Part shown: piece by piece, positions 1-64,000 of the stretch
Layout: each line of letters starts with the position of its first letter
How positions within the stretch are numbered: position 1 is the stretch's first letter
Source of the DNA: Gammaproteobacteria bacterium
GTDB taxonomy: Bacteria; Pseudomonadota; Gammaproteobacteria; Steroidobacterales; Woeseiaceae
NCBI GenBank assembly: GCA_013151645.1
Contig: JAADHU010000069.1
Location: 1-64,000 of the forward strand
Length of the DNA stretch: 64,000 nt
Direction: 5' to 3'
Made by a program: the position numbers and the translations under genes
Notes under the pieces: model-generated
What the model saw: only the letters and a program-made list of their open reading frames with translations
What the model was told of the DNA's origin: nothing
Databases searched by the model: none

Positions 1-2
1 GC

Positions 3-750
3 GCCGTTTACCGCAGCAGGGTGCGCGCCTTCTTGAACTGGTTTCTGCCACCCAACGTTTTTTATAAAGAAATCGACATGGGTGAGCGTGTGCTGCGGGT
101 CAAGTACAACCTGCTGTCAAGCAACAGTCTTCGGCGAGGACTTTCGAACAATCGACTCCATTCTTATTTTTGGGGACGATTTTGTCAGCCGATGGAAGTG
201 CTCTGGTCGCGTGACGAGGCCACTTTACGCAATGTCGAGTCGCACCTTCAACAAGCGGTGAGGACGTTTCTGAATCGCGTCTTGCCACGGGCACCGGCAA
301 CCGGCGCAGTGGCTGAATTGTGGATCAAAGGCCTTGGCCTGAGTTATGCGGCCGAACTCAGGAGCGAGGCGCCGGATCGTGCTCGCGAACTCGTCAGTTA
401 TGCGCTGGATCACTATCGCGGTGACGGCCGCCGCCGCACCGGCATTGCGCTTTTCGATGTCAGTCACGGGTAGTGGAGAAGATGCCTGCTACGCGGCAAC
501 GATCCCGAACTCGAGTCGCGCGGTCAGCCGCTTTGGCTGGATGCTGCGGCGTGTGCTCGGAAAAATCCTTTCGGTGGCTCGACTGTTCAAGGCATTACTG
601 ACTTTTGACGGTGGCCTGGACTACGCCGCATGGAAGCTCGAACGGCACTCCGGACAGTCGGTAGAGATTCCGGATCGCGTCAGACGGCATCCGTTAATTT
701 TCGTGTGGCCCCTGTTGTGGAAGCTCTATCGCCGTGGCGTTATTCGTTAG
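3..750 (+). pseudogene. 3' part of a hypothetical gene, apparently frameshifted
   Basis: The reading frame is already open at the left edge, so the true start lies outside the window. Frame 3 reads as a plausible protein (WFLPPNVFYKE, then RVKYNLLSSNSLRRG, then HSYFWGRFCQP) up to about 420 and then ends at 473 in an Arg-rich, unnatural tail. Frame 1 takes over with protein-like sequence (SVARLFKALLTFDGGLDY, then HPLIFVWPLLWKLYRRG) to a stop at 750. One extra base around 410-470 would join them into a single product of at least 248 residues. No family is recognised with certainty. Its place just before the ceramide synthase gene suggests a part in the same lipid pathway, but that is inference. 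It could be a real pseudogene or a sequencing error; there is no obvious homopolymer at the join. Confidence 0.55.
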
Positions 751-1481
751 TCGGTTTGAAGCGGAAGCCCGACGACTTGTTTCCCGGCGATTCTTGCGCT
801 CTTGAGTAACATCCGTTCTGTTTTTCCACCTTGCTCCTTAGTCTGGTCAATGCGCACCAGTATGTAGTCCCAGTCCGGTGCGACCCAGACACTGACTTTC
901 CGGTCGTCGTCACCGCCTTCTCGCTTGAATTTGATGGTGCGAAGATCGCCTAAAGGCGTTTCCAGTATTTCTTCGCCGAGACGTTCAAACGAATAGACCC
1001 GGTTTCTTACACCGTTGGTCACCCTGTATTCGCGATGGTGCAAATCCGGATTGCGTATCAGGTCAAGCCGCATACGTGTCTGGTAGCTGAGTTTGTCGTA
1101 GGTCGGGTTTTCGACCGCGAGTGGTGACCTTTCCGGCTTGAGCAGGTCCTGTACCGTATTGTCCCGCCAGTCAAAGACCAGTTCCTTATCGTGTTTTCGG
1201 CCTGTTCCTCTGCGCTTATGCTCATGCGTGAGCGCACTAAGATGACCGTCATCGTGCAATTTCAAGACGCTCGATTCCCGCATGCTGAAAAAGAAGCGTT
1301 TGGCCGAATTACTGATGGTAATTCGGGATCCATCGACCTCAAGAAGACGCTTGACGTTGACCTTAAAGCCACTGGCTGACGTCTTATATACCGCTTCGTA
1401 CGGCTGCAGCTCCGACGCCAGCACCGCCTGTGAGCAGACCAGCGTAGAAACCAACAGCAGTGTATTGACCCATCCTGACAT
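747..1481 (-). CDS. DUF3108-like exported protein
   Basis: This 244-residue protein starts with a signal peptide (MSGWVNTLLLVSTLV, cleavage after about residue 22, ...QAVLA). The rest matches the general pattern of DUF3108 periplasmic proteins: an N-terminal LQPYEAVYKTSASGFKV strand region and a C-terminal ETPLGDLRTIKFKREG segment followed by VSVWVAPDWDYILVRI. A start further upstream is possible, but the internal ATG at 1481 places the signal peptide at the N-terminus, so it is preferred. The gene is divergent from the ceramide synthase, and its stop codon overlaps the end of the broken gene on its other side. DUF3108 proteins have no settled biochemical role. A beta-rich envelope protein near lipid genes could bind a lipid, but nothing in the sequence proves that. 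Confidence 0.7.
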   Translation of the reverse strand: MSGWVNTLLLVSTLVCSQAVLASELQPYEAVYKTSASGFKVNVKRLLEVDGSRITISNSAKRFFFSMRESSVLKLHDDGHLSALTHEHKRRGTGRKHDKELVFDWRDNTVQDLLKPERSPLAVENPTYDKLSYQTRMRLDLIRNPDLHHREYRVTNGVRNRVYSFERLGEEILETPLGDLRTIKFKREGGDDDRKVSVWVAPDWDYILVRIDQTKEQGGKTERMLLKSARIAGKQVVGLPLQTD

Positions 1482-1615
1482 CCGGCGGGATTCCCTCTTA
1501 TTGCCACCAATGAGTATTTTGTCACGAATTGACGCGCTTAGTTCAAGGATATGTGCATCAGACCGCGCAGGTGTACTAAAATGGCCAGGATTTGTAGCGG
1601 CAGGACAACCCATTG

Positions 1616-2758
1616 ATGGCACAACAATCTGGTAGCGGACTGGTCGTAGAGCGTGTGTCCGGTCGGAAGCAGCTCAAAGCGTTTATTGCATTTCCGCATC
1701 GGATCTATGCCGATGACCCGAACTGGGTAGCGCCGCTGTGGTTTGAGCAGTTGCAGCGCTTTACGGACAAGAATCCCTTTTTTGAACATGCGACCTGGCA
1801 GGCCTGGGTGGTTCGTCGCGGCGAACGGATTGTCGGCCGGATCAGCGCGCAGATTGACGATCTGTTCATGGAGACGCAAGGAGAGAAGACCGGTTTTTTC
1901 GGTTTGATCGAGGCAGAGGACGACGCGGCTGTCTTCGCCTTGTTATTCGAGACAGCCGAAAACTGGCTGCGAGAGCGGGGCATTGAAACCATTCGTGGGC
2001 CGTTCAACCTATCGCTTAACGAAGAATGTGGCTTGCTTGTCGAAGGCTTCGATTCGCCGCCGTACATCATGATGGGCCACGCGCGGCCTTACTATGACGG
2101 TCGCATCAATGCCGCCGGCTACGTGAAAGCGAAAGACTTGTTCGCGTACGAAACGAATCCGGACCAGGTGCTTTCTCCGGTGATGCAGAGATTGCATCGG
2201 AGTATCGGAAAGAACGTTACCGTGCGCCCGTTCAGGCGCAAACAGCTAAAAGAGGAACTCGCGATTCTCCGCGATATTTTTAACGACTCCTGGGCGGGCA
2301 ACTGGGGCTTCACGCCCTTTACCGAAGCCGAGTTTGCCGACGTTGGTGAATTGATCACTTTGTTGATCGACGATGAATACATACAGATTGCCGAAATCGA
2401 AGGGCGTCCGGTCGCGATGTTCGTGGCGGTTCCCGATATCAACCAGGCGGCGAAGGATCTGCACGGGCGTCTCTTGCCTTTTGGCTGGTTGAAGCTTCTC
2501 TGGCGCCTGAAAGTTCGCTACCCGAGCCGGGCGCGAACCATGTTAATGGGCGTTCGGCAGGAGTTTCAAAACAAACGCCTGGGGCCGGTGCTGGCATTTA
2601 TGGTGCTTGATGCCGCTCGCCAGGCGCTGGTTCGACGCAAAATTGATCAGGTCGAAATGTCGTGGGTGCTTGAAGATAACGAGGGCATGAAATCGATCGC
2701 CCTGGCACTGGGCGGGGTACTGCACAAACGCTATCGTATCTACGAAAAGTCCCTTTAA
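1616..2758 (+). CDS. Bacterial ceramide synthase-like GNAT-family N-acyltransferase
   Basis: The product (380 aa) has the layout of the large GNAT-like family that includes the Caulobacter ceramide synthase (bCerS), which joins an acyl chain to the sphingoid base or 3-oxo base. Family-typical stretches are visible: NPFFEHATWQAWV near residue 65, RGPFNLSLNEECGLLVEGFD around 125-145, and a C-terminal GNAT fold with QEFQNKRLGPVLAFMVLD and SWVLEDNEGM. No signal peptide or membrane segment is seen. The ATG at 1616 directly follows an in-frame TTG; an AGGA at about 1602 lies upstream and could serve either. A nucleotidyltransferase gene follows within about 12 bases, and serine palmitoyltransferase lies just beyond, convergent. 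Function follows from family resemblance plus the sphingolipid gene context. Confidence 0.8.
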   Translation: MAQQSGSGLVVERVSGRKQLKAFIAFPHRIYADDPNWVAPLWFEQLQRFTDKNPFFEHATWQAWVVRRGERIVGRISAQIDDLFMETQGEKTGFFGLIEAEDDAAVFALLFETAENWLRERGIETIRGPFNLSLNEECGLLVEGFDSPPYIMMGHARPYYDGRINAAGYVKAKDLFAYETNPDQVLSPVMQRLHRSIGKNVTVRPFRRKQLKEELAILRDIFNDSWAGNWGFTPFTEAEFADVGELITLLIDDEYIQIAEIEGRPVAMFVAVPDINQAAKDLHGRLLPFGWLKLLWRLKVRYPSRARTMLMGVRQEFQNKRLGPVLAFMVLDAARQALVRRKIDQVEMSWVLEDNEGMKSIALALGGVLHKRYRIYEKSL

Positions 2759-2770
2759 CCGGTGACGAAA

Positions 2771-3601
2771 ATGAGTGCGAGCCGAACGGAGATGACGGCC
2801 ATCGTATTAGCCGGGCAACGGGACGGTGAAGACGAGTTGGCGCAACACGCGGGTGCGGCTTGCAAGGCATTCGTGAAGATCGGTGGTCGGCCAATGCTGT
2901 TACGGGTATTGGACACACTGACCGCAACACCCGCAGTCGGCACGATTATTTTGTGTGGCCCGGATGAGGAAAAACTCGCTGGTCAGGATGATGTGCGCAA
3001 ACTGGTTCAGTCGGAAACAGTAACGTGGCAGCCACCACAAGCCGGCCCAAGTGCCAGCGCATACCACGCAATGCGTACGCTGGCTCCCGATACGGCGGCG
3101 TTGTTGACGACGGCGGATCACCCGCTGCTGACGAAAGAAATTGTCAGTGAATTTTGTCGGCAAAGTTTGGCAGCGGACGCAGACGTGGTGATCGGCATGG
3201 CCCCTTACGCATTGGTGCGCGAGGCATTTCCGGGCATGAAAAAAACGGTATTGAATTTCAGAAATGCGGCGCTTTGTGGCTGTAATTTGTTCGCGTTCCT
3301 CACGCCGAAGGGAAGAGAGGCTGCAGATTTTTGGCGAGAACTGGAATCGCAGCGAAAAAAACCACTGCGTATATTCCGTTTCCTCGGTTGGCTGACCGTG
3401 GCGAAGTACTTGCTCGGAAGACTAACCGTCGAGGAAGCGTTGCATACCTTCACTGTCAAGCTGGGCATTAACGTTCGCGTCGCGATACTGCCGTTTGGCA
3501 ATGCGGCTGTCGATGTCGATTCGGTCTCGGACTACCAATTGGTGCAGGAGAAGATTCTGCAGCAAGCCGGTGACACAACGAGACACGATTCGTCGCAGTA
3601 G
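2771..3601 (+). CDS. MobA-like NTP transferase of the sphingolipid cluster
   Basis: This 276-residue protein opens with a nucleotidyltransferase signature: VLAGQRDG, then a conserved Lys in CKAFVKIGGRPML, as in MobA/GlmU-type NTP transferases. The metal-binding region is TTADHPLL. Such enzymes transfer a nucleoside monophosphate to a phosphorylated sugar or polyol, making an activated head-group donor. It is in an operon with the ceramide synthase (12-base gap), which suggests it activates a sphingolipid head group. The substrate cannot be read from sequence. An in-frame GTG at 2762 is an alternative start; ATG 2771 was chosen because neither has a strong ribosome-binding site. The 3' end is convergent with serine palmitoyltransferase, 16 bases apart. 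Confidence 0.7.
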   Translation: MSASRTEMTAIVLAGQRDGEDELAQHAGAACKAFVKIGGRPMLLRVLDTLTATPAVGTIILCGPDEEKLAGQDDVRKLVQSETVTWQPPQAGPSASAYHAMRTLAPDTAALLTTADHPLLTKEIVSEFCRQSLAADADVVIGMAPYALVREAFPGMKKTVLNFRNAALCGCNLFAFLTPKGREAADFWRELESQRKKPLRIFRFLGWLTVAKYLLGRLTVEEALHTFTVKLGINVRVAILPFGNAAVDVDSVSDYQLVQEKILQQAGDTTRHDSSQ

Positions 3602-3617
3602 TTGACGGCCTGTAGGG

Positions 3618-4787
3618 TTATTGAGTCAGCGTAGCGTACGCCGCAATGATGTCCTGTATTTCCGCCTCGCTGTGTGCGGCACTGACGCTACAGCGCAACA
3701 GGCAGAACTCGGCGGGTGATGCGGGCGGAATCACCAGGTTGACGAAAATACCCAGCGCGAACAATTCCTGCCACCACTGAGCCGCTTTGTCCGCGTCGTC
3801 GGTTCTGACCGCAACCACAGGGCTCGCCTGTGGGCCGACCTCGAATCCCAGGTTCTTCAGTTCGGCGTAGAGTCGTTGCGCATTTTTCCACAACTGCCGT
3901 TGCAATTCCGGTCGTTCTTGCATCAATCTCAACGTGGTCCGCGTCGACGCGATGACCGAGGGCGAGGCCGATGCCGTAAATATGTACGAGCGGGTCGCAA
4001 ATCGAATCAGTTCAAGTTCCGCATGATTGCTGACGCAATAGCCACCGATGCTGCCGAGACTTTTGCTGAAGGTTCCGACGAGAAAGTCGGCGTCTGCTTC
4101 GATACCGGCGGCTTCGGCGGCGCCGCGACCTTTATCGCCCATGACGCCCATTGAATGGGCTTCATCCACTAACAGGTAGGCATTGTAGTCGCGCTTGATC
4201 GCTGCAATTTCGGCGAGTGGCGCTACATCACCGAGCATACTGTAGATGCCTTCAACGATGATCAGGGTGTCCCCTTCGCGATCTTTCAGTCGTCGTAATC
4301 GTTTTTCCAGGTCCGCCGGATCGTTGTGGCGGAAACGAATAATGTCAGCGCCACTGAGTCGTACGCCGTCGTAGATACTGGCGTGGGAATCGGCATCCAG
4401 CAAAATAACGTCGCCGGGACCCGCGAGTGTCGCGCTGGTGCCCATCGTAGCCGCATATCCGGTCGAAAAAACGATCGCCGAGCGCGTGCCGAAAAATTCC
4501 GCGAGTTCCTGCTCGAGCTTGATGTGCTCGGCAAACGTTCCGTTGGCCATCCTGGAGCCGGTTGTGCCGGTGCCGTTTTCCGCGACGGCGTCTTGTGCTG
4601 CAGCTACGGCCTCCGGGTCGAACGTCAACCCCAGGTAATTGTTGGTACCGGCAAGAATGACATTTTGTCCATTGACGATGGCCTGCGTGGGCGACAGAAT
4701 TTCTTCCGTTACGGCGCCAAATGGCAGCATGCCGTCAAACTGCTGTTTTAGATCCTGGAATTGTTTGAATTTATCGAACAGGCTCAT
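3618..4787 (-). CDS. spt: Serine palmitoyltransferase (alpha-oxoamine synthase)
   Basis: This PLP enzyme of 389 residues belongs to the alpha-oxoamine synthase family (KBL, BioF, HemA, SPT). It should condense L-serine with a fatty acyl thioester to 3-oxosphinganine in the cytoplasm, the committed step of sphingolipid synthesis. Visible residues are the PLP-stacking His135 (DSHAS), Asp208 and His211 in LLVDEAHSMG, and the Schiff-base Lys242 in GTFSKSLGSIGG. The sequence alone could also fit KBL or BioF. The SPT assignment rests on the acyl carrier protein gene directly upstream (13-base gap) and the ceramide synthase downstream, an arrangement known from Caulobacter and Sphingomonas. It is the last gene of a minus-strand operon beginning at the KdsB-like gene. 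Confidence 0.85.
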   Translation of the reverse strand: MSLFDKFKQFQDLKQQFDGMLPFGAVTEEILSPTQAIVNGQNVILAGTNNYLGLTFDPEAVAAAQDAVAENGTGTTGSRMANGTFAEHIKLEQELAEFFGTRSAIVFSTGYAATMGTSATLAGPGDVILLDADSHASIYDGVRLSGADIIRFRHNDPADLEKRLRRLKDREGDTLIIVEGIYSMLGDVAPLAEIAAIKRDYNAYLLVDEAHSMGVMGDKGRGAAEAAGIEADADFLVGTFSKSLGSIGGYCVSNHAELELIRFATRSYIFTASASPSVIASTRTTLRLMQERPELQRQLWKNAQRLYAELKNLGFEVGPQASPVVAVRTDDADKAAQWWQELFALGIFVNLVIPPASPAEFCLLRCSVSAAHSEAEIQDIIAAYATLTQ

Positions 4788-4800
4788 GAGATATTGGTGC

Positions 4801-5100
4801 TTATTGATTCACTGCGACGACCACTTCCTGGGCCAGATCACGGACCGTGTGGATGTCCGGAAGGCGATTCAGCGGAAAAGAGATATCAAATTCATCTTCG
4901 ACCTCCAGGACCAGTTCCATCACCTGCAGCGATGCCATGCGAATGTCGGCCTGCAAGCCGGTATCCTGGCTGACGCTTAAATCGTCTTTAACGAAGGTAG
5001 TCACTATCGTGATGATTTTCGGTAGTACTTGGTCGTAGTCGGTATTCAAGTCGTTCGGTTTCCATGTTTCGGCAGGCTCATTCGGCGCCACTATACGCAC
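4801..5100 (-). CDS. Acyl carrier protein dedicated to sphingolipid synthesis
   Basis: This 99-residue acidic protein has the four-helix carrier pattern: a helix around DYDQVLPKIITIV, the attachment region MASLQVMELVLEVEDEFDI and a final helix HTVRDLAQEVV. Ser57 (MASLQ) aligns with the phosphopantetheine serine of the usual DSL motif, but the residue before it is Ala rather than Asp. The gene is immediately upstream of serine palmitoyltransferase on the same strand, so the protein probably delivers the fatty acyl chain to that enzyme, loaded by the acyl-AMP ligase at 21858-23633. It has an N-terminal extension of about 20 residues compared with AcpP. No phosphopantetheinyl transferase gene was found in the window. 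Confidence 0.85.
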   Translation of the reverse strand: MRIVAPNEPAETWKPNDLNTDYDQVLPKIITIVTTFVKDDLSVSQDTGLQADIRMASLQVMELVLEVEDEFDISFPLNRLPDIHTVRDLAQEVVVAVNQ

Positions 5101-5148
5101 CTGTCTTTAGCGTTGCCAATATCGGCGCCTGGCAGGATCGTGCCCCGG

Positions 5149-5799
5149 TTAACGCCAGCAATCGGGCAGGTGCGCGAAATCGACGAAGGTGGTGATGTCG
5201 GCTGCGAACAGATTTTCGTCGGTTTCGGCCACCCGTCCCAGGAAGTGGACGTCATTGGCCCGGGCGCCATCCAGATCGGCAATCGCGTCGCCGATCATGA
5301 CGCAACGGTTGGCCGGCAATCCGTGTTCCTGCAGCAATTCCGCGATGTTGTCGGCCTTCGAGCTGGGTGAGCCCCAAATACCGGCGAAAACAGGGGCCAA
5401 CCTGCGCTGCTGAATAATTTCGTTCAATTCGGCCGTGGGAGTCCCCGAAACGACGAAAAGCGGTAAATGGCGGCCGGCACTGTCCAGAAACGCCTGGGCG
5501 CCCGTGACCATCGGCGCGGCAACCACACGTTCCATTACCAAAACCGAAAAGTCATTGGCGAGCTCGGCAACGGCGGAATCTGTGAGTGGGGGCTTACCCA
5601 ATATCTCGGTCTGGAAATAGCGAAATTTGTCGAAGCGGGAGACCCCGCCATTATTCAGGTGGTAATTTTCAACCTGTGCAACGACCTTATCGCCGTATTT
5701 TTCATAAAGGGATGCAAAGGCGCGTGTCTTGACGTCGACGGACTCGACCAGCACGCCGTCAAAATCGAAAATAATCGCGTCCAGGCCTTGCAGGTTCAT
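5149..5799 (-). CDS. HAD-superfamily phosphatase
   Basis: This 216-residue protein has the full HAD hydrolase motif set: motif I DFDGVL with nucleophile Asp12 and acid Asp14, motif II VVSGT, a Lys in GSPSSKADNI (motif III) and IGDAIADLDGA (motif IV). The helical segment after motif I indicates a phosphoglycolate-phosphatase-like cap (subfamily IA). Its place in a minus-strand operon with an aldolase and a CMP-sugar synthetase suggests it removes phosphate from a sugar-acid intermediate, the job KdsC does in the Kdo pathway. KdsC proteins are smaller and of another HAD type, so this would be a functional analogue. The substrate is inferred. Confidence 0.75.
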   Translation of the reverse strand: MNLQGLDAIIFDFDGVLVESVDVKTRAFASLYEKYGDKVVAQVENYHLNNGGVSRFDKFRYFQTEILGKPPLTDSAVAELANDFSVLVMERVVAAPMVTGAQAFLDSAGRHLPLFVVSGTPTAELNEIIQQRRLAPVFAGIWGSPSSKADNIAELLQEHGLPANRCVMIGDAIADLDGARANDVHFLGRVAETDENLFAADITTFVDFAHLPDCWR

Positions 5800-5813
5800 G
5801 ACCGGTCCGGGCT

Positions 5814-5890
5814 GTGAGCCATTCGAAAACCGCGTTTTTCGACGTGCGCTGTTGAAAATACCATGGCTGGGTTTTTCAACAGACTGCTAG
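5814..5890 (-). repeat. Truncated copy of a MITE-like element
   Basis: Read on the minus strand, this stretch begins with CTAGCAGTCTGTTGAAAAA and continues through CCATGGTATTTTCAACA and a GTCGAAAAACGCGGTTTTCGA hairpin-like part to GGCTCAC. It matches the first about 80 bases of the complete element at 63129-63294 with few mismatches. The right half, including the opposite terminal repeat, is missing. It lies between the epimerase and HAD genes inside an operon, and its first TAG is the stop codon of the epimerase gene. Confidence 0.75.
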
Positions 5891-6810
5891 TCGAGTTCTG
5901 GCAGGTTGGCGCGTGAATGATCGTATCGATCCGATTCCTGCTGTAGTTGTAATTCGCCGATGCATTCGAGAAGGCCCTGGCCCAGATCCACGAAATCGGT
6001 GCCGACCAGCTTGTGGCCGATATTGGGCTGGTAGGCGTACGGCGTCATTGTGTAGTGACTGACGGGATTGCCCTCGGCAAACTCGAGTTTGACGTCGCCG
6101 GGTAAGATTTCGGCAATCATTTGCATGACATCGCGCACGCGCATGCGTTCGGTCCCGGTCAGCACCAGGTGCCGGTTTGCATACTTTGCTTCGAGTATTT
6201 GCAGGCTGAGTCGTGCAGCATCGGTGACATGGATGTATTCCCGAACGGCTTCACCATTGCCGCCGTAGGTGATGCATTCGTCATTCAGGGCTTGTCGCAA
6301 CATGCGAAAAACGCCATTGTGCCGATCGGCCCTGGGTCCGTACAGCGAGCCGTAACGCAGGATGGTGTAGTCGAGGCCGTAACGTGAATGATAGGTTTCG
6401 ACAAAGCGCTCTGCGCCCTGTTTGCTCGCCCGGTAGAACGAGCCGGATTCTGAAAAGACGTACACGCTGCTGGCGAAAACATAGCGTTTTACCTGGGCCA
6501 GCCTGGCCGCTTCCAGCAACGTTACGGCACCCAGGACATTGACCTCGGCCGTCCTGACCGGATTGTCGTGCGCTTCATCGATGTCGGCGACAGCCGCGAA
6601 GTTGTACAGTGCAACGGCGCCTTTTACGGCATCGAGTGCCTGATCCAGGTCGGTGATGCTGCCAATCACCATCTCCTGATCGTCGCGCAAATAAGGCGAT
6701 TTCGTTCGGTCGAATATAACGACCTGGTATCCGGCATCGGAAAGCGTATCCGCGACATGGCTGCCCAGGAAGCCGCTACCACCAAAGACAACGATTTTTT
6801 CCGCGGTCAC
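5887..6810 (-). CDS. NAD-dependent nucleotide-sugar epimerase/dehydratase (extended SDR)
   Basis: This extended short-chain dehydrogenase of 307 residues has the nucleotide motif GGSGFLG at residues 10-16, the catalytic FASSVYVF segment (Ser114/115) and Tyr126-x3-Lys130 in FYRASKQ. LRYGSLYGPR and GNGEAVREYIHVTDAA are typical of UDP-sugar 4-epimerases and related enzymes, which change sugar nucleotides. GTG 6810 was chosen as start because it makes a GTGA overlap with the stop of the preceding dehydrogenase gene; a longer ATG start at 6846 is less likely. The stop codon lies inside a MITE-like repeat. A role as ceramide reductase cannot be excluded, since that enzyme is also an SDR, but the gene at 20872 fits better by context. 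Confidence 0.75.
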   Translation of the reverse strand: MTAEKIVVFGGSGFLGSHVADTLSDAGYQVVIFDRTKSPYLRDDQEMVIGSITDLDQALDAVKGAVALYNFAAVADIDEAHDNPVRTAEVNVLGAVTLLEAARLAQVKRYVFASSVYVFSESGSFYRASKQGAERFVETYHSRYGLDYTILRYGSLYGPRADRHNGVFRMLRQALNDECITYGGNGEAVREYIHVTDAARLSLQILEAKYANRHLVLTGTERMRVRDVMQMIAEILPGDVKLEFAEGNPVSHYTMTPYAYQPNIGHKLVGTDFVDLGQGLLECIGELQLQQESDRYDHSRANLPELD

Positions 6811-7754
6811 GATTTCGCTCCATTCTCGATGACACCGGCCTCGCAAAGACCCGTATACAGGTTTTCAGCGGCTTCGCACTCCATCTGACGTCGCGACTCA
6901 ATGGCGCTGGAGGCGAGATGCGGAGTGAGTACGACCTGCGACAAGTCCCGCAACGGACCGGTGTACGGTTCTGTTTCAAATACGTCCAGTCCGGCGCCGG
7001 CAAGCCGGCCGTTCTGCAGTGCCTCAAACAACGCTTTTTCATCGACAAGATTGCCGCGTGCTGTATTGATCAAGATTGCGCCCGGCTTCATGGCGGCCAG
7101 GCTTTCACTATTAATAACATGGTGCGTGGCTGCGCTGTATGGCATATGCAGGCTCACGATATCGGCCTGCGCCAGGAGATCGTGCAACTCAAGCCGCTTC
7201 ACCGTCGATGCCGTGTCGGCAGCGATGGGGTCGTGCGCCACCACTTCGGCTCCGAATGCAGAGCACAGGCTCGCAACCCTGGAGCCGATTCGTCCCAGTC
7301 CCAGGATGCCGACTGTCTTGGATTTGAGCAATCGACCCTTCAGGCGCGGCCATCTGCCATCGCGAACCTGGCGATCCGCTGCCGGAATTTGCCGCAATGC
7401 GGCCAGCATCAAGCCAAGGGTCATTTCAACAACGGCATCCACTGGTGCGTCCGGCGTAGAAAACACATTGATGTTGCACTTCGCCGCGGCGTCCTGGTCC
7501 ACACTGTCCAGGCCAACGCCAAGACGGGATATGACGGTAAGTCGCCGGGCATTGGTTAAGACCTGTGCGGTCAGTGGTTCGACACCGGCCAGCAGCCCGA
7601 CCACAGAATCCGTCAGCAGTTCGCCGATTTCCGTTTCGGTCAGTTTGCGCCCGAAGGGATTGGTTGTAATAGAAAGCCCGGCTGCCCGTAACCGGTCGAT
7701 CCCGGGGTTATCGTCCACATTGAACGATGAGGTGGAAATAATGATGTCAGTCAT
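6807..7754 (-). CDS. D-isomer-specific 2-hydroxyacid dehydrogenase (SerA-like)
   Basis: The 315-residue product oxidises or reduces a 2-hydroxy/2-oxo acid with NAD(P). The Rossmann motif GLGRIG is at 152-157. The family's catalytic trio is visible: Arg233 (NTARGNLVDE), Glu262 (VFETEP) and His279 (TPHLASS). No C-terminal ACT domain is present, so this is a short type, not regulated phosphoglycerate dehydrogenase. ATG 7754 overlaps the end of the aldolase gene by 8 bases and is preferred to a start at 7775. Between an aldolase and an epimerase in a glycan operon, it may make a hydroxyacid precursor (for example a glycerate or sugar acid) for the glycan; that is inference. Confidence 0.8.
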   Translation of the reverse strand: MTDIIISTSSFNVDDNPGIDRLRAAGLSITTNPFGRKLTETEIGELLTDSVVGLLAGVEPLTAQVLTNARRLTVISRLGVGLDSVDQDAAAKCNINVFSTPDAPVDAVVEMTLGLMLAALRQIPAADRQVRDGRWPRLKGRLLKSKTVGILGLGRIGSRVASLCSAFGAEVVAHDPIAADTASTVKRLELHDLLAQADIVSLHMPYSAATHHVINSESLAAMKPGAILINTARGNLVDEKALFEALQNGRLAGAGLDVFETEPYTGPLRDLSQVVLTPHLASSAIESRRQMECEAAENLYTGLCEAGVIENGAKS

Positions 7755-8538
7755 GTCGATTCCGTATCTCGGCAAGGTCCCGGCGACACAATGAATCGAG
7801 GATACGAATGTCGAGTGCGTAGCCCATGAATCGATAGCCGGAATCGATCAGGCCGTAAAGCGCATCAAGATCGGGTTCGACCACGTGCAATCCACCCGTT
7901 TTGTTCATCGCCTTGCCCGCTTCGCAGACGCGTGCAATCGCTTTTTGCACGTCGGGGTGGGTGATCTCACCGGGCATACCCATCGAAGCTGAAAGATCAT
8001 AGGGCCCGATGATGAACGCGTCGACACCGGCAACGCCGAGAATCTCCTCAATGTTGTCTACCGCATCTCTGTGTTCAATCATCACCACCACGACGGCGTG
8101 GTCTTGCAACCATTCAAGGTAGGGTTTGAATCCGGCACCATAGCCCTGTGCTCTGGCGAGGCCGACGCCGCGTGTCCCTTTGGGCGGATAGTAGGTATGG
8201 CGTACGGCCGCTTCTGCGTCCGCAGCACAATTTACCATGGGTACCATGATGCCGGTGGCGCCGGCGTCCATGACGCGCTTGATTTGATTGGCATCGTTGG
8301 ATGTCAGGCGGACGATGGCAGGGCAGTCGTGGGCATCCATGGCTTGTATCAGTGCCTGCACATCCGACAGTTCGAGTGCACTGTGTTCGGTATCGAGCAC
8401 CAGCCAGTCGAAGCCGGCGCTCGCCATGATCTCCGCAATGGAGGCGTGCCCCAGCGTGACCCAGGAGCCGATCGTCAGTTCATTGTTCGCCAGTCGCCGC
8501 TTGAGCGTTGCTGACCTGGAGTTTTCATCGGTGCGCAT
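7747..8538 (-). CDS. HpcH/HpaI-family class II aldolase
   Basis: The 263-residue product matches the pyruvate-dependent HpcH/HpaI aldolases, metal enzymes that split or form 2-keto-3-deoxy acids from pyruvate and an aldehyde. Typical pieces are WLVLDTEHSALEL near residue 45, PMVNCAADAEAAV near 100, PPKGTRGVGLARAQGYG near 120, a metal-ligand Glu in VVVMIEH and a metal-ligand Asp in GPYDLSASMG. The gene starts 34 bases after the KdsB-like gene and overlaps the dehydrogenase. The linkage to a CMP-sugar synthetase of the Kdo type suggests it makes a 2-keto-3-deoxy sugar acid rather than degrading aromatics. The substrate is not known. Confidence 0.8.
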   Translation of the reverse strand: MRTDENSRSATLKRRLANNELTIGSWVTLGHASIAEIMASAGFDWLVLDTEHSALELSDVQALIQAMDAHDCPAIVRLTSNDANQIKRVMDAGATGIMVPMVNCAADAEAAVRHTYYPPKGTRGVGLARAQGYGAGFKPYLEWLQDHAVVVVMIEHRDAVDNIEEILGVAGVDAFIIGPYDLSASMGMPGEITHPDVQKAIARVCEAGKAMNKTGGLHVVEPDLDALYGLIDSGYRFMGYALDIRILDSLCRRDLAEIRNRHD

Positions 8539-8572
8539 TTTTCTTTTCCTTGCTCTCGGTCGGGCGGTACGC

Positions 8573-9322
8573 TCAGTAACTTGCCATCAAAGCATCGTTC
8601 GCCAGTAACTTTTCGACCCGCAAAACGTCATTCGGGTGATCGACGGCGATGGTATCCCGATCGGTCGGTACCATATGAACGGTGCGTCCGTGTTCCAGCA
8701 ATCGCAGCATGTCAACCGATTCGTATTGTTCCAGGGGGGTAGGCGCAAGGCGCGTATACAGCTCCAGCTCGCTACGCGTGAAGACGATGACGCAGACCTG
8801 CTTCAGCGCAATCGTATCGGCGAGTCCCGCGGCGGTCAATGTCGGTATGGGTGCCCGGGTCATGTACAGGGCATTACTGCGGAGGTCGTTGACGACCTTG
8901 ATCGTATCCGGATTCTGGTATTCCTCCAGGCTTTCGATTCTTCGCGAGAGATTGACGCAACCGATATCGTCATTGTCGCGAAAAGGCGCGATCGCGGCCT
9001 CGACCATGTCCGGATAAATCATGGGCTCATCGCCTTGCACCATCACGACGATATCGGCTTCCATCTCCATCGCCGCCTCTGCAACCCGGTCGCTGGCGCG
9101 CTCGTGAACGTCGGAGGTCATGATGACGCGGGCGCCGAACGCCTCGCCAGCCTCCCGAATCTCTTCATCGCAGGTCGCAATGACGGTCTCATCCAGCTGT
9201 TTGCACAGCGCGACACGCTGGTAGACATGCTCGATCATCGTCTTGCCCAGAATCGGTGTGAGAGGTTTTCCCGGGAAACGGCTTGAGCCCATCCTGGCCG
9301 GAATGATCGCAACAATTTTCAT
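8573..9322 (-). CDS. KdsB-like CMP-sugar acid synthetase
   Basis: The 249-residue cytidylyltransferase couples CTP to a 2-keto sugar acid, giving a CMP-activated donor. The nucleotide-binding start is IIPARMGSSRFPGKPL (7-21), and the metal/CTP motif is QGDEP (96-100). The substrate loop reads HERASDRVAEAA where true KdsB has an ASGTDR-type motif, so the substrate may differ from Kdo. ATG 9322 gives the family N-terminus; an upstream in-frame start at 9373 would add an unrelated 17 residues. It is the first gene of the seven-gene minus-strand operon and is divergent from the glycosyltransferase at 9397, so both promoters should lie within 9323-9396. Confidence 0.8.
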   Translation of the reverse strand: MKIVAIIPARMGSSRFPGKPLTPILGKTMIEHVYQRVALCKQLDETVIATCDEEIREAGEAFGARVIMTSDVHERASDRVAEAAMEMEADIVVMVQGDEPMIYPDMVEAAIAPFRDNDDIGCVNLSRRIESLEEYQNPDTIKVVNDLRSNALYMTRAPIPTLTAAGLADTIALKQVCVIVFTRSELELYTRLAPTPLEQYESVDMLRLLEHGRTVHMVPTDRDTIAVDHPNDVLRVEKLLANDALMASY

Positions 9323-9396
9323 CTGATGATTATCCCATTTTGTCCGTGTAAAATAGTCCGTCCCGCATGACATCTCTGCCCACCAACGGCCGCATC

Positions 9397-10662
9397 ATGA
9401 AAGCACTGTTTTTCCTCCGCCATTATAATGATATTGATCACGTTACGCCGGTGGTTTACAAATGGATCGAGCGCGGTCATAGCTGCGATGTGGTCCTTTT
9501 GGGCGAGGCGCATTTTCGTGAGGATTTTCGCGTCGTTTACCTGGCCGGCCTGGACGGGGTGCGCGTTGCCCACGTCAATGAACTGTTCAATCGCCGCCAA
9601 TCCGTGCGCATGCGCCTGCAAAAACTTGCGCAGGACCGCAACCTGCGTGGATCGCTCCCCGCCGTCGTTACGCGGGCGATTGATCGGCTGCTGCATCGCG
9701 AAAGGCGACTTAAGTTCTGGAGAAAACTGGCTCGCCTGATTTTACAGCGCAGTTTTCCGGCGGGTGAAACCGGTGTGCTGACCTTCGACTGGATCAGCAG
9801 CAATTCGGTTTTCCCGATCGAACTTGTACAGACGGTGGTCGCGACAGCCGACGAAATGGGTCTGAAGGCCGTTTCACTGCCGCACGGCGACAGTCCGCAC
9901 GCGAATTTGCTGGTTCGGGTGGAAGAACTGAGGTTGACGCCGCACACGAAATTCTCGCCGGCGAGCATGTTTGCGCGAGTGGTGGTGCCGAACGAACTGT
10001 GTGCCACGCGTTTTCGCCCGTTCGTTGATGCATCGGCCGTCGCGGTTCTCGGGTCGCCTCGGTATTGCGATGAGTGGCTGAAAAAACTGGCGACCTTATT
10101 ACCGGAGAACCCGCTGGAGGACAAACCCGGTAAGCTGAAAATCGTGATGTTCTTGAGAAAACGGGATTTTTCAATTTTCTGGGATGAAGTAGAGCGGGTC
10201 ATTCGTCTTTTGGCTGCATTTCCGCAGGTGGAACTGATCGTTAAGGCGCATACGCGTGGCGGCTGGAAACAGCCCCTGTCACGCAGCGTGGGGTTGCGAC
10301 GACTCGAAAACGTGCATTTCGTGGCCGCAAAAGTGCATTCCCCGCATTTGCTGGAGTGGGCCGATGTCATCATTGATATCGCGACGTCGGTGGCCTTCGA
10401 GGCGGTCAAGCGCAAAAAACCGGTCTTGGCAGCCGACTACCTGCACGCCGGGCTCTCCACCGTGGGTAAGTACATACCGGAGTGTATTTTGCACTGCCGG
10501 GATGATATTTACTCGAAGGTAGATGATTTCATTCGAAACGGGTGTGACGATTTCTATAATGAAGAGCACCGCCGGCAGTTTCTGCGCGAAATTGTGGACG
10601 TACCTGATGCGGATGTGTTGCCGCGTTATGTTAACTTATTGGAATCTCAGGTCGCTGGCTGA
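9397..10662 (+). CDS. GT-B-like glycosyltransferase or polymer transferase, hypothetical
   Basis: This 421-residue protein has no strong family name by eye. It begins MKALFFLRHYNDIDHVTPV, like a GT-B N-terminal domain, and has a second Rossmann-like half: KIVMFLRKRDFSIFWDEVERVI, ELIVKAHTRGG, then HSPHLLEWADVIIDIATSVAFEAV. The last segment resembles the C-terminal donor-site region of UDP-GlcNAc epimerase-like and CDP-glycerol transferase-like enzymes (a His/Glu pair in a surface loop). The central SLPHGDSPHANLL also occurs in such proteins. It most likely transfers a sugar or phospho-polyol for the glycan built here. ATG 9397 was chosen over 9367 because it starts at the conserved strand. It is first in a four-gene operon ending at 14908. 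Confidence 0.6.
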   Translation: MKALFFLRHYNDIDHVTPVVYKWIERGHSCDVVLLGEAHFREDFRVVYLAGLDGVRVAHVNELFNRRQSVRMRLQKLAQDRNLRGSLPAVVTRAIDRLLHRERRLKFWRKLARLILQRSFPAGETGVLTFDWISSNSVFPIELVQTVVATADEMGLKAVSLPHGDSPHANLLVRVEELRLTPHTKFSPASMFARVVVPNELCATRFRPFVDASAVAVLGSPRYCDEWLKKLATLLPENPLEDKPGKLKIVMFLRKRDFSIFWDEVERVIRLLAAFPQVELIVKAHTRGGWKQPLSRSVGLRRLENVHFVAAKVHSPHLLEWADVIIDIATSVAFEAVKRKKPVLAADYLHAGLSTVGKYIPECILHCRDDIYSKVDDFIRNGCDDFYNEEHRRQFLREIVDVPDADVLPRYVNLLESQVAG

Positions 10663-10716
10663 TATCTCTGTATAATTTCGTTTTTTCAATAACTTACTGA
10701 CAAAAATCTGAACAAT

Positions 10717-13218
10717 ATGGCCTTTCTAACGCAACGCATTCTGCAATCGGTTTTCCGACGCTCTGCCACGATCAAGGCGAGCCAGATCCGTGCCGAACCT
10801 GCGGTCGTGGTGCTTCCGGTTCGCGATGGCGTGACGCCGTGTGACAAGCCGCCCGTGAGGATTTTCCTGGGAACCGAAACAGCTCAGTACAAAGCCGAGC
10901 GCATTTTCATTTGGTCGATCGAGAAAGTGCGTGACCCGTCGCGCGTCTACGAAATCCATCTGATGAAGCACTTGCTCGGCTTTCGTTCACGTTTCTGGTT
11001 GACCGGCTTTACCAATTACCGCTTCGCCATTCCGCATTTCGCCGGCAAGCAGGGTCGTGCAATCTACAACGATGTGGACCAGATATACCTGAAGGACCCC
11101 GCAGAGCTGTTTGACCTGGAAATGGGCGAGCACGCCTATCTTGCCATTGATGCGGGTGATATTTCGGTGGCGCTTTTCGATTGCGAAAAAATGTCGCGCA
11201 TCTGGACGCTCCAGGATGCACAAACCGGTCAGAAAAACCCGCTGCTGGCGCGGGCGAGCGGCGTTGACGGCCAGTGGGGCAAGCTTGACGGCCGCTGGAA
11301 TGCACGCGATCGTGAATACGTTGCCGGTGAGTCGGGCGTGCTGCACTACACATCGCTGCACCGACAACCGTGGCATCCATTCCCCAATCTGTTCGTCTAC
11401 CAGGCCAACGCGGTGGCCGGTGTCTGGTTCGACCTTGAGCGAAGTGCCAACGAAGCGGGTTACCAGGTCTTTAGCGCCGGGCGTCCGAGCCAGGACTTTG
11501 TCGAGCTGTGTCACAGCCTGCAGGATACCGAGGTGCCGGCTGCGCAGGAGCGAAACGATCGGACCGGCACGGTCGTGGCCCGAGAGGCCGATCTGGCTCG
11601 CTTGTTTGACGAGTACCGTGTACGCACGGTACTCGATTGCAGAATACCCGCGGTCGCAGCCCATTCGTCGTTGCGACTTCACGAAACGGTTGCCGCAGGC
11701 ATCGAGCGGATCGATTCGCTGGATCCAACGCAGGCAGCCCCGGCGGATGCGCCGTCGGAGCGTGTTGACGCCGTCGTTTGCATGGAGATGCTGGAGTACG
11801 TGCCGGACGAAGATGTACCGTGGCTGCTGCGAGAATTGTTCAGTCGAGCCCGGCGTTTGCTGTACTGCGAAGTTGATGAAACACCATCAAGTCCTGCAAG
11901 TCATAGCCGCGTATCGCGTCACCGGCGCACGGCGGCATGGTGGCAATACGAATTTGAACTCGTCGCGAGGCATTTTCCGTCGGTTCGCTGGCGATTGTGT
12001 GTGCCCGGAAACGCCGCGGCGCACGGCAGCGATCCGCTGCTCATCGAAGGCAACGAGTGCAACGAGCGCGAAGCCGTAGTCTGGGTACTCGCGAATCAAA
12101 AACCGGGTCATACCAGTCAGGCGACTGCGCTGGCGGAAATTATTGGCTGGCCGTTTCAGATCATGCAGGTGCCGCAGACACTGCAGGCCGTGGTGCGCGT
12201 GTTACTACGGATCCACAGCGGGGAAGTGGCGCCACTCAAAGCACCCTGGCCAAATGTCATCGTGGCTTGCGGTTGGTGGCCAACGCGCGTGGCCCGCTGG
12301 ATCAAGGCCAGCAGCGGTGGTCGGGTACGTTTGCTGTTGGCAGGCCGCAAGTGCGGTCCGGTGCGTAGCCAGACCGATATCCTGGTCAGCTGCCAGCATT
12401 TTCATTTGCCGATTCATGAACGCCGCATTGAGACTCTGCTGCCCGTACAGCCCATTGCAGAATCGAAAATGGAAGTAGCCCGGGAACGTGGGGAACAATT
12501 AATGCAGGGCGCGGCAAAGCCGCGAGTCGCCCTCCTGGTCGGCGGATCGTCGAAACAGCACGTACTCGGCGTCGCGGATACGACGTCGCTGGGACGAAAA
12601 GTTTTGCGGCAGGTGCAGGCCGCCGGTGGTTCGCTGTTTGCGGTGACATCCCGGCGTACCGGGGCGGATGCCGGCAAGGCATTGCAGACGGCGCTGCAAG
12701 AGCACGCGCAAGTGCATCTGTGGTCACGGGGGGAGGCGGAGAATCCTTACCTGGCGTATCTCGCCGCGGCGGATATCATCGTCGTTACCGGAGAAAGTGA
12801 ATCCATGCTGACGGACGCAGTCGCAACCGGTAAGCCGGTCTACATCTACCCGTTGCGGCAGACCTATTTCAGTCCCTGGCTGGCGTTGGGCGCCAAGCTG
12901 GTCGAGTGGTCGGAACGCACGCCGAAGAACCGGCGCGGCACGGAAAGACCGCAGCAGGGTTTTGAATATCTCTGCAGTCGTATTTTGAAACACGAGTGGA
13001 TTCTGCCGCCACGAGATCTCGATGCGTTGCACCGTAATCTGGTGGAGAAGGGCCTGGCGCAAATGTTCGGCCAGTCCTTGTCCGCTGACGGGGGCACCCG
13101 GGCACCGTCGAAAGACGATCTGGGTCAGCGTTTGCGCATTATGCTCGCCCAGCCGCAAGATGAGCCGGATGCGCAGAGCCGCGGTTCATTCCCTCACAAC
13201 GCAACGATCGAAGCGTAA
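10717..13218 (+). CDS. Three-domain protein: GT8-like transferase, methyltransferase-like middle, ELM1-like C-terminus
   Basis: The 833-residue protein seems to fuse three modules. Residues about 46-240 look like a GT8/GT-A transferase: RIFLGTETAQYKAERIFIWSI and a metal-binding Asp-Val-Asp at 119-121 (YNDVDQIYLKDP). Residues about 290-430 resemble a degenerate SAM methyltransferase: VRTVLDCRIPAV and DAVVCMEMLEYVPDEDVPWL. Residues about 453-800 match the ELM1/GtrOC1-type domain, GT-B-like: VVWVLANQKPGHTSQATAL, VALLVGGSSKQHVLG, FAVTSRRTG and DIIVVTGESESMLTDAVATG. ELM1-like proteins occur beside lipid A and glycan genes, but their activity is unclear. The middle domain lacks a clear GxGxG loop and may only be structural. 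Its stop overlaps the next gene. Confidence 0.7.
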   Translation: MAFLTQRILQSVFRRSATIKASQIRAEPAVVVLPVRDGVTPCDKPPVRIFLGTETAQYKAERIFIWSIEKVRDPSRVYEIHLMKHLLGFRSRFWLTGFTNYRFAIPHFAGKQGRAIYNDVDQIYLKDPAELFDLEMGEHAYLAIDAGDISVALFDCEKMSRIWTLQDAQTGQKNPLLARASGVDGQWGKLDGRWNARDREYVAGESGVLHYTSLHRQPWHPFPNLFVYQANAVAGVWFDLERSANEAGYQVFSAGRPSQDFVELCHSLQDTEVPAAQERNDRTGTVVAREADLARLFDEYRVRTVLDCRIPAVAAHSSLRLHETVAAGIERIDSLDPTQAAPADAPSERVDAVVCMEMLEYVPDEDVPWLLRELFSRARRLLYCEVDETPSSPASHSRVSRHRRTAAWWQYEFELVARHFPSVRWRLCVPGNAAAHGSDPLLIEGNECNEREAVVWVLANQKPGHTSQATALAEIIGWPFQIMQVPQTLQAVVRVLLRIHSGEVAPLKAPWPNVIVACGWWPTRVARWIKASSGGRVRLLLAGRKCGPVRSQTDILVSCQHFHLPIHERRIETLLPVQPIAESKMEVARERGEQLMQGAAKPRVALLVGGSSKQHVLGVADTTSLGRKVLRQVQAAGGSLFAVTSRRTGADAGKALQTALQEHAQVHLWSRGEAENPYLAYLAAADIIVVTGESESMLTDAVATGKPVYIYPLRQTYFSPWLALGAKLVEWSERTPKNRRGTERPQQGFEYLCSRILKHEWILPPRDLDALHRNLVEKGLAQMFGQSLSADGGTRAPSKDDLGQRLRIMLAQPQDEPDAQSRGSFPHNATIEA

Positions 13219-13928
13219 TGCAGTATCTCGATGTCGCCAAGCTCGACGCTCTGGATGCGAATGCTTTCAATCACACAAAGCCTTATCCCTTCGTTAACCC
13301 GACGGGTTTGCTGACCGATGAAGGTTACGCACGTTTGCAGCGTGAACAGCTGGACGTTTCTGTTTTGACGCCCAGTTTCGGTCGCAAGCGCTCGCACGGC
13401 CAATTCTCACATGATCGCTACGTGCTCGAATATGAACCGGGTCTCGAACAGGTACCCGCTGCCTGGGAAGAGTTTATTGCTGAATTGCACGGTCCGGTGT
13501 ACGGCCGTTTTATCAAACGCATGTATCGCTGCAATTCTTTTCGACTGAATATGCACTGGCACTATGCGCCGCGGGGTTGCTCGGTATCGCCCCATTGCGA
13601 TGCGGTGCATAAACGCGGTTCGCATATTTTTTACCTGAATACCGAGGACGATTGGGACCCGAGCTGGGGCGGCGGCACGCTGATACTTGAGGACCACGGG
13701 CGTTTTAAGACCGATTCCGCGCCGGCATTCGATGATTTCGATCGCATCGTCACCAGTGAATGCGTGGGTAATGTCAGTACGCTGTTCGAGCGCCGTGTGC
13801 GTTCGTGGCACGGTGTGCGCGAGTTGCAGTGTCCGGAAGACAAGCTTCGCAAAGTATTTATCGTGGTGATCAACAGGCCGCTTTTGTACTCGGCACGCCG
13901 CCTGCTCAACAGGATCAAAAACAAATAG
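13218..13928 (+). CDS. 2-oxoglutarate/Fe(II)-dependent oxygenase
   Basis: This 236-residue protein has the double-stranded beta-helix iron site: His126 and Asp128 (SPHCDAVHKRG) and the distal His198 (RSWHGVREL). Arg211 in KLRKVFIVVI is the likely 2-oxoglutarate ligand. A family-typical segment, DDWDPSWGGGTLIL, lies between them. It would hydroxylate or otherwise oxidise a substrate with O2 and 2-oxoglutarate. The ATG overlaps the stop of the preceding transferase gene by one base, and its own stop overlaps the sulfotransferase start, so the three are translationally coupled. A tailoring step on the sugar or lipid product is the natural inference. The substrate is unknown. Confidence 0.75.
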   Translation: MQYLDVAKLDALDANAFNHTKPYPFVNPTGLLTDEGYARLQREQLDVSVLTPSFGRKRSHGQFSHDRYVLEYEPGLEQVPAAWEEFIAELHGPVYGRFIKRMYRCNSFRLNMHWHYAPRGCSVSPHCDAVHKRGSHIFYLNTEDDWDPSWGGGTLILEDHGRFKTDSAPAFDDFDRIVTSECVGNVSTLFERRVRSWHGVRELQCPEDKLRKVFIVVINRPLLYSARRLLNRIKNK

Positions 13929-14908
13929 TGGCTCCCGCGAACGAAAGTAACCCGCGTCAACGTGCGGTCCTGGTATTGGGGGCTGGTCGCAGTGGTACCA
14001 GTATAATCACGCGCGCGATGCAGGCGACCGGTGTTGATCTTGGCAATGATTTCAAACCGCCTTCGCGGAAAAATCCAAGTGGTTTCTTCGAAGATGCCGC
14101 GCTGCTCAAATTGAGCAAGAGGCTGCGTCGTACGCTTGGCTTGAGGCCCGACAGTCTGCGTCTTCTCAATGAGTCGGTATGGAGCAGCCCGCAGGTTATG
14201 CCCTATTACGCGGAGTTCGCGGCAACAATTAAAGAACGCTTCGGGCATGCGCCGATTTGGGGCTTCAAGTATGCGCGTACCATGCGTTTGTTACCTTTTT
14301 GGGTGCGCCTGTTCGAACAAATGGATATTTCGCCGTCCTACGTCATGCCCGTACGCAATCCGTTGAGCGTCGCGCGATCACGAGCCAGGCTCGATGCCCA
14401 TCGCGGTCAGCAGGAAAACAGTGATCTTGAATGGTTGGTTAACGTCGTGCCCTATTTTGGCCAGCTTCGAGGACAGCAACTGGTGGTGGTCGATTACGAT
14501 ACGTTGGTGGAACACCCGGTTGCCCAGCTTGAGCGCATGGCGACAAGACTGGGCTTGCCTTTAACGGACGAAACCGAGCAGGAAATTCAGGTTTTCGCCG
14601 GGCAGTTTTTAAAACGCGGCCTGCAACACACGCGGTTTTCGATTGATGACTTGAAAAAGGCTGACGACATCAATGTTCTCGTTCGTAATGCCTATGGCTG
14701 GCTCGATCAGTTGGCCCGAGATGATATCCAGCCGACGGCGAGCGCGCTTTGGGATGCCTGGGAAGAGGTGAATGTCGGTGTTGCCGCGCTGGCGCCGGTG
14801 CTGGCACGAATGGATTCGCTCAATCGGGAATTGCGCTACGCACAGTGGAACCCGTTGAGTCCGTTATCTGCGGCGTGGAATCTGGCGAAGCGACTCCGGA
14901 GACGCTGA
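13928..14908 (+). CDS. Sulfotransferase-family protein
   Basis: The 326-residue protein starts with the PAPS-binding P-loop AVLVLGAGRSGTSIIT (residues 13-28). Near residue 142 it has the second PAPS site, MPVRNPLSVARSRA, in which Arg and Ser bind the 3'-phosphate. These are the defining motifs of the sulfotransferase family. A sulfate transfer to a hydroxyl of the glycan or lipid made by this cluster is likely, possibly the hydroxyl added by the oxygenase just upstream. GTG 13928 was chosen because it overlaps the preceding TAG (TAGTG); a longer start at 13805 would run deep into the oxygenase gene. PAPS-synthesis genes are not in the window. Confidence 0.75.
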   Translation: MAPANESNPRQRAVLVLGAGRSGTSIITRAMQATGVDLGNDFKPPSRKNPSGFFEDAALLKLSKRLRRTLGLRPDSLRLLNESVWSSPQVMPYYAEFAATIKERFGHAPIWGFKYARTMRLLPFWVRLFEQMDISPSYVMPVRNPLSVARSRARLDAHRGQQENSDLEWLVNVVPYFGQLRGQQLVVVDYDTLVEHPVAQLERMATRLGLPLTDETEQEIQVFAGQFLKRGLQHTRFSIDDLKKADDINVLVRNAYGWLDQLARDDIQPTASALWDAWEEVNVGVAALAPVLARMDSLNRELRYAQWNPLSPLSAAWNLAKRLRRR

Positions 14909-14928
14909 GTACCGGATTCGCTCTAAGA

Positions 14929-15050
14929 GGGTCGCGCCTCAGGAGACGCTCCTACTAATTTTCTAATGGCATTGTGGGTCGCGCCTCGGGAGATGCTCCT
15001 GCAGGCGTGGCAACCGAACCGTTGTAGGAGCGTCTCCTGAGGCGCGACCC
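14929..15050. repeat. REP-like palindromic repeat array (three copies)
   Basis: Three related units lie between two convergent genes: 14929-14955 and 14976-15003 in one orientation and 15024-15050 inverted. The core is GTCGCGCCTCAGGAGACGC followed by TCCTAC. Units one and three are exact reverse complements and can form a long stem, so the array may also end transcription from both sides. Short extragenic palindromes of this GTAGGAGCG type are common in gammaproteobacteria. A diverged single copy is at 47506-47530. Confidence 0.85.
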
Positions 15051-15093
15051 CCGCATATCGAGGTCTTGCGAAACAGAGCGAATCAACCCTTTG

Positions 15094-15609
15094 TCAGTTT
15101 TCCGGCTGACCAGGATCGACCGTCACGTGCACACCTTCTTCGCCTCCGGCCATCAGTTGCTGCGTGTTCAGGTCGTATTGGATCTTACTGCTGCTCATGA
15201 CGCGCGAACCACTGGTTAGCTTAGCGGCACCGGACAATGTGAGCAGGCCGAGCGTTTGCTGGTATTCCAGGTGCTGGCCTTCACCGGCGGTGCCTGCCGA
15301 ATTTTCCTGATCGGAAGCCAGGAAGAAAAACTGCACAGGCAAACCCCCGTCCGTGCCATCGGCGACGATCCGCTGCGGATCGTCCAGCTTGCCGTAGATG
15401 GTTGCCTCATGCGCCGACAATCGCCAGCGCGGGGTTCGAATCTCGAAATGGCCGCGAAAAAACAGGACATCCTGCTCAGTATCCTCCCAGGCCTCATCGG
15501 CTGAAACGACAATGGTGCTGTCGTCGGCCAGTTGCAGCAGCTCCGCCGTGGCGCTGCGCCCGGCAAGCAGCGTAATAACGATAATGGCTATAGTTCTAGG
15601 ATATCTCAT
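15094..15609 (-). CDS. LptA-like periplasmic lipid-bridge protein (OstA-N domain)
   Basis: The 171-residue protein has a signal peptide (MRYPRTIAIIVITLL, cleaved near ATA-E) and an OstA/LptA-type beta-jellyroll. The pattern is repeated: STIVVSADEAWEDTEQDVLFFRGHFEI, RLSAHEATIYGKLDDPQRIVADG, GQHLEYQQTLGLLTLSG, SRVMSSSKIQYDLNTQQLMAGG. In LptA such strands line a hydrophobic groove that carries lipopolysaccharide across the periplasm. ATG 15609 puts the signal peptide at the N-terminus. It is divergent from lptF, whereas classical lptA sits with lptC and lptB; neither is here. The pairing with LptF/LptG in a lipid gene cluster suggests an Lpt-like bridge, perhaps for the cluster's own lipid. Confidence 0.75.
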   Translation of the reverse strand: MRYPRTIAIIVITLLAGRSATAELLQLADDSTIVVSADEAWEDTEQDVLFFRGHFEIRTPRWRLSAHEATIYGKLDDPQRIVADGTDGGLPVQFFFLASDQENSAGTAGEGQHLEYQQTLGLLTLSGAAKLTSGSRVMSSSKIQYDLNTQQLMAGGEEGVHVTVDPGQPEN

Positions 15610-15719
15610 GACATAATTACGACTGATTCGCTGGTGAGTTCTGGCGCCGTTGAAATCGATCAAATTCCGATACACCACCGTGTGATCGCACTGTTCGCTG
15701 CTACGATGGAGAGGTCAAT

Positions 15720-16805
15720 ATGTTAGTCGATCGCTATCTGCTGCGCGAAGTGAGTGTACCCTTTGTCGGCGTCAGCGGCGCTCTCCTGGCGATTTTTCTG
15801 ACTTACAGCATCACCGCGATGCTGGCCAAAGCCAGTGCGGGACTTCTGAATCCAAGTGAAGTGGCGAATCTGACTTTTCTCAAATCGATAGTCGCACTGG
15901 AAGTGTTGTTGCCCGTTGGTATGTATCTGGGCATCATTCTTGGACTAGGTCGCCTCTACAGTGACTCTGAAGTGTACGCGTTACAATCCGCCGGGATCGG
16001 CGAGAGTCGTTTTCTTCGACCGGTGATCGGCTTCGCGGCCATGATCGCGGTCCTGATTGGTTTGATATCAACGGTCGCGCGTCCCTGGGCCTACCAGCAG
16101 GTTTACCAACTGGGTGCAATCGCTGCAGCATCATCTGAACTTGAGCGCATTAAGGCCGGGCGATTTTACGTCGACGACGACGTAGGCCGGGCGGTATTTA
16201 TCCAGGGTCTGTCCGATGATCGTCAACAGCTGCAGGGTGTGTTTGTTCGCAGCCGGGATGACAAGGGACTTCAAGTCGTCTCTTCGGCGACAGGTCGATT
16301 TGAACCCTACGCCAGGAAAAACCATCACAAAATCGTTCTGGACGATGCCTATGTGTACAAGAAGGTAAACGATGGACCGAACGTACTGGGACAGTTTAAG
16401 TCGTTGACGCTTTATCTCACGGCGGCTACGCCGGCGCTCAACCGACACAAGGTTAAGGCGCAATCAACATTTTCGTTGCTCGATGCGAAGACTCCGGAAG
16501 ACAAGGCTGAGTTCCAGTGGCGCCTGTCGACGTCGGTATCAACACTGCTGCTTGCCCTCGCCGCCGTGCCGTTAAGTCGTTCATTGCCACGCCGTGGTCG
16601 CTATGCCAAAACCATGATCGCATTGCTGGTTTATGCCTTGTATCTGAATTTCCTCATGATGGCCAAGACCTGGGTAGAACAGGAGAAACTGGGATCAATC
16701 TGGTGGGTACCCGGGCTTTTCGCGGTGCTGGTTGTGGTTTTTTACGAGCCCTGGCGAATATTCGTACGACGCCGAAAACTGAAAAATCAACATGTCGATC
16801 ATTGA
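15720..16805 (+). CDS. lptF: LptF-like permease of the lipopolysaccharide-type export complex
   Basis: The 361-residue protein has the LptF/LptG layout: MLVDRYLLREVSVPFVGVSG, three N-terminal membrane helices, a periplasmic jellyroll (about 130-250, GRFYVDDDVGRAVFIQGLS and GRFEPY) and three C-terminal helices (LLLALAAVPLSRSLPRRGRYA). LptF and LptG form the membrane part of the LptB2FG ABC transporter, which extracts a glycolipid from the inner membrane. GGAGAGG precedes the start. It overlaps lptG by 14 bases. No lptB or lptC is in the window, so the ATPase must come from elsewhere. This may be the cell's only LptF or a second copy with another cargo. Confidence 0.85.
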   Translation: MLVDRYLLREVSVPFVGVSGALLAIFLTYSITAMLAKASAGLLNPSEVANLTFLKSIVALEVLLPVGMYLGIILGLGRLYSDSEVYALQSAGIGESRFLRPVIGFAAMIAVLIGLISTVARPWAYQQVYQLGAIAAASSELERIKAGRFYVDDDVGRAVFIQGLSDDRQQLQGVFVRSRDDKGLQVVSSATGRFEPYARKNHHKIVLDDAYVYKKVNDGPNVLGQFKSLTLYLTAATPALNRHKVKAQSTFSLLDAKTPEDKAEFQWRLSTSVSTLLLALAAVPLSRSLPRRGRYAKTMIALLVYALYLNFLMMAKTWVEQEKLGSIWWVPGLFAVLVVVFYEPWRIFVRRRKLKNQHVDH

Positions 16806-17859
16806 TCGTTTCATAGCACGCAATTTTCTCAGCGGAGCGTCGATCGTGCTGATGATCCTGCTGTCGTTGTTCGCCTTCCTGACCCTGGCGGAAGCGCTGG
16901 AAGACGTCGGCAAAGGGATGTTTACTACCTTTGACGCGCTGACTATCGTCGGCTATTCCCTGCCCAGGCTGATGCTGGACCTGCTGCCGGTGACTGCCTT
17001 GCTGGGCGTGCTGATTGGCCTCGGCGCGATGGCGAACAACCAGGAACTGACTGTCCTGCGAGCGGCCGGTTATTCGGTCGGTCGTATTGCGTGGCCCGTT
17101 GTTGAGGTCGTCATCGCGGCCACCGTTATAGTACTAATTCTGCAGTTTTTCGTGGTGCCGGATCTGGAGCTTAGTGCCGCTCGTGTCAGGGCCAAGACGT
17201 CGATCGAGACCACCATCGTTAGCGACGAAGGAGGGTCCTGGACGCGCAGCGGCAATCGCTTTGTGCGTATCGGACAGATCATTCAGCACGGCGAATTGCG
17301 CGACGTGGAGATTTTCGCCCTGGGTGAAGATGCGCAACTGGAAGAAGTTATGCAGGCGACCAGTGTGCAGGTGCTCGATGGTGGCCAATGGCTGCTGCGG
17401 GATGTCACGGTGACCGATCTGAGCAGCGGCGAGATCACAGAGGAACATCTAAACAGCAAGGTATGGCGCAGCTTCCTGTCGGCACAACAGACGTCGGCGC
17501 TGATAGTGCCGGTTGAGGCCATGGCGCCTTTGGCTCTGTATCGATACATCCGTCAACTTGACGAAAATGACCTCGATACACATCGTTATCGAGTCATGCT
17601 GTGGCAGCAACTGAGTATTCCCATCGGTCTGCTGGCGATGGCTTTACTGGGATTTCCGTTTCTGCTGGGCTCCGGTCGGGCGATATCGGCCGGCCAGCGT
17701 GCAGCGATCGGAGGGAGCATTGGTATTCTGTTTTATCTTTTCGAGCAAATGATCGGGCACTTCGCCATCCTGTTCGAACTCAGCCCGGCGCCGGCCGCGT
17801 TTGCGCCGGACCTGGTGTTGCTGACACTGGCACTGGTCATTTTGCGACGGGCACGCTGA
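16792..17859 (+). CDS. lptG: LptG-like permease of the lipopolysaccharide-type export complex
   Basis: The 355-residue protein is the usual partner of LptF. It starts MSIIDRFIARNFLSGASIVL, has the inner-membrane block LPRLMLDLLPVTALLGVLIGLGAMANNQELTVLRAAG split over helices two and three, and a periplasmic domain (SDEGGSWTRSGNRFVRIG, VQVLDGGQWLLRDVTV). The C-terminal part contains HRYRVMLWQQLSIPIGLLAM followed by FPFLLGSGRAIS. These are family-typical. Its start lies inside the end of lptF, so the two are coupled. The flippase gene follows 25 bases later, likely in one transcript. Confidence 0.88.
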   Translation: MSIIDRFIARNFLSGASIVLMILLSLFAFLTLAEALEDVGKGMFTTFDALTIVGYSLPRLMLDLLPVTALLGVLIGLGAMANNQELTVLRAAGYSVGRIAWPVVEVVIAATVIVLILQFFVVPDLELSAARVRAKTSIETTIVSDEGGSWTRSGNRFVRIGQIIQHGELRDVEIFALGEDAQLEEVMQATSVQVLDGGQWLLRDVTVTDLSSGEITEEHLNSKVWRSFLSAQQTSALIVPVEAMAPLALYRYIRQLDENDLDTHRYRVMLWQQLSIPIGLLAMALLGFPFLLGSGRAISAGQRAAIGGSIGILFYLFEQMIGHFAILFELSPAPAAFAPDLVLLTLALVILRRAR

Positions 17860-17884
17860 TTCGGTCGCCGCCGTCATAACCGAA

Positions 17885-19222
17885 ATGGATAGCCAATCAA
17901 CCGAGAAGCAGTCGCTGCTGGACCGTGCCGCCAGGAATTTCGGACGATTGTTGCGTGGGCGCGGCGTTGCGGCGGTGCTGGAACTGTTAACAGTCGCGAT
18001 ACTGGCTCGGGCGCTATCGCCCGCGGAATTCGGCCAGATTGTACTTATTCAGACCTATGTCCTGATCGTTCGCGGCTTGTTCAACTTCAAGTTGTTTGAA
18101 GCCGTGATACGTTTCGGTGTCCCTGCACTCGAGGCTCACGACGATGTTTCGCTGCGGCGATTGTTGCGATTGACGCTTTTTATCGATCTTGCCGCCAGCG
18201 CACTGGCGACGGTTGTCGCGGTGTTGGCGGCGCCACTGGTGGCGATATTCCTCGATTGGGACTCGTCGCTGGTGCTTGCTGCGATGCTCTATAGCAGCGT
18301 GCTGGTGACGGCGGGCATTGGTACACCGAAAGGCATCCTGCGCCTGTTCGACCGTTTCGACGTGCTGGGAATTCAACTAATGGTCAGCCCGGTACTGCGC
18401 CTCGGCGGCGTCATTCTTGCGCTGTCACTGGACGCCAATCTGTTGTGGCTGGTCGTGGTTCTGGCGCTGGGGACGCTGGCGGGAAATTTCTATCTCATCG
18501 CCCGTGGTTGGCAGGTATTTCAAGATCGGGTTGGCGGGAGCGTACTGCGTGGGCCGTCACTTAAAGCGTGGCAACAGGCCTTCCCGGGCCTGCGCGCTTT
18601 CCTGACGATCGTTTATCTTCAAACCAATGTCGATATGTTGCCGAAACACGTTTCCACACTGCTTGCAGGTTCTCTTCTCGGACCGGCTGCCGCTGGCATG
18701 TTGCGGCTGGCGCGCGAAGCGACGAAGATTCTGTCGAAGCCCGGAGCATTGCTGCAGCAAGTCTTGTTTCCGGATCTGGTACGTCTTTGGGGGCGCGGCG
18801 CGGACAGCTTCCGCATGATTTTGCTGCGTGCTTTATTGATATCCGGCCTTTTTGGTGTCGTTTTTATCGTGGCTTCGATCTTTGGCGGACGCCTGCTGTT
18901 CAGCAGCGCCCTGGGCCCCGATTATGCGGAGGCCGCTCCATTGCTGACCCTGCTATTGCTTTCTGCGACGCTTGAACTGGCCGGTATCGTACTGCGTGCA
19001 GCGGGCTACGCGATCGGTCATGCCGGCGAGATACTGCGACTTCATCTGCTTAGCGCGGTGATTTACCTGGCGTCGTTTACTTTTCTTGCGCCACGCATGG
19101 GATTGATCGGTCCGGGGATCGCCGCCTGCGTCGCGGCGACAGTGACGTTAGTGGGTATTGGCTGGATGGTTGCGAAAAGTATTCGCGAAACGCCACTGGA
19201 ATCCGACGAAGCACGCGGTTGA
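17885..19222 (+). CDS. Wzx-like polysaccharide/lipid flippase (MOP superfamily)
   Basis: This 445-residue, very hydrophobic protein has about 12 to 14 membrane segments. It starts with an amphipathic region and the family-typical LLRGRGVAAVLELLTVAILARALSP split over the first helix, followed by FGQIVLIQTYVLIVRGLFNF. Later it has LLQQVLFPDLVRLWGRG and a final paired-helix region. Such proteins flip undecaprenyl-linked sugars or other lipid-linked glycans across the inner membrane. The gene follows lptG and is convergent with the acyltransferase gene (9 bases apart). In this locus it could flip a lipid-linked oligosaccharide or the glycosylated lipid before Lpt-like extraction. Confidence 0.78.
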   Translation: MDSQSTEKQSLLDRAARNFGRLLRGRGVAAVLELLTVAILARALSPAEFGQIVLIQTYVLIVRGLFNFKLFEAVIRFGVPALEAHDDVSLRRLLRLTLFIDLAASALATVVAVLAAPLVAIFLDWDSSLVLAAMLYSSVLVTAGIGTPKGILRLFDRFDVLGIQLMVSPVLRLGGVILALSLDANLLWLVVVLALGTLAGNFYLIARGWQVFQDRVGGSVLRGPSLKAWQQAFPGLRAFLTIVYLQTNVDMLPKHVSTLLAGSLLGPAAAGMLRLAREATKILSKPGALLQQVLFPDLVRLWGRGADSFRMILLRALLISGLFGVVFIVASIFGGRLLFSSALGPDYAEAAPLLTLLLLSATLELAGIVLRAAGYAIGHAGEILRLHLLSAVIYLASFTFLAPRMGLIGPGIAACVAATVTLVGIGWMVAKSIRETPLESDEARG

Positions 19223-19231
19223 GATTGCCGG

Positions 19232-20197
19232 CTACCCCTTGCGGTGGCTGCGGTTGTCGATGTCAGCGTAGGCCTCGTGAGGCCACCGGCGACCAAAGCA
19301 CATCCATTGATCCGGCGTCTCGCGAATCCAGCTTTCAAAGTAGGCGAGGAGTTGCTGTGTCATTTGATGCGCTTGCTCACTGGCCGATGCCGCCGGATCT
19401 TCGGGTTTGATGGGCGGGAAGACCGTTATTCGAAATCGCATGTCGGGCAGGCGCTCGGCCCGTACCGGCAGTAAATCGCAGTTATGTCGCTGCGCCAGGC
19501 GGGCGGCGGTTGTATTGGTCGGTGTGGGCACACCGAAAAAATCCAGCGGATCGCCGCTGTCCAGGCGTGTGTCGGTGACCATGCCAACGATGAACTTTCG
19601 TTTGAGTTCCTGCGTCAGCCCGCGCATGCAGCCATCGCGCGAAATCCATTCGCAGGGGAGGGCCGTTCGCAAACGCAGAAAAAGATCGGCCAGGAACGGG
19701 TTTTTTTCCGGTGCGAAAATAGAGGTGATGCGCAATTTATATTGCGAGGCTACAAAAGTCGATATTTGCCAGGCGCCAATATGGCCGGTCACCATGACGG
19801 CGGCGTTCCCGCGGTAGTCCGCGAGGTTTACACCGTCGGCGACGACAAACTCAATGCGGTCGTCGCGTTCGAGCCAAATACGCTCGGCAAACACGAGCTC
19901 AGCGGCGGCATTGCCCAGGTTGCCGCAAACATCCCGCGTCAGTTGTCGTATTTCCCGCGGCTCTTTTTGCGGAAAAGCCAGGCTCAGATTGCGTCGGATC
20001 TTCGACGTAAAAGGCAGTGCAAAGCGGAGATTTCTGAAAACGAAGTTGGCGAATATTGCAGCGCGTTCCGGCGTCATGCTTTGCATTAGCTTTAGCAGAG
20101 ATCGGACAACAAAAGCCTCAAGCCGCCAGCTCAGGTTTCGTAGCGACGGCAATTTTTCAATGAGCCGTGCGGAAAATAGAAAATGCTGTTGTGCCAT
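19232..20197 (-). CDS. LpxL/HtrB-family acyltransferase with altered HX4(D/E) motif
   Basis: The 321-residue protein is of the lipid A secondary acyltransferase type: KIRRNLSLAFPQKEPREI near 67-84, the catalytic region VMVTGHIGAWQIS, FIVGMVTDTRLDSGDPLDFFG and TPTNTTAARLAQRHNCDLLPV. The catalytic His139 is present, but the acidic residue of the HX4D/E motif is Gln144. This may lower activity or change it. ATG 20197 was chosen because it falls just after the hydroxylase stop; longer starts overlap that gene. It is the last gene of a minus-strand operon with an acyl ligase, an SDR and a fatty-acid hydroxylase, so its acceptor may be a sphingolipid-type lipid rather than lipid A. Confidence 0.78.
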   Translation of the reverse strand: MAQQHFLFSARLIEKLPSLRNLSWRLEAFVVRSLLKLMQSMTPERAAIFANFVFRNLRFALPFTSKIRRNLSLAFPQKEPREIRQLTRDVCGNLGNAAAELVFAERIWLERDDRIEFVVADGVNLADYRGNAAVMVTGHIGAWQISTFVASQYKLRITSIFAPEKNPFLADLFLRLRTALPCEWISRDGCMRGLTQELKRKFIVGMVTDTRLDSGDPLDFFGVPTPTNTTAARLAQRHNCDLLPVRAERLPDMRFRITVFPPIKPEDPAASASEQAHQMTQQLLAYFESWIRETPDQWMCFGRRWPHEAYADIDNRSHRKG

Positions 20198-20201
20198 CGT
20201 G

Positions 20202-20792
20202 CTAGTGCAGTGTGCCGAAGACCCAGTCCCACAACGGTGAGCTAACGCCGTACTTCGCATTCTTGGCTGAAAAATGATGCCGCATGTGATGGTGCTTCAA
20301 GGCTTGCAGAAGCGGGTGGCGCATCTTGAAGTGATGCGTCGCGTAATGAATGTAGTCGTAGATCAAATAGCCGACAATAAAAAACGCGCAAAATGGCTCT
20401 GCCCAGGGTGCCGGGATAATCGCCGAGAAGATGAGCCAGATAAAGGCCAATACGATGATCGCGCCGGTCGGCGGCATGACCAATCGCGTCTTGTCGGCCG
20501 GCACGTCGTGATGCACGCCATGAAAGAGGTAGACCAGCCATTTACCCGTTTTACTCTTGGCTGGAAAGTGGAACAGGTAACGGTGCAGCAAATACTCTGT
20601 CAGCGTCCATACGATCAAGGCCGGCAATATCAGCGCGGCCAGCTGACTAACGGGCAGCTGGTGCACCGCCACGGCGCGCCACAGCAGAAAGCCGACCACG
20701 GGAGACCAGAACAACAAGGGAACGATCGGATGTACGTGGGTCAGCGACTCCATCATGTCGTTCTTGAAAAGTCGTACTGACTTCTTTTTCAT
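20202..20792 (-). CDS. Fatty-acid 2-hydroxylase-like membrane di-iron enzyme
   Basis: The 196-residue membrane protein carries the histidine boxes of the fatty acid hydroxylase superfamily: EYLLHRYLFH, HGVHHDVPAD, DYIHYATHHF and HHHMRHHF, between four membrane segments. The order and spacing resemble FA2H/Scs7, which 2-hydroxylate the N-acyl chain of ceramides; these lack the cytochrome b5 domain here, so an external electron donor is needed. ATG 20792 has AGGA nine bases upstream and is preferred to a start at 20822. Its place next to a ceramide-reductase candidate and an acyl-ACP ligase supports a sphingolipid substrate. The exact carbon hydroxylated cannot be read. Confidence 0.85.
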   Translation of the reverse strand: MKKKSVRLFKNDMMESLTHVHPIVPLLFWSPVVGFLLWRAVAVHQLPVSQLAALILPALIVWTLTEYLLHRYLFHFPAKSKTGKWLVYLFHGVHHDVPADKTRLVMPPTGAIIVLAFIWLIFSAIIPAPWAEPFCAFFIVGYLIYDYIHYATHHFKMRHPLLQALKHHHMRHHFSAKNAKYGVSSPLWDWVFGTLH

Positions 20793-20871
20793 GTCAAATG
20801 ATCCTGATCGATAGCCGATCACAGTATAGAGCCTGGTCGAAAATTATACAGGGAGACGCGTCCATCCTGGG

Positions 20872-21831
20872 TCATTTTTCGGCCAGAAATTCGACTTCGG
20901 AACCGGCCCAGTCGGGCGTTGCTCGCAGACCTTTTGCAAGTTGGGTCGCGGGACTCCAGCCAGACAAACGCTGAAACTCGGTACCATCGCAGACCCAGTC
21001 ATGGTGCCGCAGTTCGCGCAGCTTCTGCGGGGTCAGCATGGGGGCGGTGCCGAAGTGGATGCCGAGTCGCGCATTGACCCAGGCGGGAGCGTCGAGCAGC
21101 CATGAGGGCGCCTGCATCACGCGAATTTTTCGGTGGCACAAACGACTTACAATTTCGCTGACTTCGTGCCAGTCGTAGCCGCAAGGCTGGCCGTCATCCA
21201 GGGGGAAAGTGGCTCCCGCTGCAAGATCGCCTTTGAGCCAGGCGAGGATAGCGGCGCTCAGGTCTTCGACATACAACAGTGAAAATCGGGCATGAGGCGA
21301 ACCGGCAGTCAGGGCGATTCCGCGCGCCATCAATCGAAAAACGGGTAGCATTTCACGGTCGCCCGGTCCATACACCGCGGGCGGGCGCAGAACGGTCCAG
21401 GGTATGCCCGCGCCTTCGTCGTGCAGCACTTGTTCAGCCCGACGTTTGCTGGCGGCATAAAATGAAAGTTGCGGTTCGCGTGCTGCGAGCGATGAGAGCG
21501 CGAGTAGTCTTGGTGCAGGTTGCACGCTCCTGATGGCTTGCAAAAGGCGGCTCGTTCCGTCGACGTTGACGCGATCAAACTGAGCCTGAGTGGCACCCCG
21601 GACATTGCCGGCACAATGAATTACCGCGTCCGTATTCGCCACCAGATGCCGCAGGCTTTGCACGTCGTCCAGATTGCCAGCGATAAGATCAGCACCTTTG
21701 AGTGCTGGCAAGGATGCCTTTGCGGGACTGCGCACCAGCGCACGAACGGAAAACCCCTGGTCTCGCAGTCGCCTGCAGATAGACTGGCCGATAAACCCGG
21801 TTGCGCCTGTGATCGCAATTGTTTGCTTCAA
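20872..21831 (-). CDS. NAD(P)-dependent SDR, candidate ceramide reductase
   Basis: The 319-residue extended SDR begins MKQTIAITGATGFIGQSICR (GxxGxxG) and has LLALSSLAAREPQLSFYAASKRRAEQVL, giving the catalytic Ser and YxxxK. LRPPAVYGPGDREMLPVFRL is typical of 3-beta-HSD/ceramide-reductase-like proteins. In Caulobacter an SDR of this kind (CerR) reduces the 3-oxo group during ceramide synthesis and lies near an acyl-ACP synthetase. The same pairing is seen here: the acyl-AMP ligase ends 26 bases upstream. The assignment is by family plus neighbours. A UDP-sugar epimerase role is the main alternative. Confidence 0.72.
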   Translation of the reverse strand: MKQTIAITGATGFIGQSICRRLRDQGFSVRALVRSPAKASLPALKGADLIAGNLDDVQSLRHLVANTDAVIHCAGNVRGATQAQFDRVNVDGTSRLLQAIRSVQPAPRLLALSSLAAREPQLSFYAASKRRAEQVLHDEGAGIPWTVLRPPAVYGPGDREMLPVFRLMARGIALTAGSPHARFSLLYVEDLSAAILAWLKGDLAAGATFPLDDGQPCGYDWHEVSEIVSRLCHRKIRVMQAPSWLLDAPAWVNARLGIHFGTAPMLTPQKLRELRHHDWVCDGTEFQRLSGWSPATQLAKGLRATPDWAGSEVEFLAEK

Positions 21832-21857
21832 GGGAGGGGTACCGTTTTGCGCCGGGT

Positions 21858-23633
21858 TCAGGCGATCGATTTTCTCAATTCGTTCTCATCCGCAATTTCA
21901 ATCAGTCGATCGAGATTGTGTGCGGCCATGAAGTTCAGGCGGGCTTTGGAGCGTGACAATTTGCCGGATGAGGTGCGCGGCAGTTGCCGCTTTGACACGA
22001 GAGTAATGTAACAGTCGATGCCAAGTTCATTGCGAATAATGCCGGTCAGGCGGGAAATAAGCGCTGAGCGTTTAACCGGATCGGCCTGGCGGCATTGAAT
22101 CTTGAGCACGCAAATCTCGCCACCGCTCGGATTTGGTACGGAAAATGCGAGTGACCCGCCAACGCGTACCTCGGGCTGTTGCTCGGCGAGGAATTCGAGA
22201 TCCTGAGGCCAGACATTCTTGCCGTTGATGATAATCAGGTCTTTTTCCCGACCGGTAATGACGATATTCGATTCGACCTGGTAGCCGAGGTCGCCGGTAT
22301 TGAGCCAGCCATCCTCGGACAATACCGCCCGGGTACTTTCAGGATCGTTCAAATAGCCGGACATTACGCTTGGGCCGCGCAAGAAAATTGTGCCGCTGTG
22401 ACGGTCAGGAAGGTTGTTTCCCGATGCATCACGGATTTCAATTTCAAAGTCAGGCAACAGGTAGCCGCATTTGACGAATCGTTTTGCCCTGGAGTGGTCG
22501 GGGTGTGAAGGTTCAATGGGCAACGCCTGTTGATGCTGGGACAAGTGATTGGCATCGATACAATCCGTTTCCACACCCTGAAACAGGGGCGCGAAGCTGA
22601 TTGCCAGAGAGCACTCCGCCATGCCGTAGCAGGCCAGAAATGCGCTGTCCTTAAAACCAGCGGGTTCCAGTACGCGGGCAAACTCTTCCAGCGTTTCGGG
22701 GCGAATCATTTCCGCGCCAATGCCGGCCATGCGCCAGTTACTCAAGTCGTATTTCCTGGCCTCGTTGGGGCGCAGGCGTCGGGCGCACAGGTCATAACCA
22801 AACGACGGACCAAAAGAAATAGTCGCTTTGGTCAGCGTCATCAGGTTGAGCCACTGCCTGGGCCGCACGGCAAACTCTCGCGTGTCCAGGTAGTCGACCG
22901 AGCGTTGTGCAGCGACAGGAACCAGCAACAGGCCGATCAGGCCCATATCGTGATAGAACGGCAGCCACGAGAAAAAGCGATCGTCGGTTTGCAGTTTGAT
23001 GCCGTGGCGAATGATGCCGGTCAAATTGCTCATTACCGTTTCTTGCGTGATAACCACGCCTCGCGGGAAGCGCGTACTGCCGGAGGTAAATTGAATGTAG
23101 GCCGTGTCGCCGGGTTCGATCGACGGCAATGCGTCGCTTCCTTCCGGTAGTTTGTCGAAATCGGCGGGATCGCCTACAAACTTGATGTCATAACCGTCGA
23201 CGGCTTCCAGCAGGAACGAGATATAGCCACTCGAGGCCATCGCGACGGAGACTTCGGCGCCCTTGATGAGTCGGGCAAGTTGTTGCACGTACGCCTTGTG
23301 ACCGCCGAGGGTTAACGTTGCGGGAAACGCGACCGGCACCAGGCCGGCGTATTGGCAGGCGAAGAAAAAGACCAGGAAGTCCGGATTGGTTTCTGCGACC
23401 AGTCCCATTCGAGCTCCTTTCGGCAGACCCAGTCCCTGCAGCTTGCGCGCCAACGTTCGCGCCTGGCGTCTCAATTCGTGATAGGGCAGGCGGGCGGATT
23501 GCTCGCCTCTACCGGTAAAAAAGTTGGCGCCGGTGCTGCCTTGCGCTGCGTAGTCCAGCGCGTCTACCAGGGTAGTAAAACCGCCTCCCTGGAACTCGAT
23601 AGTGTTCCGGGATGGTGTGATCTCAATCTTCAA
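21858..23633 (-). CDS. Fatty acyl-AMP ligase / acyl-ACP synthetase (FAAL-like)
   Basis: The 591-residue adenylate-forming enzyme activates a fatty acid as acyl-AMP and passes it to a carrier protein. The ATP-binding motif is FTSGSTRFPRGVV (182-194); SWLPFYHDMGLIG, YGMAECSLAISF, GWLNTGDLGYQ and a C-terminal TSSGKLSRSKAR are typical of FAAL-type ligases. There is no carrier domain of its own, so the partner is probably the carrier protein at 4801-5100. TTG 23633 was chosen as start because AAGGGGA lies eight bases before it; an upstream in-frame TTG at 23684 has no such site. In Caulobacter a related synthetase loads the sphingolipid carrier protein. Confidence 0.82.
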   Translation of the reverse strand: MKIEITPSRNTIEFQGGGFTTLVDALDYAAQGSTGANFFTGRGEQSARLPYHELRRQARTLARKLQGLGLPKGARMGLVAETNPDFLVFFFACQYAGLVPVAFPATLTLGGHKAYVQQLARLIKGAEVSVAMASSGYISFLLEAVDGYDIKFVGDPADFDKLPEGSDALPSIEPGDTAYIQFTSGSTRFPRGVVITQETVMSNLTGIIRHGIKLQTDDRFFSWLPFYHDMGLIGLLLVPVAAQRSVDYLDTREFAVRPRQWLNLMTLTKATISFGPSFGYDLCARRLRPNEARKYDLSNWRMAGIGAEMIRPETLEEFARVLEPAGFKDSAFLACYGMAECSLAISFAPLFQGVETDCIDANHLSQHQQALPIEPSHPDHSRAKRFVKCGYLLPDFEIEIRDASGNNLPDRHSGTIFLRGPSVMSGYLNDPESTRAVLSEDGWLNTGDLGYQVESNIVITGREKDLIIINGKNVWPQDLEFLAEQQPEVRVGGSLAFSVPNPSGGEICVLKIQCRQADPVKRSALISRLTGIIRNELGIDCYITLVSKRQLPRTSSGKLSRSKARLNFMAAHNLDRLIEIADENELRKSIA

Positions 23634-24012
23634 AACTAAAGTCCCCTTCGCGCTGCCGAAAGATTTGCTCTTCCTGCAGGCCAATTCGGATGATCATGAA
23701 CGCCCAACTTATTGTAAGTGCAGAAGTTTCACGGGCGTGATAGCTGCGCTATTGTCGTCGTTGAGACCGAGAATCTCAAGCCCTGAGAACGAAAAACTTA
23801 TACAGCGGGGAAAAATCCACAAATTTGGGTGCCGAACGGGCTGTTAGACAGCCAATGGCAGCAGTTCGGCCATTTCCGGCTGTTGGACTGCGTGCCTCGT
23901 CAAGGTGAGAAAAATTGGCCTGGAAGGCGCAAAAGACCGCGTTTTTTGGCATTATCGGCACAGTGTTTTGTGGCACAGACTTCACTTGACCAGGCAATCG
24001 GGAGACATTGAT
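23634..24012. other. Intergenic region upstream of two divergent genes
   Basis: About 380 bases separate the divergent acyl ligase and dienelactone hydrolase genes, so promoters for both should be here. No convincing sigma-70 pair, RNA fold or repeat was recognised. A frame is open upstream of the hydrolase start, but it has no protein-like sequence. Confidence 0.5.
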
Positions 24013-24732
24013 TTGAGCATCCAGACGCAATCCATCGAGTACAAAGACGGCGATACGGTACTTGCCGCACACATGGCCTGGGATGACGCTGTGGCGGGCC
24101 CTCGTCCCGGGGTGCTGGTTTCGCATGCCTGGGCCGGACGTTCTGATTTCGAGGACCGCAAGGCAGAGCGCCTGGCCGAACTGGGCTACGTTGGTTTCGC
24201 CCTGGACCTGTACGGTCAGGGAGTCACCGGCCACAGTCCCGAAGAAAACGCGACGCTGATGCAGCCGTTTCTGGACGACCGGGCGTTGTTGCAACGGCGC
24301 ATGCGGTTGTCGCTTGAGCAGTTGTCGGCGCAAAAGGAGGTCGATAGCGACCGCACTGCTGCGATCGGTTTTTGTTTCGGTGGTTTGTGCGTTCTCGATC
24401 TGGCGCGCACCGGAGCGAATGTGCGTGGCGTCGTGAGTTTTCACGGTTTGCTGGGTGCACCCGGCAATACAGCGGGCACGAAGGTAACGAGCAAAGTCCT
24501 GGTATTGCACGGTTGGCGTGATCCGCTCGCGCCTCCGGAACAGGTCTTGGCATTTGCCGATGAAATGGTGAGCCATGACGCCGACTGGCAATTGCAGGTT
24601 TACGGCAATTGTATGCATGCGTTTACCAACCCGGAAGCCGAGTCGCCGGAAAACGGCGTGCAATACGATCCGACGGCCGATCATCGTTCCTGGGATTCGA
24701 TGTGGGTGTTTCTTAACGAGGTTCTTGGTTGA
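24013..24732 (+). CDS. Dienelactone hydrolase family protein
   Basis: The 239-residue alpha/beta hydrolase has the Cys-type nucleophile elbow GFCFGGLC, the catalytic Asp in LHGWRDPLAP and His in NCMHAFTNP, the triad of dienelactone hydrolases. Substrates of the wide family range from dienelactones to other small esters, so the actual one is unknown. TTG 24013 is preferred because GGGAG lies about eight bases before it and the protein then begins just before the conserved first strand. The gene precedes an M28 peptidase on the same strand (94-base gap), perhaps a separate unit. Confidence 0.8.
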   Translation: MSIQTQSIEYKDGDTVLAAHMAWDDAVAGPRPGVLVSHAWAGRSDFEDRKAERLAELGYVGFALDLYGQGVTGHSPEENATLMQPFLDDRALLQRRMRLSLEQLSAQKEVDSDRTAAIGFCFGGLCVLDLARTGANVRGVVSFHGLLGAPGNTAGTKVTSKVLVLHGWRDPLAPPEQVLAFADEMVSHDADWQLQVYGNCMHAFTNPEAESPENGVQYDPTADHRSWDSMWVFLNEVLG

Positions 24733-24826
24733 GTCAGGTCGCGCACGCGCTTTGATAGAGCGTATTTGTGGTCTCGACGCTTGTGCTAAGGTTAGCAGCC
24801 ATTTTGCTTACCGAGTGAGTATTCCG

Positions 24827-26542
24827 ATGACTGTTCGATCGCTGTCCATTGCTGTTTCATTTCTGCTTGCGATTACCGGTGTGGGTTGTAGTGGAAGCGA
24901 CTCGACGTCAGTTCCCGACACGATGCCCGTCGGTGGGACGGCGAACGAAAACACGGCGGCGGAGACCGCAAGCGGGGAGATTACGGCGGACTTGATGCGT
25001 GAATACGTTATCGAAATATCCGCCGACAAATACGAAGGGCGCGGACCTGGCAGCCGCGGCGATGCAGCGGCGAGGAAATACCTGGCCGAAAGAATGCAGG
25101 CCATGGGGCTTCTTCCAGGTGCGGCGGATGGCGGTTGGGAGCAGTCGTTCGACCTGGTTGGGGTGACCTCGGCGCAACCCGATGAGTGGGTATTCAGCAA
25201 CGACGAAAAATCGCTTACGTTAAAACAGTCGGAGCAGTTTATCGTTTCGAGCGGCGTGCAGTCTGACCGTGCCGCCATCGATGATGCAGAAATTGTCTTT
25301 GTCGGTTACGGCATCCAGGCGCCCGAATACGATTGGGATGATTTCAAGGGGCAGGACCTCACTGGCAAGGTTCTGTTGATTATGAACAATGACCCTGACT
25401 GGGATCCGCAACTGTTCGCGGGCGAAACGCGACTTTGGTATGGACGCTGGGACTACAAGAATCTCAGCGCGGCGACTCAGGGAGCCGTTGGCGCGATCAT
25501 TATTCACACGGTGCCATCGGCGGGTTACCCGTTCCAGGTAGTACAGACATCGTGGACGGGCGAACAATTTGAATTACCCGCGGGTGATGAACCGCGCAAC
25601 CAGATCAACGCGTGGGTAACGGAGGATTCGGCTCGAGAGTTGGTCGCGATGGCCGGTTACGATCTGGATGCGTTGCGCGAGTCTGCCGATAACCGCGATT
25701 TCCAGCCCGTGCACCTGGGTATTACAACCTCAATGGGCATGGATGTGACGTTGAAGCGCGTTTCGACGGCCAATGTACTGGGCCTGTTGCCAGGCAGCGA
25801 TCCCGAACTGAGTGATGAAGTGGTAATTTACACGGCGCATCACGATCACCTGGGCATCGGTACGCCGAATGAAGACGGAGATGTTATCTACAACGGTGCC
25901 ATGGATAACGCCTCCGGTGTTTCACTGGTAATGGCCATCGCGCAGGCGATCAAGTCGATGCCGGAAGCACCGCGCCGATCTGTTTTGTTTGCCTTGGTGG
26001 GTGCGGAAGAACAAGGGTTGCTGGGTTCAAAGTACTACGCCGAGCATGCCACGTTTTCGCCCGGCAAGATCGCCGCTAACCTGAACTTTGATGGTGGAAA
26101 TATCTGGGGCGATACACACGACGTTACGTTTGTTGGACTGGGCAAGTCTTCAATCGACGGCATCCTGACAGCAATTGCCGCGGAGCAGGGGCGGGTGGTC
26201 AAGCCCGATCAATTTTCCGATCGCGGCTATTTTTATCGTTCAGATCAGTTCAGTTTTGCCAAGATCGGTGTGCCCGCGATGTACCTGGACGCCGGCACGG
26301 ATTTCGTCGATCGACCGGCCGGCTGGGGTAAAGCGCAACAAAATCACTACACCGATGTCAATTATCATCAGCCAACCGATGAGTACAACGACAGTTGGAA
26401 TTTCGACGGTATGATCGCCGATGCGTTACTCGGTTTCTGGACCGGACTCGCGATTGCCAACGCCGACGAAATGCCCGTGTGGAATGAGGGTGATGAATTC
26501 GAAGCGGCCCGCCTGGAGGCACTGGCAGCAGAGAGTCAATAG
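24827..26542 (+). CDS. M28-family metallopeptidase lipoprotein
   Basis: The 571-residue protein has a lipoprotein signal peptide (MTVRSLSIAVSFLLAITGVGC, lipid Cys21) followed by a low-complexity linker. It carries zinc ligands of the M28 peptidase family: YTAHHDHLGIG (His, with a nearby Asp), GAMDNASGVSLV (Asp), VGAEEQGLLGSKYY (catalytic Glu and ligand Glu) and a C-terminal VNYHQPTDEY (His). A PA-like insert (about 120-260) lies before the catalytic core, as in other M28 exopeptidases. It should trim peptides at the cell envelope. ATG 24827 gives the signal peptide; longer starts overlap the hydrolase gene. It is convergent with a permease, 6 bases apart. Confidence 0.88.
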   Translation: MTVRSLSIAVSFLLAITGVGCSGSDSTSVPDTMPVGGTANENTAAETASGEITADLMREYVIEISADKYEGRGPGSRGDAAARKYLAERMQAMGLLPGAADGGWEQSFDLVGVTSAQPDEWVFSNDEKSLTLKQSEQFIVSSGVQSDRAAIDDAEIVFVGYGIQAPEYDWDDFKGQDLTGKVLLIMNNDPDWDPQLFAGETRLWYGRWDYKNLSAATQGAVGAIIIHTVPSAGYPFQVVQTSWTGEQFELPAGDEPRNQINAWVTEDSARELVAMAGYDLDALRESADNRDFQPVHLGITTSMGMDVTLKRVSTANVLGLLPGSDPELSDEVVIYTAHHDHLGIGTPNEDGDVIYNGAMDNASGVSLVMAIAQAIKSMPEAPRRSVLFALVGAEEQGLLGSKYYAEHATFSPGKIAANLNFDGGNIWGDTHDVTFVGLGKSSIDGILTAIAAEQGRVVKPDQFSDRGYFYRSDQFSFAKIGVPAMYLDAGTDFVDRPAGWGKAQQNHYTDVNYHQPTDEYNDSWNFDGMIADALLGFWTGLAIANADEMPVWNEGDEFEAARLEALAAESQ

Positions 26543-26548
26543 GCTTTT

Positions 26549-27868
26549 CTATGCGCCACGACGCTTTCTTGAGATGCGGGCGATGCCGTAAAAAACCAGC
26601 CCGATCGCGAGTAGCTGCGCTGTGAAAATCCAGGCAGCAGGCTTTGACTGCGCGGCGATCCAGACGCATACGACTAAAGCGATGACGGGAATGGTATACC
26701 CTCCGATTAACCGATAGGCACCCGCGCGGGTCTCTTCATCGGCTTTACGGCGAATGGTGGGCAGCGCTGATATGCAGAGGATGTAGGAAATCAGGCGCGT
26801 CAGTGAACTGGCGATGGCCAACTGCACGAAGGAACCTGTCAATGCCAGGACGATTCCCAGCCCGCCGAGAAAAATAATCGAGTTTCCCGGCGTTGCGTGT
26901 TTCTGGTTAACGACGCCAAACCACTTTGGTAACAAGTGTTGTTCCGCCATTGCAAAAGTGAGACGCGGGACCGCCAGCATGATCGCCGCAAGATTGCCGC
27001 CAATTGAAAAAACGGCCGCCAGCGTTAATGCAATCACGCCAATCGGGCCGAACAGAATTCCGCCAACAGTAATCAAAGTGGCGTCACTTGCGCCCGCATT
27101 AGGCAAGACCGAAACGTAAACCAGAACAATCAGAAAATAAAGAACACCAATTCCGATCAGAGTGGTAACCATCGCAACCGGTAGCGACCGTCTGGGATTT
27201 TTGGACTCACCAGAGACGATGGTGGTCGATTCGAAACCGACGAATGCGTAAATCAGTAACAGTACCGTGCCACCCAGGTCTTCAATGACCGGAAATGCAG
27301 ACGGAATGAAAGTGTCGCCGGATACGTATTGCAGACCGAAGATAATGAGCATCGCGATCGGTGTGAGTTTCATGAAAGTGAATACCGCCAGCGTACGCAC
27401 ACCGTCTTTCACGCCGGTGTAATTCGCGTAGGTCAGTGCGCTGGACAAGGCTATTATGACTATCGTTCGGCCCGCGCCCTCGGAGACCAGTGGCCAGACA
27501 GAGCCCAGATAATTCGCAAACGCATTGGAGTTTGCGGCGAATGCGGATACCCGGCTGATGTATAGAATCCAGCCGGTACCAAAACCGACCAAGGGGCCAA
27601 ATGCCGTCGTCGTGTAAAGAACCGGTCCGCCGGAGTCCCTGAAGTAACTGGCCAGTTCCGCAAACGTCAGAACGATCGTGATGACCAAAAGGCCGACTAC
27701 GAGAAATAACCAGGGGCTCAGGGCCCCTGCTCGGGCAGTCACTGTCGCGGGCAGTGCAAAAATTCCGGCGCCGATGACGGAATTCAGAGCGAGAATCGCG
27801 ACGCCGAGAAATCCGATGGCGCGTACTAATTGGCCCTTTTTTCGGCCGGTGTCCGTTGTGGTAGTCAA
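26549..27868 (-). CDS. APC-superfamily amino acid permease
   Basis: The 439-residue membrane protein has about 12 helices and starts with the family signature LALNSVIGAGIFALPATV in helix one (the unwound substrate/ion site). FVGFESTTIVSGESKNPRRS in helix six is also typical of amino acid/polyamine/organocation transporters. The substrate cannot be told. The 78-residue gene just upstream on the same strand ends 27 bases before it and may be cotranscribed. Confidence 0.85.
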   Translation of the reverse strand: MTTTTDTGRKKGQLVRAIGFLGVAILALNSVIGAGIFALPATVTARAGALSPWLFLVVGLLVITIVLTFAELASYFRDSGGPVLYTTTAFGPLVGFGTGWILYISRVSAFAANSNAFANYLGSVWPLVSEGAGRTIVIIALSSALTYANYTGVKDGVRTLAVFTFMKLTPIAMLIIFGLQYVSGDTFIPSAFPVIEDLGGTVLLLIYAFVGFESTTIVSGESKNPRRSLPVAMVTTLIGIGVLYFLIVLVYVSVLPNAGASDATLITVGGILFGPIGVIALTLAAVFSIGGNLAAIMLAVPRLTFAMAEQHLLPKWFGVVNQKHATPGNSIIFLGGLGIVLALTGSFVQLAIASSLTRLISYILCISALPTIRRKADEETRAGAYRLIGGYTIPVIALVVCVWIAAQSKPAAWIFTAQLLAIGLVFYGIARISRKRRGA

Positions 27869-27895
27869 TCCCTTCCTCCCTGAAATGTCGTTCGC

Positions 27896-28132
27896 TTAAT
27901 GTGCGAAATGCGAACAGGCCATATTCGAAAACAGGGTGGGATCGCCACGACCGAGATTGAAGCCCGCGCCGTACAGCGCGTGCAGACCCGGTTTCAGGGC
28001 TTCTGCTTTGACTACTGCGTCGTGCGGGTCTGACCCCCGGCCCGCCGGTAACTCATCGAGGTTTTTGGATTCGTGTCCGGACGCGCTCAACGCAATCAAT
28101 AATATGCCGCAGGTAGTAACCTGTCTTTTCAT
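27896..28132 (-). CDS. Small exported hypothetical protein
   Basis: This frame encodes 78 residues. It begins MKRQVTTCGILLIALSASGHES, which looks like a signal peptide, perhaps with the mature part beginning after ASG. The remainder is short, with no recognised family. GGGGTGAG about eight bases before ATG 28132 supports translation; a GTG start at 28141 is possible. It precedes the permease gene on the same strand. It may be real, but evidence beyond the ribosome-binding site and signal-like N-terminus is thin. Confidence 0.45.
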   Translation of the reverse strand: MKRQVTTCGILLIALSASGHESKNLDELPAGRGSDPHDAVVKAEALKPGLHALYGAGFNLGRGDPTLFSNMACSHFAH

Positions 28133-28239
28133 ATCGCTCACCCCGTGAATACGGGGCTCACGTTACCACATCGTCTTATCCCGGACACCGTACGCATTTT
28201 GGGGGACGCTCCTGTTGCGTCATCTGGTGCACGAGCCAC

Positions 28240-29172
28240 TTATTCCTCGTCTTGTACAGCACGCACGATCAGCACATCACAGGGCAGGTGATCCAATACC
28301 CGCTCTGCCGTGCTGCCGATCACGGCACGTTTCAATCCCCAGCGTGCCAATGCACCCATTACCACGACATCCACGTTGTGCGCGCGAGCGAACGTCGGCA
28401 GCAATTCCCGTGTTCGGCCCGGAAGCTGGTGTACGTGCTCCGCATCGACGCCGTAAGCATCGGCGAGTGCGTCCAGTTTTTGCCGGTGTTCGGCGGTGAT
28501 TTTCTTGTCGAGTTCATCAAGCGGAATCCGGATGGGCTTGAAGGTACGCGTAGCTTCGCTACCGATGCTGCTGATCCTCTGGTAGCTATGCACCAGATGG
28601 AATTCGCCCTCGGTCGCTTTGGCGATGTTCTGTGCGTGCTCCACAATCGCATGGTCCAGGGCGGCCGATTTGTCGCGAGCGTGCGTTGGGTCGACGGCTG
28701 CGAGCAGCACCGGATGCGCACGCAGTTCCTTCGGCTTGACGAGGTACAACGGACAAGGGCAGGAACGAATCAGCTGCCAGTCTGTGTCGACAAAAATCGC
28801 CCGCTCGGCCGCGCTGTGATACTGGGTGCCTTTCATCAGGTAGCGGGGAGCGGTTTCGCGGGCACGATGGAGTATGCCTTCCGCGATGGGTCGATCCTCC
28901 AGCACCCCGGTGTTAACGGTGATCCCTGTTTCACGCGCGTTATCCGCCAGATCCTCAATCATTTCTGATTGTGCAATGCGAATGCTTTCGCCGATTTCCT
29001 TCGCTTCGTTCGATAGATACCAGCCTTCACGCAACGGGCCGACATCGGCGTCGCACAACAGGATGTCCAGTGAACAATTGCTGATGCGCGCGAGCCAGAT
29101 GGCCCTCTCGATAACTTCGTGGGGATGAATTTCGGGTTCGATGATGACCAGAATTGAGTTGCTTGTCGTCAT
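28240..29172 (-). CDS. Tandem universal stress protein (UspE-like)
   Basis: This 310-residue protein contains two UspA folds. The second ends with the ATP-binding-type motif VVMGALARWGLKRAVIGSTAERVLDHLPCDVLIVR, split here as VMGALARWG and GSTAERVL, and the first has a degenerate version ending SCPCPLYLVKP. Tandem UspE proteins respond to starvation, oxidative or oxygen stress, but the mechanism is unclear. ATG 29172 starts at the first beta strand (MTTSNSILVIIEPE). The flanking 225-base gap before the kinase gene on the other strand holds no feature I could identify. Confidence 0.85.
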   Translation of the reverse strand: MTTSNSILVIIEPEIHPHEVIERAIWLARISNCSLDILLCDADVGPLREGWYLSNEAKEIGESIRIAQSEMIEDLADNARETGITVNTGVLEDRPIAEGILHRARETAPRYLMKGTQYHSAAERAIFVDTDWQLIRSCPCPLYLVKPKELRAHPVLLAAVDPTHARDKSAALDHAIVEHAQNIAKATEGEFHLVHSYQRISSIGSEATRTFKPIRIPLDELDKKITAEHRQKLDALADAYGVDAEHVHQLPGRTRELLPTFARAHNVDVVVMGALARWGLKRAVIGSTAERVLDHLPCDVLIVRAVQDEE

Positions 29173-29397
29173 GGCTTTGTTCGCTCCGCATTCCACTACC
29201 TTTGCCAATACACTAGGGCCTCATGTTGTCGAAAAGCATCCGTAATCTGCGAGCTATTTTTCGGCTACTACTTATGAATGGCCCGACTGTTTCGGCTTGC
29301 ACTGGATTTACGCGCCTTCAAGTGGATAATGACACCCTTGTCTGAATTACGGATTTTCCATTGTTCATGAGGCCGATCGAACCAGAACCAGTGCTCG

Positions 29398-30057
29398 ATG
29401 AGTCCTGAGCGGAGAAGCTCGAAGCGTTCCATTGCGATCGCCGGAAACATGGGAGCAGGAAAGTCGACGCTGGTCGATTTTCTCAGTCGTACGTATAACG
29501 TGTCGCCATTCTACGAGCCGAACGAAGACAACCCGTACCTGCCGGATTTCTACCAGGATATGAAACGCTGGTCTTTTCATTCGCAGCTTTATTTTCTGAG
29601 CAACAAGTTTCGTCTGCACCTTGAACTGGATCGTACGCCGGGTGTTGTTGCACTCGATCGGACCATTTTCGAAGACGCTGAAATTTTTGCAACCGCGCTG
29701 CACGATATGAAGCGCATGGACGATCGGGACTGGGAAACGTACCGGGGGTTCTATCATTCAATTCTGGATGCAATACGTCCGCCGGACCTGATGATTTATC
29801 TGCGCTGTTCGATGCGGACGCTACGCAAACGAATAAAACTGCGTGGCCGCGAGATGGAACAGGACGTTCCGCTCGCTTATTTGAAACGACTCGATGCCCT
29901 GTATGAGAAGTGGATCGCATCGTACGAGATGAGCGATTTGCTGATTCTGGAAACCGACAACCTGGATTACATTCACGACCTGGTGCATCGACTGGATGTC
30001 ATGGAGAGGATTGAGGCGATATTGCCGCCGGAGTTTGGCAAGCCGGGTATTTCCTGA
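29398..30057 (+). CDS. Deoxynucleoside kinase
   Basis: The 219-residue kinase has the P-loop GNMGAGKSTL (residues 16-25), ALDRTIFEDAEIF carrying the DR(S/T) substrate motif, and the LID-type arginines in LRKRIKLRGREME. It resembles the dGK/dAK/dCK family, which phosphorylates deoxynucleosides to the monophosphate in nucleotide salvage. Which base is preferred cannot be read. The gene stands alone, divergent from the stress protein and convergent with the TonB-C-like gene. Confidence 0.82.
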   Translation: MSPERRSSKRSIAIAGNMGAGKSTLVDFLSRTYNVSPFYEPNEDNPYLPDFYQDMKRWSFHSQLYFLSNKFRLHLELDRTPGVVALDRTIFEDAEIFATALHDMKRMDDRDWETYRGFYHSILDAIRPPDLMIYLRCSMRTLRKRIKLRGREMEQDVPLAYLKRLDALYEKWIASYEMSDLLILETDNLDYIHDLVHRLDVMERIEAILPPEFGKPGIS

Positions 30058-30091
30058 GTCGGATACGCCCTGTCCGCGGTATCGCCTTGAA

Positions 30092-30796
30092 TCAGTTGCC
30101 GAACGCTTCGAGATAGGATGAAGGCACTGCTTCACCGTCGGCGAACGCGGGTATGAAGACACTTTGTTCGATGGTTTCGGCAATGGCCTTGCTGCACTTG
30201 GCGCTGATAGGAATACCGTTGCCGTGCGTCACCTTGATACTGCTTTGTGTACCGTCCGCGGCCACGTGCGCGCGGACCACCGCGACAAAATGGGCGAGGC
30301 TCGGGCAGGATTTTTGCCATTTTTCGCGCATGACTCCGCGTTGCGCGGCAATATGGTCTTCCCCGTACGCATCGAGGTTTTCCGGATACGCCTGATTGGC
30401 ATACAGGGTAATGTGATTTTCTTCTTCCGTGCGCGTAAAGCGAATTCGATACTGGAAGTAGACGCCGATTTTCCTGCCGTTATAAGTAGCGGGCTTGAAT
30501 CGAGCCTTTTTTGCGGCCTTTTTGACGGCTTCGGCGTACGGCGCGTCCGTAAACTCCTTGACGAAGCACGCGCCCTGAGCCATTTTTCCGTTCGCTTTCA
30601 CAATGCCCTGGCAGGTCAGCATCCTGTCCATGGTTGAGGACGCCGCCGCATCCGGGAATTTGATCAATTGATCCAGCGTTCGTTCACCCGAACCGAAACC
30701 GGCCGGGCTGTGTTCAGTGCTTGCGCCAAACGCGCTAACCGACAGGCTGCCGAGCGCCAGCAGTATCGACCATCGTCTTGCGTTTCTGCCGTCCAT
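30092..30796 (-). CDS. Periplasmic protein with TonB-C-like region
   Basis: This 234-residue protein has a signal peptide (MDGRNARRWSILLALGSLSVSAFGA). Two segments resemble the TonB C-terminal fold: CQGIVKANGKMAQGACFVKEFTDAPYAEAVKKAAKKARFKPAT (residues about 62-104) and VRAHVAADGTQSSIKVTHGNG with IAETIEQSVFIPAFADGE near the end. Such repeats occur in TonB-like and related envelope proteins without an N-terminal membrane anchor. ATG 30796 was chosen for the signal peptide. It lies 8 bases after a small lipoprotein gene and is the last of a three-gene operon beginning with an S41 protease. Confidence 0.6.
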   Translation of the reverse strand: MDGRNARRWSILLALGSLSVSAFGASTEHSPAGFGSGERTLDQLIKFPDAAASSTMDRMLTCQGIVKANGKMAQGACFVKEFTDAPYAEAVKKAAKKARFKPATYNGRKIGVYFQYRIRFTRTEEENHITLYANQAYPENLDAYGEDHIAAQRGVMREKWQKSCPSLAHFVAVVRAHVAADGTQSSIKVTHGNGIPISAKCSKAIAETIEQSVFIPAFADGEAVPSSYLEAFGN

Positions 30797-30804
30797 CCGA
30801 GGCC

Positions 30805-31176
30805 TTACTCGGCAACGCACTCGGATTGCCGGAGGATCCAGTGCAAACCGGTCCGCCGATGAACGAGAACGCATTGCGGGCCATCGACCATCAGTTGAAA
30901 GTGTTCCGGGCGACCAAGGTTGCGGCCCGGTTCGGCCGGTCGTTCAATGCTGCGATTCTTGCCTTGCTCGATCGTCAGAACACTGCTTTGTGTCAGTGCA
31001 TCTGCGGCAACGGTAATTTTCGCGCCATCCAAAGCGGCCGAGACCGATTGTTCGATCTCCAGTCGAGTGTCCTCGCTTGGATTGGTTAGCAGCGCCGGCA
31101 CATCGGTACGCAGGTCCGAAGTGCTGCACGCGGCCAGCCAGGAGACCAGGATCACGCATGAGCCAGTTCTGAGCAT
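30805..31176 (-). CDS. Small hypothetical lipoprotein
   Basis: The 123-residue protein begins MLRTGSCVILVSWLAACSTSD, a lipoprotein signal with lipidated Cys17 (LAAC), and should be attached to a membrane after processing. Ser18 and Thr19 follow, so outer-membrane sorting is likely. The body, with RLEIEQSVSAALDG and two Cys in VDGPQCVLVHRRTG and RQSECVAE that could form a disulfide, has no family I recognise. Its ATG lies 3 bases after the stop of the S41 protease gene, and AGGA overlaps that stop (TAGGAAATG), a sign of coupled translation. Confidence 0.7.
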   Translation of the reverse strand: MLRTGSCVILVSWLAACSTSDLRTDVPALLTNPSEDTRLEIEQSVSAALDGAKITVAADALTQSSVLTIEQGKNRSIERPAEPGRNLGRPEHFQLMVDGPQCVLVHRRTGLHWILRQSECVAE

Positions 31177-31179
31177 TTC

Positions 31180-32811
31180 CTAGCGCCTCACGATACGATT
31201 CTGGCGCCACGGTGACTTCGGAATCTGCAGGTCTTCATCGGCAATCAGGCTCGGTTTGGAGACACCGGGTAGTCCCGACCCGTTGGCCACCGGGCAGCCG
31301 CCTGTCTCGGCATACACCAAAGCGGCGGCCAATCGTCGTTCAAGAGGATCGCCCAGCGCGGCGGTGAAATCATCGGCAACCGAACAGCCCGGCAGCCGCG
31401 GTTCAATGGTGTTGGCCGCATTAACCGGTGTGAAACCGTCGGCATAATCACCAAAGCCCATGTCGTTTTCGCCGCGGAACTGGATCGTGAAATACGTCGT
31501 CCCGCAATTGTCCCGCGGATAAAAGCCGTACGGTTTGCCGCAGGTCGTCGAGCCGATCTGAATGACCTGCACACCGACGCCTCGCAGACTGTTCATGATG
31601 GATTCGCTCGCCGAACAGGTGCCCGGGCCGGTCAGAACAAAAACCCGCGGCAGATCCAGCGTGGGCAGCGGCGTTCCATCCGGCAGGAGAGGGTCGAAGC
31701 CGCGACTTTGTGTATGGAAGCCGACAGGGGTGAGCGGTCGTCCCGTGACCGGATCCGTAACCGTGTGTTTGTCGTTGAAGGTCAGTAACTCGAAGGTGCG
31801 TCCTGCGGTAGGCACTGAACCTGCAATCATGTAAGAAAATTCACTGGCGATATCCAGAAAGCCGCCGCCGTTGTAGCGCAGGTCGACAATCAGATCCGTG
31901 ATGTTGGCGGACTGCAGCGTTGTGACGGCGGCGAACAGCCCGCCTTCCGCAGTGGCAATGTGATCGTTAAACAGCATGTAGCCGACCGGGCCGGTGGCCG
32001 TCGCGATGGTTTTGACATTCTGCACGGGTGTCGACGTCGTGATCGCCGAAATCATCGTAAACGTCCGCGTCGTCGCGGCACCGAGGTCGCGCACGGTAAA
32101 CTCGTGGGATTCCCCGGCGACGGACGGGAAGAAAGCGGCATTCAGCGTGTCGACGTCGTTGCCATCGATCACGTCAACACCGTCGACTGTCAGAATTTCC
32201 GCACCGCGGCGCAGATTGACAGCATCCGCCGGTGTGCCGGGATCAGTGAAGGCCACCAGGATTTGTCGGGGCGGTGCTGTTGCCAACAAGGCGAATTGTG
32301 TCCCGTAACCGGCTGAACTGCCCGACTGAGACTGCGCAATCCAGTCTTCGGTCGATAAGGAAAAGTGAAAATTGTCTTTGTTATTACCAGAGGCCGTCGT
32401 CGCGGTAGTGACCAGTAAATCGAAGTATTCCGGGGTTGCAAACAGCGCCGGATCGCGATCAATGATTTCGTCGTACCACAGGTAGGTATTGTCACTGTAG
32501 GAACGCAGGAAATTGTTTTCGTCGGTCGCGGTTCCCTGCATATCGGCGGTGCCGGCACGTGGAGTGGCGCAGGTTCCCGCAAAGGTCGACGCGGCCATAA
32601 AAACACCCGGCGTCCAGTCGTTGCCGGATCCACCACCGCCACCGCCACCGCCGCCACCGCCACCGGTACCGCCGCCAAATGAATTGTCACCACCGCCACC
32701 ACCGCAAGCGCCGATGCTTGCCGTGAGTACCAGTGCGGTAAGGATCTTGATGGTTTGTCCCAGCTTGACGCGGTTGCGGCGACGGCCAGGAGACGTTGTC
32801 TTATCGTACAT
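31180..32811 (-). CDS. S41-family protease lipoprotein with poly-Gly linker
   Basis: The 543-residue protein starts with a lipoprotein signal (KILTALVLTASIGAC, Cys36) followed by about 25 mostly Gly residues, a flexible tether. A PDZ-like region (about 160-230; PADAVNLRRGAEILTVDGVDV) precedes the C-terminal-processing-protease domain. The catalytic Ser is in GPGTCSASESIMNSLRG and the Lys in GSTTCGKPYGFYP. These are S41 peptidase hallmarks. A pair of Cys near the active site (TCSAS and TTCGK) could be oxidised. It should cleave envelope proteins near their C-termini. AAGGGA precedes the ATG by seven bases. The two genes downstream are coupled. Confidence 0.85.
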   Translation of the reverse strand: MYDKTTSPGRRRNRVKLGQTIKILTALVLTASIGACGGGGGDNSFGGGTGGGGGGGGGGGGSGNDWTPGVFMAASTFAGTCATPRAGTADMQGTATDENNFLRSYSDNTYLWYDEIIDRDPALFATPEYFDLLVTTATTASGNNKDNFHFSLSTEDWIAQSQSGSSAGYGTQFALLATAPPRQILVAFTDPGTPADAVNLRRGAEILTVDGVDVIDGNDVDTLNAAFFPSVAGESHEFTVRDLGAATTRTFTMISAITTSTPVQNVKTIATATGPVGYMLFNDHIATAEGGLFAAVTTLQSANITDLIVDLRYNGGGFLDIASEFSYMIAGSVPTAGRTFELLTFNDKHTVTDPVTGRPLTPVGFHTQSRGFDPLLPDGTPLPTLDLPRVFVLTGPGTCSASESIMNSLRGVGVQVIQIGSTTCGKPYGFYPRDNCGTTYFTIQFRGENDMGFGDYADGFTPVNAANTIEPRLPGCSVADDFTAALGDPLERRLAAALVYAETGGCPVANGSGLPGVSKPSLIADEDLQIPKSPWRQNRIVRR

Positions 32812-32972
32812 ACCGGATTCCCTTGTTCACTCCCAGATATTGCCGACATCATACTATGAGCCGGCATTAAGGCGCGGAAATTCGTCAAGATTTGACCGAC
32901 TGTGCAGAATTTCGACGTTGTATCCAGCCGCTACGCCGACGTAGGATGGGCAGACTGCAGCAGGAATGAATT

Positions 32973-33722
32973 ATGTCACGTGGGAGTATCGTTATCGGGC
33001 GTCGTTTCATCGGTCCGCCCCATTCTGCCAATGGGGGTTACGCGTGTGGACGCATTGCGGCGTTCATTGATGGCAGTGCGGAAGTAACCCTGCGCCGACC
33101 GCCGCCCATCGATACGGAAATGCAAGTTTGCGGAGAAACCGGCGGTGGCGTAACGCTGTATAACGGCGATACGTTGGTCGCCAGCGGCGAGTCGGTATCC
33201 TTCGTACCGGTGCCGCTTGCCGCCCCCGGATTCGATGCGGCCGTCAATGCGGCACAACGAAGTTTCGATGCGTCGTTGCACACACTGCCCACTTGTTTTG
33301 TGTGCGGTCCGCATCGTGAGCCAGGTGACGGTCTGCGTATTCATGTCGGGCCGATTGACCCGCATGACGAACATTGGAACGGGATTCTGGCCGCGCCCTG
33401 GATTCCCGCTGAGAATCTTGCGGACGATAACGGCATCGTTCTGGCCGAGTTTGTCTGGGCGGCACTGGACTGTCCGACCGCTTACGCGTGCAGTTCACCG
33501 GCGGGCATGCGACACATCCTTCTGGGGCGACAAGCCGTGGCGATTTCACGGCGACCGGGGATGGCTGAACGATGTGTTATCGCCACGCAGGAGATTTCAC
33601 ACGATGGCCGGAAATCCTGTGCGGCGGCGACGTTGTTCGGCGAAGACGGTGGGGCCATCGCCTTTTGTAAGGCGATATGGATTGAGGTTACGCCGGAAGT
33701 TCATAAAGGCGCTATTGCGTAG
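32973..33722 (+). CDS. Hotdog-fold-like protein, possible acyl-CoA thioesterase
   Basis: This 249-residue protein opens with RRFIGPPHSANGGYACGRIAAFI followed by a VTLRRPPPIDTEMQV strand pair, the usual start of a hotdog fold in thioesterase- and dehydratase-like proteins, and the second half (FVWAALDCPTAYAC and AAATLFGEDGGAIAFCKAIWIEV) looks like a second, degenerate hotdog. FVCGPHREPGDGLRIHVGP contains a Cys and a His. No catalytic motif is certain, so a CoA-thioesterase role is only plausible. It ends against the stop of the GGDEF gene on the other strand. Confidence 0.6.
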   Translation: MSRGSIVIGRRFIGPPHSANGGYACGRIAAFIDGSAEVTLRRPPPIDTEMQVCGETGGGVTLYNGDTLVASGESVSFVPVPLAAPGFDAAVNAAQRSFDASLHTLPTCFVCGPHREPGDGLRIHVGPIDPHDEHWNGILAAPWIPAENLADDNGIVLAEFVWAALDCPTAYACSSPAGMRHILLGRQAVAISRRPGMAERCVIATQEISHDGRKSCAAATLFGEDGGAIAFCKAIWIEVTPEVHKGAIA

Positions 33723-34703
33723 TCAGGCAATACTCGCAACGGATGTCGTATTTCGGCCGGCGCGTTTCGCTTCGTAGAGTGCTTCGTCGGCGCGCGACAG
33801 CCATTGCTCGCACGATTCACCATCGTACAATTCAGCGACACCGATCGAGATCGTTACCTCCTGCTTCGGTGCGAGTTCGTTGACCTCCACCAGGGTGCGC
33901 AATTGCTCGGCAAGCTGCGAAGCGCGTTCAATATTCTGGCCTTCGGCCAGCACAATAAATTCTTCTCCGCCCACCCGGTACAGGCTATCGGTAACACGGA
34001 TACGCAATTTGATGATCTCGGTGACGCGAATCAGAATCTGGTCACCAGCGGCGTGGCCATAGGTGTCATTGACCGATTTGAAATGATCGAGATCGATGAC
34101 CAGCAGAGACGCCTGAACGGCCGTTCGCTGACGGGCCGCGATAATACTGGTCAGCTTCTGGTCGAGTGCGCGTCGGTTGCCGGTGTTCGTCAACGGGTCA
34201 CGCGTCGCCAGCATGGTCAGCTTGTTTCTCTGCATTCGGGTCAGGGTGGCGAAGGCGTAGGAAAACGATGCGGTAACGAGCATGGTTATCAGAATAGTCG
34301 TTAGCGTGATCGTGGTCAGCGTTTCCATCAGGGGCGGAATCAAGACAAGAATTGAGACGAAGGTGAGCAGCAGGGCTTCACGCGGCTTGAGCAGATAGAA
34401 CAGTGCAATAAAGGCAGGGTAGGCCCAGTAAATCTGTCCCGGGCCTTTCAGATAGACGGTCGATATGACGCCCGCAACGCACAAGAATGCCAACAAAATG
34501 CTGGGCCCGCGCACGTCGCCGGTTCGATACACTTTCACGCCGAGGAAGACGAATCCGGCCACGATGCAGGTATCGAGGAGACCAACGCCCCAATCTCCCT
34601 TGAGAAAGCGAATAATCGTAAACGGAAATACGCCGAGGGCTCCCGAGGCACTCAGAATCAGCGGAAGAATTTCTTCCATTGAAAAACTCTTGCGACTACT
34701 CAT
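33723..34703 (-). CDS. Membrane diguanylate cyclase (GGDEF)
   Basis: The 326-residue protein has about six membrane helices in its first 165 residues and a C-terminal GGDEF domain. The active-site motif is GGEEF (RVGGEEFIVLAEG), an intact form. The inhibition I-site RxxD (RVTD) lies five residues before it, so product feedback is expected. It should make cyclic di-GMP in response to a signal sensed by the membrane domain; the signal is unknown. DPLTNTGNRRALDQKL at the start of the domain is typical. The start ATG 34703 follows no clear ribosome-binding site. Confidence 0.9.
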   Translation of the reverse strand: MSSRKSFSMEEILPLILSASGALGVFPFTIIRFLKGDWGVGLLDTCIVAGFVFLGVKVYRTGDVRGPSILLAFLCVAGVISTVYLKGPGQIYWAYPAFIALFYLLKPREALLLTFVSILVLIPPLMETLTTITLTTILITMLVTASFSYAFATLTRMQRNKLTMLATRDPLTNTGNRRALDQKLTSIIAARQRTAVQASLLVIDLDHFKSVNDTYGHAAGDQILIRVTEIIKLRIRVTDSLYRVGGEEFIVLAEGQNIERASQLAEQLRTLVEVNELAPKQEVTISIGVAELYDGESCEQWLSRADEALYEAKRAGRNTTSVASIA

Positions 34704-34923
34704 CGATGCGAGCCCGAGTCCCCGAGTTTTCTGGCCAGATCATCCATTCGAGAATCCTTGATTTGAACAGGCGGCATGATTGAGTTGCCATACGCCCGAG
34801 ATCGAAATGCAAAATCCTGTTTGCGGCGTGAGTTTACACCATCTGCGGTGACTCGCGCTCGATTGCGTTGTCGCTCTCGGGTATCCTCTGGGCACTCCGT
34901 GTGTCATGAAAGAGGTAGACAGC

Positions 34924-35850
34924 ATGCCGCAAGAATATTCCCCGGTTAGCCCGTTCCTCGGCTTTCTTTCGATGTTGCTGTTAGCGCTGGCTATGCCTGT
35001 GCAGGCAAACGATGTGACTCGCCATACGGTCAGTGCACAAGGACATCCGCTGGCGGTATGGGAAAAAAGCGCCGTGGACGCCGACGAGGCAATACTGTTG
35101 GTACACGGTCGGACCTGGAGTGCATTGCCCGATTTCGATTTGCAGGTCGAGGGTGAGGATTTGTCTTTGATGGACGGTTTGGTTGCGGCGGGCTATGCCG
35201 TATACGCGGTTGACTTGCGGGGCTACGGGCAGACGCCGCGTGATGAGAGTGGCTGGCTGACGCCCGGGCGTGCGGCGGATGATGTCAATATCGTCCTGGA
35301 GTGGATCGCGGCCTCCCGTGAGTGGCGCAGCAGGCCGCACTTGTTCGGCTGGTCGATGGGATCGACTATTTCGCAACTCGCGGCGCAGCGCCGGCCGGAC
35401 ATTATTGCCTCACTCACATTGTTCGGCTACTGGCATAACCCGGACGATCAATTTCCGCCGGATGAAGCCGGTATTGAGCCAAAACTCGAAATGAATACCG
35501 CTGCAGCGGCCGCGAGCGATTTCATCGTACCGGGCTCCATTAGCGAGAACGCGGTCGACGCCTACGTCAAGCAGGCGCTGGCAGCCGATCCGGTCAAAGC
35601 CGATTTGCGGGGCTTTGCCGATTACAACGCCCTTGATCCATCGTTGCTGAGCATGCCAACGCTGGTTATTAATGGCATGTACGACCCGTTAACGCCGTCA
35701 GAAAACCTCGCCAGGCTGTATACACGAATCAAGACCGGCCACAAACAGTGGGTCAGCGTCCCCGGCGGCGATCACGCCGCGTTCCTCGAATCGCCGCGTG
35801 CGTACTTTTTGAATGAATTGCTTGCTTTCATCAAGGGGGCCAGTCTGTAG
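34924..35850 (+). CDS. Exported alpha/beta hydrolase
   Basis: The 308-residue hydrolase has a signal peptide (LGFLSMLLLALAMPVQA, cleaved near VQA-N) and a full triad: nucleophile Ser in GWSMGST, Asp in NGMYDPLTP and His in GGDHAAFLE. The oxyanion region is VHGRTWSALPDF. It should act in the periplasm on an ester or thioester. ATG 34924 has GAGGT seven bases before it; an earlier start at 34906 does not. It is followed at 15 bases by an ABC transporter ATPase. In E. coli the exported thioesterase/lysophospholipase TesA lies beside YbbA-YbbP; this could be an analogue, which is inference. Confidence 0.75.
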   Translation: MPQEYSPVSPFLGFLSMLLLALAMPVQANDVTRHTVSAQGHPLAVWEKSAVDADEAILLVHGRTWSALPDFDLQVEGEDLSLMDGLVAAGYAVYAVDLRGYGQTPRDESGWLTPGRAADDVNIVLEWIAASREWRSRPHLFGWSMGSTISQLAAQRRPDIIASLTLFGYWHNPDDQFPPDEAGIEPKLEMNTAAAAASDFIVPGSISENAVDAYVKQALAADPVKADLRGFADYNALDPSLLSMPTLVINGMYDPLTPSENLARLYTRIKTGHKQWVSVPGGDHAAFLESPRAYFLNELLAFIKGASL

Positions 35851-35864
35851 GCAGCGCGATCGCG

Positions 35865-36563
35865 GTGGTGAATTCGAACGTGCAGATTCGACTGAGTCAT
35901 TTGTCGCGCAGCTTTCAGGAGGGTGCTCAACAACATGTCGTTCTGCAAGACCTTAGCGCAAATTTTTATGAGGGCGAAACGGTCGCGTTGCGCGGCCGCA
36001 GCGGTTCCGGAAAATCGACGCTGCTGAACGTCATTAGTGGTATCGATGCGCCGGACAGTGGCCGCATCGAAATCGCCGGCCTCGATATTACCGCCATGTC
36101 GGAGCGTGATCGCACGCTGTTTCGTCGGCTTCACATTGGTTTCGTTTATCAGGCGTTCAATCTTGTGCCGACGTTGACGGTGGCCGATAACATTCGCCTC
36201 GTATTGCAACTCAACAAGGTAGAGGACGCGGAGGGATCACGGCGTATCCGGGAACTGCTCACCGCAGTCGGGCTTGCCGATCGCCGTCATAGCTACCCCG
36301 ATGTGTTGTCCGGCGGGGAACAGCAGCGGGTCGCAATCGCGCGTGCGCTGGCGCACCGACCGCGTATCGTGCTGGCCGATGAGCCCACGGGAAATCTCGA
36401 CGACGATACCGCCGACGACGTCTTGTCTTTGCTCGGCGATCTGGTCAGGCAGGAAGGCGGTACAATGATCGTAGCGACTCACAGCGCAAAAGTGGCGGCG
36501 CGCAGCGACCGCGTACTCGAACTGCAGAACGGACAATTGATCGCGGATTCAAGGCACGGCTGA
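35865..36563 (+). CDS. ABC transporter ATPase (LolD/YbbA-like)
   Basis: This 232-residue ATPase has Walker A (GRSGSGKST), the Q-loop in [13 protein letters not shown], the signature [15 protein letters not shown], Walker B ([13 protein letters not shown]) and the H-loop His in [10 protein letters not shown]. The sequence is of the MacB/LolD/YbbA type that drives FtsX-like permeases. Two adjacent GTG codons (35865 and 35868) may start it. TGATG links its stop with the permease start. With the permease and AttH-like gene it forms an AttEFGH- or YbbAP-type set. Confidence 0.87.
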
Positions 36564-39082
36564 TGCCGGTTCTCTACAAAGCCAGTTTTGGTTATTTGTT
36601 GCGCCACCCCTGGCAGTTAGGGCTGGCGTTGCTCGGGATTTGCATCGGCGTCGCCGTGATCGTCGCCGTGGATATTGCCAACAGCAGCTCGCGAAAGGCA
36701 TTCCTGTTGTCGATGAACACGATCAATGGCGAGGCGAGCCACCAGATTGTCGCGGGTCCGGGCGGTGTTGACGAGGAGCTCTACGTGCATCTTCGCGTCG
36801 CTGGCGGTATGCGGAACATTGCACCGATTGTTACGGGCTACGTGAGCGTAGACGGTCAAACCCTGCAGGTTCTCGGCGTCGACGTCTTCGCGGAGCGAAC
36901 CTTTCGCGCGTACACGCAGCCCGCCACAGGCCGTCGATCCACACTCAACGAATCGACTTTTGGTGAGTTTCTGACGAAACCCGGGGCGGTGCTGATGTCG
37001 TCGGCGGTCGCAACGAAGCTGGGTCTGGCCATCGGAGAGGACTTCACAATTACTTCCGCCGGGCGGGACTATCCGGCGTTACTGATTGGCACGACACAAT
37101 CTTCCAGCAGCTCCGCAGCACTCGCAAATATTCTCGTGGTCGATATCGCCAGCGCGCAACACTGGTTCGACAAAATCGGCCACCTGTCTCGCATCGATGT
37201 ACGTTTGCCCGCCGATCAGGGCGCCGCTGCATCGATTCTTGCTGAATTGCCACCGGGTACGGAACTGCTGTCAGCCGAAAGTCGCACCCGTTCGATCACT
37301 GAAATGAGTACGGCATTCATGACCAACCTGACGGCCATGAGCCTGCTCGCGTTGCTGATCGGCACCTTTCTCATCTACAACAGCGTCAGTTTCGCCGTGC
37401 TGCAACGTCGTGGCCTGATTGGCGTGCTGCGAGCACTTGGCCTGACGCGCAGAGAGACTTTTTCACTGATCGTGGCCGAAGGAGCGGCACTGGGTATCGT
37501 GGGTGCCCTGTTCGGTGTATTGCTGGGCGTATGGCTCGGCGAGCAGCTACTGCTGCTCGTGTCGCAGTCGATCAACGATTTGTATTTTCGCGTTACGGTG
37601 ACGAATGTCACCGTGAGCCCGCTGTCGCTGCTGGTCGGTTTCGTCGCGGGTGTCGGCGCTACCGGTCTGGCCGCGATGGTGCCGGCGATAGAAGCCTCCG
37701 GTTATCGACCGCAATTGTCACTGGCTCGTTCCGTACTCGAAAGGCGAACACGTCGTCTGTTGCCGTCGATTGCGTTGGCAGGGCTGGCCGCCGCCGCTCT
37801 GGCACTGATTATACTGCCGTTGTCGGGGACCTCGCTGGTGGCTGGTCTGACCGCCATGTTCCTGCTAATTCTCGGTTTCGCGTTGTGCATTCCGGTCATG
37901 GTGGACACCGTTTCACGATTGGCGGCCGGGGTCGCCGGAAGATTCGGCGGCGCGACGGCGAGACTGACCGTCCGGGGTGTCAGTGCGTCGCTTAGCCGCA
38001 CGGGCGTCGCGATTGTCGCCCTTGCGGTCGCGGTGTCAGCAACAGTGGGCGTAAGCGTCATGGTGGACAGCTTTCGTTTAGCGGTGAATGACTGGATCGG
38101 CAATTCGCTGCGCGCCGACATTTACGTGGGCGTCCCCGGTGGTTCGCTGGATCCTGAGCTGGTCCGCGACATCGCTCAATTGCCCGGAGTCGCGGAGATC
38201 AGCAGCAGTCGGCGTATCTGGCTGGAGATGCCGCAAGGTCGCACCCGCGTGCTGATTCTGAACAGGGCGGGGCCGGGCTATGGCGGCGTGGAATTGCTTG
38301 ACGCGGAGGCGGAAGAAACGTGGCGATCCTTTGAAGCAGACGGTGCCGTGCTGGTGTCCGAACCCTACGCTTATCGAAATGCGGTGGCTCGTGGCAGCAC
38401 GCTGTCGCTGAACACGCCACTGGGACCGCAAGCATTCAATATCGCGGCGACTTATCGTAGCTACGATGCCAATCAGGGCACGGTCCTGATGAGTCGTACT
38501 ACCTATCGTCGCTATTGGCACGATGAAGCCATCGACTCGATCGGCGTGTACCTGGCGGCAGGCGCAGCGTCACAAAGCGTGATGGAGCGCATGCGCGAGA
38601 TCAGTAAGGGGCGGCAGTCGCTGCTGATGCGCTCGAATCGTGAATTGCGGGATTTGTCGTTACAAATTTTCGACCGTACGTTTGTGATCACCGACGTGCT
38701 GTACTGGCTTGCCGTCGGTGTGGCCATCATTGGTATTCTCGGTTCGATGCTGGCGTTGCAACTTGAGCGCGCACGGGAGTTTGCGATTTTGCGTGCCATT
38801 GGCATGACGCCATGGCAGCTTGGCAGCATGGTCACGTTGCAGTCGGGCTTCATCGGCCTGCTGAGCGGCCTTGCCGCTTTGCCGCTGGGGCTGCTGATGG
38901 CGTGGGTTCTTATCGACGTCATCAACCGACGCTCATTCGGTTGGCAGATGGATATGAGCATTGCCCCATCGTTCCTGCTCACGGCGCTGGCGTTGTCGAC
39001 CGGCGCTGCGCTGATGGCCGGTTTATACCCCGCGTACCGGGCTGCGTCCGCCCGCCCGGCATTGGCGATGCGTGAGGAATAA
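36563..39082 (+). CDS. FtsX-family ABC permease (YbbP/AttFG-like)
   Basis: The 839-residue permease has the duplicated FtsX layout: a first helix near 20-40, a large periplasmic part, three helices around 245-370, then about 405-450 further helices, a second periplasmic domain (490-690) and a final three-helix block (710-830, with GLYPAYRAASARPALAMREE at the C-terminus). Such mechanotransmission-type permeases do not move substrates across the membrane but act on envelope lipids, lipoproteins or proteins. It is the size of YbbP. The SDS-like start overlaps the ATPase stop, and the AttH-like gene begins right after its stop. Confidence 0.82.
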   Translation: MPVLYKASFGYLLRHPWQLGLALLGICIGVAVIVAVDIANSSSRKAFLLSMNTINGEASHQIVAGPGGVDEELYVHLRVAGGMRNIAPIVTGYVSVDGQTLQVLGVDVFAERTFRAYTQPATGRRSTLNESTFGEFLTKPGAVLMSSAVATKLGLAIGEDFTITSAGRDYPALLIGTTQSSSSSAALANILVVDIASAQHWFDKIGHLSRIDVRLPADQGAAASILAELPPGTELLSAESRTRSITEMSTAFMTNLTAMSLLALLIGTFLIYNSVSFAVLQRRGLIGVLRALGLTRRETFSLIVAEGAALGIVGALFGVLLGVWLGEQLLLLVSQSINDLYFRVTVTNVTVSPLSLLVGFVAGVGATGLAAMVPAIEASGYRPQLSLARSVLERRTRRLLPSIALAGLAAAALALIILPLSGTSLVAGLTAMFLLILGFALCIPVMVDTVSRLAAGVAGRFGGATARLTVRGVSASLSRTGVAIVALAVAVSATVGVSVMVDSFRLAVNDWIGNSLRADIYVGVPGGSLDPELVRDIAQLPGVAEISSSRRIWLEMPQGRTRVLILNRAGPGYGGVELLDAEAEETWRSFEADGAVLVSEPYAYRNAVARGSTLSLNTPLGPQAFNIAATYRSYDANQGTVLMSRTTYRRYWHDEAIDSIGVYLAAGAASQSVMERMREISKGRQSLLMRSNRELRDLSLQIFDRTFVITDVLYWLAVGVAIIGILGSMLALQLERAREFAILRAIGMTPWQLGSMVTLQSGFIGLLSGLAALPLGLLMAWVLIDVINRRSFGWQMDMSIAPSFLLTALALSTGAALMAGLYPAYRAASARPALAMREE

Positions 39083-39083
39083 C

Positions 39084-40274
39084 ATGAGAAAAGGTCTGTT
39101 ATTCATTGTTTTTATAGTGATTTTAATCGTATTTTGGCCTTACTCGTCAGTACAGCACGCGCCTGCGGCAGACCCCACCGAGTTCGTATCCGGTGCGCCG
39201 AGACTGGCACGGCTGCTCGGTGCCGCGGATTCGGAAGGTTATCGCCAAGCCCTCACCGCCAGGCCATTCCGGTTTCCGGAAGATCACGGTCCGCATCCCG
39301 AATACCGCAACGAGTGGTGGTACGTCACCGGTAATCTGCATGGCGAGAACGGGCAGCGCTTCGGTTTCGAACTGACCCTGTTTCGGTTTTCAGTTACGGC
39401 GACGTCCGTAGCCGATGATTCCGCCTGGCGAACTAAGCAAGTCTATATCGGGCACTTTGCCATCACTGATCTGAGGGCGCGGAAGTTTCGTGTCGCGACT
39501 CGTTATTCGCGCGGCGGCGTCGGTCTTGCCGGCGCTCAGTCCAATCCTTTTCGCGTTTGGCTCGAGCAGTGGGAACTGGGTGAACTCCCGCCGGACGGTG
39601 GTGTTGATGAGTCCGCCCAGGCGTGGTATCTGCGGGCTATGGACGATGATATTGCCATCGATCTGACGTTGATGCCCCGCTATGCACCGGTTTCAAACGG
39701 CATTGACGGTCTTTCAAAAAAATCGGCGGCGCCCGGCAATGCGTCGTACTACTACTCGTTACCGCGCTTGCGGACGACCGGCACATTGCGCAGCGGCGAG
39801 CAGATTTTCGAGGTGAGCGGCCTTTCCTGGCTGGATCGTGAATGGGGCAGTGGCGGCTTATCGCTCGACCAGCAGGGATGGGACTGGTTCGCCCTGCAAT
39901 TGTCCGACGGCAGCAGTCTGATGTTCTACGATTTGCGCAAGACGGACGGCACGCGCGACCTTTACAGCGCCGGCACGTTCGTCGCGAAGGATGGGACAGC
40001 GACGCCGCTTTCCCGTGACGAAGTGGTGATCGATGTGCTCGAATACTGGGACAGTCCTGCCGGGGGGCGTTACCCGATGGGCTGGCGAATGACGATTGCG
40101 TCGCATGAGCTGAGTTTGCGTATCTCACCCATCCTGCGGGGGCAGGAACTGGACACTCTGGTACGCTACTGGGAAGGGGCCGTGGATGTGGCAGGTGAAC
40201 GCCGTAACAACGCCATCAGCGGGCGTGGCTATGTCGAGCTGACGGGGTATGCTGCTGACTCACCCGCACCGTGA
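39084..40274 (+). CDS. AttH/lipocalin-like (CrtC-like) envelope protein
   Basis: The 396-residue protein has an N-terminal membrane anchor or signal (KGLLFIVFIVILIVFWPYSS) and a tandem lipocalin-like body, with PHPEYRNEWWYVTGNLHG, FGFELTLFRF, VYIGHFAITD and SWLDREWGSGGL, all hallmarks of AttH and the related carotenoid hydratase (CrtC) fold. In Agrobacterium AttEFGH, AttH is encoded together with ABC transporter subunits. GAGGA lies before ATG 39084 in the TAACATG junction; a start at 39072 would overlap the permease. AttH-like proteins are thought to bind a hydrophobic ligand. It could accept a lipid from the transporter. Confidence 0.8.
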   Translation: MRKGLLFIVFIVILIVFWPYSSVQHAPAADPTEFVSGAPRLARLLGAADSEGYRQALTARPFRFPEDHGPHPEYRNEWWYVTGNLHGENGQRFGFELTLFRFSVTATSVADDSAWRTKQVYIGHFAITDLRARKFRVATRYSRGGVGLAGAQSNPFRVWLEQWELGELPPDGGVDESAQAWYLRAMDDDIAIDLTLMPRYAPVSNGIDGLSKKSAAPGNASYYYSLPRLRTTGTLRSGEQIFEVSGLSWLDREWGSGGLSLDQQGWDWFALQLSDGSSLMFYDLRKTDGTRDLYSAGTFVAKDGTATPLSRDEVVIDVLEYWDSPAGGRYPMGWRMTIASHELSLRISPILRGQELDTLVRYWEGAVDVAGERRNNAISGRGYVELTGYAADSPAP

Positions 40275-40289
40275 TCGAGAGGCTGGTAC

Positions 40290-41168
40290 ATGAGCTGTGA
40301 TAACCCAACATCGGAAACTGACAACCAACGCCGGCGGCTAGTCGCGTATTTGCTGGCCGGTGGCGCGGCTTTGCCATTGGCCGCCTGCGCGCAAACAAGC
40401 ACCGAACGGACTGAAGCAACGGACGTCAGCCTGCATAACCCGCTGCTCTGGGCCGTTGCCTGGAAGCAAACGGCGGCCGAATTCGGAGCACTCTGTTACC
40501 AGGCCTATAATCTCGCAACATTGCGTCTCGACGGGGCATTAAGCCGGCGCAAACACGGCGATAAACCGCTGGCGATTATTACGGATATGGATAACACGAT
40601 CATCCAGGCGGTCAACTACTGGGGCTACCTGATTAACGAAGGCGGGGAATTTTTTGATGATGCGATATGGGACCAGTGGATCCCCAAAAACCTCGTCCAG
40701 GCCGTGCCGGGATCAAAAACCTTTCTCGACCACTGCCAGGCCAACGGCGTTGAGGTTTTCTATGTCAGCAATCGCGATCAGGGCGATCGCACCTACGAAT
40801 ACGCGCTGGCGCAGCTCAGGCTGCTGAATTTTCCGTACGTGGATGAAGCGCATGTCACGGTGAATCGCGCCAGCTCCAACAAGATGGCGATAAAGGAAAA
40901 GGTCTCGGTGTCACATGATCTTGTGCTCATGCTTGGCGACAATCTGAATGACTACAAGCGCGATTACTACGTCGCCGACGTGGATGAACGGTACGCGCTG
41001 ATGGAGCGTGACCGCGATGACTATGGCGACCGGTTTATCCTGTTACCGAATCCCACGGACGGTCATTGGGTTCGCGCGATATTCGGCGAGTCGGAGCCGG
41101 CACCCACCGATGCGAACCGGCGACTGCTGCTGGATGCGGCGACGCGCTCAGCCTGGGACGGGCAATAG
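40290..41168 (+). CDS. Class C-like HAD acid phosphatase lipoprotein, probable Tat substrate
   Basis: The 292-residue protein resembles the lipoprotein e(P4)-type acid phosphatases of the HAD superfamily. Motif I is ITDMDNTII (nucleophile Asp, general acid Asp), motif II VFYVSNRDQGD and motif IV LMLGDNLNDY. The N-terminus, QRRRLVAYLLAGGAALPLAAC, has twin arginines before a lipobox Cys, so export as a Tat lipoprotein is likely. It should hydrolyse phosphomonoesters (for example nucleotides) at the cell surface or in the periplasm. The gene follows the AttH-like gene by 15 bases and may share its transcript. Confidence 0.82.
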   Translation: MSCDNPTSETDNQRRRLVAYLLAGGAALPLAACAQTSTERTEATDVSLHNPLLWAVAWKQTAAEFGALCYQAYNLATLRLDGALSRRKHGDKPLAIITDMDNTIIQAVNYWGYLINEGGEFFDDAIWDQWIPKNLVQAVPGSKTFLDHCQANGVEVFYVSNRDQGDRTYEYALAQLRLLNFPYVDEAHVTVNRASSNKMAIKEKVSVSHDLVLMLGDNLNDYKRDYYVADVDERYALMERDRDDYGDRFILLPNPTDGHWVRAIFGESEPAPTDANRRLLLDAATRSAWDGQ

Positions 41169-41311
41169 GCGTTATCGCGATTCGCCCGGGGGGTGACGCG
41201 TCAAAATAGGTAGAAGTGCGGATGGGAAGCGTGCCGTGGCGGGCTCAGATTATCGGTTGGGCCTGTTCATGAACGGGCAGGCTAATACACTTGACTGTGA
41301 GGGCAGAGACG

Positions 41312-41773
41312 ATGAAGAGAATGACCAGGCTGGGCATGCTGGCAGGGATTGCGTTGGTCGTCGGTATCAGCGGTTGCGGGACCACTCAGGCGCGGCAAGG
41401 GGAAGTGATCGGTGGTGTCGTCGGCGGTTTGATCGGCAACCAGATTGGTGATGGATCCGGTCGGACGGCAGCGATCATCATCGGTACCCTGGCGGGATCG
41501 ATGATTGGTCGGGAAGTTGGTGAATCGATGGATCAAAACGATCGTATGTATGCGGCGCAGACGTTAAATGACAATCGAACGGGCGAAAGCATGATGTGGA
41601 CCAATCCCGACAACGGCAACGTCTACGAGGTAACTCCCACGCGCACCTACGAGGTCGAGACCGGACCTTGTCGCGAGTTCACACTGAATGCCAGCGTTGG
41701 CGGTGGGCCAAACCAGGAGGTTTACAGCACCGCGTGTCTGCAGGCCGACGGCTCCTGGAAGCTGCAACCCTGA
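41312..41773 (+). CDS. Glycine-zipper lipoprotein (RT0821/Lpp0805-like)
   Basis: The 153-residue protein starts MKRMTRLGMLAGIALVVGISGC with a lipoprotein Cys22. It has a glycine-zipper region (VIGGVVGGLIGNQIGDGSG and IIIGTLAGSMIGREVGESM) and a C-terminal part with two Cys (TGPCREFTL and VYSTACLQ). This pattern matches the small surface antigens with 2TM glycine-zipper domains found in many proteobacteria. Their role is poorly known. ATG 41312 was chosen because GAGGGCAGAGACG, a purine-rich stretch, precedes it and the signal sequence begins there. Confidence 0.82.
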   Translation: MKRMTRLGMLAGIALVVGISGCGTTQARQGEVIGGVVGGLIGNQIGDGSGRTAAIIIGTLAGSMIGREVGESMDQNDRMYAAQTLNDNRTGESMMWTNPDNGNVYEVTPTRTYEVETGPCREFTLNASVGGGPNQEVYSTACLQADGSWKLQP

Positions 41774-41806
41774 CGATCAGTCGCGGGCCGGTAGCTCGGC
41801 AGGCCG

Positions 41807-44077
41807 CTAGGAGCGCTTGAAGCGGCTCAGGAAACCGCCGCTTTTCTCTTCGTGTTCTTCGCCGTCATCTTCTTCAGGCGGACGATCGAATTTCAATGCT
41901 TTGAGCGTTTCAGTCATTGAGGAGCCGAACTGATTCTCAATGGGCGTGAGCTGCGGCCCTTTCTCTTCGGCCAATTCGCCGGCCGGGGCGGCTGTTTCGT
42001 CAGCTTTGCTTGCGGCGGGTTTCTTTGCCACTGCGCTGGCGGTATTTGCGCTCGATTCGTTCATGGCCCTGAGCATATCGAAACGCCTGGAGGCCGATGC
42101 ATTGATATCCAGAGTGGCGGGTGTTTCATCGGGGGTGATCGACGCGAATGACATGGCGGGTACTTCTGCCGGTTCCAGTGGTGCCTGCTCGACTTCGACG
42201 CGGACCGAGTCGTCCGCGACCTCATCGGCGTCGTCGTCGATCACCGCAAGTGTGAGCTCCGCGTCCGGATCATTGGCCGGGACTTCGGCGGCCATGGCGG
42301 CAACGGCGGCCGCCATGTGACTGAATTCTTCGCCGAACAGCGTTTCGGCAGCAACGTCATCGATTTCCTCGAGCGACTTGGCGCTGCCGAGATCAGCGGC
42401 GAGTTTGTTGAGCTTGGCGCGCTTCGCGTTCTCCTGGCCGCTGCCTTTCTCTTCCTCTTCCAGCGCTTCGCTCGGATTCGTTTCCTCCGCCGGTGCTGCG
42501 ACCACGTTCGGGCGTTCCTGCAGGCAATCATCCAGCGTTATCGGGGGGAGATCTGTCTCGTCACCGTCTGCAGTGTCGATCTCGTTCTCGTCTTCCACAA
42601 GCTGAGCGGTCGGTATCTCTTCAAACGCGTCCACCGCAATGTCCGCGTCCAGCTCGACAGGGCCCTTACGCGCGGCCGCAATCGCCGTCTCGAGCGCCTG
42701 AAGATCGGGTTTGCGAGGCGTTCGCGTGTCGTTCACTTCCGCGTTCGGTACCGCAAGTAGGTCAGAATCGATGCGCATCGAATCCGACAATGTCGGTATG
42801 TCGGTGTTGGTTGCGGTGACGTCCGCGCCGGAATTCGTCGGCGCTTCGAGCGGCCGATTTTCAGACGGTGCGGCGGGTTGCTCTGACATCTGTTCCTGCA
42901 GCCCAAGCGGTACGGGTGCGTCGTCCTCGACTTCGACTGGTTGCTCGTTTAGCACCTCCAGCAAACCGGTGTCGGGGCGCAGAGCATCGTCAAGCTCCTT
43001 TACTGCGGCAGGATCGGCATCGGTCATTGTCAGCGCTTCGGGAATGCGGGGTTCAACAATTCTTTGACTGACTTTGGACGGCGTGGCCTCTGTGAGGGTT
43101 TCGATGGACAAATCCTCGGCGGCGCTTGCGCTGGCCTCCTCTGCGAGTGCTTCCACGGCGGGCAGTGTGTCCTGAATCAACTCGGGAACGGCATCTCCTT
43201 CGTCCGGCACATCGGCCGGGGGTACCGCTGCGGCCGTAGACGCATCCGGCACGGCGCCTTGTGCGACAGGCTCCATGGCAAATTCGTCGCGGGCAATTCG
43301 TTCGACCAGCTCCGATGAGACCGTTTTCAAATCTTTTTCAGCCGTAGCGTGAAGTACAGCTTCGCAGAGCTTGTTGATAACCCGCGGTCGACCGTCGGTG
43401 AAGCGATAAATCATGTCGGCGGCACCGTCTTCAAGGATTGCCCCGGCATCGCCACCGGCGACCGCGAAGCGATGTGCCAGATAATCCCGCACCTCGGCCG
43501 CACTGAAAGGCTGAAGCGAGAGCTGCAGGCTGGTGCGTTGTTTGGTGCGCGTCAGTGCGTCCGCATTGAGTTGTTCGTGGAGTTCAGGTAGCCCCATTAG
43601 CACGATGCTTGCGCCACTCGCACCGCCGGCTTCCGCGGAGGTCAGGGTCTCGAGTTCGGCAATCGCGTCAGAACCGATTCGTTGCGCATCTTCGACAACA
43701 ATGAAAACCTGCGTCCCCTGTTCCTGCCACTCTTTGAGACGTCGTTTGAAATCAGTAAATTGCTGGATGGTGCCGGGCGGCACGTGATCAACTCCGAGTT
43801 CATTCAGTAGCAACTCAAGAACCTCATCATGTCGCAGCTTGATGCGCGCGATGCGCGCCACTAATTGCTCGCCGGATATCGCTTTGAGTGCCGCTTCGAC
43901 CACCGTGGTTTTGCCGCTGCCAACCGGTCCGGTCACGGCAACGATGGTGTCCGCAGACGACAAGGCGTCCGCGAGGCGAGTTTTTATTCTGGCCTGCTGC
44001 GAGCCCATAAAGGATTCCGTGCCCTCGGGGTAGCGGCCGAATACTTTGTTTGTTAAAGAAAAATAGTCTTTATACAT
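41807..44077 (-). CDS. ExeA-like AAA ATPase with long acidic tail
   Basis: The 756-residue protein begins with an ExeA/GspA-type AAA ATPase domain (1-270): MYKDYFSLTNKVFGRYPEG, Walker A GPVGSGKTT, Walker B VFIVVEDAQ and sensor region VINKLCEAVL. Such ATPases help type II secretion or pilus machinery pass the cell wall. From about 270 to 740 the protein is Glu/Asp/Ala-rich, with no clear fold, ending in a basic FLSRFKRS. There is no peptidoglycan-binding domain or membrane helix, unlike ExeA. No secretion genes are near. The start ATG 44077 follows an AT-rich stretch. Confidence 0.8.
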   Translation of the reverse strand: MYKDYFSLTNKVFGRYPEGTESFMGSQQARIKTRLADALSSADTIVAVTGPVGSGKTTVVEAALKAISGEQLVARIARIKLRHDEVLELLLNELGVDHVPPGTIQQFTDFKRRLKEWQEQGTQVFIVVEDAQRIGSDAIAELETLTSAEAGGASGASIVLMGLPELHEQLNADALTRTKQRTSLQLSLQPFSAAEVRDYLAHRFAVAGGDAGAILEDGAADMIYRFTDGRPRVINKLCEAVLHATAEKDLKTVSSELVERIARDEFAMEPVAQGAVPDASTAAAVPPADVPDEGDAVPELIQDTLPAVEALAEEASASAAEDLSIETLTEATPSKVSQRIVEPRIPEALTMTDADPAAVKELDDALRPDTGLLEVLNEQPVEVEDDAPVPLGLQEQMSEQPAAPSENRPLEAPTNSGADVTATNTDIPTLSDSMRIDSDLLAVPNAEVNDTRTPRKPDLQALETAIAAARKGPVELDADIAVDAFEEIPTAQLVEDENEIDTADGDETDLPPITLDDCLQERPNVVAAPAEETNPSEALEEEEKGSGQENAKRAKLNKLAADLGSAKSLEEIDDVAAETLFGEEFSHMAAAVAAMAAEVPANDPDAELTLAVIDDDADEVADDSVRVEVEQAPLEPAEVPAMSFASITPDETPATLDINASASRRFDMLRAMNESSANTASAVAKKPAASKADETAAPAGELAEEKGPQLTPIENQFGSSMTETLKALKFDRPPEEDDGEEHEEKSGGFLSRFKRS

Positions 44078-44338
44078 AACAATTTAGCGCTTTTTTTTAA
44101 GGTGATTGATGACACTCAAAAGAGACCGATAAGACAGTGTGCGGCCTGTGTCAAATGAATTCACGGCCTTAGGTCACAGAACGCGATAAGCGCGGATCCT
44201 GACGTCGAATCGATGCTGCGACGAAATACACCCACTGACGCCAATGCAACGGCGCTGCGGGCCCACGGCAAGGCGATTCAGCGCACGGTATAGTGGCGTC
44301 GCAACCGCCCGGCGATCTTGGAAATTGGATACCTGCAG

Positions 44339-45442
44339 ATGACAATTCGCATCCTGTCGATTACGGTCAATCCGGATCGGCCGACGACGGAGACCTTTAT
44401 TGGCTTTCACCGGGCCGGTCTGGCGATTACCGTGATTTGCCCGTCGGGGCACCGATATCACCCTCTCCTGGTCGATGCGGGCGTGCCCACGAAGGAGCTG
44501 TTTTTCGACCGGAAAGTCGATTTCAAGGCGATCGCTGCTTTGCGTGCCGAACTCAGGCACGGCCGTTACGACATCGTCCACACCTATACGAACAACGCGC
44601 TTAGCAATGCCCTGCTTGCTACGCGGGGTATGCCGGTCAGAATCGTCGCTTATCGCGGTATCGTTGCGGCGGTGGGTTTCCTCGACCCGGTCTCCTGGAT
44701 GCGTTATCTCAATCCGCGCATCGATCGGATCATTTGCGTGTGCGACGCGGTTCGTGACTATTTCCTGAGCATGCGACCTGGTTTCTTACGTATGCCTGAG
44801 GACCGGCCAGTCACCGTACACAAGGGTCACAAACTCGAATGGTACACAGACAGGCCCGCCGACCTGGGTGAGTTCGGCATTCCGGCCGATGCGTTTGTTA
44901 TTGCGTGTATCACCAATAACCGGCCCCGCAAGGGCCTGGAGTACCTGGTCGAAGCGATGGCATTGTTGCCGCCGGATATTCCCGCCCACTTGCTGCTGGT
45001 CGGACGCATGGCGGGCAGGACCCTCGATCGGGCGGTCGCACAAAGTCCCGTGAAAGGCCGCATTCACCGGCCCGGATTTCGCCACGATGCACCGGCGGTT
45101 AGCGCGGCAGCGGACGTGTTCTGTCTGCCATCGGTGAAGCGGGAGGGGCTGCCGCGAGCGGTGATCGAAGCCATGGCCTACCGCGTGCCGCCAATTGTGA
45201 CCAATTCCGGTGGCTGTCCCGAGTTGGTTGTAGATGGACAAAGCGGTCTCGTCGTGCCGGTTCGGGACGCCCGGGCGATCGCCACTGCGATCGAAACGTT
45301 GTACCGCGATCCTGAATATCGGGCGAAACTGGGCCAAAATGCACGTCAGCGTATTGCGAAGGATTTTCGCAATGAAGATACTGTCACTGCGATCATAGGC
45401 GTGTACCGGGACCTTTTGGCCGATTCGCACGCGACCGCATAA
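44339..45442 (+). CDS. GT4-family glycosyltransferase
   Basis: The 367-residue GT-B enzyme begins MTIRILSITVNPDRPTTETF and has the two-domain pattern: N-terminal acceptor part (RHGRYDIVHTYTNNAL, RIVAYRG) and C-terminal donor part. The latter shows NNRPRKGLEYLVEAM, VFCLPSVKREGLPRAVIEAMAYR (E-x7-E donor-site motif) and VTNSGGCPELVVDG, typical of retaining GT4 enzymes. A sugar nucleotide is the expected donor. ATG 44339 starts right at the first strand. It is upstream of the DUF255 gene but 143 bases apart, so not obviously an operon. Confidence 0.85.
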   Translation: MTIRILSITVNPDRPTTETFIGFHRAGLAITVICPSGHRYHPLLVDAGVPTKELFFDRKVDFKAIAALRAELRHGRYDIVHTYTNNALSNALLATRGMPVRIVAYRGIVAAVGFLDPVSWMRYLNPRIDRIICVCDAVRDYFLSMRPGFLRMPEDRPVTVHKGHKLEWYTDRPADLGEFGIPADAFVIACITNNRPRKGLEYLVEAMALLPPDIPAHLLLVGRMAGRTLDRAVAQSPVKGRIHRPGFRHDAPAVSAAADVFCLPSVKREGLPRAVIEAMAYRVPPIVTNSGGCPELVVDGQSGLVVPVRDARAIATAIETLYRDPEYRAKLGQNARQRIAKDFRNEDTVTAIIGVYRDLLADSHATA

Positions 45443-45585
45443 TTGACCGGTCGGCGGTCGGGGCCGAATCGGCCGGTAACTTCCCGCAGACACCGAAACG
45501 GCAGGGCACGAAACAAATTACCGCCCGAGCCGGTCTATTGACTGATGCCCCGGTACGTTGCGGGGCCCATTTCAGGGGGATGGAC

Positions 45586-47451
45586 ATGCAAGTTTTCAGG
45601 CTGAGCGCCATTGGTTTGAGTCTGCTCGGGGTGGTATTGACGCCCGTCGCACTGGCCGTTGAAACCATCGACTGGCATCACTGGGAAATCGAGGCCTTTG
45701 AACGGGCAAAAGCCGAAGACAAAATCATTCTCGTATCGGTCGGCATGGAAGGCTGTGCCGCTTGCGGCCGCATGGAAGCCCTGACTTACACGGACAGCGG
45801 CGTTATCGGGCGCATCAACAAGAGCTTCATCGCCATCGAGGTCGATGCGGAGGCGCGTCCGGATATCGGCGAGCGGTATTCGGACTGGGCATGGCCGGCA
45901 ACGATTTTCATGGCTCCCGACGCTACCCAGGTGCTGGCCATTCGCGGCAATCGGTTGCCGCGGAATTTCAATCCCATTCTGGATGACCTGGTCGCGAAGC
46001 AGGCGGCTGGCAGACTCGAAGCCGATCCGAATTCGCCGTACGCAGCCCCGCCGGCGCCGGCGGCCACGGAGCTCACTCGCGTACGCGATGATCTGCGTGT
46101 ACAACTCGATCGCTCATTGAATCGAAAATACGGCGGCTGGGGTCGAAGCGGTATCGGCGGAGAGCAAAGCGGTTCGAGATTGCGGCACCTCTACATGCGC
46201 GCTCACATGTATGACGATGCTGAACTCGAGGAACTGGCGCTCAAGGGTTCCGCGGGCTTCCTGAATGCGCTCGATCCGGTGTGGGGAGGCGTATACAGTG
46301 CTTCTTTCCCGGCGGATATGGACGTGCCGGAGCGCTTTGCCGGGCTGCGTGCAATTCCTGAGAAGCGCATCCTTGTGCAATCGAACGCCCTCACGGCTTT
46401 CGCTCTTGGTTACGAGAAGACGGCTGAGGATCGTTACCGGGCTGGCATTGTCGAGGTCGATCGTTATCTACGTCACTGGATGATGGCTCCGGACGGCACT
46501 TTCTATACGAACCAGAAGAGCGAGCCGCCGAATTTGCCGAGCGGTATGTCGAAACAGGACTACTGGCTTCTGGACAGCGACGCCAAACGTCGTGCTTACG
46601 GTCTTCCGCCGGTTGATCACGCGGTTTACACGGACAAAAACGGCGAAGTGATTACAGCCTACGTGCTTGCGTATGAGGCGACCGGTAACGACGCCTATCT
46701 CACGACTGCGAAAAAGGCAGCACGGGCCATCCTGCAAAAGCGACGGCGAGCGGACGGATGGGTCGTACAAGCGTTGCCAAACGATGCGGCGGACAAGGAT
46801 GCACGCATGCGGCCCCTGGTGACCGATGAGAAACCGTTCCTGAGCGCGCAGGTATGGTTCGGTACGGCGTTGCTGGCGTTGCATCGTGCCAGTGGCGATC
46901 CGGAGTGGCTGGCAGCGGCTGACGGGATTGGTAAGGCGACACTTGAGCAATTGCACGACGACAAGGTTGGCGGGTTTTTTGCCACCGCAGCGGATGCGAC
47001 CGCTGCAATTATTGCGCCGCGCAAGCCGTTTGAAGGCAACGGTACTGCCGCCAGTTTCTATTACGACCTGTGGCTTTATACGAAGGACGATATCTATGCC
47101 GGCATCGCGGAGGATGCCGTTCGAGCGGTTGGCCAGCCCGGCATCATTCGTCGCGAAGGACGCATTGCGGGTGAGTTCGCCATCGCGCTCGAAAAGGTCA
47201 CGACGAAGTACGTGGAATTTTCGGTGGTCGGGGACCGTACTCACCCGAATGCGAAAGCATTGTTCGACGCCGGTCTTGCGGTTTTCGAGCCGCGCAAAGC
47301 GCTGCATTATGAAGCGCCGGGGCGTTATCCGGATCGTGGCATTCCGTCAATGTACATCTGTAATCCGGACATGTGCACGATTCCCATTACGGAGCCGGCA
47401 GAGGTCGGGAAGCAGGCCGTCGCGTTCCGCGCACCGGCCAACTCTGGCTGA
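45586..47451 (+). CDS. DUF255 thioredoxin-like protein (YyaL family)
   Basis: The 621-residue protein has a signal peptide (MQVFRLSAIGLSLLGVVLTPVALA) and a DUF255/thioredoxin-like N-terminal domain with a CxxC redox motif (GMEGCAACGRMEAL). A GARI-like second domain then runs to the end (NRKYGGWGRSG, LYMRAHMYDDAELEELA, KPFLSAQVWFGTALLALHRA), typical of YyaL/SSP411 proteins, which have an (alpha/alpha)6 barrel. AGGGGG about 8 bases upstream supports ATG 45586 over 45580. The CPDMC-like pair CNPDMCTI near the end adds two Cys. Likely a redox-linked envelope protein; no substrate known. Confidence 0.75.
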   Translation: MQVFRLSAIGLSLLGVVLTPVALAVETIDWHHWEIEAFERAKAEDKIILVSVGMEGCAACGRMEALTYTDSGVIGRINKSFIAIEVDAEARPDIGERYSDWAWPATIFMAPDATQVLAIRGNRLPRNFNPILDDLVAKQAAGRLEADPNSPYAAPPAPAATELTRVRDDLRVQLDRSLNRKYGGWGRSGIGGEQSGSRLRHLYMRAHMYDDAELEELALKGSAGFLNALDPVWGGVYSASFPADMDVPERFAGLRAIPEKRILVQSNALTAFALGYEKTAEDRYRAGIVEVDRYLRHWMMAPDGTFYTNQKSEPPNLPSGMSKQDYWLLDSDAKRRAYGLPPVDHAVYTDKNGEVITAYVLAYEATGNDAYLTTAKKAARAILQKRRRADGWVVQALPNDAADKDARMRPLVTDEKPFLSAQVWFGTALLALHRASGDPEWLAAADGIGKATLEQLHDDKVGGFFATAADATAAIIAPRKPFEGNGTAASFYYDLWLYTKDDIYAGIAEDAVRAVGQPGIIRREGRIAGEFAIALEKVTTKYVEFSVVGDRTHPNAKALFDAGLAVFEPRKALHYEAPGRYPDRGIPSMYICNPDMCTIPITEPAEVGKQAVAFRAPANSG

Positions 47452-47505
47452 GGCACCGCCACAGCGGATAATTTTTCTCTCATAGGATATATTTGATCGT
47501 CGCCC

Positions 47506-47530
47506 GCAGGAATGTGTCCTGAGGTGCGAC
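47506..47530 (-). repeat. Diverged REP-like unit
   Basis: GCAGGAATGTGTCCTGAGG, followed by TGCGAC, matches the inverted unit at 15024-15050 with about five changes in 25 bases. The single copy lies in the gap between the DUF255 and acyl-CoA ligase genes. No other feature was seen in this 210-base gap. Confidence 0.55.
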
Positions 47531-47661
47531 GCTCGAATGTTAGATATTCCGGGGGGAACCAATGTTCGTATCCGCAAGAATAAAATGCACCTCGTACCTG
47601 GTGGGGGATATATCGGACCGGGATCTCACGGTTGCTACGAGCAAAAAAAAGGCGGGCCGTT

Positions 47662-49167
47662 ATGCCGACATTTGTTGATCCTCTGAAACGAGCTATGCAG
47701 ACGGCACCTGATCGAATTGCGGTCATCTTCGAAGACCAGCGCATTACGTACCGGCAATTATGGTCGCGCTGCAGTCGACTCGCGACAGTCCTGCAGGAAA
47801 AGGGTGCCAAACACGGCGACCGCGTTGCGATTCTCGCGGCAAACTGTTCGCAGTACATTGAGGCCTACATGACCATACCTGCTGCCGGGTTTGTCATCGT
47901 GCCGCTCAATACGCGTCACACCGAGCCGGAATTGCGCTATACGCTGGAGGACGCCGGCGCCCGAATTCTGCTAACCGACCGTGATCCGGGTGTGTTGCGC
48001 GATATCGTTGAGTCTGTGGTGATGATTCCGGGTGAATACGATGCCTTGCTTGAGGACGCGCAGGAGGCTGAACTTGGCGTCGGTGTGACAGAAGACAATC
48101 TGGCGGGACTGTTTTACACCGGAGGCACGACGGGTGCATCGAAAGGGGTCATGCTTTCACATCGCAACCTGATTGCGAACGCTTTCCAGTTCATGACGGC
48201 ATCACCGCCCAATCCGGACGACATTTTCCTGATTATGGCACCTCTTTTTCATGCGGCGGGATCGAACGGTATTCTCGGTGGTATCTGGTCGGGTAGTTGT
48301 CAGATTCCACTAAAAGCATTCAATCCGGCTGTCGCGCTCGACCTGGTCGCTGAGCACAAAGTGAGTCACACACTCGGGGTTCCGGCCATGATCGCCGCAG
48401 TTGCAGAAGAACAACTCAAAACGCCCCGCGATACCGGTTCGGTCCGCATGGTTGGGCATGGAGGGTCACCGATTCCCACTGAAGTCATACGGCGGGCGCA
48501 TCTGGGTTTTCCCAACGCCGAGTTTGTCGAGGTTTACGGAGCGACGGAAGCGGGACCTTTGTTGACGGCTTTGCGCCATGAAGAGACTTTGGTCGATGTG
48601 GCGCGAGGCCAGTCCTGCGGACAAGCGCTTATCGGAGTTCAACTGAAAATTATTGATAACTCCGGCGTCGAGGTGGCGCAGGGGGAGGTGGGTGAAGTCG
48701 CGGCGCTCGGGGCCAACATCATGCAGGGGTACTGGAAAAAACCCGATTTAACCGACGAGGTTTTGCAGGCAGGTTGGTACCGTACCGGCGATCTGGGACG
48801 CATGGATGAGGAGGGTTATCTTTTTCTCGTCGATCGCGCCAAAGACATGATCATTAGCGGCGGAGAAAACGTGTATTGCTCGGAAGTCGAGGAAATACTT
48901 TACAAACATGCGGCCGTTCTCGAGGCTGCCGTATTCGGCGTTCCTGATGAGAAATGGGGTGAAGCAGTGCACGCCGTCGTGGTTGCTCGAGAGGAGGTAA
49001 CGGCCGACGAACTGATTGAGTTTTGCCGGCCGTACATCGCCGGCTACAAAATGCCGAAGAGCATCAGTTTTTCGGTGACGGAACTGCCAAAATCCGGCCC
49101 GGGAAAAATCCTGAAACGCGAGCTTCGCGCACCCTTCTGGGAAGGCCACGACAGCCAGGTGATTTAA
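47662..49167 (+). CDS. Acyl-CoA synthetase (AMP-binding)
   Basis: The 501-residue enzyme has the AMP-binding P-loop FYTGGTTGASKGVML near residue 161, VYGATEAGP near 300, YRTGDLGRMDEEGYLFLVDRAKDMIISGGENV near 380-410 (shown by its Asp and Arg) and the C-terminal Lys in KSGPGKILKRELR. This is a class I acyl/aryl-CoA ligase of typical length. It activates a carboxylic acid with ATP and CoA; the acid is unknown. ATG 47662 was chosen because the protein then begins as a family member does. It is 157 bases before an ABC-exporter operon on the same strand. Confidence 0.87.
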   Translation: MPTFVDPLKRAMQTAPDRIAVIFEDQRITYRQLWSRCSRLATVLQEKGAKHGDRVAILAANCSQYIEAYMTIPAAGFVIVPLNTRHTEPELRYTLEDAGARILLTDRDPGVLRDIVESVVMIPGEYDALLEDAQEAELGVGVTEDNLAGLFYTGGTTGASKGVMLSHRNLIANAFQFMTASPPNPDDIFLIMAPLFHAAGSNGILGGIWSGSCQIPLKAFNPAVALDLVAEHKVSHTLGVPAMIAAVAEEQLKTPRDTGSVRMVGHGGSPIPTEVIRRAHLGFPNAEFVEVYGATEAGPLLTALRHEETLVDVARGQSCGQALIGVQLKIIDNSGVEVAQGEVGEVAALGANIMQGYWKKPDLTDEVLQAGWYRTGDLGRMDEEGYLFLVDRAKDMIISGGENVYCSEVEEILYKHAAVLEAAVFGVPDEKWGEAVHAVVVAREEVTADELIEFCRPYIAGYKMPKSISFSVTELPKSGPGKILKRELRAPFWEGHDSQVI

Positions 49168-49324
49168 TATCGAATATTCCCATCCTGCCGGTGTTCCGAT
49201 TGCTTACAGGTCCTCTGCGAGTCATTAACGGATAGCAACAGCCGCCCGCAACAGCTCAAGCCTCAGTGCTATAGTGCTCTCGCGTACAGACAGGCGGGAT
49301 AACAATAAAAGACTGGAGACGGCT

Positions 49325-50269
49325 GTGCTCGTTGTAGAAAACCTGATCAAGCAATACGGCGATCTGATGGCGGTTGACAACATCAGCTTTGAAGCGTCTC
49401 AGGGTACGGTATTCGGGCTGCTTGGGCCGAATGGTGCCGGCAAGTCGACGGCGATCAACTGCATTTCGGGGCTGTTGAAAGCCACCTCAGGCAGAATCCG
49501 TGTCGCGGGCTTCGACGTGCAAAAGGAGGGCAAGAAGGCGCGAAAATCGCTTGGCGTGGTGCCTCAGGAACTGGCGTTATATGAAGACTTGCCTGCGATT
49601 GACAACTTACGGTTTTGGGGCAAAGCCTACGGTATGCGCGGCGCTGAATTGCAGTCTCGTGTCCAAGACGTGCTAGCCCATATTGGCCTGGGCGATCGGG
49701 CCGGCGATCTGCCCAAGACATTCTCCGGGGGCATGAAACGGCGCCTTAACTTCGGCTGCGGCATCGTACATCGGCCCGCGGTAATGTTATTGGACGAACC
49801 TACTGTGGGTGTCGATCCACAGTCTCGCGAACGACTGTTTGAAATGGTCGAGGCAGAACGAAACAATGGAACCTGCGTTCTGTACACGACCCACTATATG
49901 GAAGAGGCCGAGCGATTGTGCGACTCGGTCGCAATCATCGACCATGGCAAGCTCATCTCCCAGGGCACCGTGGCCGAACTACGGGCACAACTGGGTGCTC
50001 GCGACGTGCTTCAACTTAGTGGTGAGTTTCCGCAAGCGTCGACCGAACTGGCGGTGAAGAACCTCGTTGAGTCGGGTTTATCCGATCTTGAAATGATCTC
50101 GCAGGAGGAGACCAGCATCACGTTGACATTAACGTCCGGTTCACAACACCTTCCTGCCATTTTTTCAACGCTGTCGGATGCAGGCGGAAAAGTGTCGGAA
50201 ACGAATCTGCGCAGCCCCAATCTCGAGACCCTGTTCCTGCTCCTGACCGGCAAGGAACTGCGCGAGTAG
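49325..50269 (+). CDS. ABC-2 exporter ATPase
   Basis: The 314-residue ATPase has Walker A (GPNGAGKST), signature FSGGMKRRLNFGCGI, Walker B (VMLLDEPTVGVD) and H-loop His in YTTHYMEEA, with a C-terminal domain of about 90 residues after it. It is of the DrrA/NodI/YhhJ-type that powers ABC-2 permeases. GTG 49325 is used because GGAGA lies just before it; an in-frame start at 49274 adds unrelated residues. Two permease genes follow at 4 and 6 bases, giving a full exporter with one ATPase and two permeases. Confidence 0.9.
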   Translation: MLVVENLIKQYGDLMAVDNISFEASQGTVFGLLGPNGAGKSTAINCISGLLKATSGRIRVAGFDVQKEGKKARKSLGVVPQELALYEDLPAIDNLRFWGKAYGMRGAELQSRVQDVLAHIGLGDRAGDLPKTFSGGMKRRLNFGCGIVHRPAVMLLDEPTVGVDPQSRERLFEMVEAERNNGTCVLYTTHYMEEAERLCDSVAIIDHGKLISQGTVAELRAQLGARDVLQLSGEFPQASTELAVKNLVESGLSDLEMISQEETSITLTLTSGSQHLPAIFSTLSDAGGKVSETNLRSPNLETLFLLLTGKELRE

Positions 50270-50273
50270 GCGT

Positions 50274-51506
50274 ATGGATTTTACGCTGTCATCGATGAAA
50301 AAGGATCTGCTGCGGTGGATGCAGGATCCAACGGGCATTCTTCTGTGGATTGTTCTGCCCTTGATGATTGGTGGTATGACGGCACTGTTGTTCGGCGGTG
50401 GCGGTGGAGTAAAGCCGCATGGCGTGCTCTTGATTGCTGACCAGGACGACTCTCTGATTAGCGGTCTGGTTGCGGGAGCATTCAGTCAGGGAGAACTCGG
50501 CGAACTCATATCGGTGGAAAAGGTCTCCGTGGACGCTGGCACTGAAAGAATCAATAACGGCGAAGCGAGTGGGTTTCTGATCATTCCGTCGGGATTCGGA
50601 GCGGCGTTTTTTGAGTCGACTCCCGTCACGCTGACGTTGCGCACTAATCCCGCGCAGACGATTCTACCGGGCATCATTACCGACGTTACCGAGATATTGC
50701 TGGATGCCGGATTCTACGCCGAGCAGCTTTTTGGTCCGGAGATCCGCGCGGTTCGTACGGCTGACAAGAAGGGTGCGGTAGACGAGGTTCTGGTTTCGTC
50801 GGTTGCTGTCGCGGTTCAGCAGAAAATTGACTCGGCCGCGACGAGGATTTTTCCGCCAGCGCTGGACGTGGTTATTGTGGAGCCGCCGCCGACGGAGCCC
50901 GCTGTGCCGTTAGGGTTTTTATTCCTGCCTGGCGTGATTCTGATGGGAATGATGTTCGCGGCGAACGGTCTCGCGGGCGACTACTGGACGGAACGGGAAC
51001 TGGGTGCGTTACGACGGATTGTATTCGCGCCGAGCCGGCTGATGCCATTCCTGGTGGGGAAGGCGCTGGCCGCCGGGCTCGTGATCGCCACGATCGGAGG
51101 GCTGACGCTCTTTGTCGGTTTTCTCTACCTCGGTATAGCCTGGCACAAGCTGCCAGCATCGCTTCTCTGGGTGGCTGTGTCCGGCATCGCCTTGTTTGCG
51201 TGGTTTGGTGCCTTACAAATGAGCAGTTCGAGTCGGCGTGCTGGCAACCTTGTGACCTCCATGCTGCTGTTTCCGCTGTTAATGATCGGCGGTAGTTTTT
51301 TTCCGCTGGCCTCGCTGCCGAACTGGATGGCGGCGTTTGGTCGTCGTACGCCGAACGGGTTTATCGCCGACCAACTGAGCTCGCAGATAACGACCGCTGG
51401 CGCATGGTCCATCGGCGCGCAGAATTGGCTGATCGTTTTAGCGGTAGCGGCCAGCGGATTACTGGTGTGTGCATGGCGGCTGCAGTCCGGTTTCGCGAGG
51501 AGTTAG
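50274..51506 (+). CDS. ABC-2 permease subunit 1
   Basis: The 410-residue permease has the ABC-2 layout: one N-terminal helix (ILLWIVLPLMIGGMTALL), a large extracytoplasmic domain (about 50-215; GEASGFLIIPSGFGAAFF is typical) and then five C-terminal helices from PLGFLFLPGVILMGMMFA onward. It pairs with the second permease encoded immediately downstream and the ATPase upstream. The cargo cannot be inferred from the sequence. Drugs, lipids or glycolipids are the usual substrates of this type. Confidence 0.85.
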   Translation: MDFTLSSMKKDLLRWMQDPTGILLWIVLPLMIGGMTALLFGGGGGVKPHGVLLIADQDDSLISGLVAGAFSQGELGELISVEKVSVDAGTERINNGEASGFLIIPSGFGAAFFESTPVTLTLRTNPAQTILPGIITDVTEILLDAGFYAEQLFGPEIRAVRTADKKGAVDEVLVSSVAVAVQQKIDSAATRIFPPALDVVIVEPPPTEPAVPLGFLFLPGVILMGMMFAANGLAGDYWTERELGALRRIVFAPSRLMPFLVGKALAAGLVIATIGGLTLFVGFLYLGIAWHKLPASLLWVAVSGIALFAWFGALQMSSSSRRAGNLVTSMLLFPLLMIGGSFFPLASLPNWMAAFGRRTPNGFIADQLSSQITTAGAWSIGAQNWLIVLAVAASGLLVCAWRLQSGFARS

Positions 51507-51512
51507 CGGTTG

Positions 51513-52670
51513 ATGACAAACACGGTATTCATCGCATTGCACGATCTCCGCCACCAAATGCGGCAGGGGTCGACACTGTTGTGGATATTCGTGATGCCGC
51601 CAATTTTTTTCTACTTTATCGGCACCGTGACCGGTGGGTTTTCGAGTGGCGTCTCGGGAGGGCTGGCGAGGCCGCTGGTCGTCGAGTCAGTGTCACCCGG
51701 CTTCCTGAAAGATCAGATCGACGCACGCCTGCGAGAAAACAATTTCGTTCCGCAATGGCGAGGAGATGCCGCGGTAGTCGCTGCTGAAGGAGTGGCCCGG
51801 CCGCGGCGCCTTCTTACGCTGCCCGAGGATCTTAGTGAGCGAATACTGGCGGGAGAACAGGTCGAGGCACGGTATGAGACGGCCGCATCGTCGATCTCGC
51901 GCGACTACGAGGCAATCCAGATACGTCGCAGTTTTTACACCGTGCTTGCCGACATCGTCGTTGCTGGCGCCCGTTCGGAAAAACCACTGTCTGAAGAAGG
52001 GCTGCTGGCATTGAACGACGCGCCCAGAATCTGGCGACTCGAGGTCAGTCCTGCGGGTCAGCGCCAGAAGATTCCAAGCGGATTCGAGCAGGCTATTCCC
52101 GGCATTCTTGTCATGTTTACTTTATTGGTTCTGCTCACCAGCGGTGCAGCGATGTTGGCGATCGAGCGGGCCGAAGGCCTGCTACGCCGTCTCGCATCGG
52201 CGCCGATATCCCGCACCGAAATTGTATGGGGCAAGTGGGGAGGGCGTATGGCGCTTGCAACGATGCAAATCGGCGCCGCGCTGGCCGTCGGCACGGTGCT
52301 TTTCAAGATGCAGTGGGGACCGAATTTCGGCATGGTCATGGTTGTCCTGGCTGCCTGGGCTGCGTTTTGCGCATCGGCCGGACTTCTATTGGGCAGTCTG
52401 GCGAAAACTGAGGCGCAGGCAAGCGGGCTCGGCGTGTTGCTCGCTAATTTGCTGGCCGCGCTGGGCGGATGCTGGTGGCCCATCGAGGTGACGCCCGAGT
52501 GGATGCAGGCGGTGCAGAAGATCCTGCCGACCGGCTGGACGATGGATGCCTTGCACAAGCTGATTAGTTTTCAGGCTGGCGCTGCGTCTGTACTACCCAA
52601 TATAGCTGCGTTGATGGCCGGCACACTGGTTCTGGGGATGATTGCCGTGAGACGATTTCGTTACGTCTGA
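51513..52670 (+). CDS. ABC-2 permease subunit 2
   Basis: The 385-residue partner permease follows 6 bases after the first subunit. It has the same topology: N-terminal helix STLLWIVMPPIFFY-like, extracytoplasmic domain and C-terminal helices beginning with ILVMFTLLVLLTSGAAML, then RAEGLLRRLASAPISRTEIVWGKWGG, a family-typical loop. ATG 51513 directly follows an in-frame TTG, and GGAG lies upstream; which codon is used is not certain. The 3' end overlaps the end of the convergent DUF2157-like gene by 10 bases. Confidence 0.85.
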   Translation: MTNTVFIALHDLRHQMRQGSTLLWIFVMPPIFFYFIGTVTGGFSSGVSGGLARPLVVESVSPGFLKDQIDARLRENNFVPQWRGDAAVVAAEGVARPRRLLTLPEDLSERILAGEQVEARYETAASSISRDYEAIQIRRSFYTVLADIVVAGARSEKPLSEEGLLALNDAPRIWRLEVSPAGQRQKIPSGFEQAIPGILVMFTLLVLLTSGAAMLAIERAEGLLRRLASAPISRTEIVWGKWGGRMALATMQIGAALAVGTVLFKMQWGPNFGMVMVVLAAWAAFCASAGLLLGSLAKTEAQASGLGVLLANLLAALGGCWWPIEVTPEWMQAVQKILPTGWTMDALHKLISFQAGAASVLPNIAALMAGTLVLGMIAVRRFRYV

Positions 52671-53680
52671 TTCGCTCTGGCCGCCCGTCTCCTGGACTCC
52701 GCGTACAAGATGAGACCAAGGGTCACGGCACCGGCAACGAAGCTGCCGAGTACCGGACCGAGGTGGCCCGCAACTTTCCAGAAGTACAGCGTGTAAGCCT
52801 GGATAATCAGGTAGGTCACGGCATAGCCCCGCAGCATTCGCACACCGTGCAATGTGCCGATCCTGAGCAGCGCAAGATTGAGGCCGGCCCATAGTATGTT
52901 GAACACCAGTAACTCACCCGCGCGTCCAAAATGACCACCGAAAATCGTACCGTAGTTACCGAACAGGGACATCAACCACAGCGACATTTCGCTGAAAAAT
53001 ACGCCGCCCGAAAGCCAGACTTTGAAGAAACCTTCATAGCGTTGCAGTCGATTTCGTTCTGCCTTGCGATGCAGCAGACTGATGCCGGCCATGAGCAAAC
53101 CGGCAACCAGGAATCGCATCGGGTAATTCATGCCGAACCAATAGGCACCCCAGCCGGATATATAGCCCGTGACACCGCCAAACCAGGTAAAGAAAACGAC
53201 GGTAACGAGAATGAGTAGCAGCACATTGCGCAGCAGGTAGGCCAGTGGTAACAGGATGAGCAGGTCGATCAGGAGCAACGCCGGCCAGTTTCCCGAGCCG
53301 CTGCTGTAGATCATTCCAAGCGTAAAGGTTAAACCAATAATGCACAGACTACCGAGTAGTTCGACGGAGCGCTTCGCCCAGATGAGTGTTCTTGCGCCCA
53401 GGCGTGAGCCGGTGTAAAAGCAGCCGGAAATCAGAACAGCCAGCAAGATCGCCAGGTTCTGCAAGGTCAGGGCGAAAAGTTCGGTGCCGAGGACCAGCAG
53501 TCCACCGGCCGAGGCAATGGCGCCGAATATGAGGAACCAGCGACTTAACGATGAGTAATCCCAGCGTTCCAGCGGGTATTCCGCGAGCAGTGAAGTTTGC
53601 GTTTCATTGTCAATGATCTCCGCACGCCGGAGCTTGGCAATTTCTGCGCGCATGATGCGCTTCATTCGTTTCGGGTTCAT
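52661..53680 (-). CDS. DUF2157-like membrane protein
   Basis: The 339-residue protein begins with a short soluble part (KLRRAEIIDNETQTSLLAEYP) like the N-terminus of DUF2157 proteins, then has about eight to ten membrane helices. GYISGWGAYWFGMNYPMRF and LYFWKVAGHLGP are notable segments. Its ATG overlaps the stop of the gene upstream (ATGA), so the pair is coupled. The two proteins look alike in layout, perhaps by an old duplication. No function is known for the family. Confidence 0.65.
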   Translation of the reverse strand: MNPKRMKRIMRAEIAKLRRAEIIDNETQTSLLAEYPLERWDYSSLSRWFLIFGAIASAGGLLVLGTELFALTLQNLAILLAVLISGCFYTGSRLGARTLIWAKRSVELLGSLCIIGLTFTLGMIYSSGSGNWPALLLIDLLILLPLAYLLRNVLLLILVTVVFFTWFGGVTGYISGWGAYWFGMNYPMRFLVAGLLMAGISLLHRKAERNRLQRYEGFFKVWLSGGVFFSEMSLWLMSLFGNYGTIFGGHFGRAGELLVFNILWAGLNLALLRIGTLHGVRMLRGYAVTYLIIQAYTLYFWKVAGHLGPVLGSFVAGAVTLGLILYAESRRRAARANQT

Positions 53681-54672
53681 GGCGTCGGCTCCGTGACGAA
53701 CCTCTTTGCCCGTTTTTCGAGTGCGACGCCGGCAATCATCGCCGCCATTCCGGCGATCAGGAAGAAGCTGCCTTTGGACAGGTCATCCCAGAAACTCTCG
53801 AACATGCGCGTGTAGATATCGATAGACAGAAAAACGATGCCGAAGCCCGTGAAACGCCCGTCGTGAAACCGGGCACCAAGAATGATCTGCACGATGCATG
53901 CGAAACTGAACAGGAGCACCGCGATCAGCTCGCCTCGTGGAAGCGAAAGGAACCAGAGGGACAGGTTTGCGTACAGCAAGCCCGTGACTACGTAGACCTG
54001 ACCGAAACCGACTTCGCGCCGATTGAGGTCGCGTTCCAGTACCTTTTCGTGCCACATGCCAAATACGATGGCAAGCGCTGCAACGATGAAGGTCAGGCGT
54101 TCATCCTGAATGCCCAGAAAATACGAACCGTGACCGCCGTAGCGATGCATATTGCCCAACGCATGAAATGCCAGCAGGACGCCGAGGATCAGCGGCCAGC
54201 GCAGGCCGTAACGATAGGCGGTGAAAAACGCGGCACCGGCGATGACAAGCATCAAGATTGGCCCGGCGAGCCGCATGCTGCTGCCGCCGAGCAATGCGTA
54301 CAACGCCAGCAGCGCGGCAAACGCGGCAATAAGACCCACCGTAACGAGCACCGCGCCCGTCAATGGATGGCGCTGCTCGGGATCGACCGCCATGCGCGTG
54401 CCTTTGCGCCACATATAAAATGAGAAGGCAAGTAGCACGAACGGCACCAGGTACTCGGCCGCCTTGCCCATACTCAAGCCGATGAAACCGATAACCGATG
54501 CGCCCAGCAACCAAACAGCGAAAAAGCCCAGCCAGCGGAGCAGGAGTCCCAGCATGGCTTCGTCACTTCGGTAGCGCGCCTTGAGCAATGCGAGCAGCTG
54601 GTCATCGATCAGTCCGCGATGACCCCATTGGGAAATTTGCTCGGAGACTTTTTCGGCCAATACGTTTCTCAT
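53677..54672 (-). CDS. DUF2157-like membrane protein, first of a pair
   Basis: The 331-residue protein has a soluble start (VSEQISQWGHRGLIDDQLLALLKARYR) followed by about ten membrane helices. The helix-rich body has LALYALLGGSSMRLAGPILML and RYGLRWPLILGVLLAFHALG. ATG 54672 was chosen because the homologous N-terminus begins there; a longer start at 54732 adds 20 residues with no family pattern. It is likely cotranscribed with the next gene and lies divergent from a flavoprotein gene. Confidence 0.65.
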   Translation of the reverse strand: MRNVLAEKVSEQISQWGHRGLIDDQLLALLKARYRSDEAMLGLLLRWLGFFAVWLLGASVIGFIGLSMGKAAEYLVPFVLLAFSFYMWRKGTRMAVDPEQRHPLTGAVLVTVGLIAAFAALLALYALLGGSSMRLAGPILMLVIAGAAFFTAYRYGLRWPLILGVLLAFHALGNMHRYGGHGSYFLGIQDERLTFIVAALAIVFGMWHEKVLERDLNRREVGFGQVYVVTGLLYANLSLWFLSLPRGELIAVLLFSFACIVQIILGARFHDGRFTGFGIVFLSIDIYTRMFESFWDDLSKGSFFLIAGMAAMIAGVALEKRAKRFVTEPTP

Positions 54673-54842
54673 AGTGTTGCAGGCTACCAGAGCAGGTGTC
54701 CTGCAGAAACCACTCAGATCACACACTTGCATCTGTCTGAAAACTGAACAGAAGCAGTGAATACGGTCTTGTCATGCCATTTCGCCGGGTTAGTGGCTCT
54801 GTACGTGGATTCACACTGCCTGTTATTCTTGCGAGCCTGACT

Positions 54843-56462
54843 ATGAATACCAAGACTCCCGGCTCTTTGCGCCTCGGTTACCGTTATCGCCCGAAACGAT
54901 TGGCGCCGCAATACGATGCGCTCGTCATTGGTTCCGGTATGGGCGGTTTGACGACCGCCGCATTGTTAAGCGAGCTTGGCTGGAAGGTCTGTGTTCTTGA
55001 ACAGCACTACACGGCCGGCGGCTATACCCACTCCTACGAACGCCACGGTTACGAATGGGATGTGGGTGTCCACTATGTCGGCGACGTTGGCACCCGAACC
55101 CGCACTCGACGGATGTTCGATTTTCTCTCCGGCGGCAAACTGGACTGGGCACCCATGGATGCAGAATACGATCGATTTTTTATCGGCGACAAGGTCTTTA
55201 GTGCGGTTGCCGGAAAGAAGGCTTTTCGCGATAACCTGGTGAATTCGTTTCCTGACGAAGAGCAGGCTATTGACGCCTACATGGAGCTGTTAGCGGAGGT
55301 GAGCGGCGCGTTGTCGGTACACAGTATGGGGCGGGTACTGAAACCCTGGCAACAGTCGCTGGCGGCGCCACTTATGAAGATGCGAATTCCTGCCAGCATG
55401 TATCGAAATACCTACGAGGTTCTCAGCGAACTAACCGATGATCAGGATCTGATTGCCGTACTGTGCGGGCAATGGGGCGATATGGGGCTGCCGCCCAGGC
55501 AGTCCGCGTTCATGATGCATGCGATGATTGCCCGTCACTACCTGTACGGTGGCTACTATCCGGTTGGCGGTAGTTGGCGTATCGCCGAGAGCATTATTCC
55601 GATGATTCGGAATGCCGGTGGTGAGGTATTTACTTACGCCCGGGTGAAGCAAATCCTTGTTGATGACGGCAAGATCACGGGCGTTGAGATGCAAGACGGC
55701 CAGCGTATCGACTGTCCTTGTGTCATATCTTCTGCCGGTACTGACAATACGTTCAGGCATTTGCTGCCAGCCGATGTAGTGGAGAGAACCGGTTACCAAC
55801 ATTTACTGTCGACGGTGCGCCCAAGTCTTGCTCATCTGTGCGTTTACATTGGCCTTAAAGCATCGGCGGAATCACTCGGCTTGCCGAAAACAAATTTCTG
55901 GATTTACCCACACAACGATTTCGACGCCGCCGTCGAGCGGTTCGTGGAGGATAAGGACGCACCCTTTCCAGTTGTCTATATTTCGTTCCCGTCCGCAAAA
56001 GATCCCGAGTACCTGAATCGCCATCCGGGTACAGCGACGATCGAAATAGTCGCGCCTGCACCGTACAAGTGGTTTGAGGAGTGGCGGGGCAGTACCTGGG
56101 GGAAACGCGGCGAAGACTACGATGCGTTGAAGGCGGACTTCGGTAAGCGCCTGATGCAGCACTTGTACGATAAGCTGCCGCAGTTAAACGGCAAAGTGGA
56201 TTACTACGAAGTGTCTACGCCGTTATCGACCGACTGGTTCGCCGGATACCAGCGCGGAGAGTTGTATGGCCTGGATCATACTTCGGAGCGACTGCAACAG
56301 AAGTGGCTGGGCCCACGAACGAAAATTCCCGGCCTATGGCTGACGGGACAGGATGTGCTCACGGCCGGCGTGACCGGTGCGATGATGTCCGGCATGTTGA
56401 CCACGATGGCAATGGTGGGCCTGCGGAAAATGACGCCGCTGATGAAACGTATCTACGCTTGA
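54843..56462 (+). CDS. RetSat/CrtI-like FAD-dependent oxidoreductase
   Basis: This 539-residue flavoprotein has the FAD Rossmann motif DALVIGSGMGGLTTAALLS near residue 26, followed by VCVLEQHYTAGGYTHSYERHGYEWDVGVHYVG, the typical second block of CrtI/RetSat-like oxidases. The C-terminal block is GLWLTGQDVLTAGVTGAMMSG. Such enzymes desaturate or saturate isoprenoids or other polyenes with FAD; the substrate here is unknown. ATG 54843 was chosen to begin close to the family N-terminus; an upstream ATG at 54774 is possible. Confidence 0.82.
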   Translation: MNTKTPGSLRLGYRYRPKRLAPQYDALVIGSGMGGLTTAALLSELGWKVCVLEQHYTAGGYTHSYERHGYEWDVGVHYVGDVGTRTRTRRMFDFLSGGKLDWAPMDAEYDRFFIGDKVFSAVAGKKAFRDNLVNSFPDEEQAIDAYMELLAEVSGALSVHSMGRVLKPWQQSLAAPLMKMRIPASMYRNTYEVLSELTDDQDLIAVLCGQWGDMGLPPRQSAFMMHAMIARHYLYGGYYPVGGSWRIAESIIPMIRNAGGEVFTYARVKQILVDDGKITGVEMQDGQRIDCPCVISSAGTDNTFRHLLPADVVERTGYQHLLSTVRPSLAHLCVYIGLKASAESLGLPKTNFWIYPHNDFDAAVERFVEDKDAPFPVVYISFPSAKDPEYLNRHPGTATIEIVAPAPYKWFEEWRGSTWGKRGEDYDALKADFGKRLMQHLYDKLPQLNGKVDYYEVSTPLSTDWFAGYQRGELYGLDHTSERLQQKWLGPRTKIPGLWLTGQDVLTAGVTGAMMSGMLTTMAMVGLRKMTPLMKRIYA

Positions 56463-56472
56463 TCTTGCAGCG

Positions 56473-57549
56473 CTAGCCGATGACCTCTGCATAGAGGCGA
56501 TAGACGTTCTTGCCCATCAGTTTTTCCAGGTTTCCTTCGGACATGCCACGTGCTTTCAGGCCATCCCAGATGGTTTCCATGCGCCGTGGTCCGTTCAGCT
56601 CATGGAAGTACAACGGCCAGTGTGTTGGATCGAAATTTTCGCCTTCTTCTCGCTTCAGTTCCGCCAGGTATTCGTCGGTCATGACCAGTCGGCGATGATC
56701 ACGGTCGCTGCCAATGCATACATGATCGATACCGGCAACATTGATAGCGTGTTCGATGTGCTCATAGTAAACAGGTAAGGCATTCTTGATCTTGTGAGTC
56801 ATGAAGCCGCGCATCTGCGTAACGCCAAACAGTCCGCCTTTGTCGGCGAGTGCGCGCAGGTTTTCATCGGTCGTATTGCGCGGATGATCGAACAGCGCTT
56901 TGCTGCAACTGTGCGAGACCATCACCGGTGCATTCGATGCGGCAATGGTGTCGGCCATGGTTTTCATACTGGAGTGGGAGAGATCAATCAACATGCCCAC
57001 GGAATTCATCTTGTCGACAAGCGCGTGGCCAAAGACGGTCAAACCGGATCCGTTATCTTCATAACAGCCGGCGCCGGCCCAGTTTTGATAGTTGTAGGTG
57101 ATCTGGCTGGAGCGTACACCCAGGCCATAAAAAATATCGACGTTGTCCAGGCTCTTGCCGAATTGCGTCGAGTTTTGAAACAGGTAAAACATCGATATTT
57201 TGCCGTCCTTGCGTGCCTTGTCGATGTCGGCAACGCTCGTCGCCTTGCGGTAGAACTCAGGTTTGCTGGCAATGAGGCGGTCGTATTCGAGAATGCCCGC
57301 CATTCCCCAGTCATAGGCCTGCGATTCGTAAGATTTTGGATCGCACAATGTCACGGTGATGGAATTCAGGCCTGAATCGATCATTTCGCGCACCAGTGAA
57401 TCGGTATAGACGGCACGAATCTCGCCCATCGCGTCAATGATGAGGGCTTTGTGCGTCGGCGATTTTCCGGCGGCCAGCCCAGTAGTGCTCGCGCCAATTG
57501 CTATTGCACCGGCGGCGGCACCCAATGTGAATTCTCGCCTGTTGAGCAT
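56473..57549 (-). CDS. Tat-exported M19-like dipeptidase
   Basis: The 358-residue protein has a Tat signal (LNRREFTLGAAAGAIAIGAST) and a renal-dipeptidase-like (M19) TIM barrel. GMLIDLSHSSMKTMADTI, PVMVSHSCSKALFDHPRNTTDE and VCIGSDRDHRRL hold metal and substrate ligands in the order of the family. It should hydrolyse dipeptides in the periplasm with zinc. The N-terminal metal region reads IIDAMGEIR where many members have an H-x-D; this site may be changed. ATG 57549 starts exactly at the Tat motif. A 408-base gap separates it from the divergent hipB. Confidence 0.82.
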   Translation of the reverse strand: MLNRREFTLGAAAGAIAIGASTTGLAAGKSPTHKALIIDAMGEIRAVYTDSLVREMIDSGLNSITVTLCDPKSYESQAYDWGMAGILEYDRLIASKPEFYRKATSVADIDKARKDGKISMFYLFQNSTQFGKSLDNVDIFYGLGVRSSQITYNYQNWAGAGCYEDNGSGLTVFGHALVDKMNSVGMLIDLSHSSMKTMADTIAASNAPVMVSHSCSKALFDHPRNTTDENLRALADKGGLFGVTQMRGFMTHKIKNALPVYYEHIEHAINVAGIDHVCIGSDRDHRRLVMTDEYLAELKREEGENFDPTHWPLYFHELNGPRRMETIWDGLKARGMSEGNLEKLMGKNVYRLYAEVIG

Positions 57550-57813
57550 GTCTTTCCCCTGAAAAATGCATTGCGATGGCAATAAGGTATGAGATGCCGG
57601 GCGATTAATAAACACGTGGCACGCGCCTGTTTATCGCATGGCGTAATTCGAATTCCGCCGTTGTTGGTGACGGAAATGAAAAGGCCTGTGTGCGCACGCT
57701 GTGTGCGAAGGGATTTAGCAGGATTCGTCGTGCAGAATCGAGCGCCGCCGAATTTAACCGGTCGGAGCAGGGATCATGCGTCTCGTCATGTTTTGTCGGT
57801 ATTGCGTTAATAG

Positions 57814-57829
57814 TCGTCATAAATGACGA
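57814..57829. promoter_or_regulatory. Perfect palindrome, candidate operator
   Basis: TCGTCATAAATGACGA is a perfect inverted repeat with 7-base arms and a 2-base centre, about 40 bases upstream of the candidate -35 box of hipBA. It could bind the HTH antitoxin encoded downstream. The link is inferred from position and symmetry only. Confidence 0.45.
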
Positions 57830-57870
57830 GAAATGATTGCAATAGATAATAAATCGCCAAAATAGCCGAA

Positions 57871-57899
57871 TTGTATCGAAAAGAAAAGTATGTTATAAG
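57871..57899 (+). promoter_or_regulatory. Candidate sigma-70 promoter of hipBA
   Basis: TTGTAT (57871-57876) and TATAAG (57894-57899) are separated by 17 bases and lie 58 bases before the hipB ATG. The -10 matches five of six consensus bases; the -35 is weaker. An adjacent TGGCGA half site (57910-57915) would overlap the start of transcription. Confidence 0.5.
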
Positions 57900-57957
57900 T
57901 CGTAAAAGGTGGCGAAAAATTGGTAACAACATCTATAACTCGGCGATAGTGACGAAT

Positions 57958-58308
57958 ATGAAGATATCTGCTCTCCTCTCTGATGATATTATCTTGTCTG
58001 AAATCGGCGCGCGTATTGCGCGCAATCGCCTGGATCGCCAATTGACCCAGGCAGCCCTGGCCGAACAGGCCGGTGTGGCCAAGCGCACCGTCGAACGCAT
58101 CGAATCGGGTGCGTCGGCACAAATGTCGAGCATGATCCGAATTTTCCGGGTATTGGGTTTGCTGCCGAATTTCGATCAGTTGATTCCCGAGGTCGGGTCC
58201 AGACCCATGGACCTGCTAAAACGCAAAGGGAAAGTGCGGCAGCGAGCCAGCGGCCGTCGCTATACGGCGAAAACCGACGAGGCATGGACCTGGGATGAAG
58301 AGACATGA
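57958..58308 (+). CDS. hipB: HipB-like XRE-family antitoxin
   Basis: The 116-residue protein has one XRE-type helix-turn-helix: ARIARNRLDRQLTQAALAEQ then AGVAKRTVERIESGASAQ (residues about 19-56). The C-terminal tail ends with the acidic TDEAWTWDEET, after a basic RKGKVRQRASGRRYTAK stretch. HipB-type antitoxins bind DNA to repress the operon and inactivate the partner kinase. ATG 57958 lies 58 bases behind the promoter; longer in-frame starts would cover the promoter. The stop overlaps the toxin start (ATGA). Confidence 0.82.
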   Translation: MKISALLSDDIILSEIGARIARNRLDRQLTQAALAEQAGVAKRTVERIESGASAQMSSMIRIFRVLGLLPNFDQLIPEVGSRPMDLLKRKGKVRQRASGRRYTAKTDEAWTWDEET

Positions 58309-59603
58309 CCACCATTGCCGAAGTTCGCTTGTGGGGCCGCACCATCGGCGCCGTCACACTGGGGGAGGGTGCGGACACGGCCACCTTTGAGTATGCCCCG
58401 CCGTTCGCGCGCAGCGGAATCGAAATATCACCGCTGGTCATGCCGCTTTCCAACCGTCTCTATGCTTTTCCGGAATTACCGAAAGAGACGTTTTACGGCT
58501 TGCCGGGCCTGTTATCCGATTCGCTTCCGGACAAATTCGGTAATGTATTGATCAATGCCTGGCTGGCCACGCAGGGTCGGCAAGCCGATTCATTCAATGC
58601 CGTCGAGCGTCTCTGTTACACGGGACAGCGTGGCATGGGGGCGCTTGAGTTTTCACCCGTCATTGGACCGAAAACACGACGCGCCAGTCAGATCCGAATC
58701 GACCGCCTGGTAGAGCTCGCGTCTGAGGTGCTGTCTCACCGCAATGATTTGCGCGTGTCGTTTGCCGATAGAGCTCGCGAACAGGCGCTCACCGACATTT
58801 TACGCGTTGGCACGTCGGCGGGTGGTGCCCGCGCTAAAGCGGTTATTGCCTGGAACCCCGCAACCAATGAAGTTCGATCGGGGCAGACGACGGCCGAGGC
58901 GGGCTTTGAATACTGGCTGCTCAAGTTTGACGGGGTGCAAGGAAACAAGGACAAGGAACTGGAGGATCCTCGCGGATACGGCGTGATCGAGTACGCCTAC
59001 TATACGATGGCAAAGGATTGCGGCATCGAAATCAATGAATGTCGCCTCTTTGAGGAAAACGATCGACGCCACTTCATGACGCGTCGCTTTGATCGTCTCG
59101 CGGACGGTCGAAAAATACACATGCAGTCGCTATGCGCGCTGGCACACTTCGATTTTAACCTGGCCGGCGCTTATGCCTACGAACAGGCATTGCTGGTGAT
59201 CCGTCAGCTGGGACTCCCGATGAGTACCGTTGAGCAGCAATTCCGCCGCATGGTGTTCAACATTGTGGCGCGTAATCAGGATGACCATGTCAAGAATATC
59301 GCCTTCCTGATGGATCAATCGGGTCAATGGGCATTGTCGCCGGCTTTCGATGTGACTTACAGTTTTAACCCGTCCGGTCGCTGGACGTCACACCATCAAA
59401 TGACCGTGAACGGCAAGCGGGACAGTTTCACGCTCGAGGATTTCAGGGCATGTGCGCGCAGTGCATCGATGAAGCGGGGGCGGGCGGAGGCAATCGTAAA
59501 CGAAGTCACGGCCGTTGTTTCCAGATGGCGAGACTATGCGGATGCGGCCGGTGTCATGCCGGCTCAGCGGGATGCTATCCAGGTTTCATTGCGCCTTGAG
59601 TAG
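58305..59603 (+). CDS. hipA: HipA-family serine/threonine kinase toxin
   Basis: The 432-residue protein is a full-length HipA: an N-terminal subdomain (EVRLWGRTIGAVTLGEG, ISPLVMPLSNRLYAF, GLPGLLSDSLPDKFGN), the ATP-loop segment VGTSAGGARAKAVIAWN, the kinase-type catalytic IVARNQDDHVKNIAFLMD (Asp, Asn) and metal-binding Asp in LSPAFDVTYSFN. HipA kinases phosphorylate a tRNA-synthetase or related target and slow growth. The target of this member is unknown. The Ser in the SAGGARAK loop corresponds to the autophosphorylated site region in E. coli HipA. ATGA overlaps hipB. Confidence 0.88.
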   Translation: MTTIAEVRLWGRTIGAVTLGEGADTATFEYAPPFARSGIEISPLVMPLSNRLYAFPELPKETFYGLPGLLSDSLPDKFGNVLINAWLATQGRQADSFNAVERLCYTGQRGMGALEFSPVIGPKTRRASQIRIDRLVELASEVLSHRNDLRVSFADRAREQALTDILRVGTSAGGARAKAVIAWNPATNEVRSGQTTAEAGFEYWLLKFDGVQGNKDKELEDPRGYGVIEYAYYTMAKDCGIEINECRLFEENDRRHFMTRRFDRLADGRKIHMQSLCALAHFDFNLAGAYAYEQALLVIRQLGLPMSTVEQQFRRMVFNIVARNQDDHVKNIAFLMDQSGQWALSPAFDVTYSFNPSGRWTSHHQMTVNGKRDSFTLEDFRACARSASMKRGRAEAIVNEVTAVVSRWRDYADAAGVMPAQRDAIQVSLRLE

Positions 59604-59675
59604 TGTCGAAAATATTTGACAGAAAGTAATAAATACCCGACACCCCACTGTAATCATTTCAGCAGGAGATTGCCG

Positions 59676-59909
59676 GTGGGCTTGTCATTTCAGGAAAAAA
59701 GCATCTGGGGCACATTGGTCATTACCGTGTCGGCCTATGCGTACTATTGTCTTCGTCTGCTCGGCGGTACCGATGGACGGCCAGTGGAGGAGATCGGCTC
59801 GCTGCTCGTCGGTGTGTTGACGGCGATAGTGGTCGCAGAAATTATCTACCACGTCGCCGAGATCATAAAATGCACGTTGCAACTCGTCGTTTACCGACGC
59901 GGTGTGTGA
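59676..59909 (+). CDS. Small two-helix membrane protein
   Basis: The 77-residue protein has two hydrophobic helices: WGTLVITVSAYAYYCLRLL and SLLVGVLTAIVVAEIIYHVAEIIKC, with a short charged loop between. GTG 59676 is used because CAGGAG lies nine bases before it; a longer frame from 59616 has no such site. A 70-residue HTH gene begins 3 bases after the stop. Small membrane proteins beside an XRE regulator are a recurrent pairing of unknown function. Confidence 0.6.
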   Translation: MGLSFQEKSIWGTLVITVSAYAYYCLRLLGGTDGRPVEEIGSLLVGVLTAIVVAEIIYHVAEIIKCTLQLVVYRRGV

Positions 59910-59912
59910 TCC

Positions 59913-60125
59913 ATGGCGTTTTCCAACAACATCCGGCGGTTACGGTTTGAGCAAGATCAGATGACACAAAAAACGTTGTCCGAACTTATTGGCGTGACGC
60001 GTCAGACGGTGAACGCGATAGAGGGGAACAAGTATTCGCCGTCGCTGGAAGTCGCGTTCAAGATAGCCAGGGTTTTCGATAAGACTGTTGAGGACGTATT
60101 CAGGTACGAACCGGAAATGAAGTGA
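59913..60125 (+). CDS. Small XRE-family regulator
   Basis: The 70-residue protein is one HTH-XRE domain: IRRLRFEQDQMTQKTLSELIGV, TRQTVNAIEGNKYSPSLEVAFKIARVF and a C-terminal DVFRYEP. It is of the compact YgzD/YozG-like type. It should bind DNA as a dimer, perhaps regulating the membrane protein gene immediately upstream. The pair stands just after hipBA but with a separate ribosome-binding site and 70-base gap. Confidence 0.85.
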   Translation: MAFSNNIRRLRFEQDQMTQKTLSELIGVTRQTVNAIEGNKYSPSLEVAFKIARVFDKTVEDVFRYEPEMK

Positions 60126-60142
60126 CGGCGGCCGTGTCCGGG

Positions 60143-61855
60143 CTAAATCGAATCCCTGAGTAACATCCAGATGCCCGCAAGCAAAATGGTGGCCGATATC
60201 AGTACCGTAAAAACCCCTTGCGGATGTCGCATGCGGATCATCGCCCATTGCATTTCCCAGGCGGAGACCGATCGTGCATCGATCAGTCGTGGGAATACCT
60301 GTGATTCGAGCACGGCTCGATTGTAAACCGGCATTTGGCGGGGCTGGCCGAGGAAGACCGCCACGTCGGGGGTCGCGATGGCTACCTGGTTGAAAATAAC
60401 TTTCCGGATTGGCACGGTCGTTTCGTGTCCCGTGTAATCGCGTAGCGTGATATTCCGGCCGTGCAGTCTGATCGCGGTCCGGACGTTGGTGCGATTTACC
60501 CGGGTGACCAACAGAAAAACAATAACGATTCCGGCCATTGGCGGGACAATGTCCAGCCATGCCAGGCTATTCTCTGCCGCCATGACGATATAGGCCAGCA
60601 CGGGAATCAGGCCGACGATGCAAAGGCCGGCTATGTACGTTGTCATACGAAGTTTTCGAACGATCCTGGCATCCGGCTCGACCCAGATAATCTCGTCCGG
60701 AATATCGTTGAGCGCTTCCGATCTTTTAGTATTTTCGGCTGGCGGTTCAGACGACGTATTCGTGATTCCCTTGATCACCAGTGCGATCAACAGCAGCACA
60801 AATGCGACGACGGCAAGATAGGCATAGGTTTGGTATTGCCACCGCAGGCTGACCGATTCAGCGATAACTTTCTCAAGACCGGATGACTGAAAGTCCGGCA
60901 TTCGTTGACCGTCGCTTGTTACGCGGTAAACGAGATCGTTGTTCCAGTCGGTGATGAGTACATCGTCGCCGAACGCCTTGATTGCGATCGGGTCAGCTCC
61001 CCGCGGAAGATCAAGTTTGAATTTGAAAGCCCAGTTCTGGTCGAATACGTAGACGCCACCATCGTCCATTCTCGAACTCATATTGTTGACCCACCAATCG
61101 TCACCGACGCGTGCCAGGTGACTGGGCCATATTTGGCCGCTCTGGCTCGCCGGCGTCGGTACGACATCGATGGAATCGATTTCTGTTCCGAATGAGTCGG
61201 TGCGCGGCTCGACGATGCGGATGCGATGATGATTGGTGTCAGCGACGTACAGATGATTGTCGTGAATCAGCAGTTGATTTGGAAACCTGAAACCTTCGGT
61301 CGCCTCGCCCAGCTTGTCGCCCTGGGCTGAATATTTGCGCAGAATATGGCGACTGGTGTCGCTGATATAGACCTCGTCGGTGCGCGGGTCGATATACAGG
61401 CTGAACGCCGCCGCGAAGTCAGTCAGTTCTGGCCCGAACGGCGTACATGCAGAGGTTTGCAGGTTGCATCGGTAGAGACCGGTCCCGGCCAGATCCGGAC
61501 GCAATGGCTTCTCATTAGGGAGGCGCATATAGGCACGAATTTTGTCGAACAAAGTACGGGAATCTATGCCACGTCGCAGCAATACGTCGCCGTTGGAAAA
61601 AAAACGCACCGTACCAAGTACCTGTTCGACACCCAGAGCGGATAAATCGTGTCGCCTGATAAAATTACCGTCGGCATCGTGTTCCAACAGAATGTTCTGG
61701 ATTTGCAGGTACCAATGACCGGCAGGATCCGTTGCCAGCTCCGCCGGGCCACCGAATGTTTTCGCCTGGCCGCTGCCCCACACCCACACACCGATCGTGA
61801 GTAGCGAAAGTACAATGACCAGCAAAGCGATGAGTGGATGTACCCTGGAATTCAT
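60143..61855 (-). CDS. NHL-repeat/beta-propeller membrane protein
   Basis: This 570-residue protein has an N-terminal membrane helix (PLIALLVIVLSLLTIGVWVWG), an extracytoplasmic part with NHL/SMP-30-like repeats (LYIDPRTDEVYISDTSRHILRKYS, LLIHDNHLYVADTNHHRIRIVEP, DDVLITDWNNDLVYRVTSDG), then a helix near 345, two helices near 405-450 and a final helix (FTVLISATILLAGIWMLL). There is no enzyme motif. A role as a binding or sensing protein of the inner membrane is possible. It ends against the XRE gene, convergent. Confidence 0.65.
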   Translation of the reverse strand: MNSRVHPLIALLVIVLSLLTIGVWVWGSGQAKTFGGPAELATDPAGHWYLQIQNILLEHDADGNFIRRHDLSALGVEQVLGTVRFFSNGDVLLRRGIDSRTLFDKIRAYMRLPNEKPLRPDLAGTGLYRCNLQTSACTPFGPELTDFAAAFSLYIDPRTDEVYISDTSRHILRKYSAQGDKLGEATEGFRFPNQLLIHDNHLYVADTNHHRIRIVEPRTDSFGTEIDSIDVVPTPASQSGQIWPSHLARVGDDWWVNNMSSRMDDGGVYVFDQNWAFKFKLDLPRGADPIAIKAFGDDVLITDWNNDLVYRVTSDGQRMPDFQSSGLEKVIAESVSLRWQYQTYAYLAVVAFVLLLIALVIKGITNTSSEPPAENTKRSEALNDIPDEIIWVEPDARIVRKLRMTTYIAGLCIVGLIPVLAYIVMAAENSLAWLDIVPPMAGIVIVFLLVTRVNRTNVRTAIRLHGRNITLRDYTGHETTVPIRKVIFNQVAIATPDVAVFLGQPRQMPVYNRAVLESQVFPRLIDARSVSAWEMQWAMIRMRHPQGVFTVLISATILLAGIWMLLRDSI

Positions 61856-61929
61856 GGCGTAACAATGAGTGAGCCGGAATGCTGACGATAGTTGATTGAA
61901 GGTCGGCAGGCTGAGACTTAAGCCGCAAT

Positions 61930-63012
61930 TCAGGGCAATGAATCGAGCGCGTCCTGCAATACGGCCTCGTACAATGCTTCTGCGATTTTTGCGGGCGCGC
62001 CGCTGTCACTGTTGGTCATCACGACGACACTGATGTCCGCATCTACATCGAGCAACAGGTGTGAGCGGTGTGCCGCAAACCAACCCTCGTGACGCGCTAC
62101 TGACCGCCCGTTCAGCGTGCCGAGCTTGAGTCCCAGCCCCCATCCGGACGCTTGGCGCGTACGCATGCGTTGACGCATCGCCGTCGATAATACGGGCTCG
62201 CCGCCGTGACCCAGCAGGAAGCGGGTAAGTCGCGAAAGGTCGTTGGCACTGGTGTAAATGCCGAAGGCCGGGCTCATCGCTTTTGCATCGTGATATTCGC
62301 GAATGTGGCGATTGCCGACGGCGCGACCCACCCCGGCGAACGGTCGATCTTCATTGGGAATCACGCGGCCTACCGGCGTATACCCCGACGAAATAGTGTC
62401 GATCGGTCCCGGCGCGCCGGTGGACGTCATGCCAAGCGGGTCGAGTACCCGGGCAAGCAGTGCGTCAGCGTATGGTCGCCCGTCGGCATCTTCGATCACC
62501 AGTCCCAGTTTTGCGTAGCCGATATTGGAATAGTGCAACGAGGTGCCCGGCGGATTCCGCAGCTCTGTCGCTCGCAGGTAGCGTTCAAGTGCTGTTCTGT
62601 CGGGAAAGTCCGCCGTAAACCAGTATCCGAAATCTCCCTCTCGCTCCAGCCCGGATGCATGCGTCAGCAGATGGGAAATCGTAACGTCAGGAGCGTCGAT
62701 CGAGGACTGCGTTGCTATTCCGTCAACCCGGTCACTCAGGGACAATTTTCCGTCCTCGACCAGTTGCAGGGTAAGGACAGCGGTCAGTACCTTGCTGAGA
62801 GAACCGGCGTACACGATAGTGTCTGCTGTCATCGCGCGCGCCGTCTCCAGGTCAGCCATGCCGCTCGCCCCGGCGAAGATAACGGTGTTCCGGTAAGTGA
62901 TGACGGCGCTGACCCCGGGCAATTCCTGGTCAATACGCATGCGGTCAAGAACCGCCTGAATATCGGTTGTCGCCGAGAAAAGCAAAGTGGAAAGTATCAG
63001 TGCGCCAGTCAT
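61930..63012 (-). CDS. Class C beta-lactamase-fold serine hydrolase
   Basis: The 360-residue protein has a short signal-like N-terminus (TGALILSTLLFSATT) and the serine-hydrolase set of the beta-lactamase/EstB family: the SxxK nucleophile and Lys in YAGSLSKVLTA, YSN (Tyr-x-Asn) in SLHYSNIGYAKLG and a final HEGWF where beta-lactamases have KTG. It may be an esterase, D-aminopeptidase or penicillin-binding hydrolase rather than a true beta-lactamase. GAGGA lies seven bases before ATG 63012. The MITE-like repeat begins 117 bases upstream of its start. Confidence 0.82.
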   Translation of the reverse strand: MTGALILSTLLFSATTDIQAVLDRMRIDQELPGVSAVITYRNTVIFAGASGMADLETARAMTADTIVYAGSLSKVLTAVLTLQLVEDGKLSLSDRVDGIATQSSIDAPDVTISHLLTHASGLEREGDFGYWFTADFPDRTALERYLRATELRNPPGTSLHYSNIGYAKLGLVIEDADGRPYADALLARVLDPLGMTSTGAPGPIDTISSGYTPVGRVIPNEDRPFAGVGRAVGNRHIREYHDAKAMSPAFGIYTSANDLSRLTRFLLGHGGEPVLSTAMRQRMRTRQASGWGLGLKLGTLNGRSVARHEGWFAAHRSHLLLDVDADISVVVMTNSDSGAPAKIAEALYEAVLQDALDSLP

Positions 63013-63128
63013 ATTGAAGTCCTCGTTATGGTGACTTCGAACCCGGAACTACCAGGAAGTTCTGGAAGCAATGATAATAGGCACAACAACCGATTGCGTG
63101 CTGCGGACCCAGCTGGTCACACGACCGC

Positions 63129-63294
63129 CTAGCAGTCTGTTGAAAAAACCATCCATGGTATTTTCAACACCGCAATTCGAAAAACGTCGTTTTCGAATTG
63201 CTCACATTTTCAATGGCCAGCCATCGAAAATGACGGTACATCCCTGTACCGTTCGCAGCCCGCCGAAAAACGGTGTTTTTCAACAGGCTGCTAG
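63129..63294. mobile_element. MITE-like element with terminal inverted repeats
   Basis: This 166-base element begins CTAGCAGTCTGTTGAAAAA and ends in the reverse complement TTTTTCAACAGGCTGCTAG, so the ends form an inverted repeat of about 19 bases with one mismatch. The interior holds nested palindromes (AATTCGAAAAACG, ...CGTTTTTCGAATT-like; GTACATCCCTGTAC) and no coding sequence, which is typical of a MITE moved by a transposase encoded elsewhere. A truncated copy is at 5814-5890. Its right end supplies the stop codon of the SnoaL-like gene at 63291. Confidence 0.75.
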
Positions 63295-63800
63295 TGCGAC
63301 GATTCCACCCGGTCCTTTTGCTGTCTTGTTTTTCTGCTGAGTTCGACGACCGCGTCCCAGTCTTCATTGAAGACCAGAAATGACATCGCGTAATGTGCGA
63401 TTCGCCAGGAGCCGTTGTTGAGGACCAAAACGCCGGTACCCCGAAATCGGCCGTTCGATGCCGATTCAATGACCTCATCGAACCACGCGGTGTTGGATGA
63501 CTCCGACATACGGATTGTTCGTTCAACGGATTGGTATTCCCAGCCCTTGCCGTCCTTGAAGCGGCTACTGACATAGTTTTCGAAGTCAGGATGTCTGGGC
63601 CAGCGTTCCCATTCGTCGGTGCCCATGAACACGGCCTCATCGGCTAACAGACCGAGGTAACGCGCCTTGTCGCCACGTGCAGCTGCAGCATGGAAATTAT
63701 CGATGACCTCACCAATCGCGACTTGCGCGGTATCGTGACTATCGTCTGCGACCGCTATAGAAAATAGCATCGTCAGTATGAGCAGGTATCGAAATTTCAT
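63291..63800 (-). CDS. SnoaL/DUF4440-like exported protein
   Basis: The 169-residue protein has a signal peptide (MKFRYLLILTMLFSIAVA) and a SnoaL/nuclear-transport-factor-2-like fold: VIDNFHAAAARGDKARYLGLLADEAVFMGTDEWERW is the typical start, and GSWRIAHYAMSFLVF the C-terminal strand. Such proteins are small hydrolases, isomerases or binding proteins. GGAG before ATG 63800 supports the start. Its stop codon lies in the right end of the MITE-like element, and so its C-terminal end may have been altered by the insertion. Confidence 0.75.
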   Translation of the reverse strand: MKFRYLLILTMLFSIAVADDSHDTAQVAIGEVIDNFHAAAARGDKARYLGLLADEAVFMGTDEWERWPRHPDFENYVSSRFKDGKGWEYQSVERTIRMSESSNTAWFDEVIESASNGRFRGTGVLVLNNGSWRIAHYAMSFLVFNEDWDAVVELSRKTRQQKDRVESSH

Positions 63801-63841
63801 GTTTGTCTCCTACGCGTTGTTCAGGTGTTGCTCACTGTGGG

Positions 63842-64000
63842 TTACCGCAATTGACTGTCTTTGCTTCCACGCCGATTGTATCCACTTTGCAGCGCGGCCT
63901 TCTTGTCGTGCTCTGCCTGGCAGCTGAGACACAAACGAACGCCGGGGACGGCCTTGCGACGGGCCAGCGGAATATGTTGGTCGCACTCAGCGCATCTGAG
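63842..64000 (-). CDS. C-terminal end of a DksA/TraR-type zinc-finger protein (partial)
   Basis: On the minus strand an open frame runs in from the right edge and ends at a TAA at 63842-63844. It encodes LRCAECDQHIPLARRKAV, then PGVRLCLSCQAEHDKKAALQ, then SGYNRRGSKDSQLR. The cysteines are spaced C-x2-C-x17-C-x2-C, the zinc finger of the DksA/TraR family, which bind the secondary channel of RNA polymerase. The finger is close to the C-terminus, as in short TraR-type members; the beginning lies beyond the window. Confidence 0.85.
   Translation of the reverse strand, partial: LRCAECDQHIPLARRKAVPGVRLCLSCQAEHDKKAALQSGYNRRGSKDSQLR

Follow-up and report, generated by a model that had tools for sequence, protein, structure and literature searches.

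Known sphingolipid loci

Ceramide is a lipid more familiar from the cells of animals and plants. In bacteria, the closest described systems are the Caulobacter crescentus locus CC_1152–CC_1168 (Olea-Ozuna 2024, PMC11324152), the contiguous CPG2 (ceramide diphosphoglycerate) locus of Azotobacter vinelandii (PMC11324152), and the spt/yghO locus of Escherichia coli (PMC9386255). Gammaproteobacterial loci have been published for E. coli B (PMC9386255), A. vinelandii, and Pseudomonas luteola (PMC11324152), and, among 5,426 complete genomes of E. coli, 4,009 contain most of the corresponding E. coli block. The route by which bacterial sphingolipids reach the outer membrane is stated as not known (PMC11324152).

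We analyzed a 64,000-nucleotide stretch (the window) of a gammaproteobacterial contig. Its sphingolipid locus shares with Caulobacter the five ceramide genes, CerS beside a CofC/MobA-like gene, CpgB, a CpgC homologue (frameshifted in this assembly), a second LptF/LptG pair, and a flippase; it differs in having no CpgA and no clear CpgD, in the placement of AasR–CerR and AcpR–Spt in separate transcription units, and in the addition of a sugar-acid module, a GT-B glycosyltransferase, a GT8/ELM1 fusion, a 2OG oxygenase, a sulfotransferase, an LpxL-like acyltransferase, and an in-locus hydroxylase. The A. vinelandii locus, also gammaproteobacterial, has core genes 35–56% identical to those described here and the same succession of CerS–NTPt and LptF2–LptG2, but carries CpgA–D and no sugar/sulfate module. 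The E. coli locus has the fatty acyl-AMP ligase, reductase, ACP, Spt, YghO (CerS), and extra LptF/LptG, but, in the stretch compared, no NTPt, CpgB/C, or sugar module. Loci of Roseovarius, Litorirhabdus, and genome G127 (L095, L081, L050–L051) share the core genes, NTPt, an ELM1-type glycosyltransferase, and LpxL-like genes flanking the hydroxylase (CpgB/CpgC also in L095 and G127), whereas the HpcH/KdsB-like module, 2OG oxygenase, and sulfotransferase are absent from the stretch read.

The ceramide part of the locus is ordinary for such bacteria, while the decoration part is new. We consider it likely that a complete Caulobacter-type dihydroceramide pathway is embedded here in a larger locus for the synthesis and export of an anionic, glycosylated ceramide lipid. 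The first-pass annotation saw interest in the rarity of sphingolipids in gammaproteobacteria; the GTDB class of the host fits, but the rarity argument fails, because such loci have been published and are present in the majority of complete E. coli genomes. Two genomes listed as being of the same class, G262 and G150, match Immundisolibacter at 81–88% nucleotide identity.

Ceramide core genes

1613–2758, + strand: CerS, bacterial ceramide synthase (GNAT fold, E. coli YghO family); Pfam Acetyltransf_1 at the cut-off, homology
2762–3601, + strand: NTPt, MobA/CofC-like nucleotidyltransferase, putative CC_1153 orthologue; Pfam NTP_transf_3
3618–4787, − strand: Spt, serine palmitoyltransferase; NF047599, PDB SPT matches, tree, PLP motifs
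4801–5100, − strand: AcpR, dedicated acyl carrier protein; PF00550, conserved phosphopantetheine serine
20202–20822, − strand: FAH, fatty-acid hydroxylase (histidine-box membrane oxygenase); PF04116 (4e-20), His boxes
20872–21831, − strand: CerR, 3-oxo-ceramide reductase (SDR); PF01370, 46% identity to A. vinelandii CerR
21858–23684, − strand: AasR, fatty acyl-AMP ligase/acyl-AcpR synthetase; NF006624 (746 bits, cut-off 600)

The Spt, ACP, CerS, SDR reductase, acyl-AMP ligase, and hydroxylase of the first-pass annotation are all open frames at about the places where it had put them, between 1.6 and 23.7 kb. Its match to the Caulobacter pathway holds as well: all five dihydroceramide genes (AasR, AcpR, Spt, CerS, CerR) are in one locus. 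The single aasR–cerR–acpR–spt run of Caulobacter is not seen; AasR–CerR stands with FAH/LpxL at 19–24 kb, and AcpR–Spt with the sugar module at 3.6–9.4 kb. Such a run is a feature of the Caulobacter locus and is not needed for the chemistry.

CerS is 44–72% identical to homologues in sphingolipid loci, with other core genes adjoining in dozens of genomes. NTPt, the second gene of the CerS unit, comes after CerS in most loci and is 42% identical to the A. vinelandii gene of the same position. The phosphopantetheine serine of AcpR aligns with serine in all listed homologues. CerR adjoins AasR in nearly all loci compared; the SDR at 5887–6846 was rejected as CerR, being 29% identical to A. vinelandii CerR, against 46% for the AasR-adjoining gene. 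AasR is 82% identical in the sister genus.

In the sister-genus genomes G754, G766, and G789, the genes and their order are conserved, with CpgB and CpgC adjoining in G754. For all 21 genes compared with the sister genus, change at third codon positions is far above that at first and second positions; for the five ceramide genes, dS far exceeds dN, indicating purifying selection. Given this selection, the synteny-type recurrence, the model matches, and the conserved AcpR serine, the locus is not a chance assembly; it is a complete gene set for ceramide. With the core enzymes identified by model and homology, ceramide synthesis, earlier proposed as the best single explanation, is by far the best reading.

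Spt passes the NCBI SPT equivalog model NF047599 (604 bits, cut-off 500) and falls below the cut-offs of the BioF/KBL models, among them TIGR00858 (bioF; 335 vs. 426 bits) and NF005394 (311 vs. 460). Its top PDB relatives are Sphingomonas SPT structures (419 bits), with the best KBL at 219 bits. The PLP-lysine, stacking His, Asp-His, and Arg motifs are kept (SHASI at 134, DEAHS at 208, SKSLG at 241, and LLRCS at 363, aligned to Sphingomonas SPT). In the tree, the E. coli enzyme falls inside the SPT clade; far outside it is the BioF-like paralogue that this genome encodes separately on contig C35. That the PLP enzyme is instead another alpha-oxoamine synthase (BioF, KBL, or the cysteate acyltransferase of sulfonolipids) would agree with the common fold family and with the sulfotransferase in the vicinity; however, the model scores, the tree position, the presence of the partners CerS, CerR, AcpR, and AasR, and, for cysteate acyltransferase, the 189 bits of chain 28eh against 419 for SPT make it extremely improbable. 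Grouping with KBL or BioF, earlier named as fatal to the ceramide reading, is contradicted by these models and by the tree, and the ceramide reading survives.

Locus extent and the CPG2 pathway

1–750, + strand: CpgC homologue (Tam41-like, CDP-DAG-synthase-like), 5' end on contig C30; tblastn
C30:5015–5998, off window: CpgB, ceramide kinase by homology; 33% identity to A. vinelandii CpgB

The boundary first drawn at 1616–23633 encloses the core genes but is too narrow: beyond position 1 of the window, the locus continues on contig C30, which shares an exact 91-bp overlap with the window start, and CpgB and CpgC span this join at position 1. The earlier account was right in the core ceramide set and missed both the interleaved headgroup and export genes and the off-window CpgB/CpgC pair. 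A. vinelandii CpgC matches by tblastn with residues 78–222 at 12–449 and residues 233–324 at 472–747 (41–48% identity); the reading frame is shifted near 450–472 in this assembly and intact in G754. CpgB is the sole assigned headgroup step with a characterised orthologue.

The presence of CpgB, CpgC, the CC_1153-like NTP transferase, LptF2/G2, and a flippase raises the possibility that the locus is the Caulobacter CPG2 pathway with its genes rearranged. However, CpgA gives no match up to E = 1 in the 98%-complete genome and none in the cluster of G754, while many other sphingolipid loci give a CpgA match with the same tblastn query; CpgD is not in the locus, and the only substantial match, on contig C12, has 36% identity, compared with 46–60% in most CPG2-type loci, and may be another nucleotidyltransferase. 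Since CpgA is not found, the locus probably does not encode the CPG2 pathway of Caulobacter, and we regard the rearranged version as very unlikely.

Sugar-acid module and GT-B glycosyltransferase

5149–5799, − strand: HAD phosphatase, last gene of the module; PF00702, conserved in module
5887–6846, − strand: SDR epimerase/dehydrogenase of the module; PF01370, module synteny
6807–7775, − strand: D-2-hydroxyacid dehydrogenase (phosphoglycerate dehydrogenase-like); PF02826, PDB matches
7747–8538, − strand: HpcH/HpaI class II pyruvate aldolase; PF03328, PDB YfaU/HpaI (~151 bits), motifs TEHS, IEHR, and GPYDLS
8573–9373, − strand: KdsB-like CMP-ulosonate synthetase; NF009905 (289 bits, cut-off 255)
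9367–10662, + strand: UNK431, GT-B glycosyltransferase, candidate CMP-ulosonate transferase; AlphaFold pTM 0.81, GT-B folds

This six-gene block is interleaved with AcpR–Spt: the genes from the KdsB-like synthetase through the aldolase, dehydrogenase, epimerase, and phosphatase to AcpR and Spt are co-directional, with intergenic distances from −40 to 87 bp. In Nitrosospira-type loci (L136, L142), the module is present, in whole or in part, just past CerS–NTPt–LptF2–LptG2.

The structure model of UNK431 is poor with four sequences (pLDDT 52) and usable with seven. The fold search yields GT-B folds with Z up to 25.3; the neighbours are general (UDP-GlcNAc 2-epimerases, PglA, BshA), so the fold does not fix the donor, and KpsC/KpsS-type enzymes are not seen among the matches listed, which does not speak against them. 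The match to PF05159 (Kdo/ulosonic acid transferase, KpsC/KpsS) is weak (E = 0.075; 12.9 bits, cut-off 20). UNK431 adjoins the KdsB-like gene of the module in the window, the sister genus, L136, and L160; L159 has a copy with no such gene nearby, as does L139 over the stretch read. In the class sample, UNK431 occurs in 2 of 369 genomes, both among the 24 CerS-positive ones (hypergeometric P 0.004, from two genomes only); the phylum sample added one distant relative only.

The ceramide genes could be real and the sugar module with its GT-B mere neighbours that make LPS or capsule. Families such as the KdsB-like, flippase, and LpxL-like ones commonly mark LPS/capsule loci; in G397, a distant UNK431 lies close to another KdsB-like stretch, and no sphingolipid gene is seen in its vicinity; and in G323 the module (0.07 Mb) and CerS (2.18 Mb) are far apart on one 3.7-Mb contig, hence the module is able to act apart from the locus. 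Against this, in two genera the module and AcpR–Spt make up what looks like a single operon, the module adjoins sphingolipid genes in Nitrosospira too, UNK431 was seen in the class sample only in CerS-positive genomes, and a further KdsB-like gene, 37% identical to that of the module, is present on contig C74. We therefore consider the neighbour explanation unlikely, albeit less so than the CPG2 one, and prefer a module that serves the ceramide lipid.

Decoration and export genes

10717–13218, + strand: three-part protein (GT8-like, methyltransferase-like, ELM1-type GT-B); PF06258 (4e-46), weak PF01501 and PF13489
13218–13928, + strand: 2OG-Fe(II) oxygenase; PF13640 just below the cut-off
13805–14908, + strand: sulfotransferase with PAPS-loop motif GRSGTS; PF13469 above the cut-off
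15094–15678, − strand: LptA-like periplasmic protein; PF03968, TIGR03002 (52 bits, cut-off 72)
15720–16805, + strand: LptF2, second LptF copy; TIGR04407 (299 bits, cut-off 230)
16792–17859, + strand: LptG2, second LptG copy; TIGR04408 (310 bits, cut-off 240)
17885–19222, + strand: MOP-type flippase (Polysacc_synt); PF01943
19232–20260, − strand: LpxL/HtrB-like acyltransferase; PF03279 (3e-33), HIGAW motif

The GT8/ELM1 fusion has near-full-length homologues in other sphingolipid loci, the 2OG oxygenase is also found in L036, L055, and L078, and the sulfotransferase, whose true start is probably downstream of 13928, in L055. The fusion and the oxygenase, in L055 together with the sulfotransferase, thus recur in unrelated sphingolipid loci. 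In other such loci, the LpxL-like acyltransferase accompanies FAH, and the flippase is close to LptFG2. The other LptFG pair of the genome is on contig C24, and LpxC is also present; hence, the Lpt set of the locus is extra.

Proposed pathway

By homology to characterised enzymes, AasR would load free fatty acid onto AcpR, Spt condense it with serine, CerS N-acylate the 3-oxo base, and CerR reduce the product. Hydroxylation of a chain is probably the task of FAH, and a further acyl group may come from the LpxL-like enzyme. CpgB is predicted to phosphorylate ceramide, and CpgC, frameshifted in this copy, to activate or extend the product. With CpgA not found, headgroup extension may proceed by the GT8/ELM1 fusion, the GT-B, and the sulfotransferase rather than by a second phosphoglycerate. 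The GT-B probably receives a 2-keto-3-deoxy sugar acid made and CMP-activated by the HpcH aldolase, HAD phosphatase, and KdsB-like enzyme. By analogy with LPS transport, the flippase, LptA-like protein, and LptF2/G2 would convey the lipid product to the outer membrane.

The product is likely a ceramide-phosphate lipid whose inferred headgroup carries a CMP-activated acidic sugar, delivered to the outer membrane by dedicated Lpt parts. The sugar, sulfate, and export genes would then probably turn ceramide into an undescribed outer-membrane glycolipid. More speculatively, and less likely than not, this could be a sphingolipid version of lipooligosaccharide, with a ceramide-phosphate anchor that is acylated and hydroxylated, a non-Kdo ulosonic acid on it (made by the HpaI-type aldolase and CMP-activated by the KdsB paralogue), and further sulfation and hydroxylation; a dedicated LptA/F/G set would place it in the outer membrane beside normal LPS.

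By titles and abstracts, our limited literature search yielded nothing relevant on an HpcH/CMP-Kdo cluster, acyloxyacyl ceramide, or sulfated bacterial sphingolipids, and no description of the sugar-acid route (HpaI aldolase plus KdsB paralogue) to which the locus points. The second Lpt set, the flippase, and the headgroup module are in one conserved block, which gives candidate genes for each step, and headgroup genes swap among otherwise conserved sphingolipid loci.

Ceramide Genes

Every sphingolipid gene listed in the first-pass annotation was found in the window; the observation of ceramide genes is correct. Proteins referred to by position are:

3618–4787, minus strand, Spt, serine palmitoyltransferase (SPT)
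9367–10662, plus strand, UNK431, GT-B glycosyltransferase
10717–13218, ELM1, three-part GT8/methyltransferase/ELM1 protein

The 3618–4787 protein scores 604 bits against the NCBI SPT equivalog NF047599 (cut-off 500) and fails the models for BioF and KBL, the alternative assignments named at first pass; its best solved-structure relative is the Sphingomonas SPT. In the tree, it lies inside a clade of sphingolipid-locus SPTs, E. coli's among them, with the BioF-like gene of the same genome far outside. Together with the conserved serine of AcpR, the SPT model and clade bear out ceramide synthesis as the reading of the locus, which at the gene level is nearly certain. The individual steps would be those of the characterised homologues through which they were assigned; in Caulobacter, acylation precedes reduction (PMC11087976).

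Host and Distribution

The host falls in GTDB class Gammaproteobacteria: genomes G262 and G150, assigned to the same class as the host, are 81–88% identical in nucleotides to an Immundisolibacter record. The predicted headgroup and export module interleaved with the ceramide genes is a novel variation; the gammaproteobacterial ceramide locus itself is known. A host of this class, for which the locus had first been singled out, is already on record: published carriers include E. coli B (PMC9386255), Azotobacter vinelandii, and Pseudomonas luteola (PMC11324152), and 4,009 of 5,426 complete E. coli genomes contain 80% or more of the corresponding E. coli stretch (L114:5000–11200, annotated as fatty acyl-AMP ligase, spt, yghO, epimerase, and lptG). 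The block is thus present in most of them, whereas for this species the literature cited names E. coli B only (BL21, ETEC B7A); one placement of the spt/yghO/acyl-AMP ligase/lptG block is on a plasmid.

CerS was detected in 24 of the 369 class genomes, mostly adjoining other core genes. Within the host's family none of the other listed genomes has it, and its closest homologues within the order (70–72%) belong to a different family, f263; this patchy distribution fits acquisition by transfer or repeated loss. CerS homologues were also seen in metagenome-assembled genomes labelled Nitrospirota, Gemmatimonadota, Methylomirabilota, and Chloroflexi (loci L084, L087, L089, L090, L105, L110, L146), several accompanied by core sphingolipid genes; some of these cases may be binning errors.

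Probable Sugar Module

HpaI-type aldolases convert pyruvate to 4-hydroxy-2-oxo acids, and KdsB-type enzymes attach CMP to 2-keto sugar acids at the anomeric carbon. The HpaI-type aldolase, KdsB-like enzyme, and HAD phosphatase together probably form a variant of the Kdo route that uses another aldolase. The module also holds a 2-hydroxyacid dehydrogenase (2HADH) and an epimerase (EPI). UNK431 has a predicted GT-B fold (pTM 0.81, Z up to 25) and a weak PF05159 signal, and even its 25%-identical relative in genome G397 has a KdsB-like stretch close by, some 1 kb away; UNK431 is therefore the best candidate for transferring the CMP-activated sugar of the module. The other KdsB-like match of the host genome (G000:C74:38811–39560) contains one TAG within the matched stretch.

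The set is syntenic in three sister-genus genomes, G754, G766, and G789, the latter two loci being truncated at the ends of contigs or of the stretches compared. G766 carries an additional ELM1-2OG-FAH set.

Gene order in G754
CpgB-CpgC-LpxL, Flip-LptG2-LptF2, LptA, Sulfo-2OG-ELM1-UNK431
KdsBl-HpcH-2HADH-EPI-HAD-AcpR-Spt, NTPt-CerS-FAH-CerR-AasR

Amino-acid identity between the window and the sister genus is 52–82%; dS is well over dN for genes where computable, dS being saturated in some. The sugar module and AcpR-Spt share a strand, with intergenic gaps of −40 to 87 bp. In Nitrosospira-type loci the module adjoins CerS-NTPt-LptF2-LptG2, whole in L136 and in part in L142. Genome G323 keeps the six module genes together but at a distance from CerS, and its second copy of UNK431 lacks module genes in its vicinity. 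Among the 369 class genomes UNK431 was detected in two, each of which also has CerS (P = 0.004, for small n and with kinship ignored).

Probable Export and Decoration Genes

Among and around the ceramide genes are those for an LptA-like protein, a flippase, an LpxL-like acyltransferase, a hydroxylase, ELM1, a 2OG oxygenase, and a sulfotransferase. LptF2/LptG2, also in this locus, is a second pair, the other being on contig C24; LpxC is encoded elsewhere in the genome, so lipopolysaccharide is presumably made too. The LpxL-like acyltransferase and fatty-acid hydroxylase co-travel in loci L048, L051, L081, L092, and L095 and at window 19232–20822, in unrelated taxa (Roseovarius, Halieaceae, others), frequently with two LpxL-like copies; this pairing suggests an acyloxyacyl ceramide.

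The window's first bases fall inside a CpgC homologue, left of CerS, whose start, preceded by CpgB, is on contig C30; the last 91 bases of C30 are the first 91 of the window, and CpgC homology is continuous over the join. A frame shift near 450–472 (CpgC, window 1–750) may stem from misassembly or from genuine loss; CpgC is intact in G754. Characterised CpgB is a ceramide kinase (PMC10331486), and the CpgC step follows it (PMC11324152). The labels CpgA–CpgD on the A. vinelandii query reading frames (locus L148) were assigned here by domains and the published contiguity of the orthologues in that species (PMC11324152). As CpgA found no match in the genome and there is no clear CpgD, the Caulobacter ceramide diphosphoglycerate is an unlikely end product. 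The interval from CpgC to CerS encodes, on the other strand, a DUF3108 protein (747–1622) that was found in none of the further sphingolipid loci compared.

Elsewhere in the window, 36563–40274 encodes an FtsX/MacB-type permease and, after it, a CrtC/AttH-type lipocalin protein; an ORF (35865–36563) lies immediately upstream.
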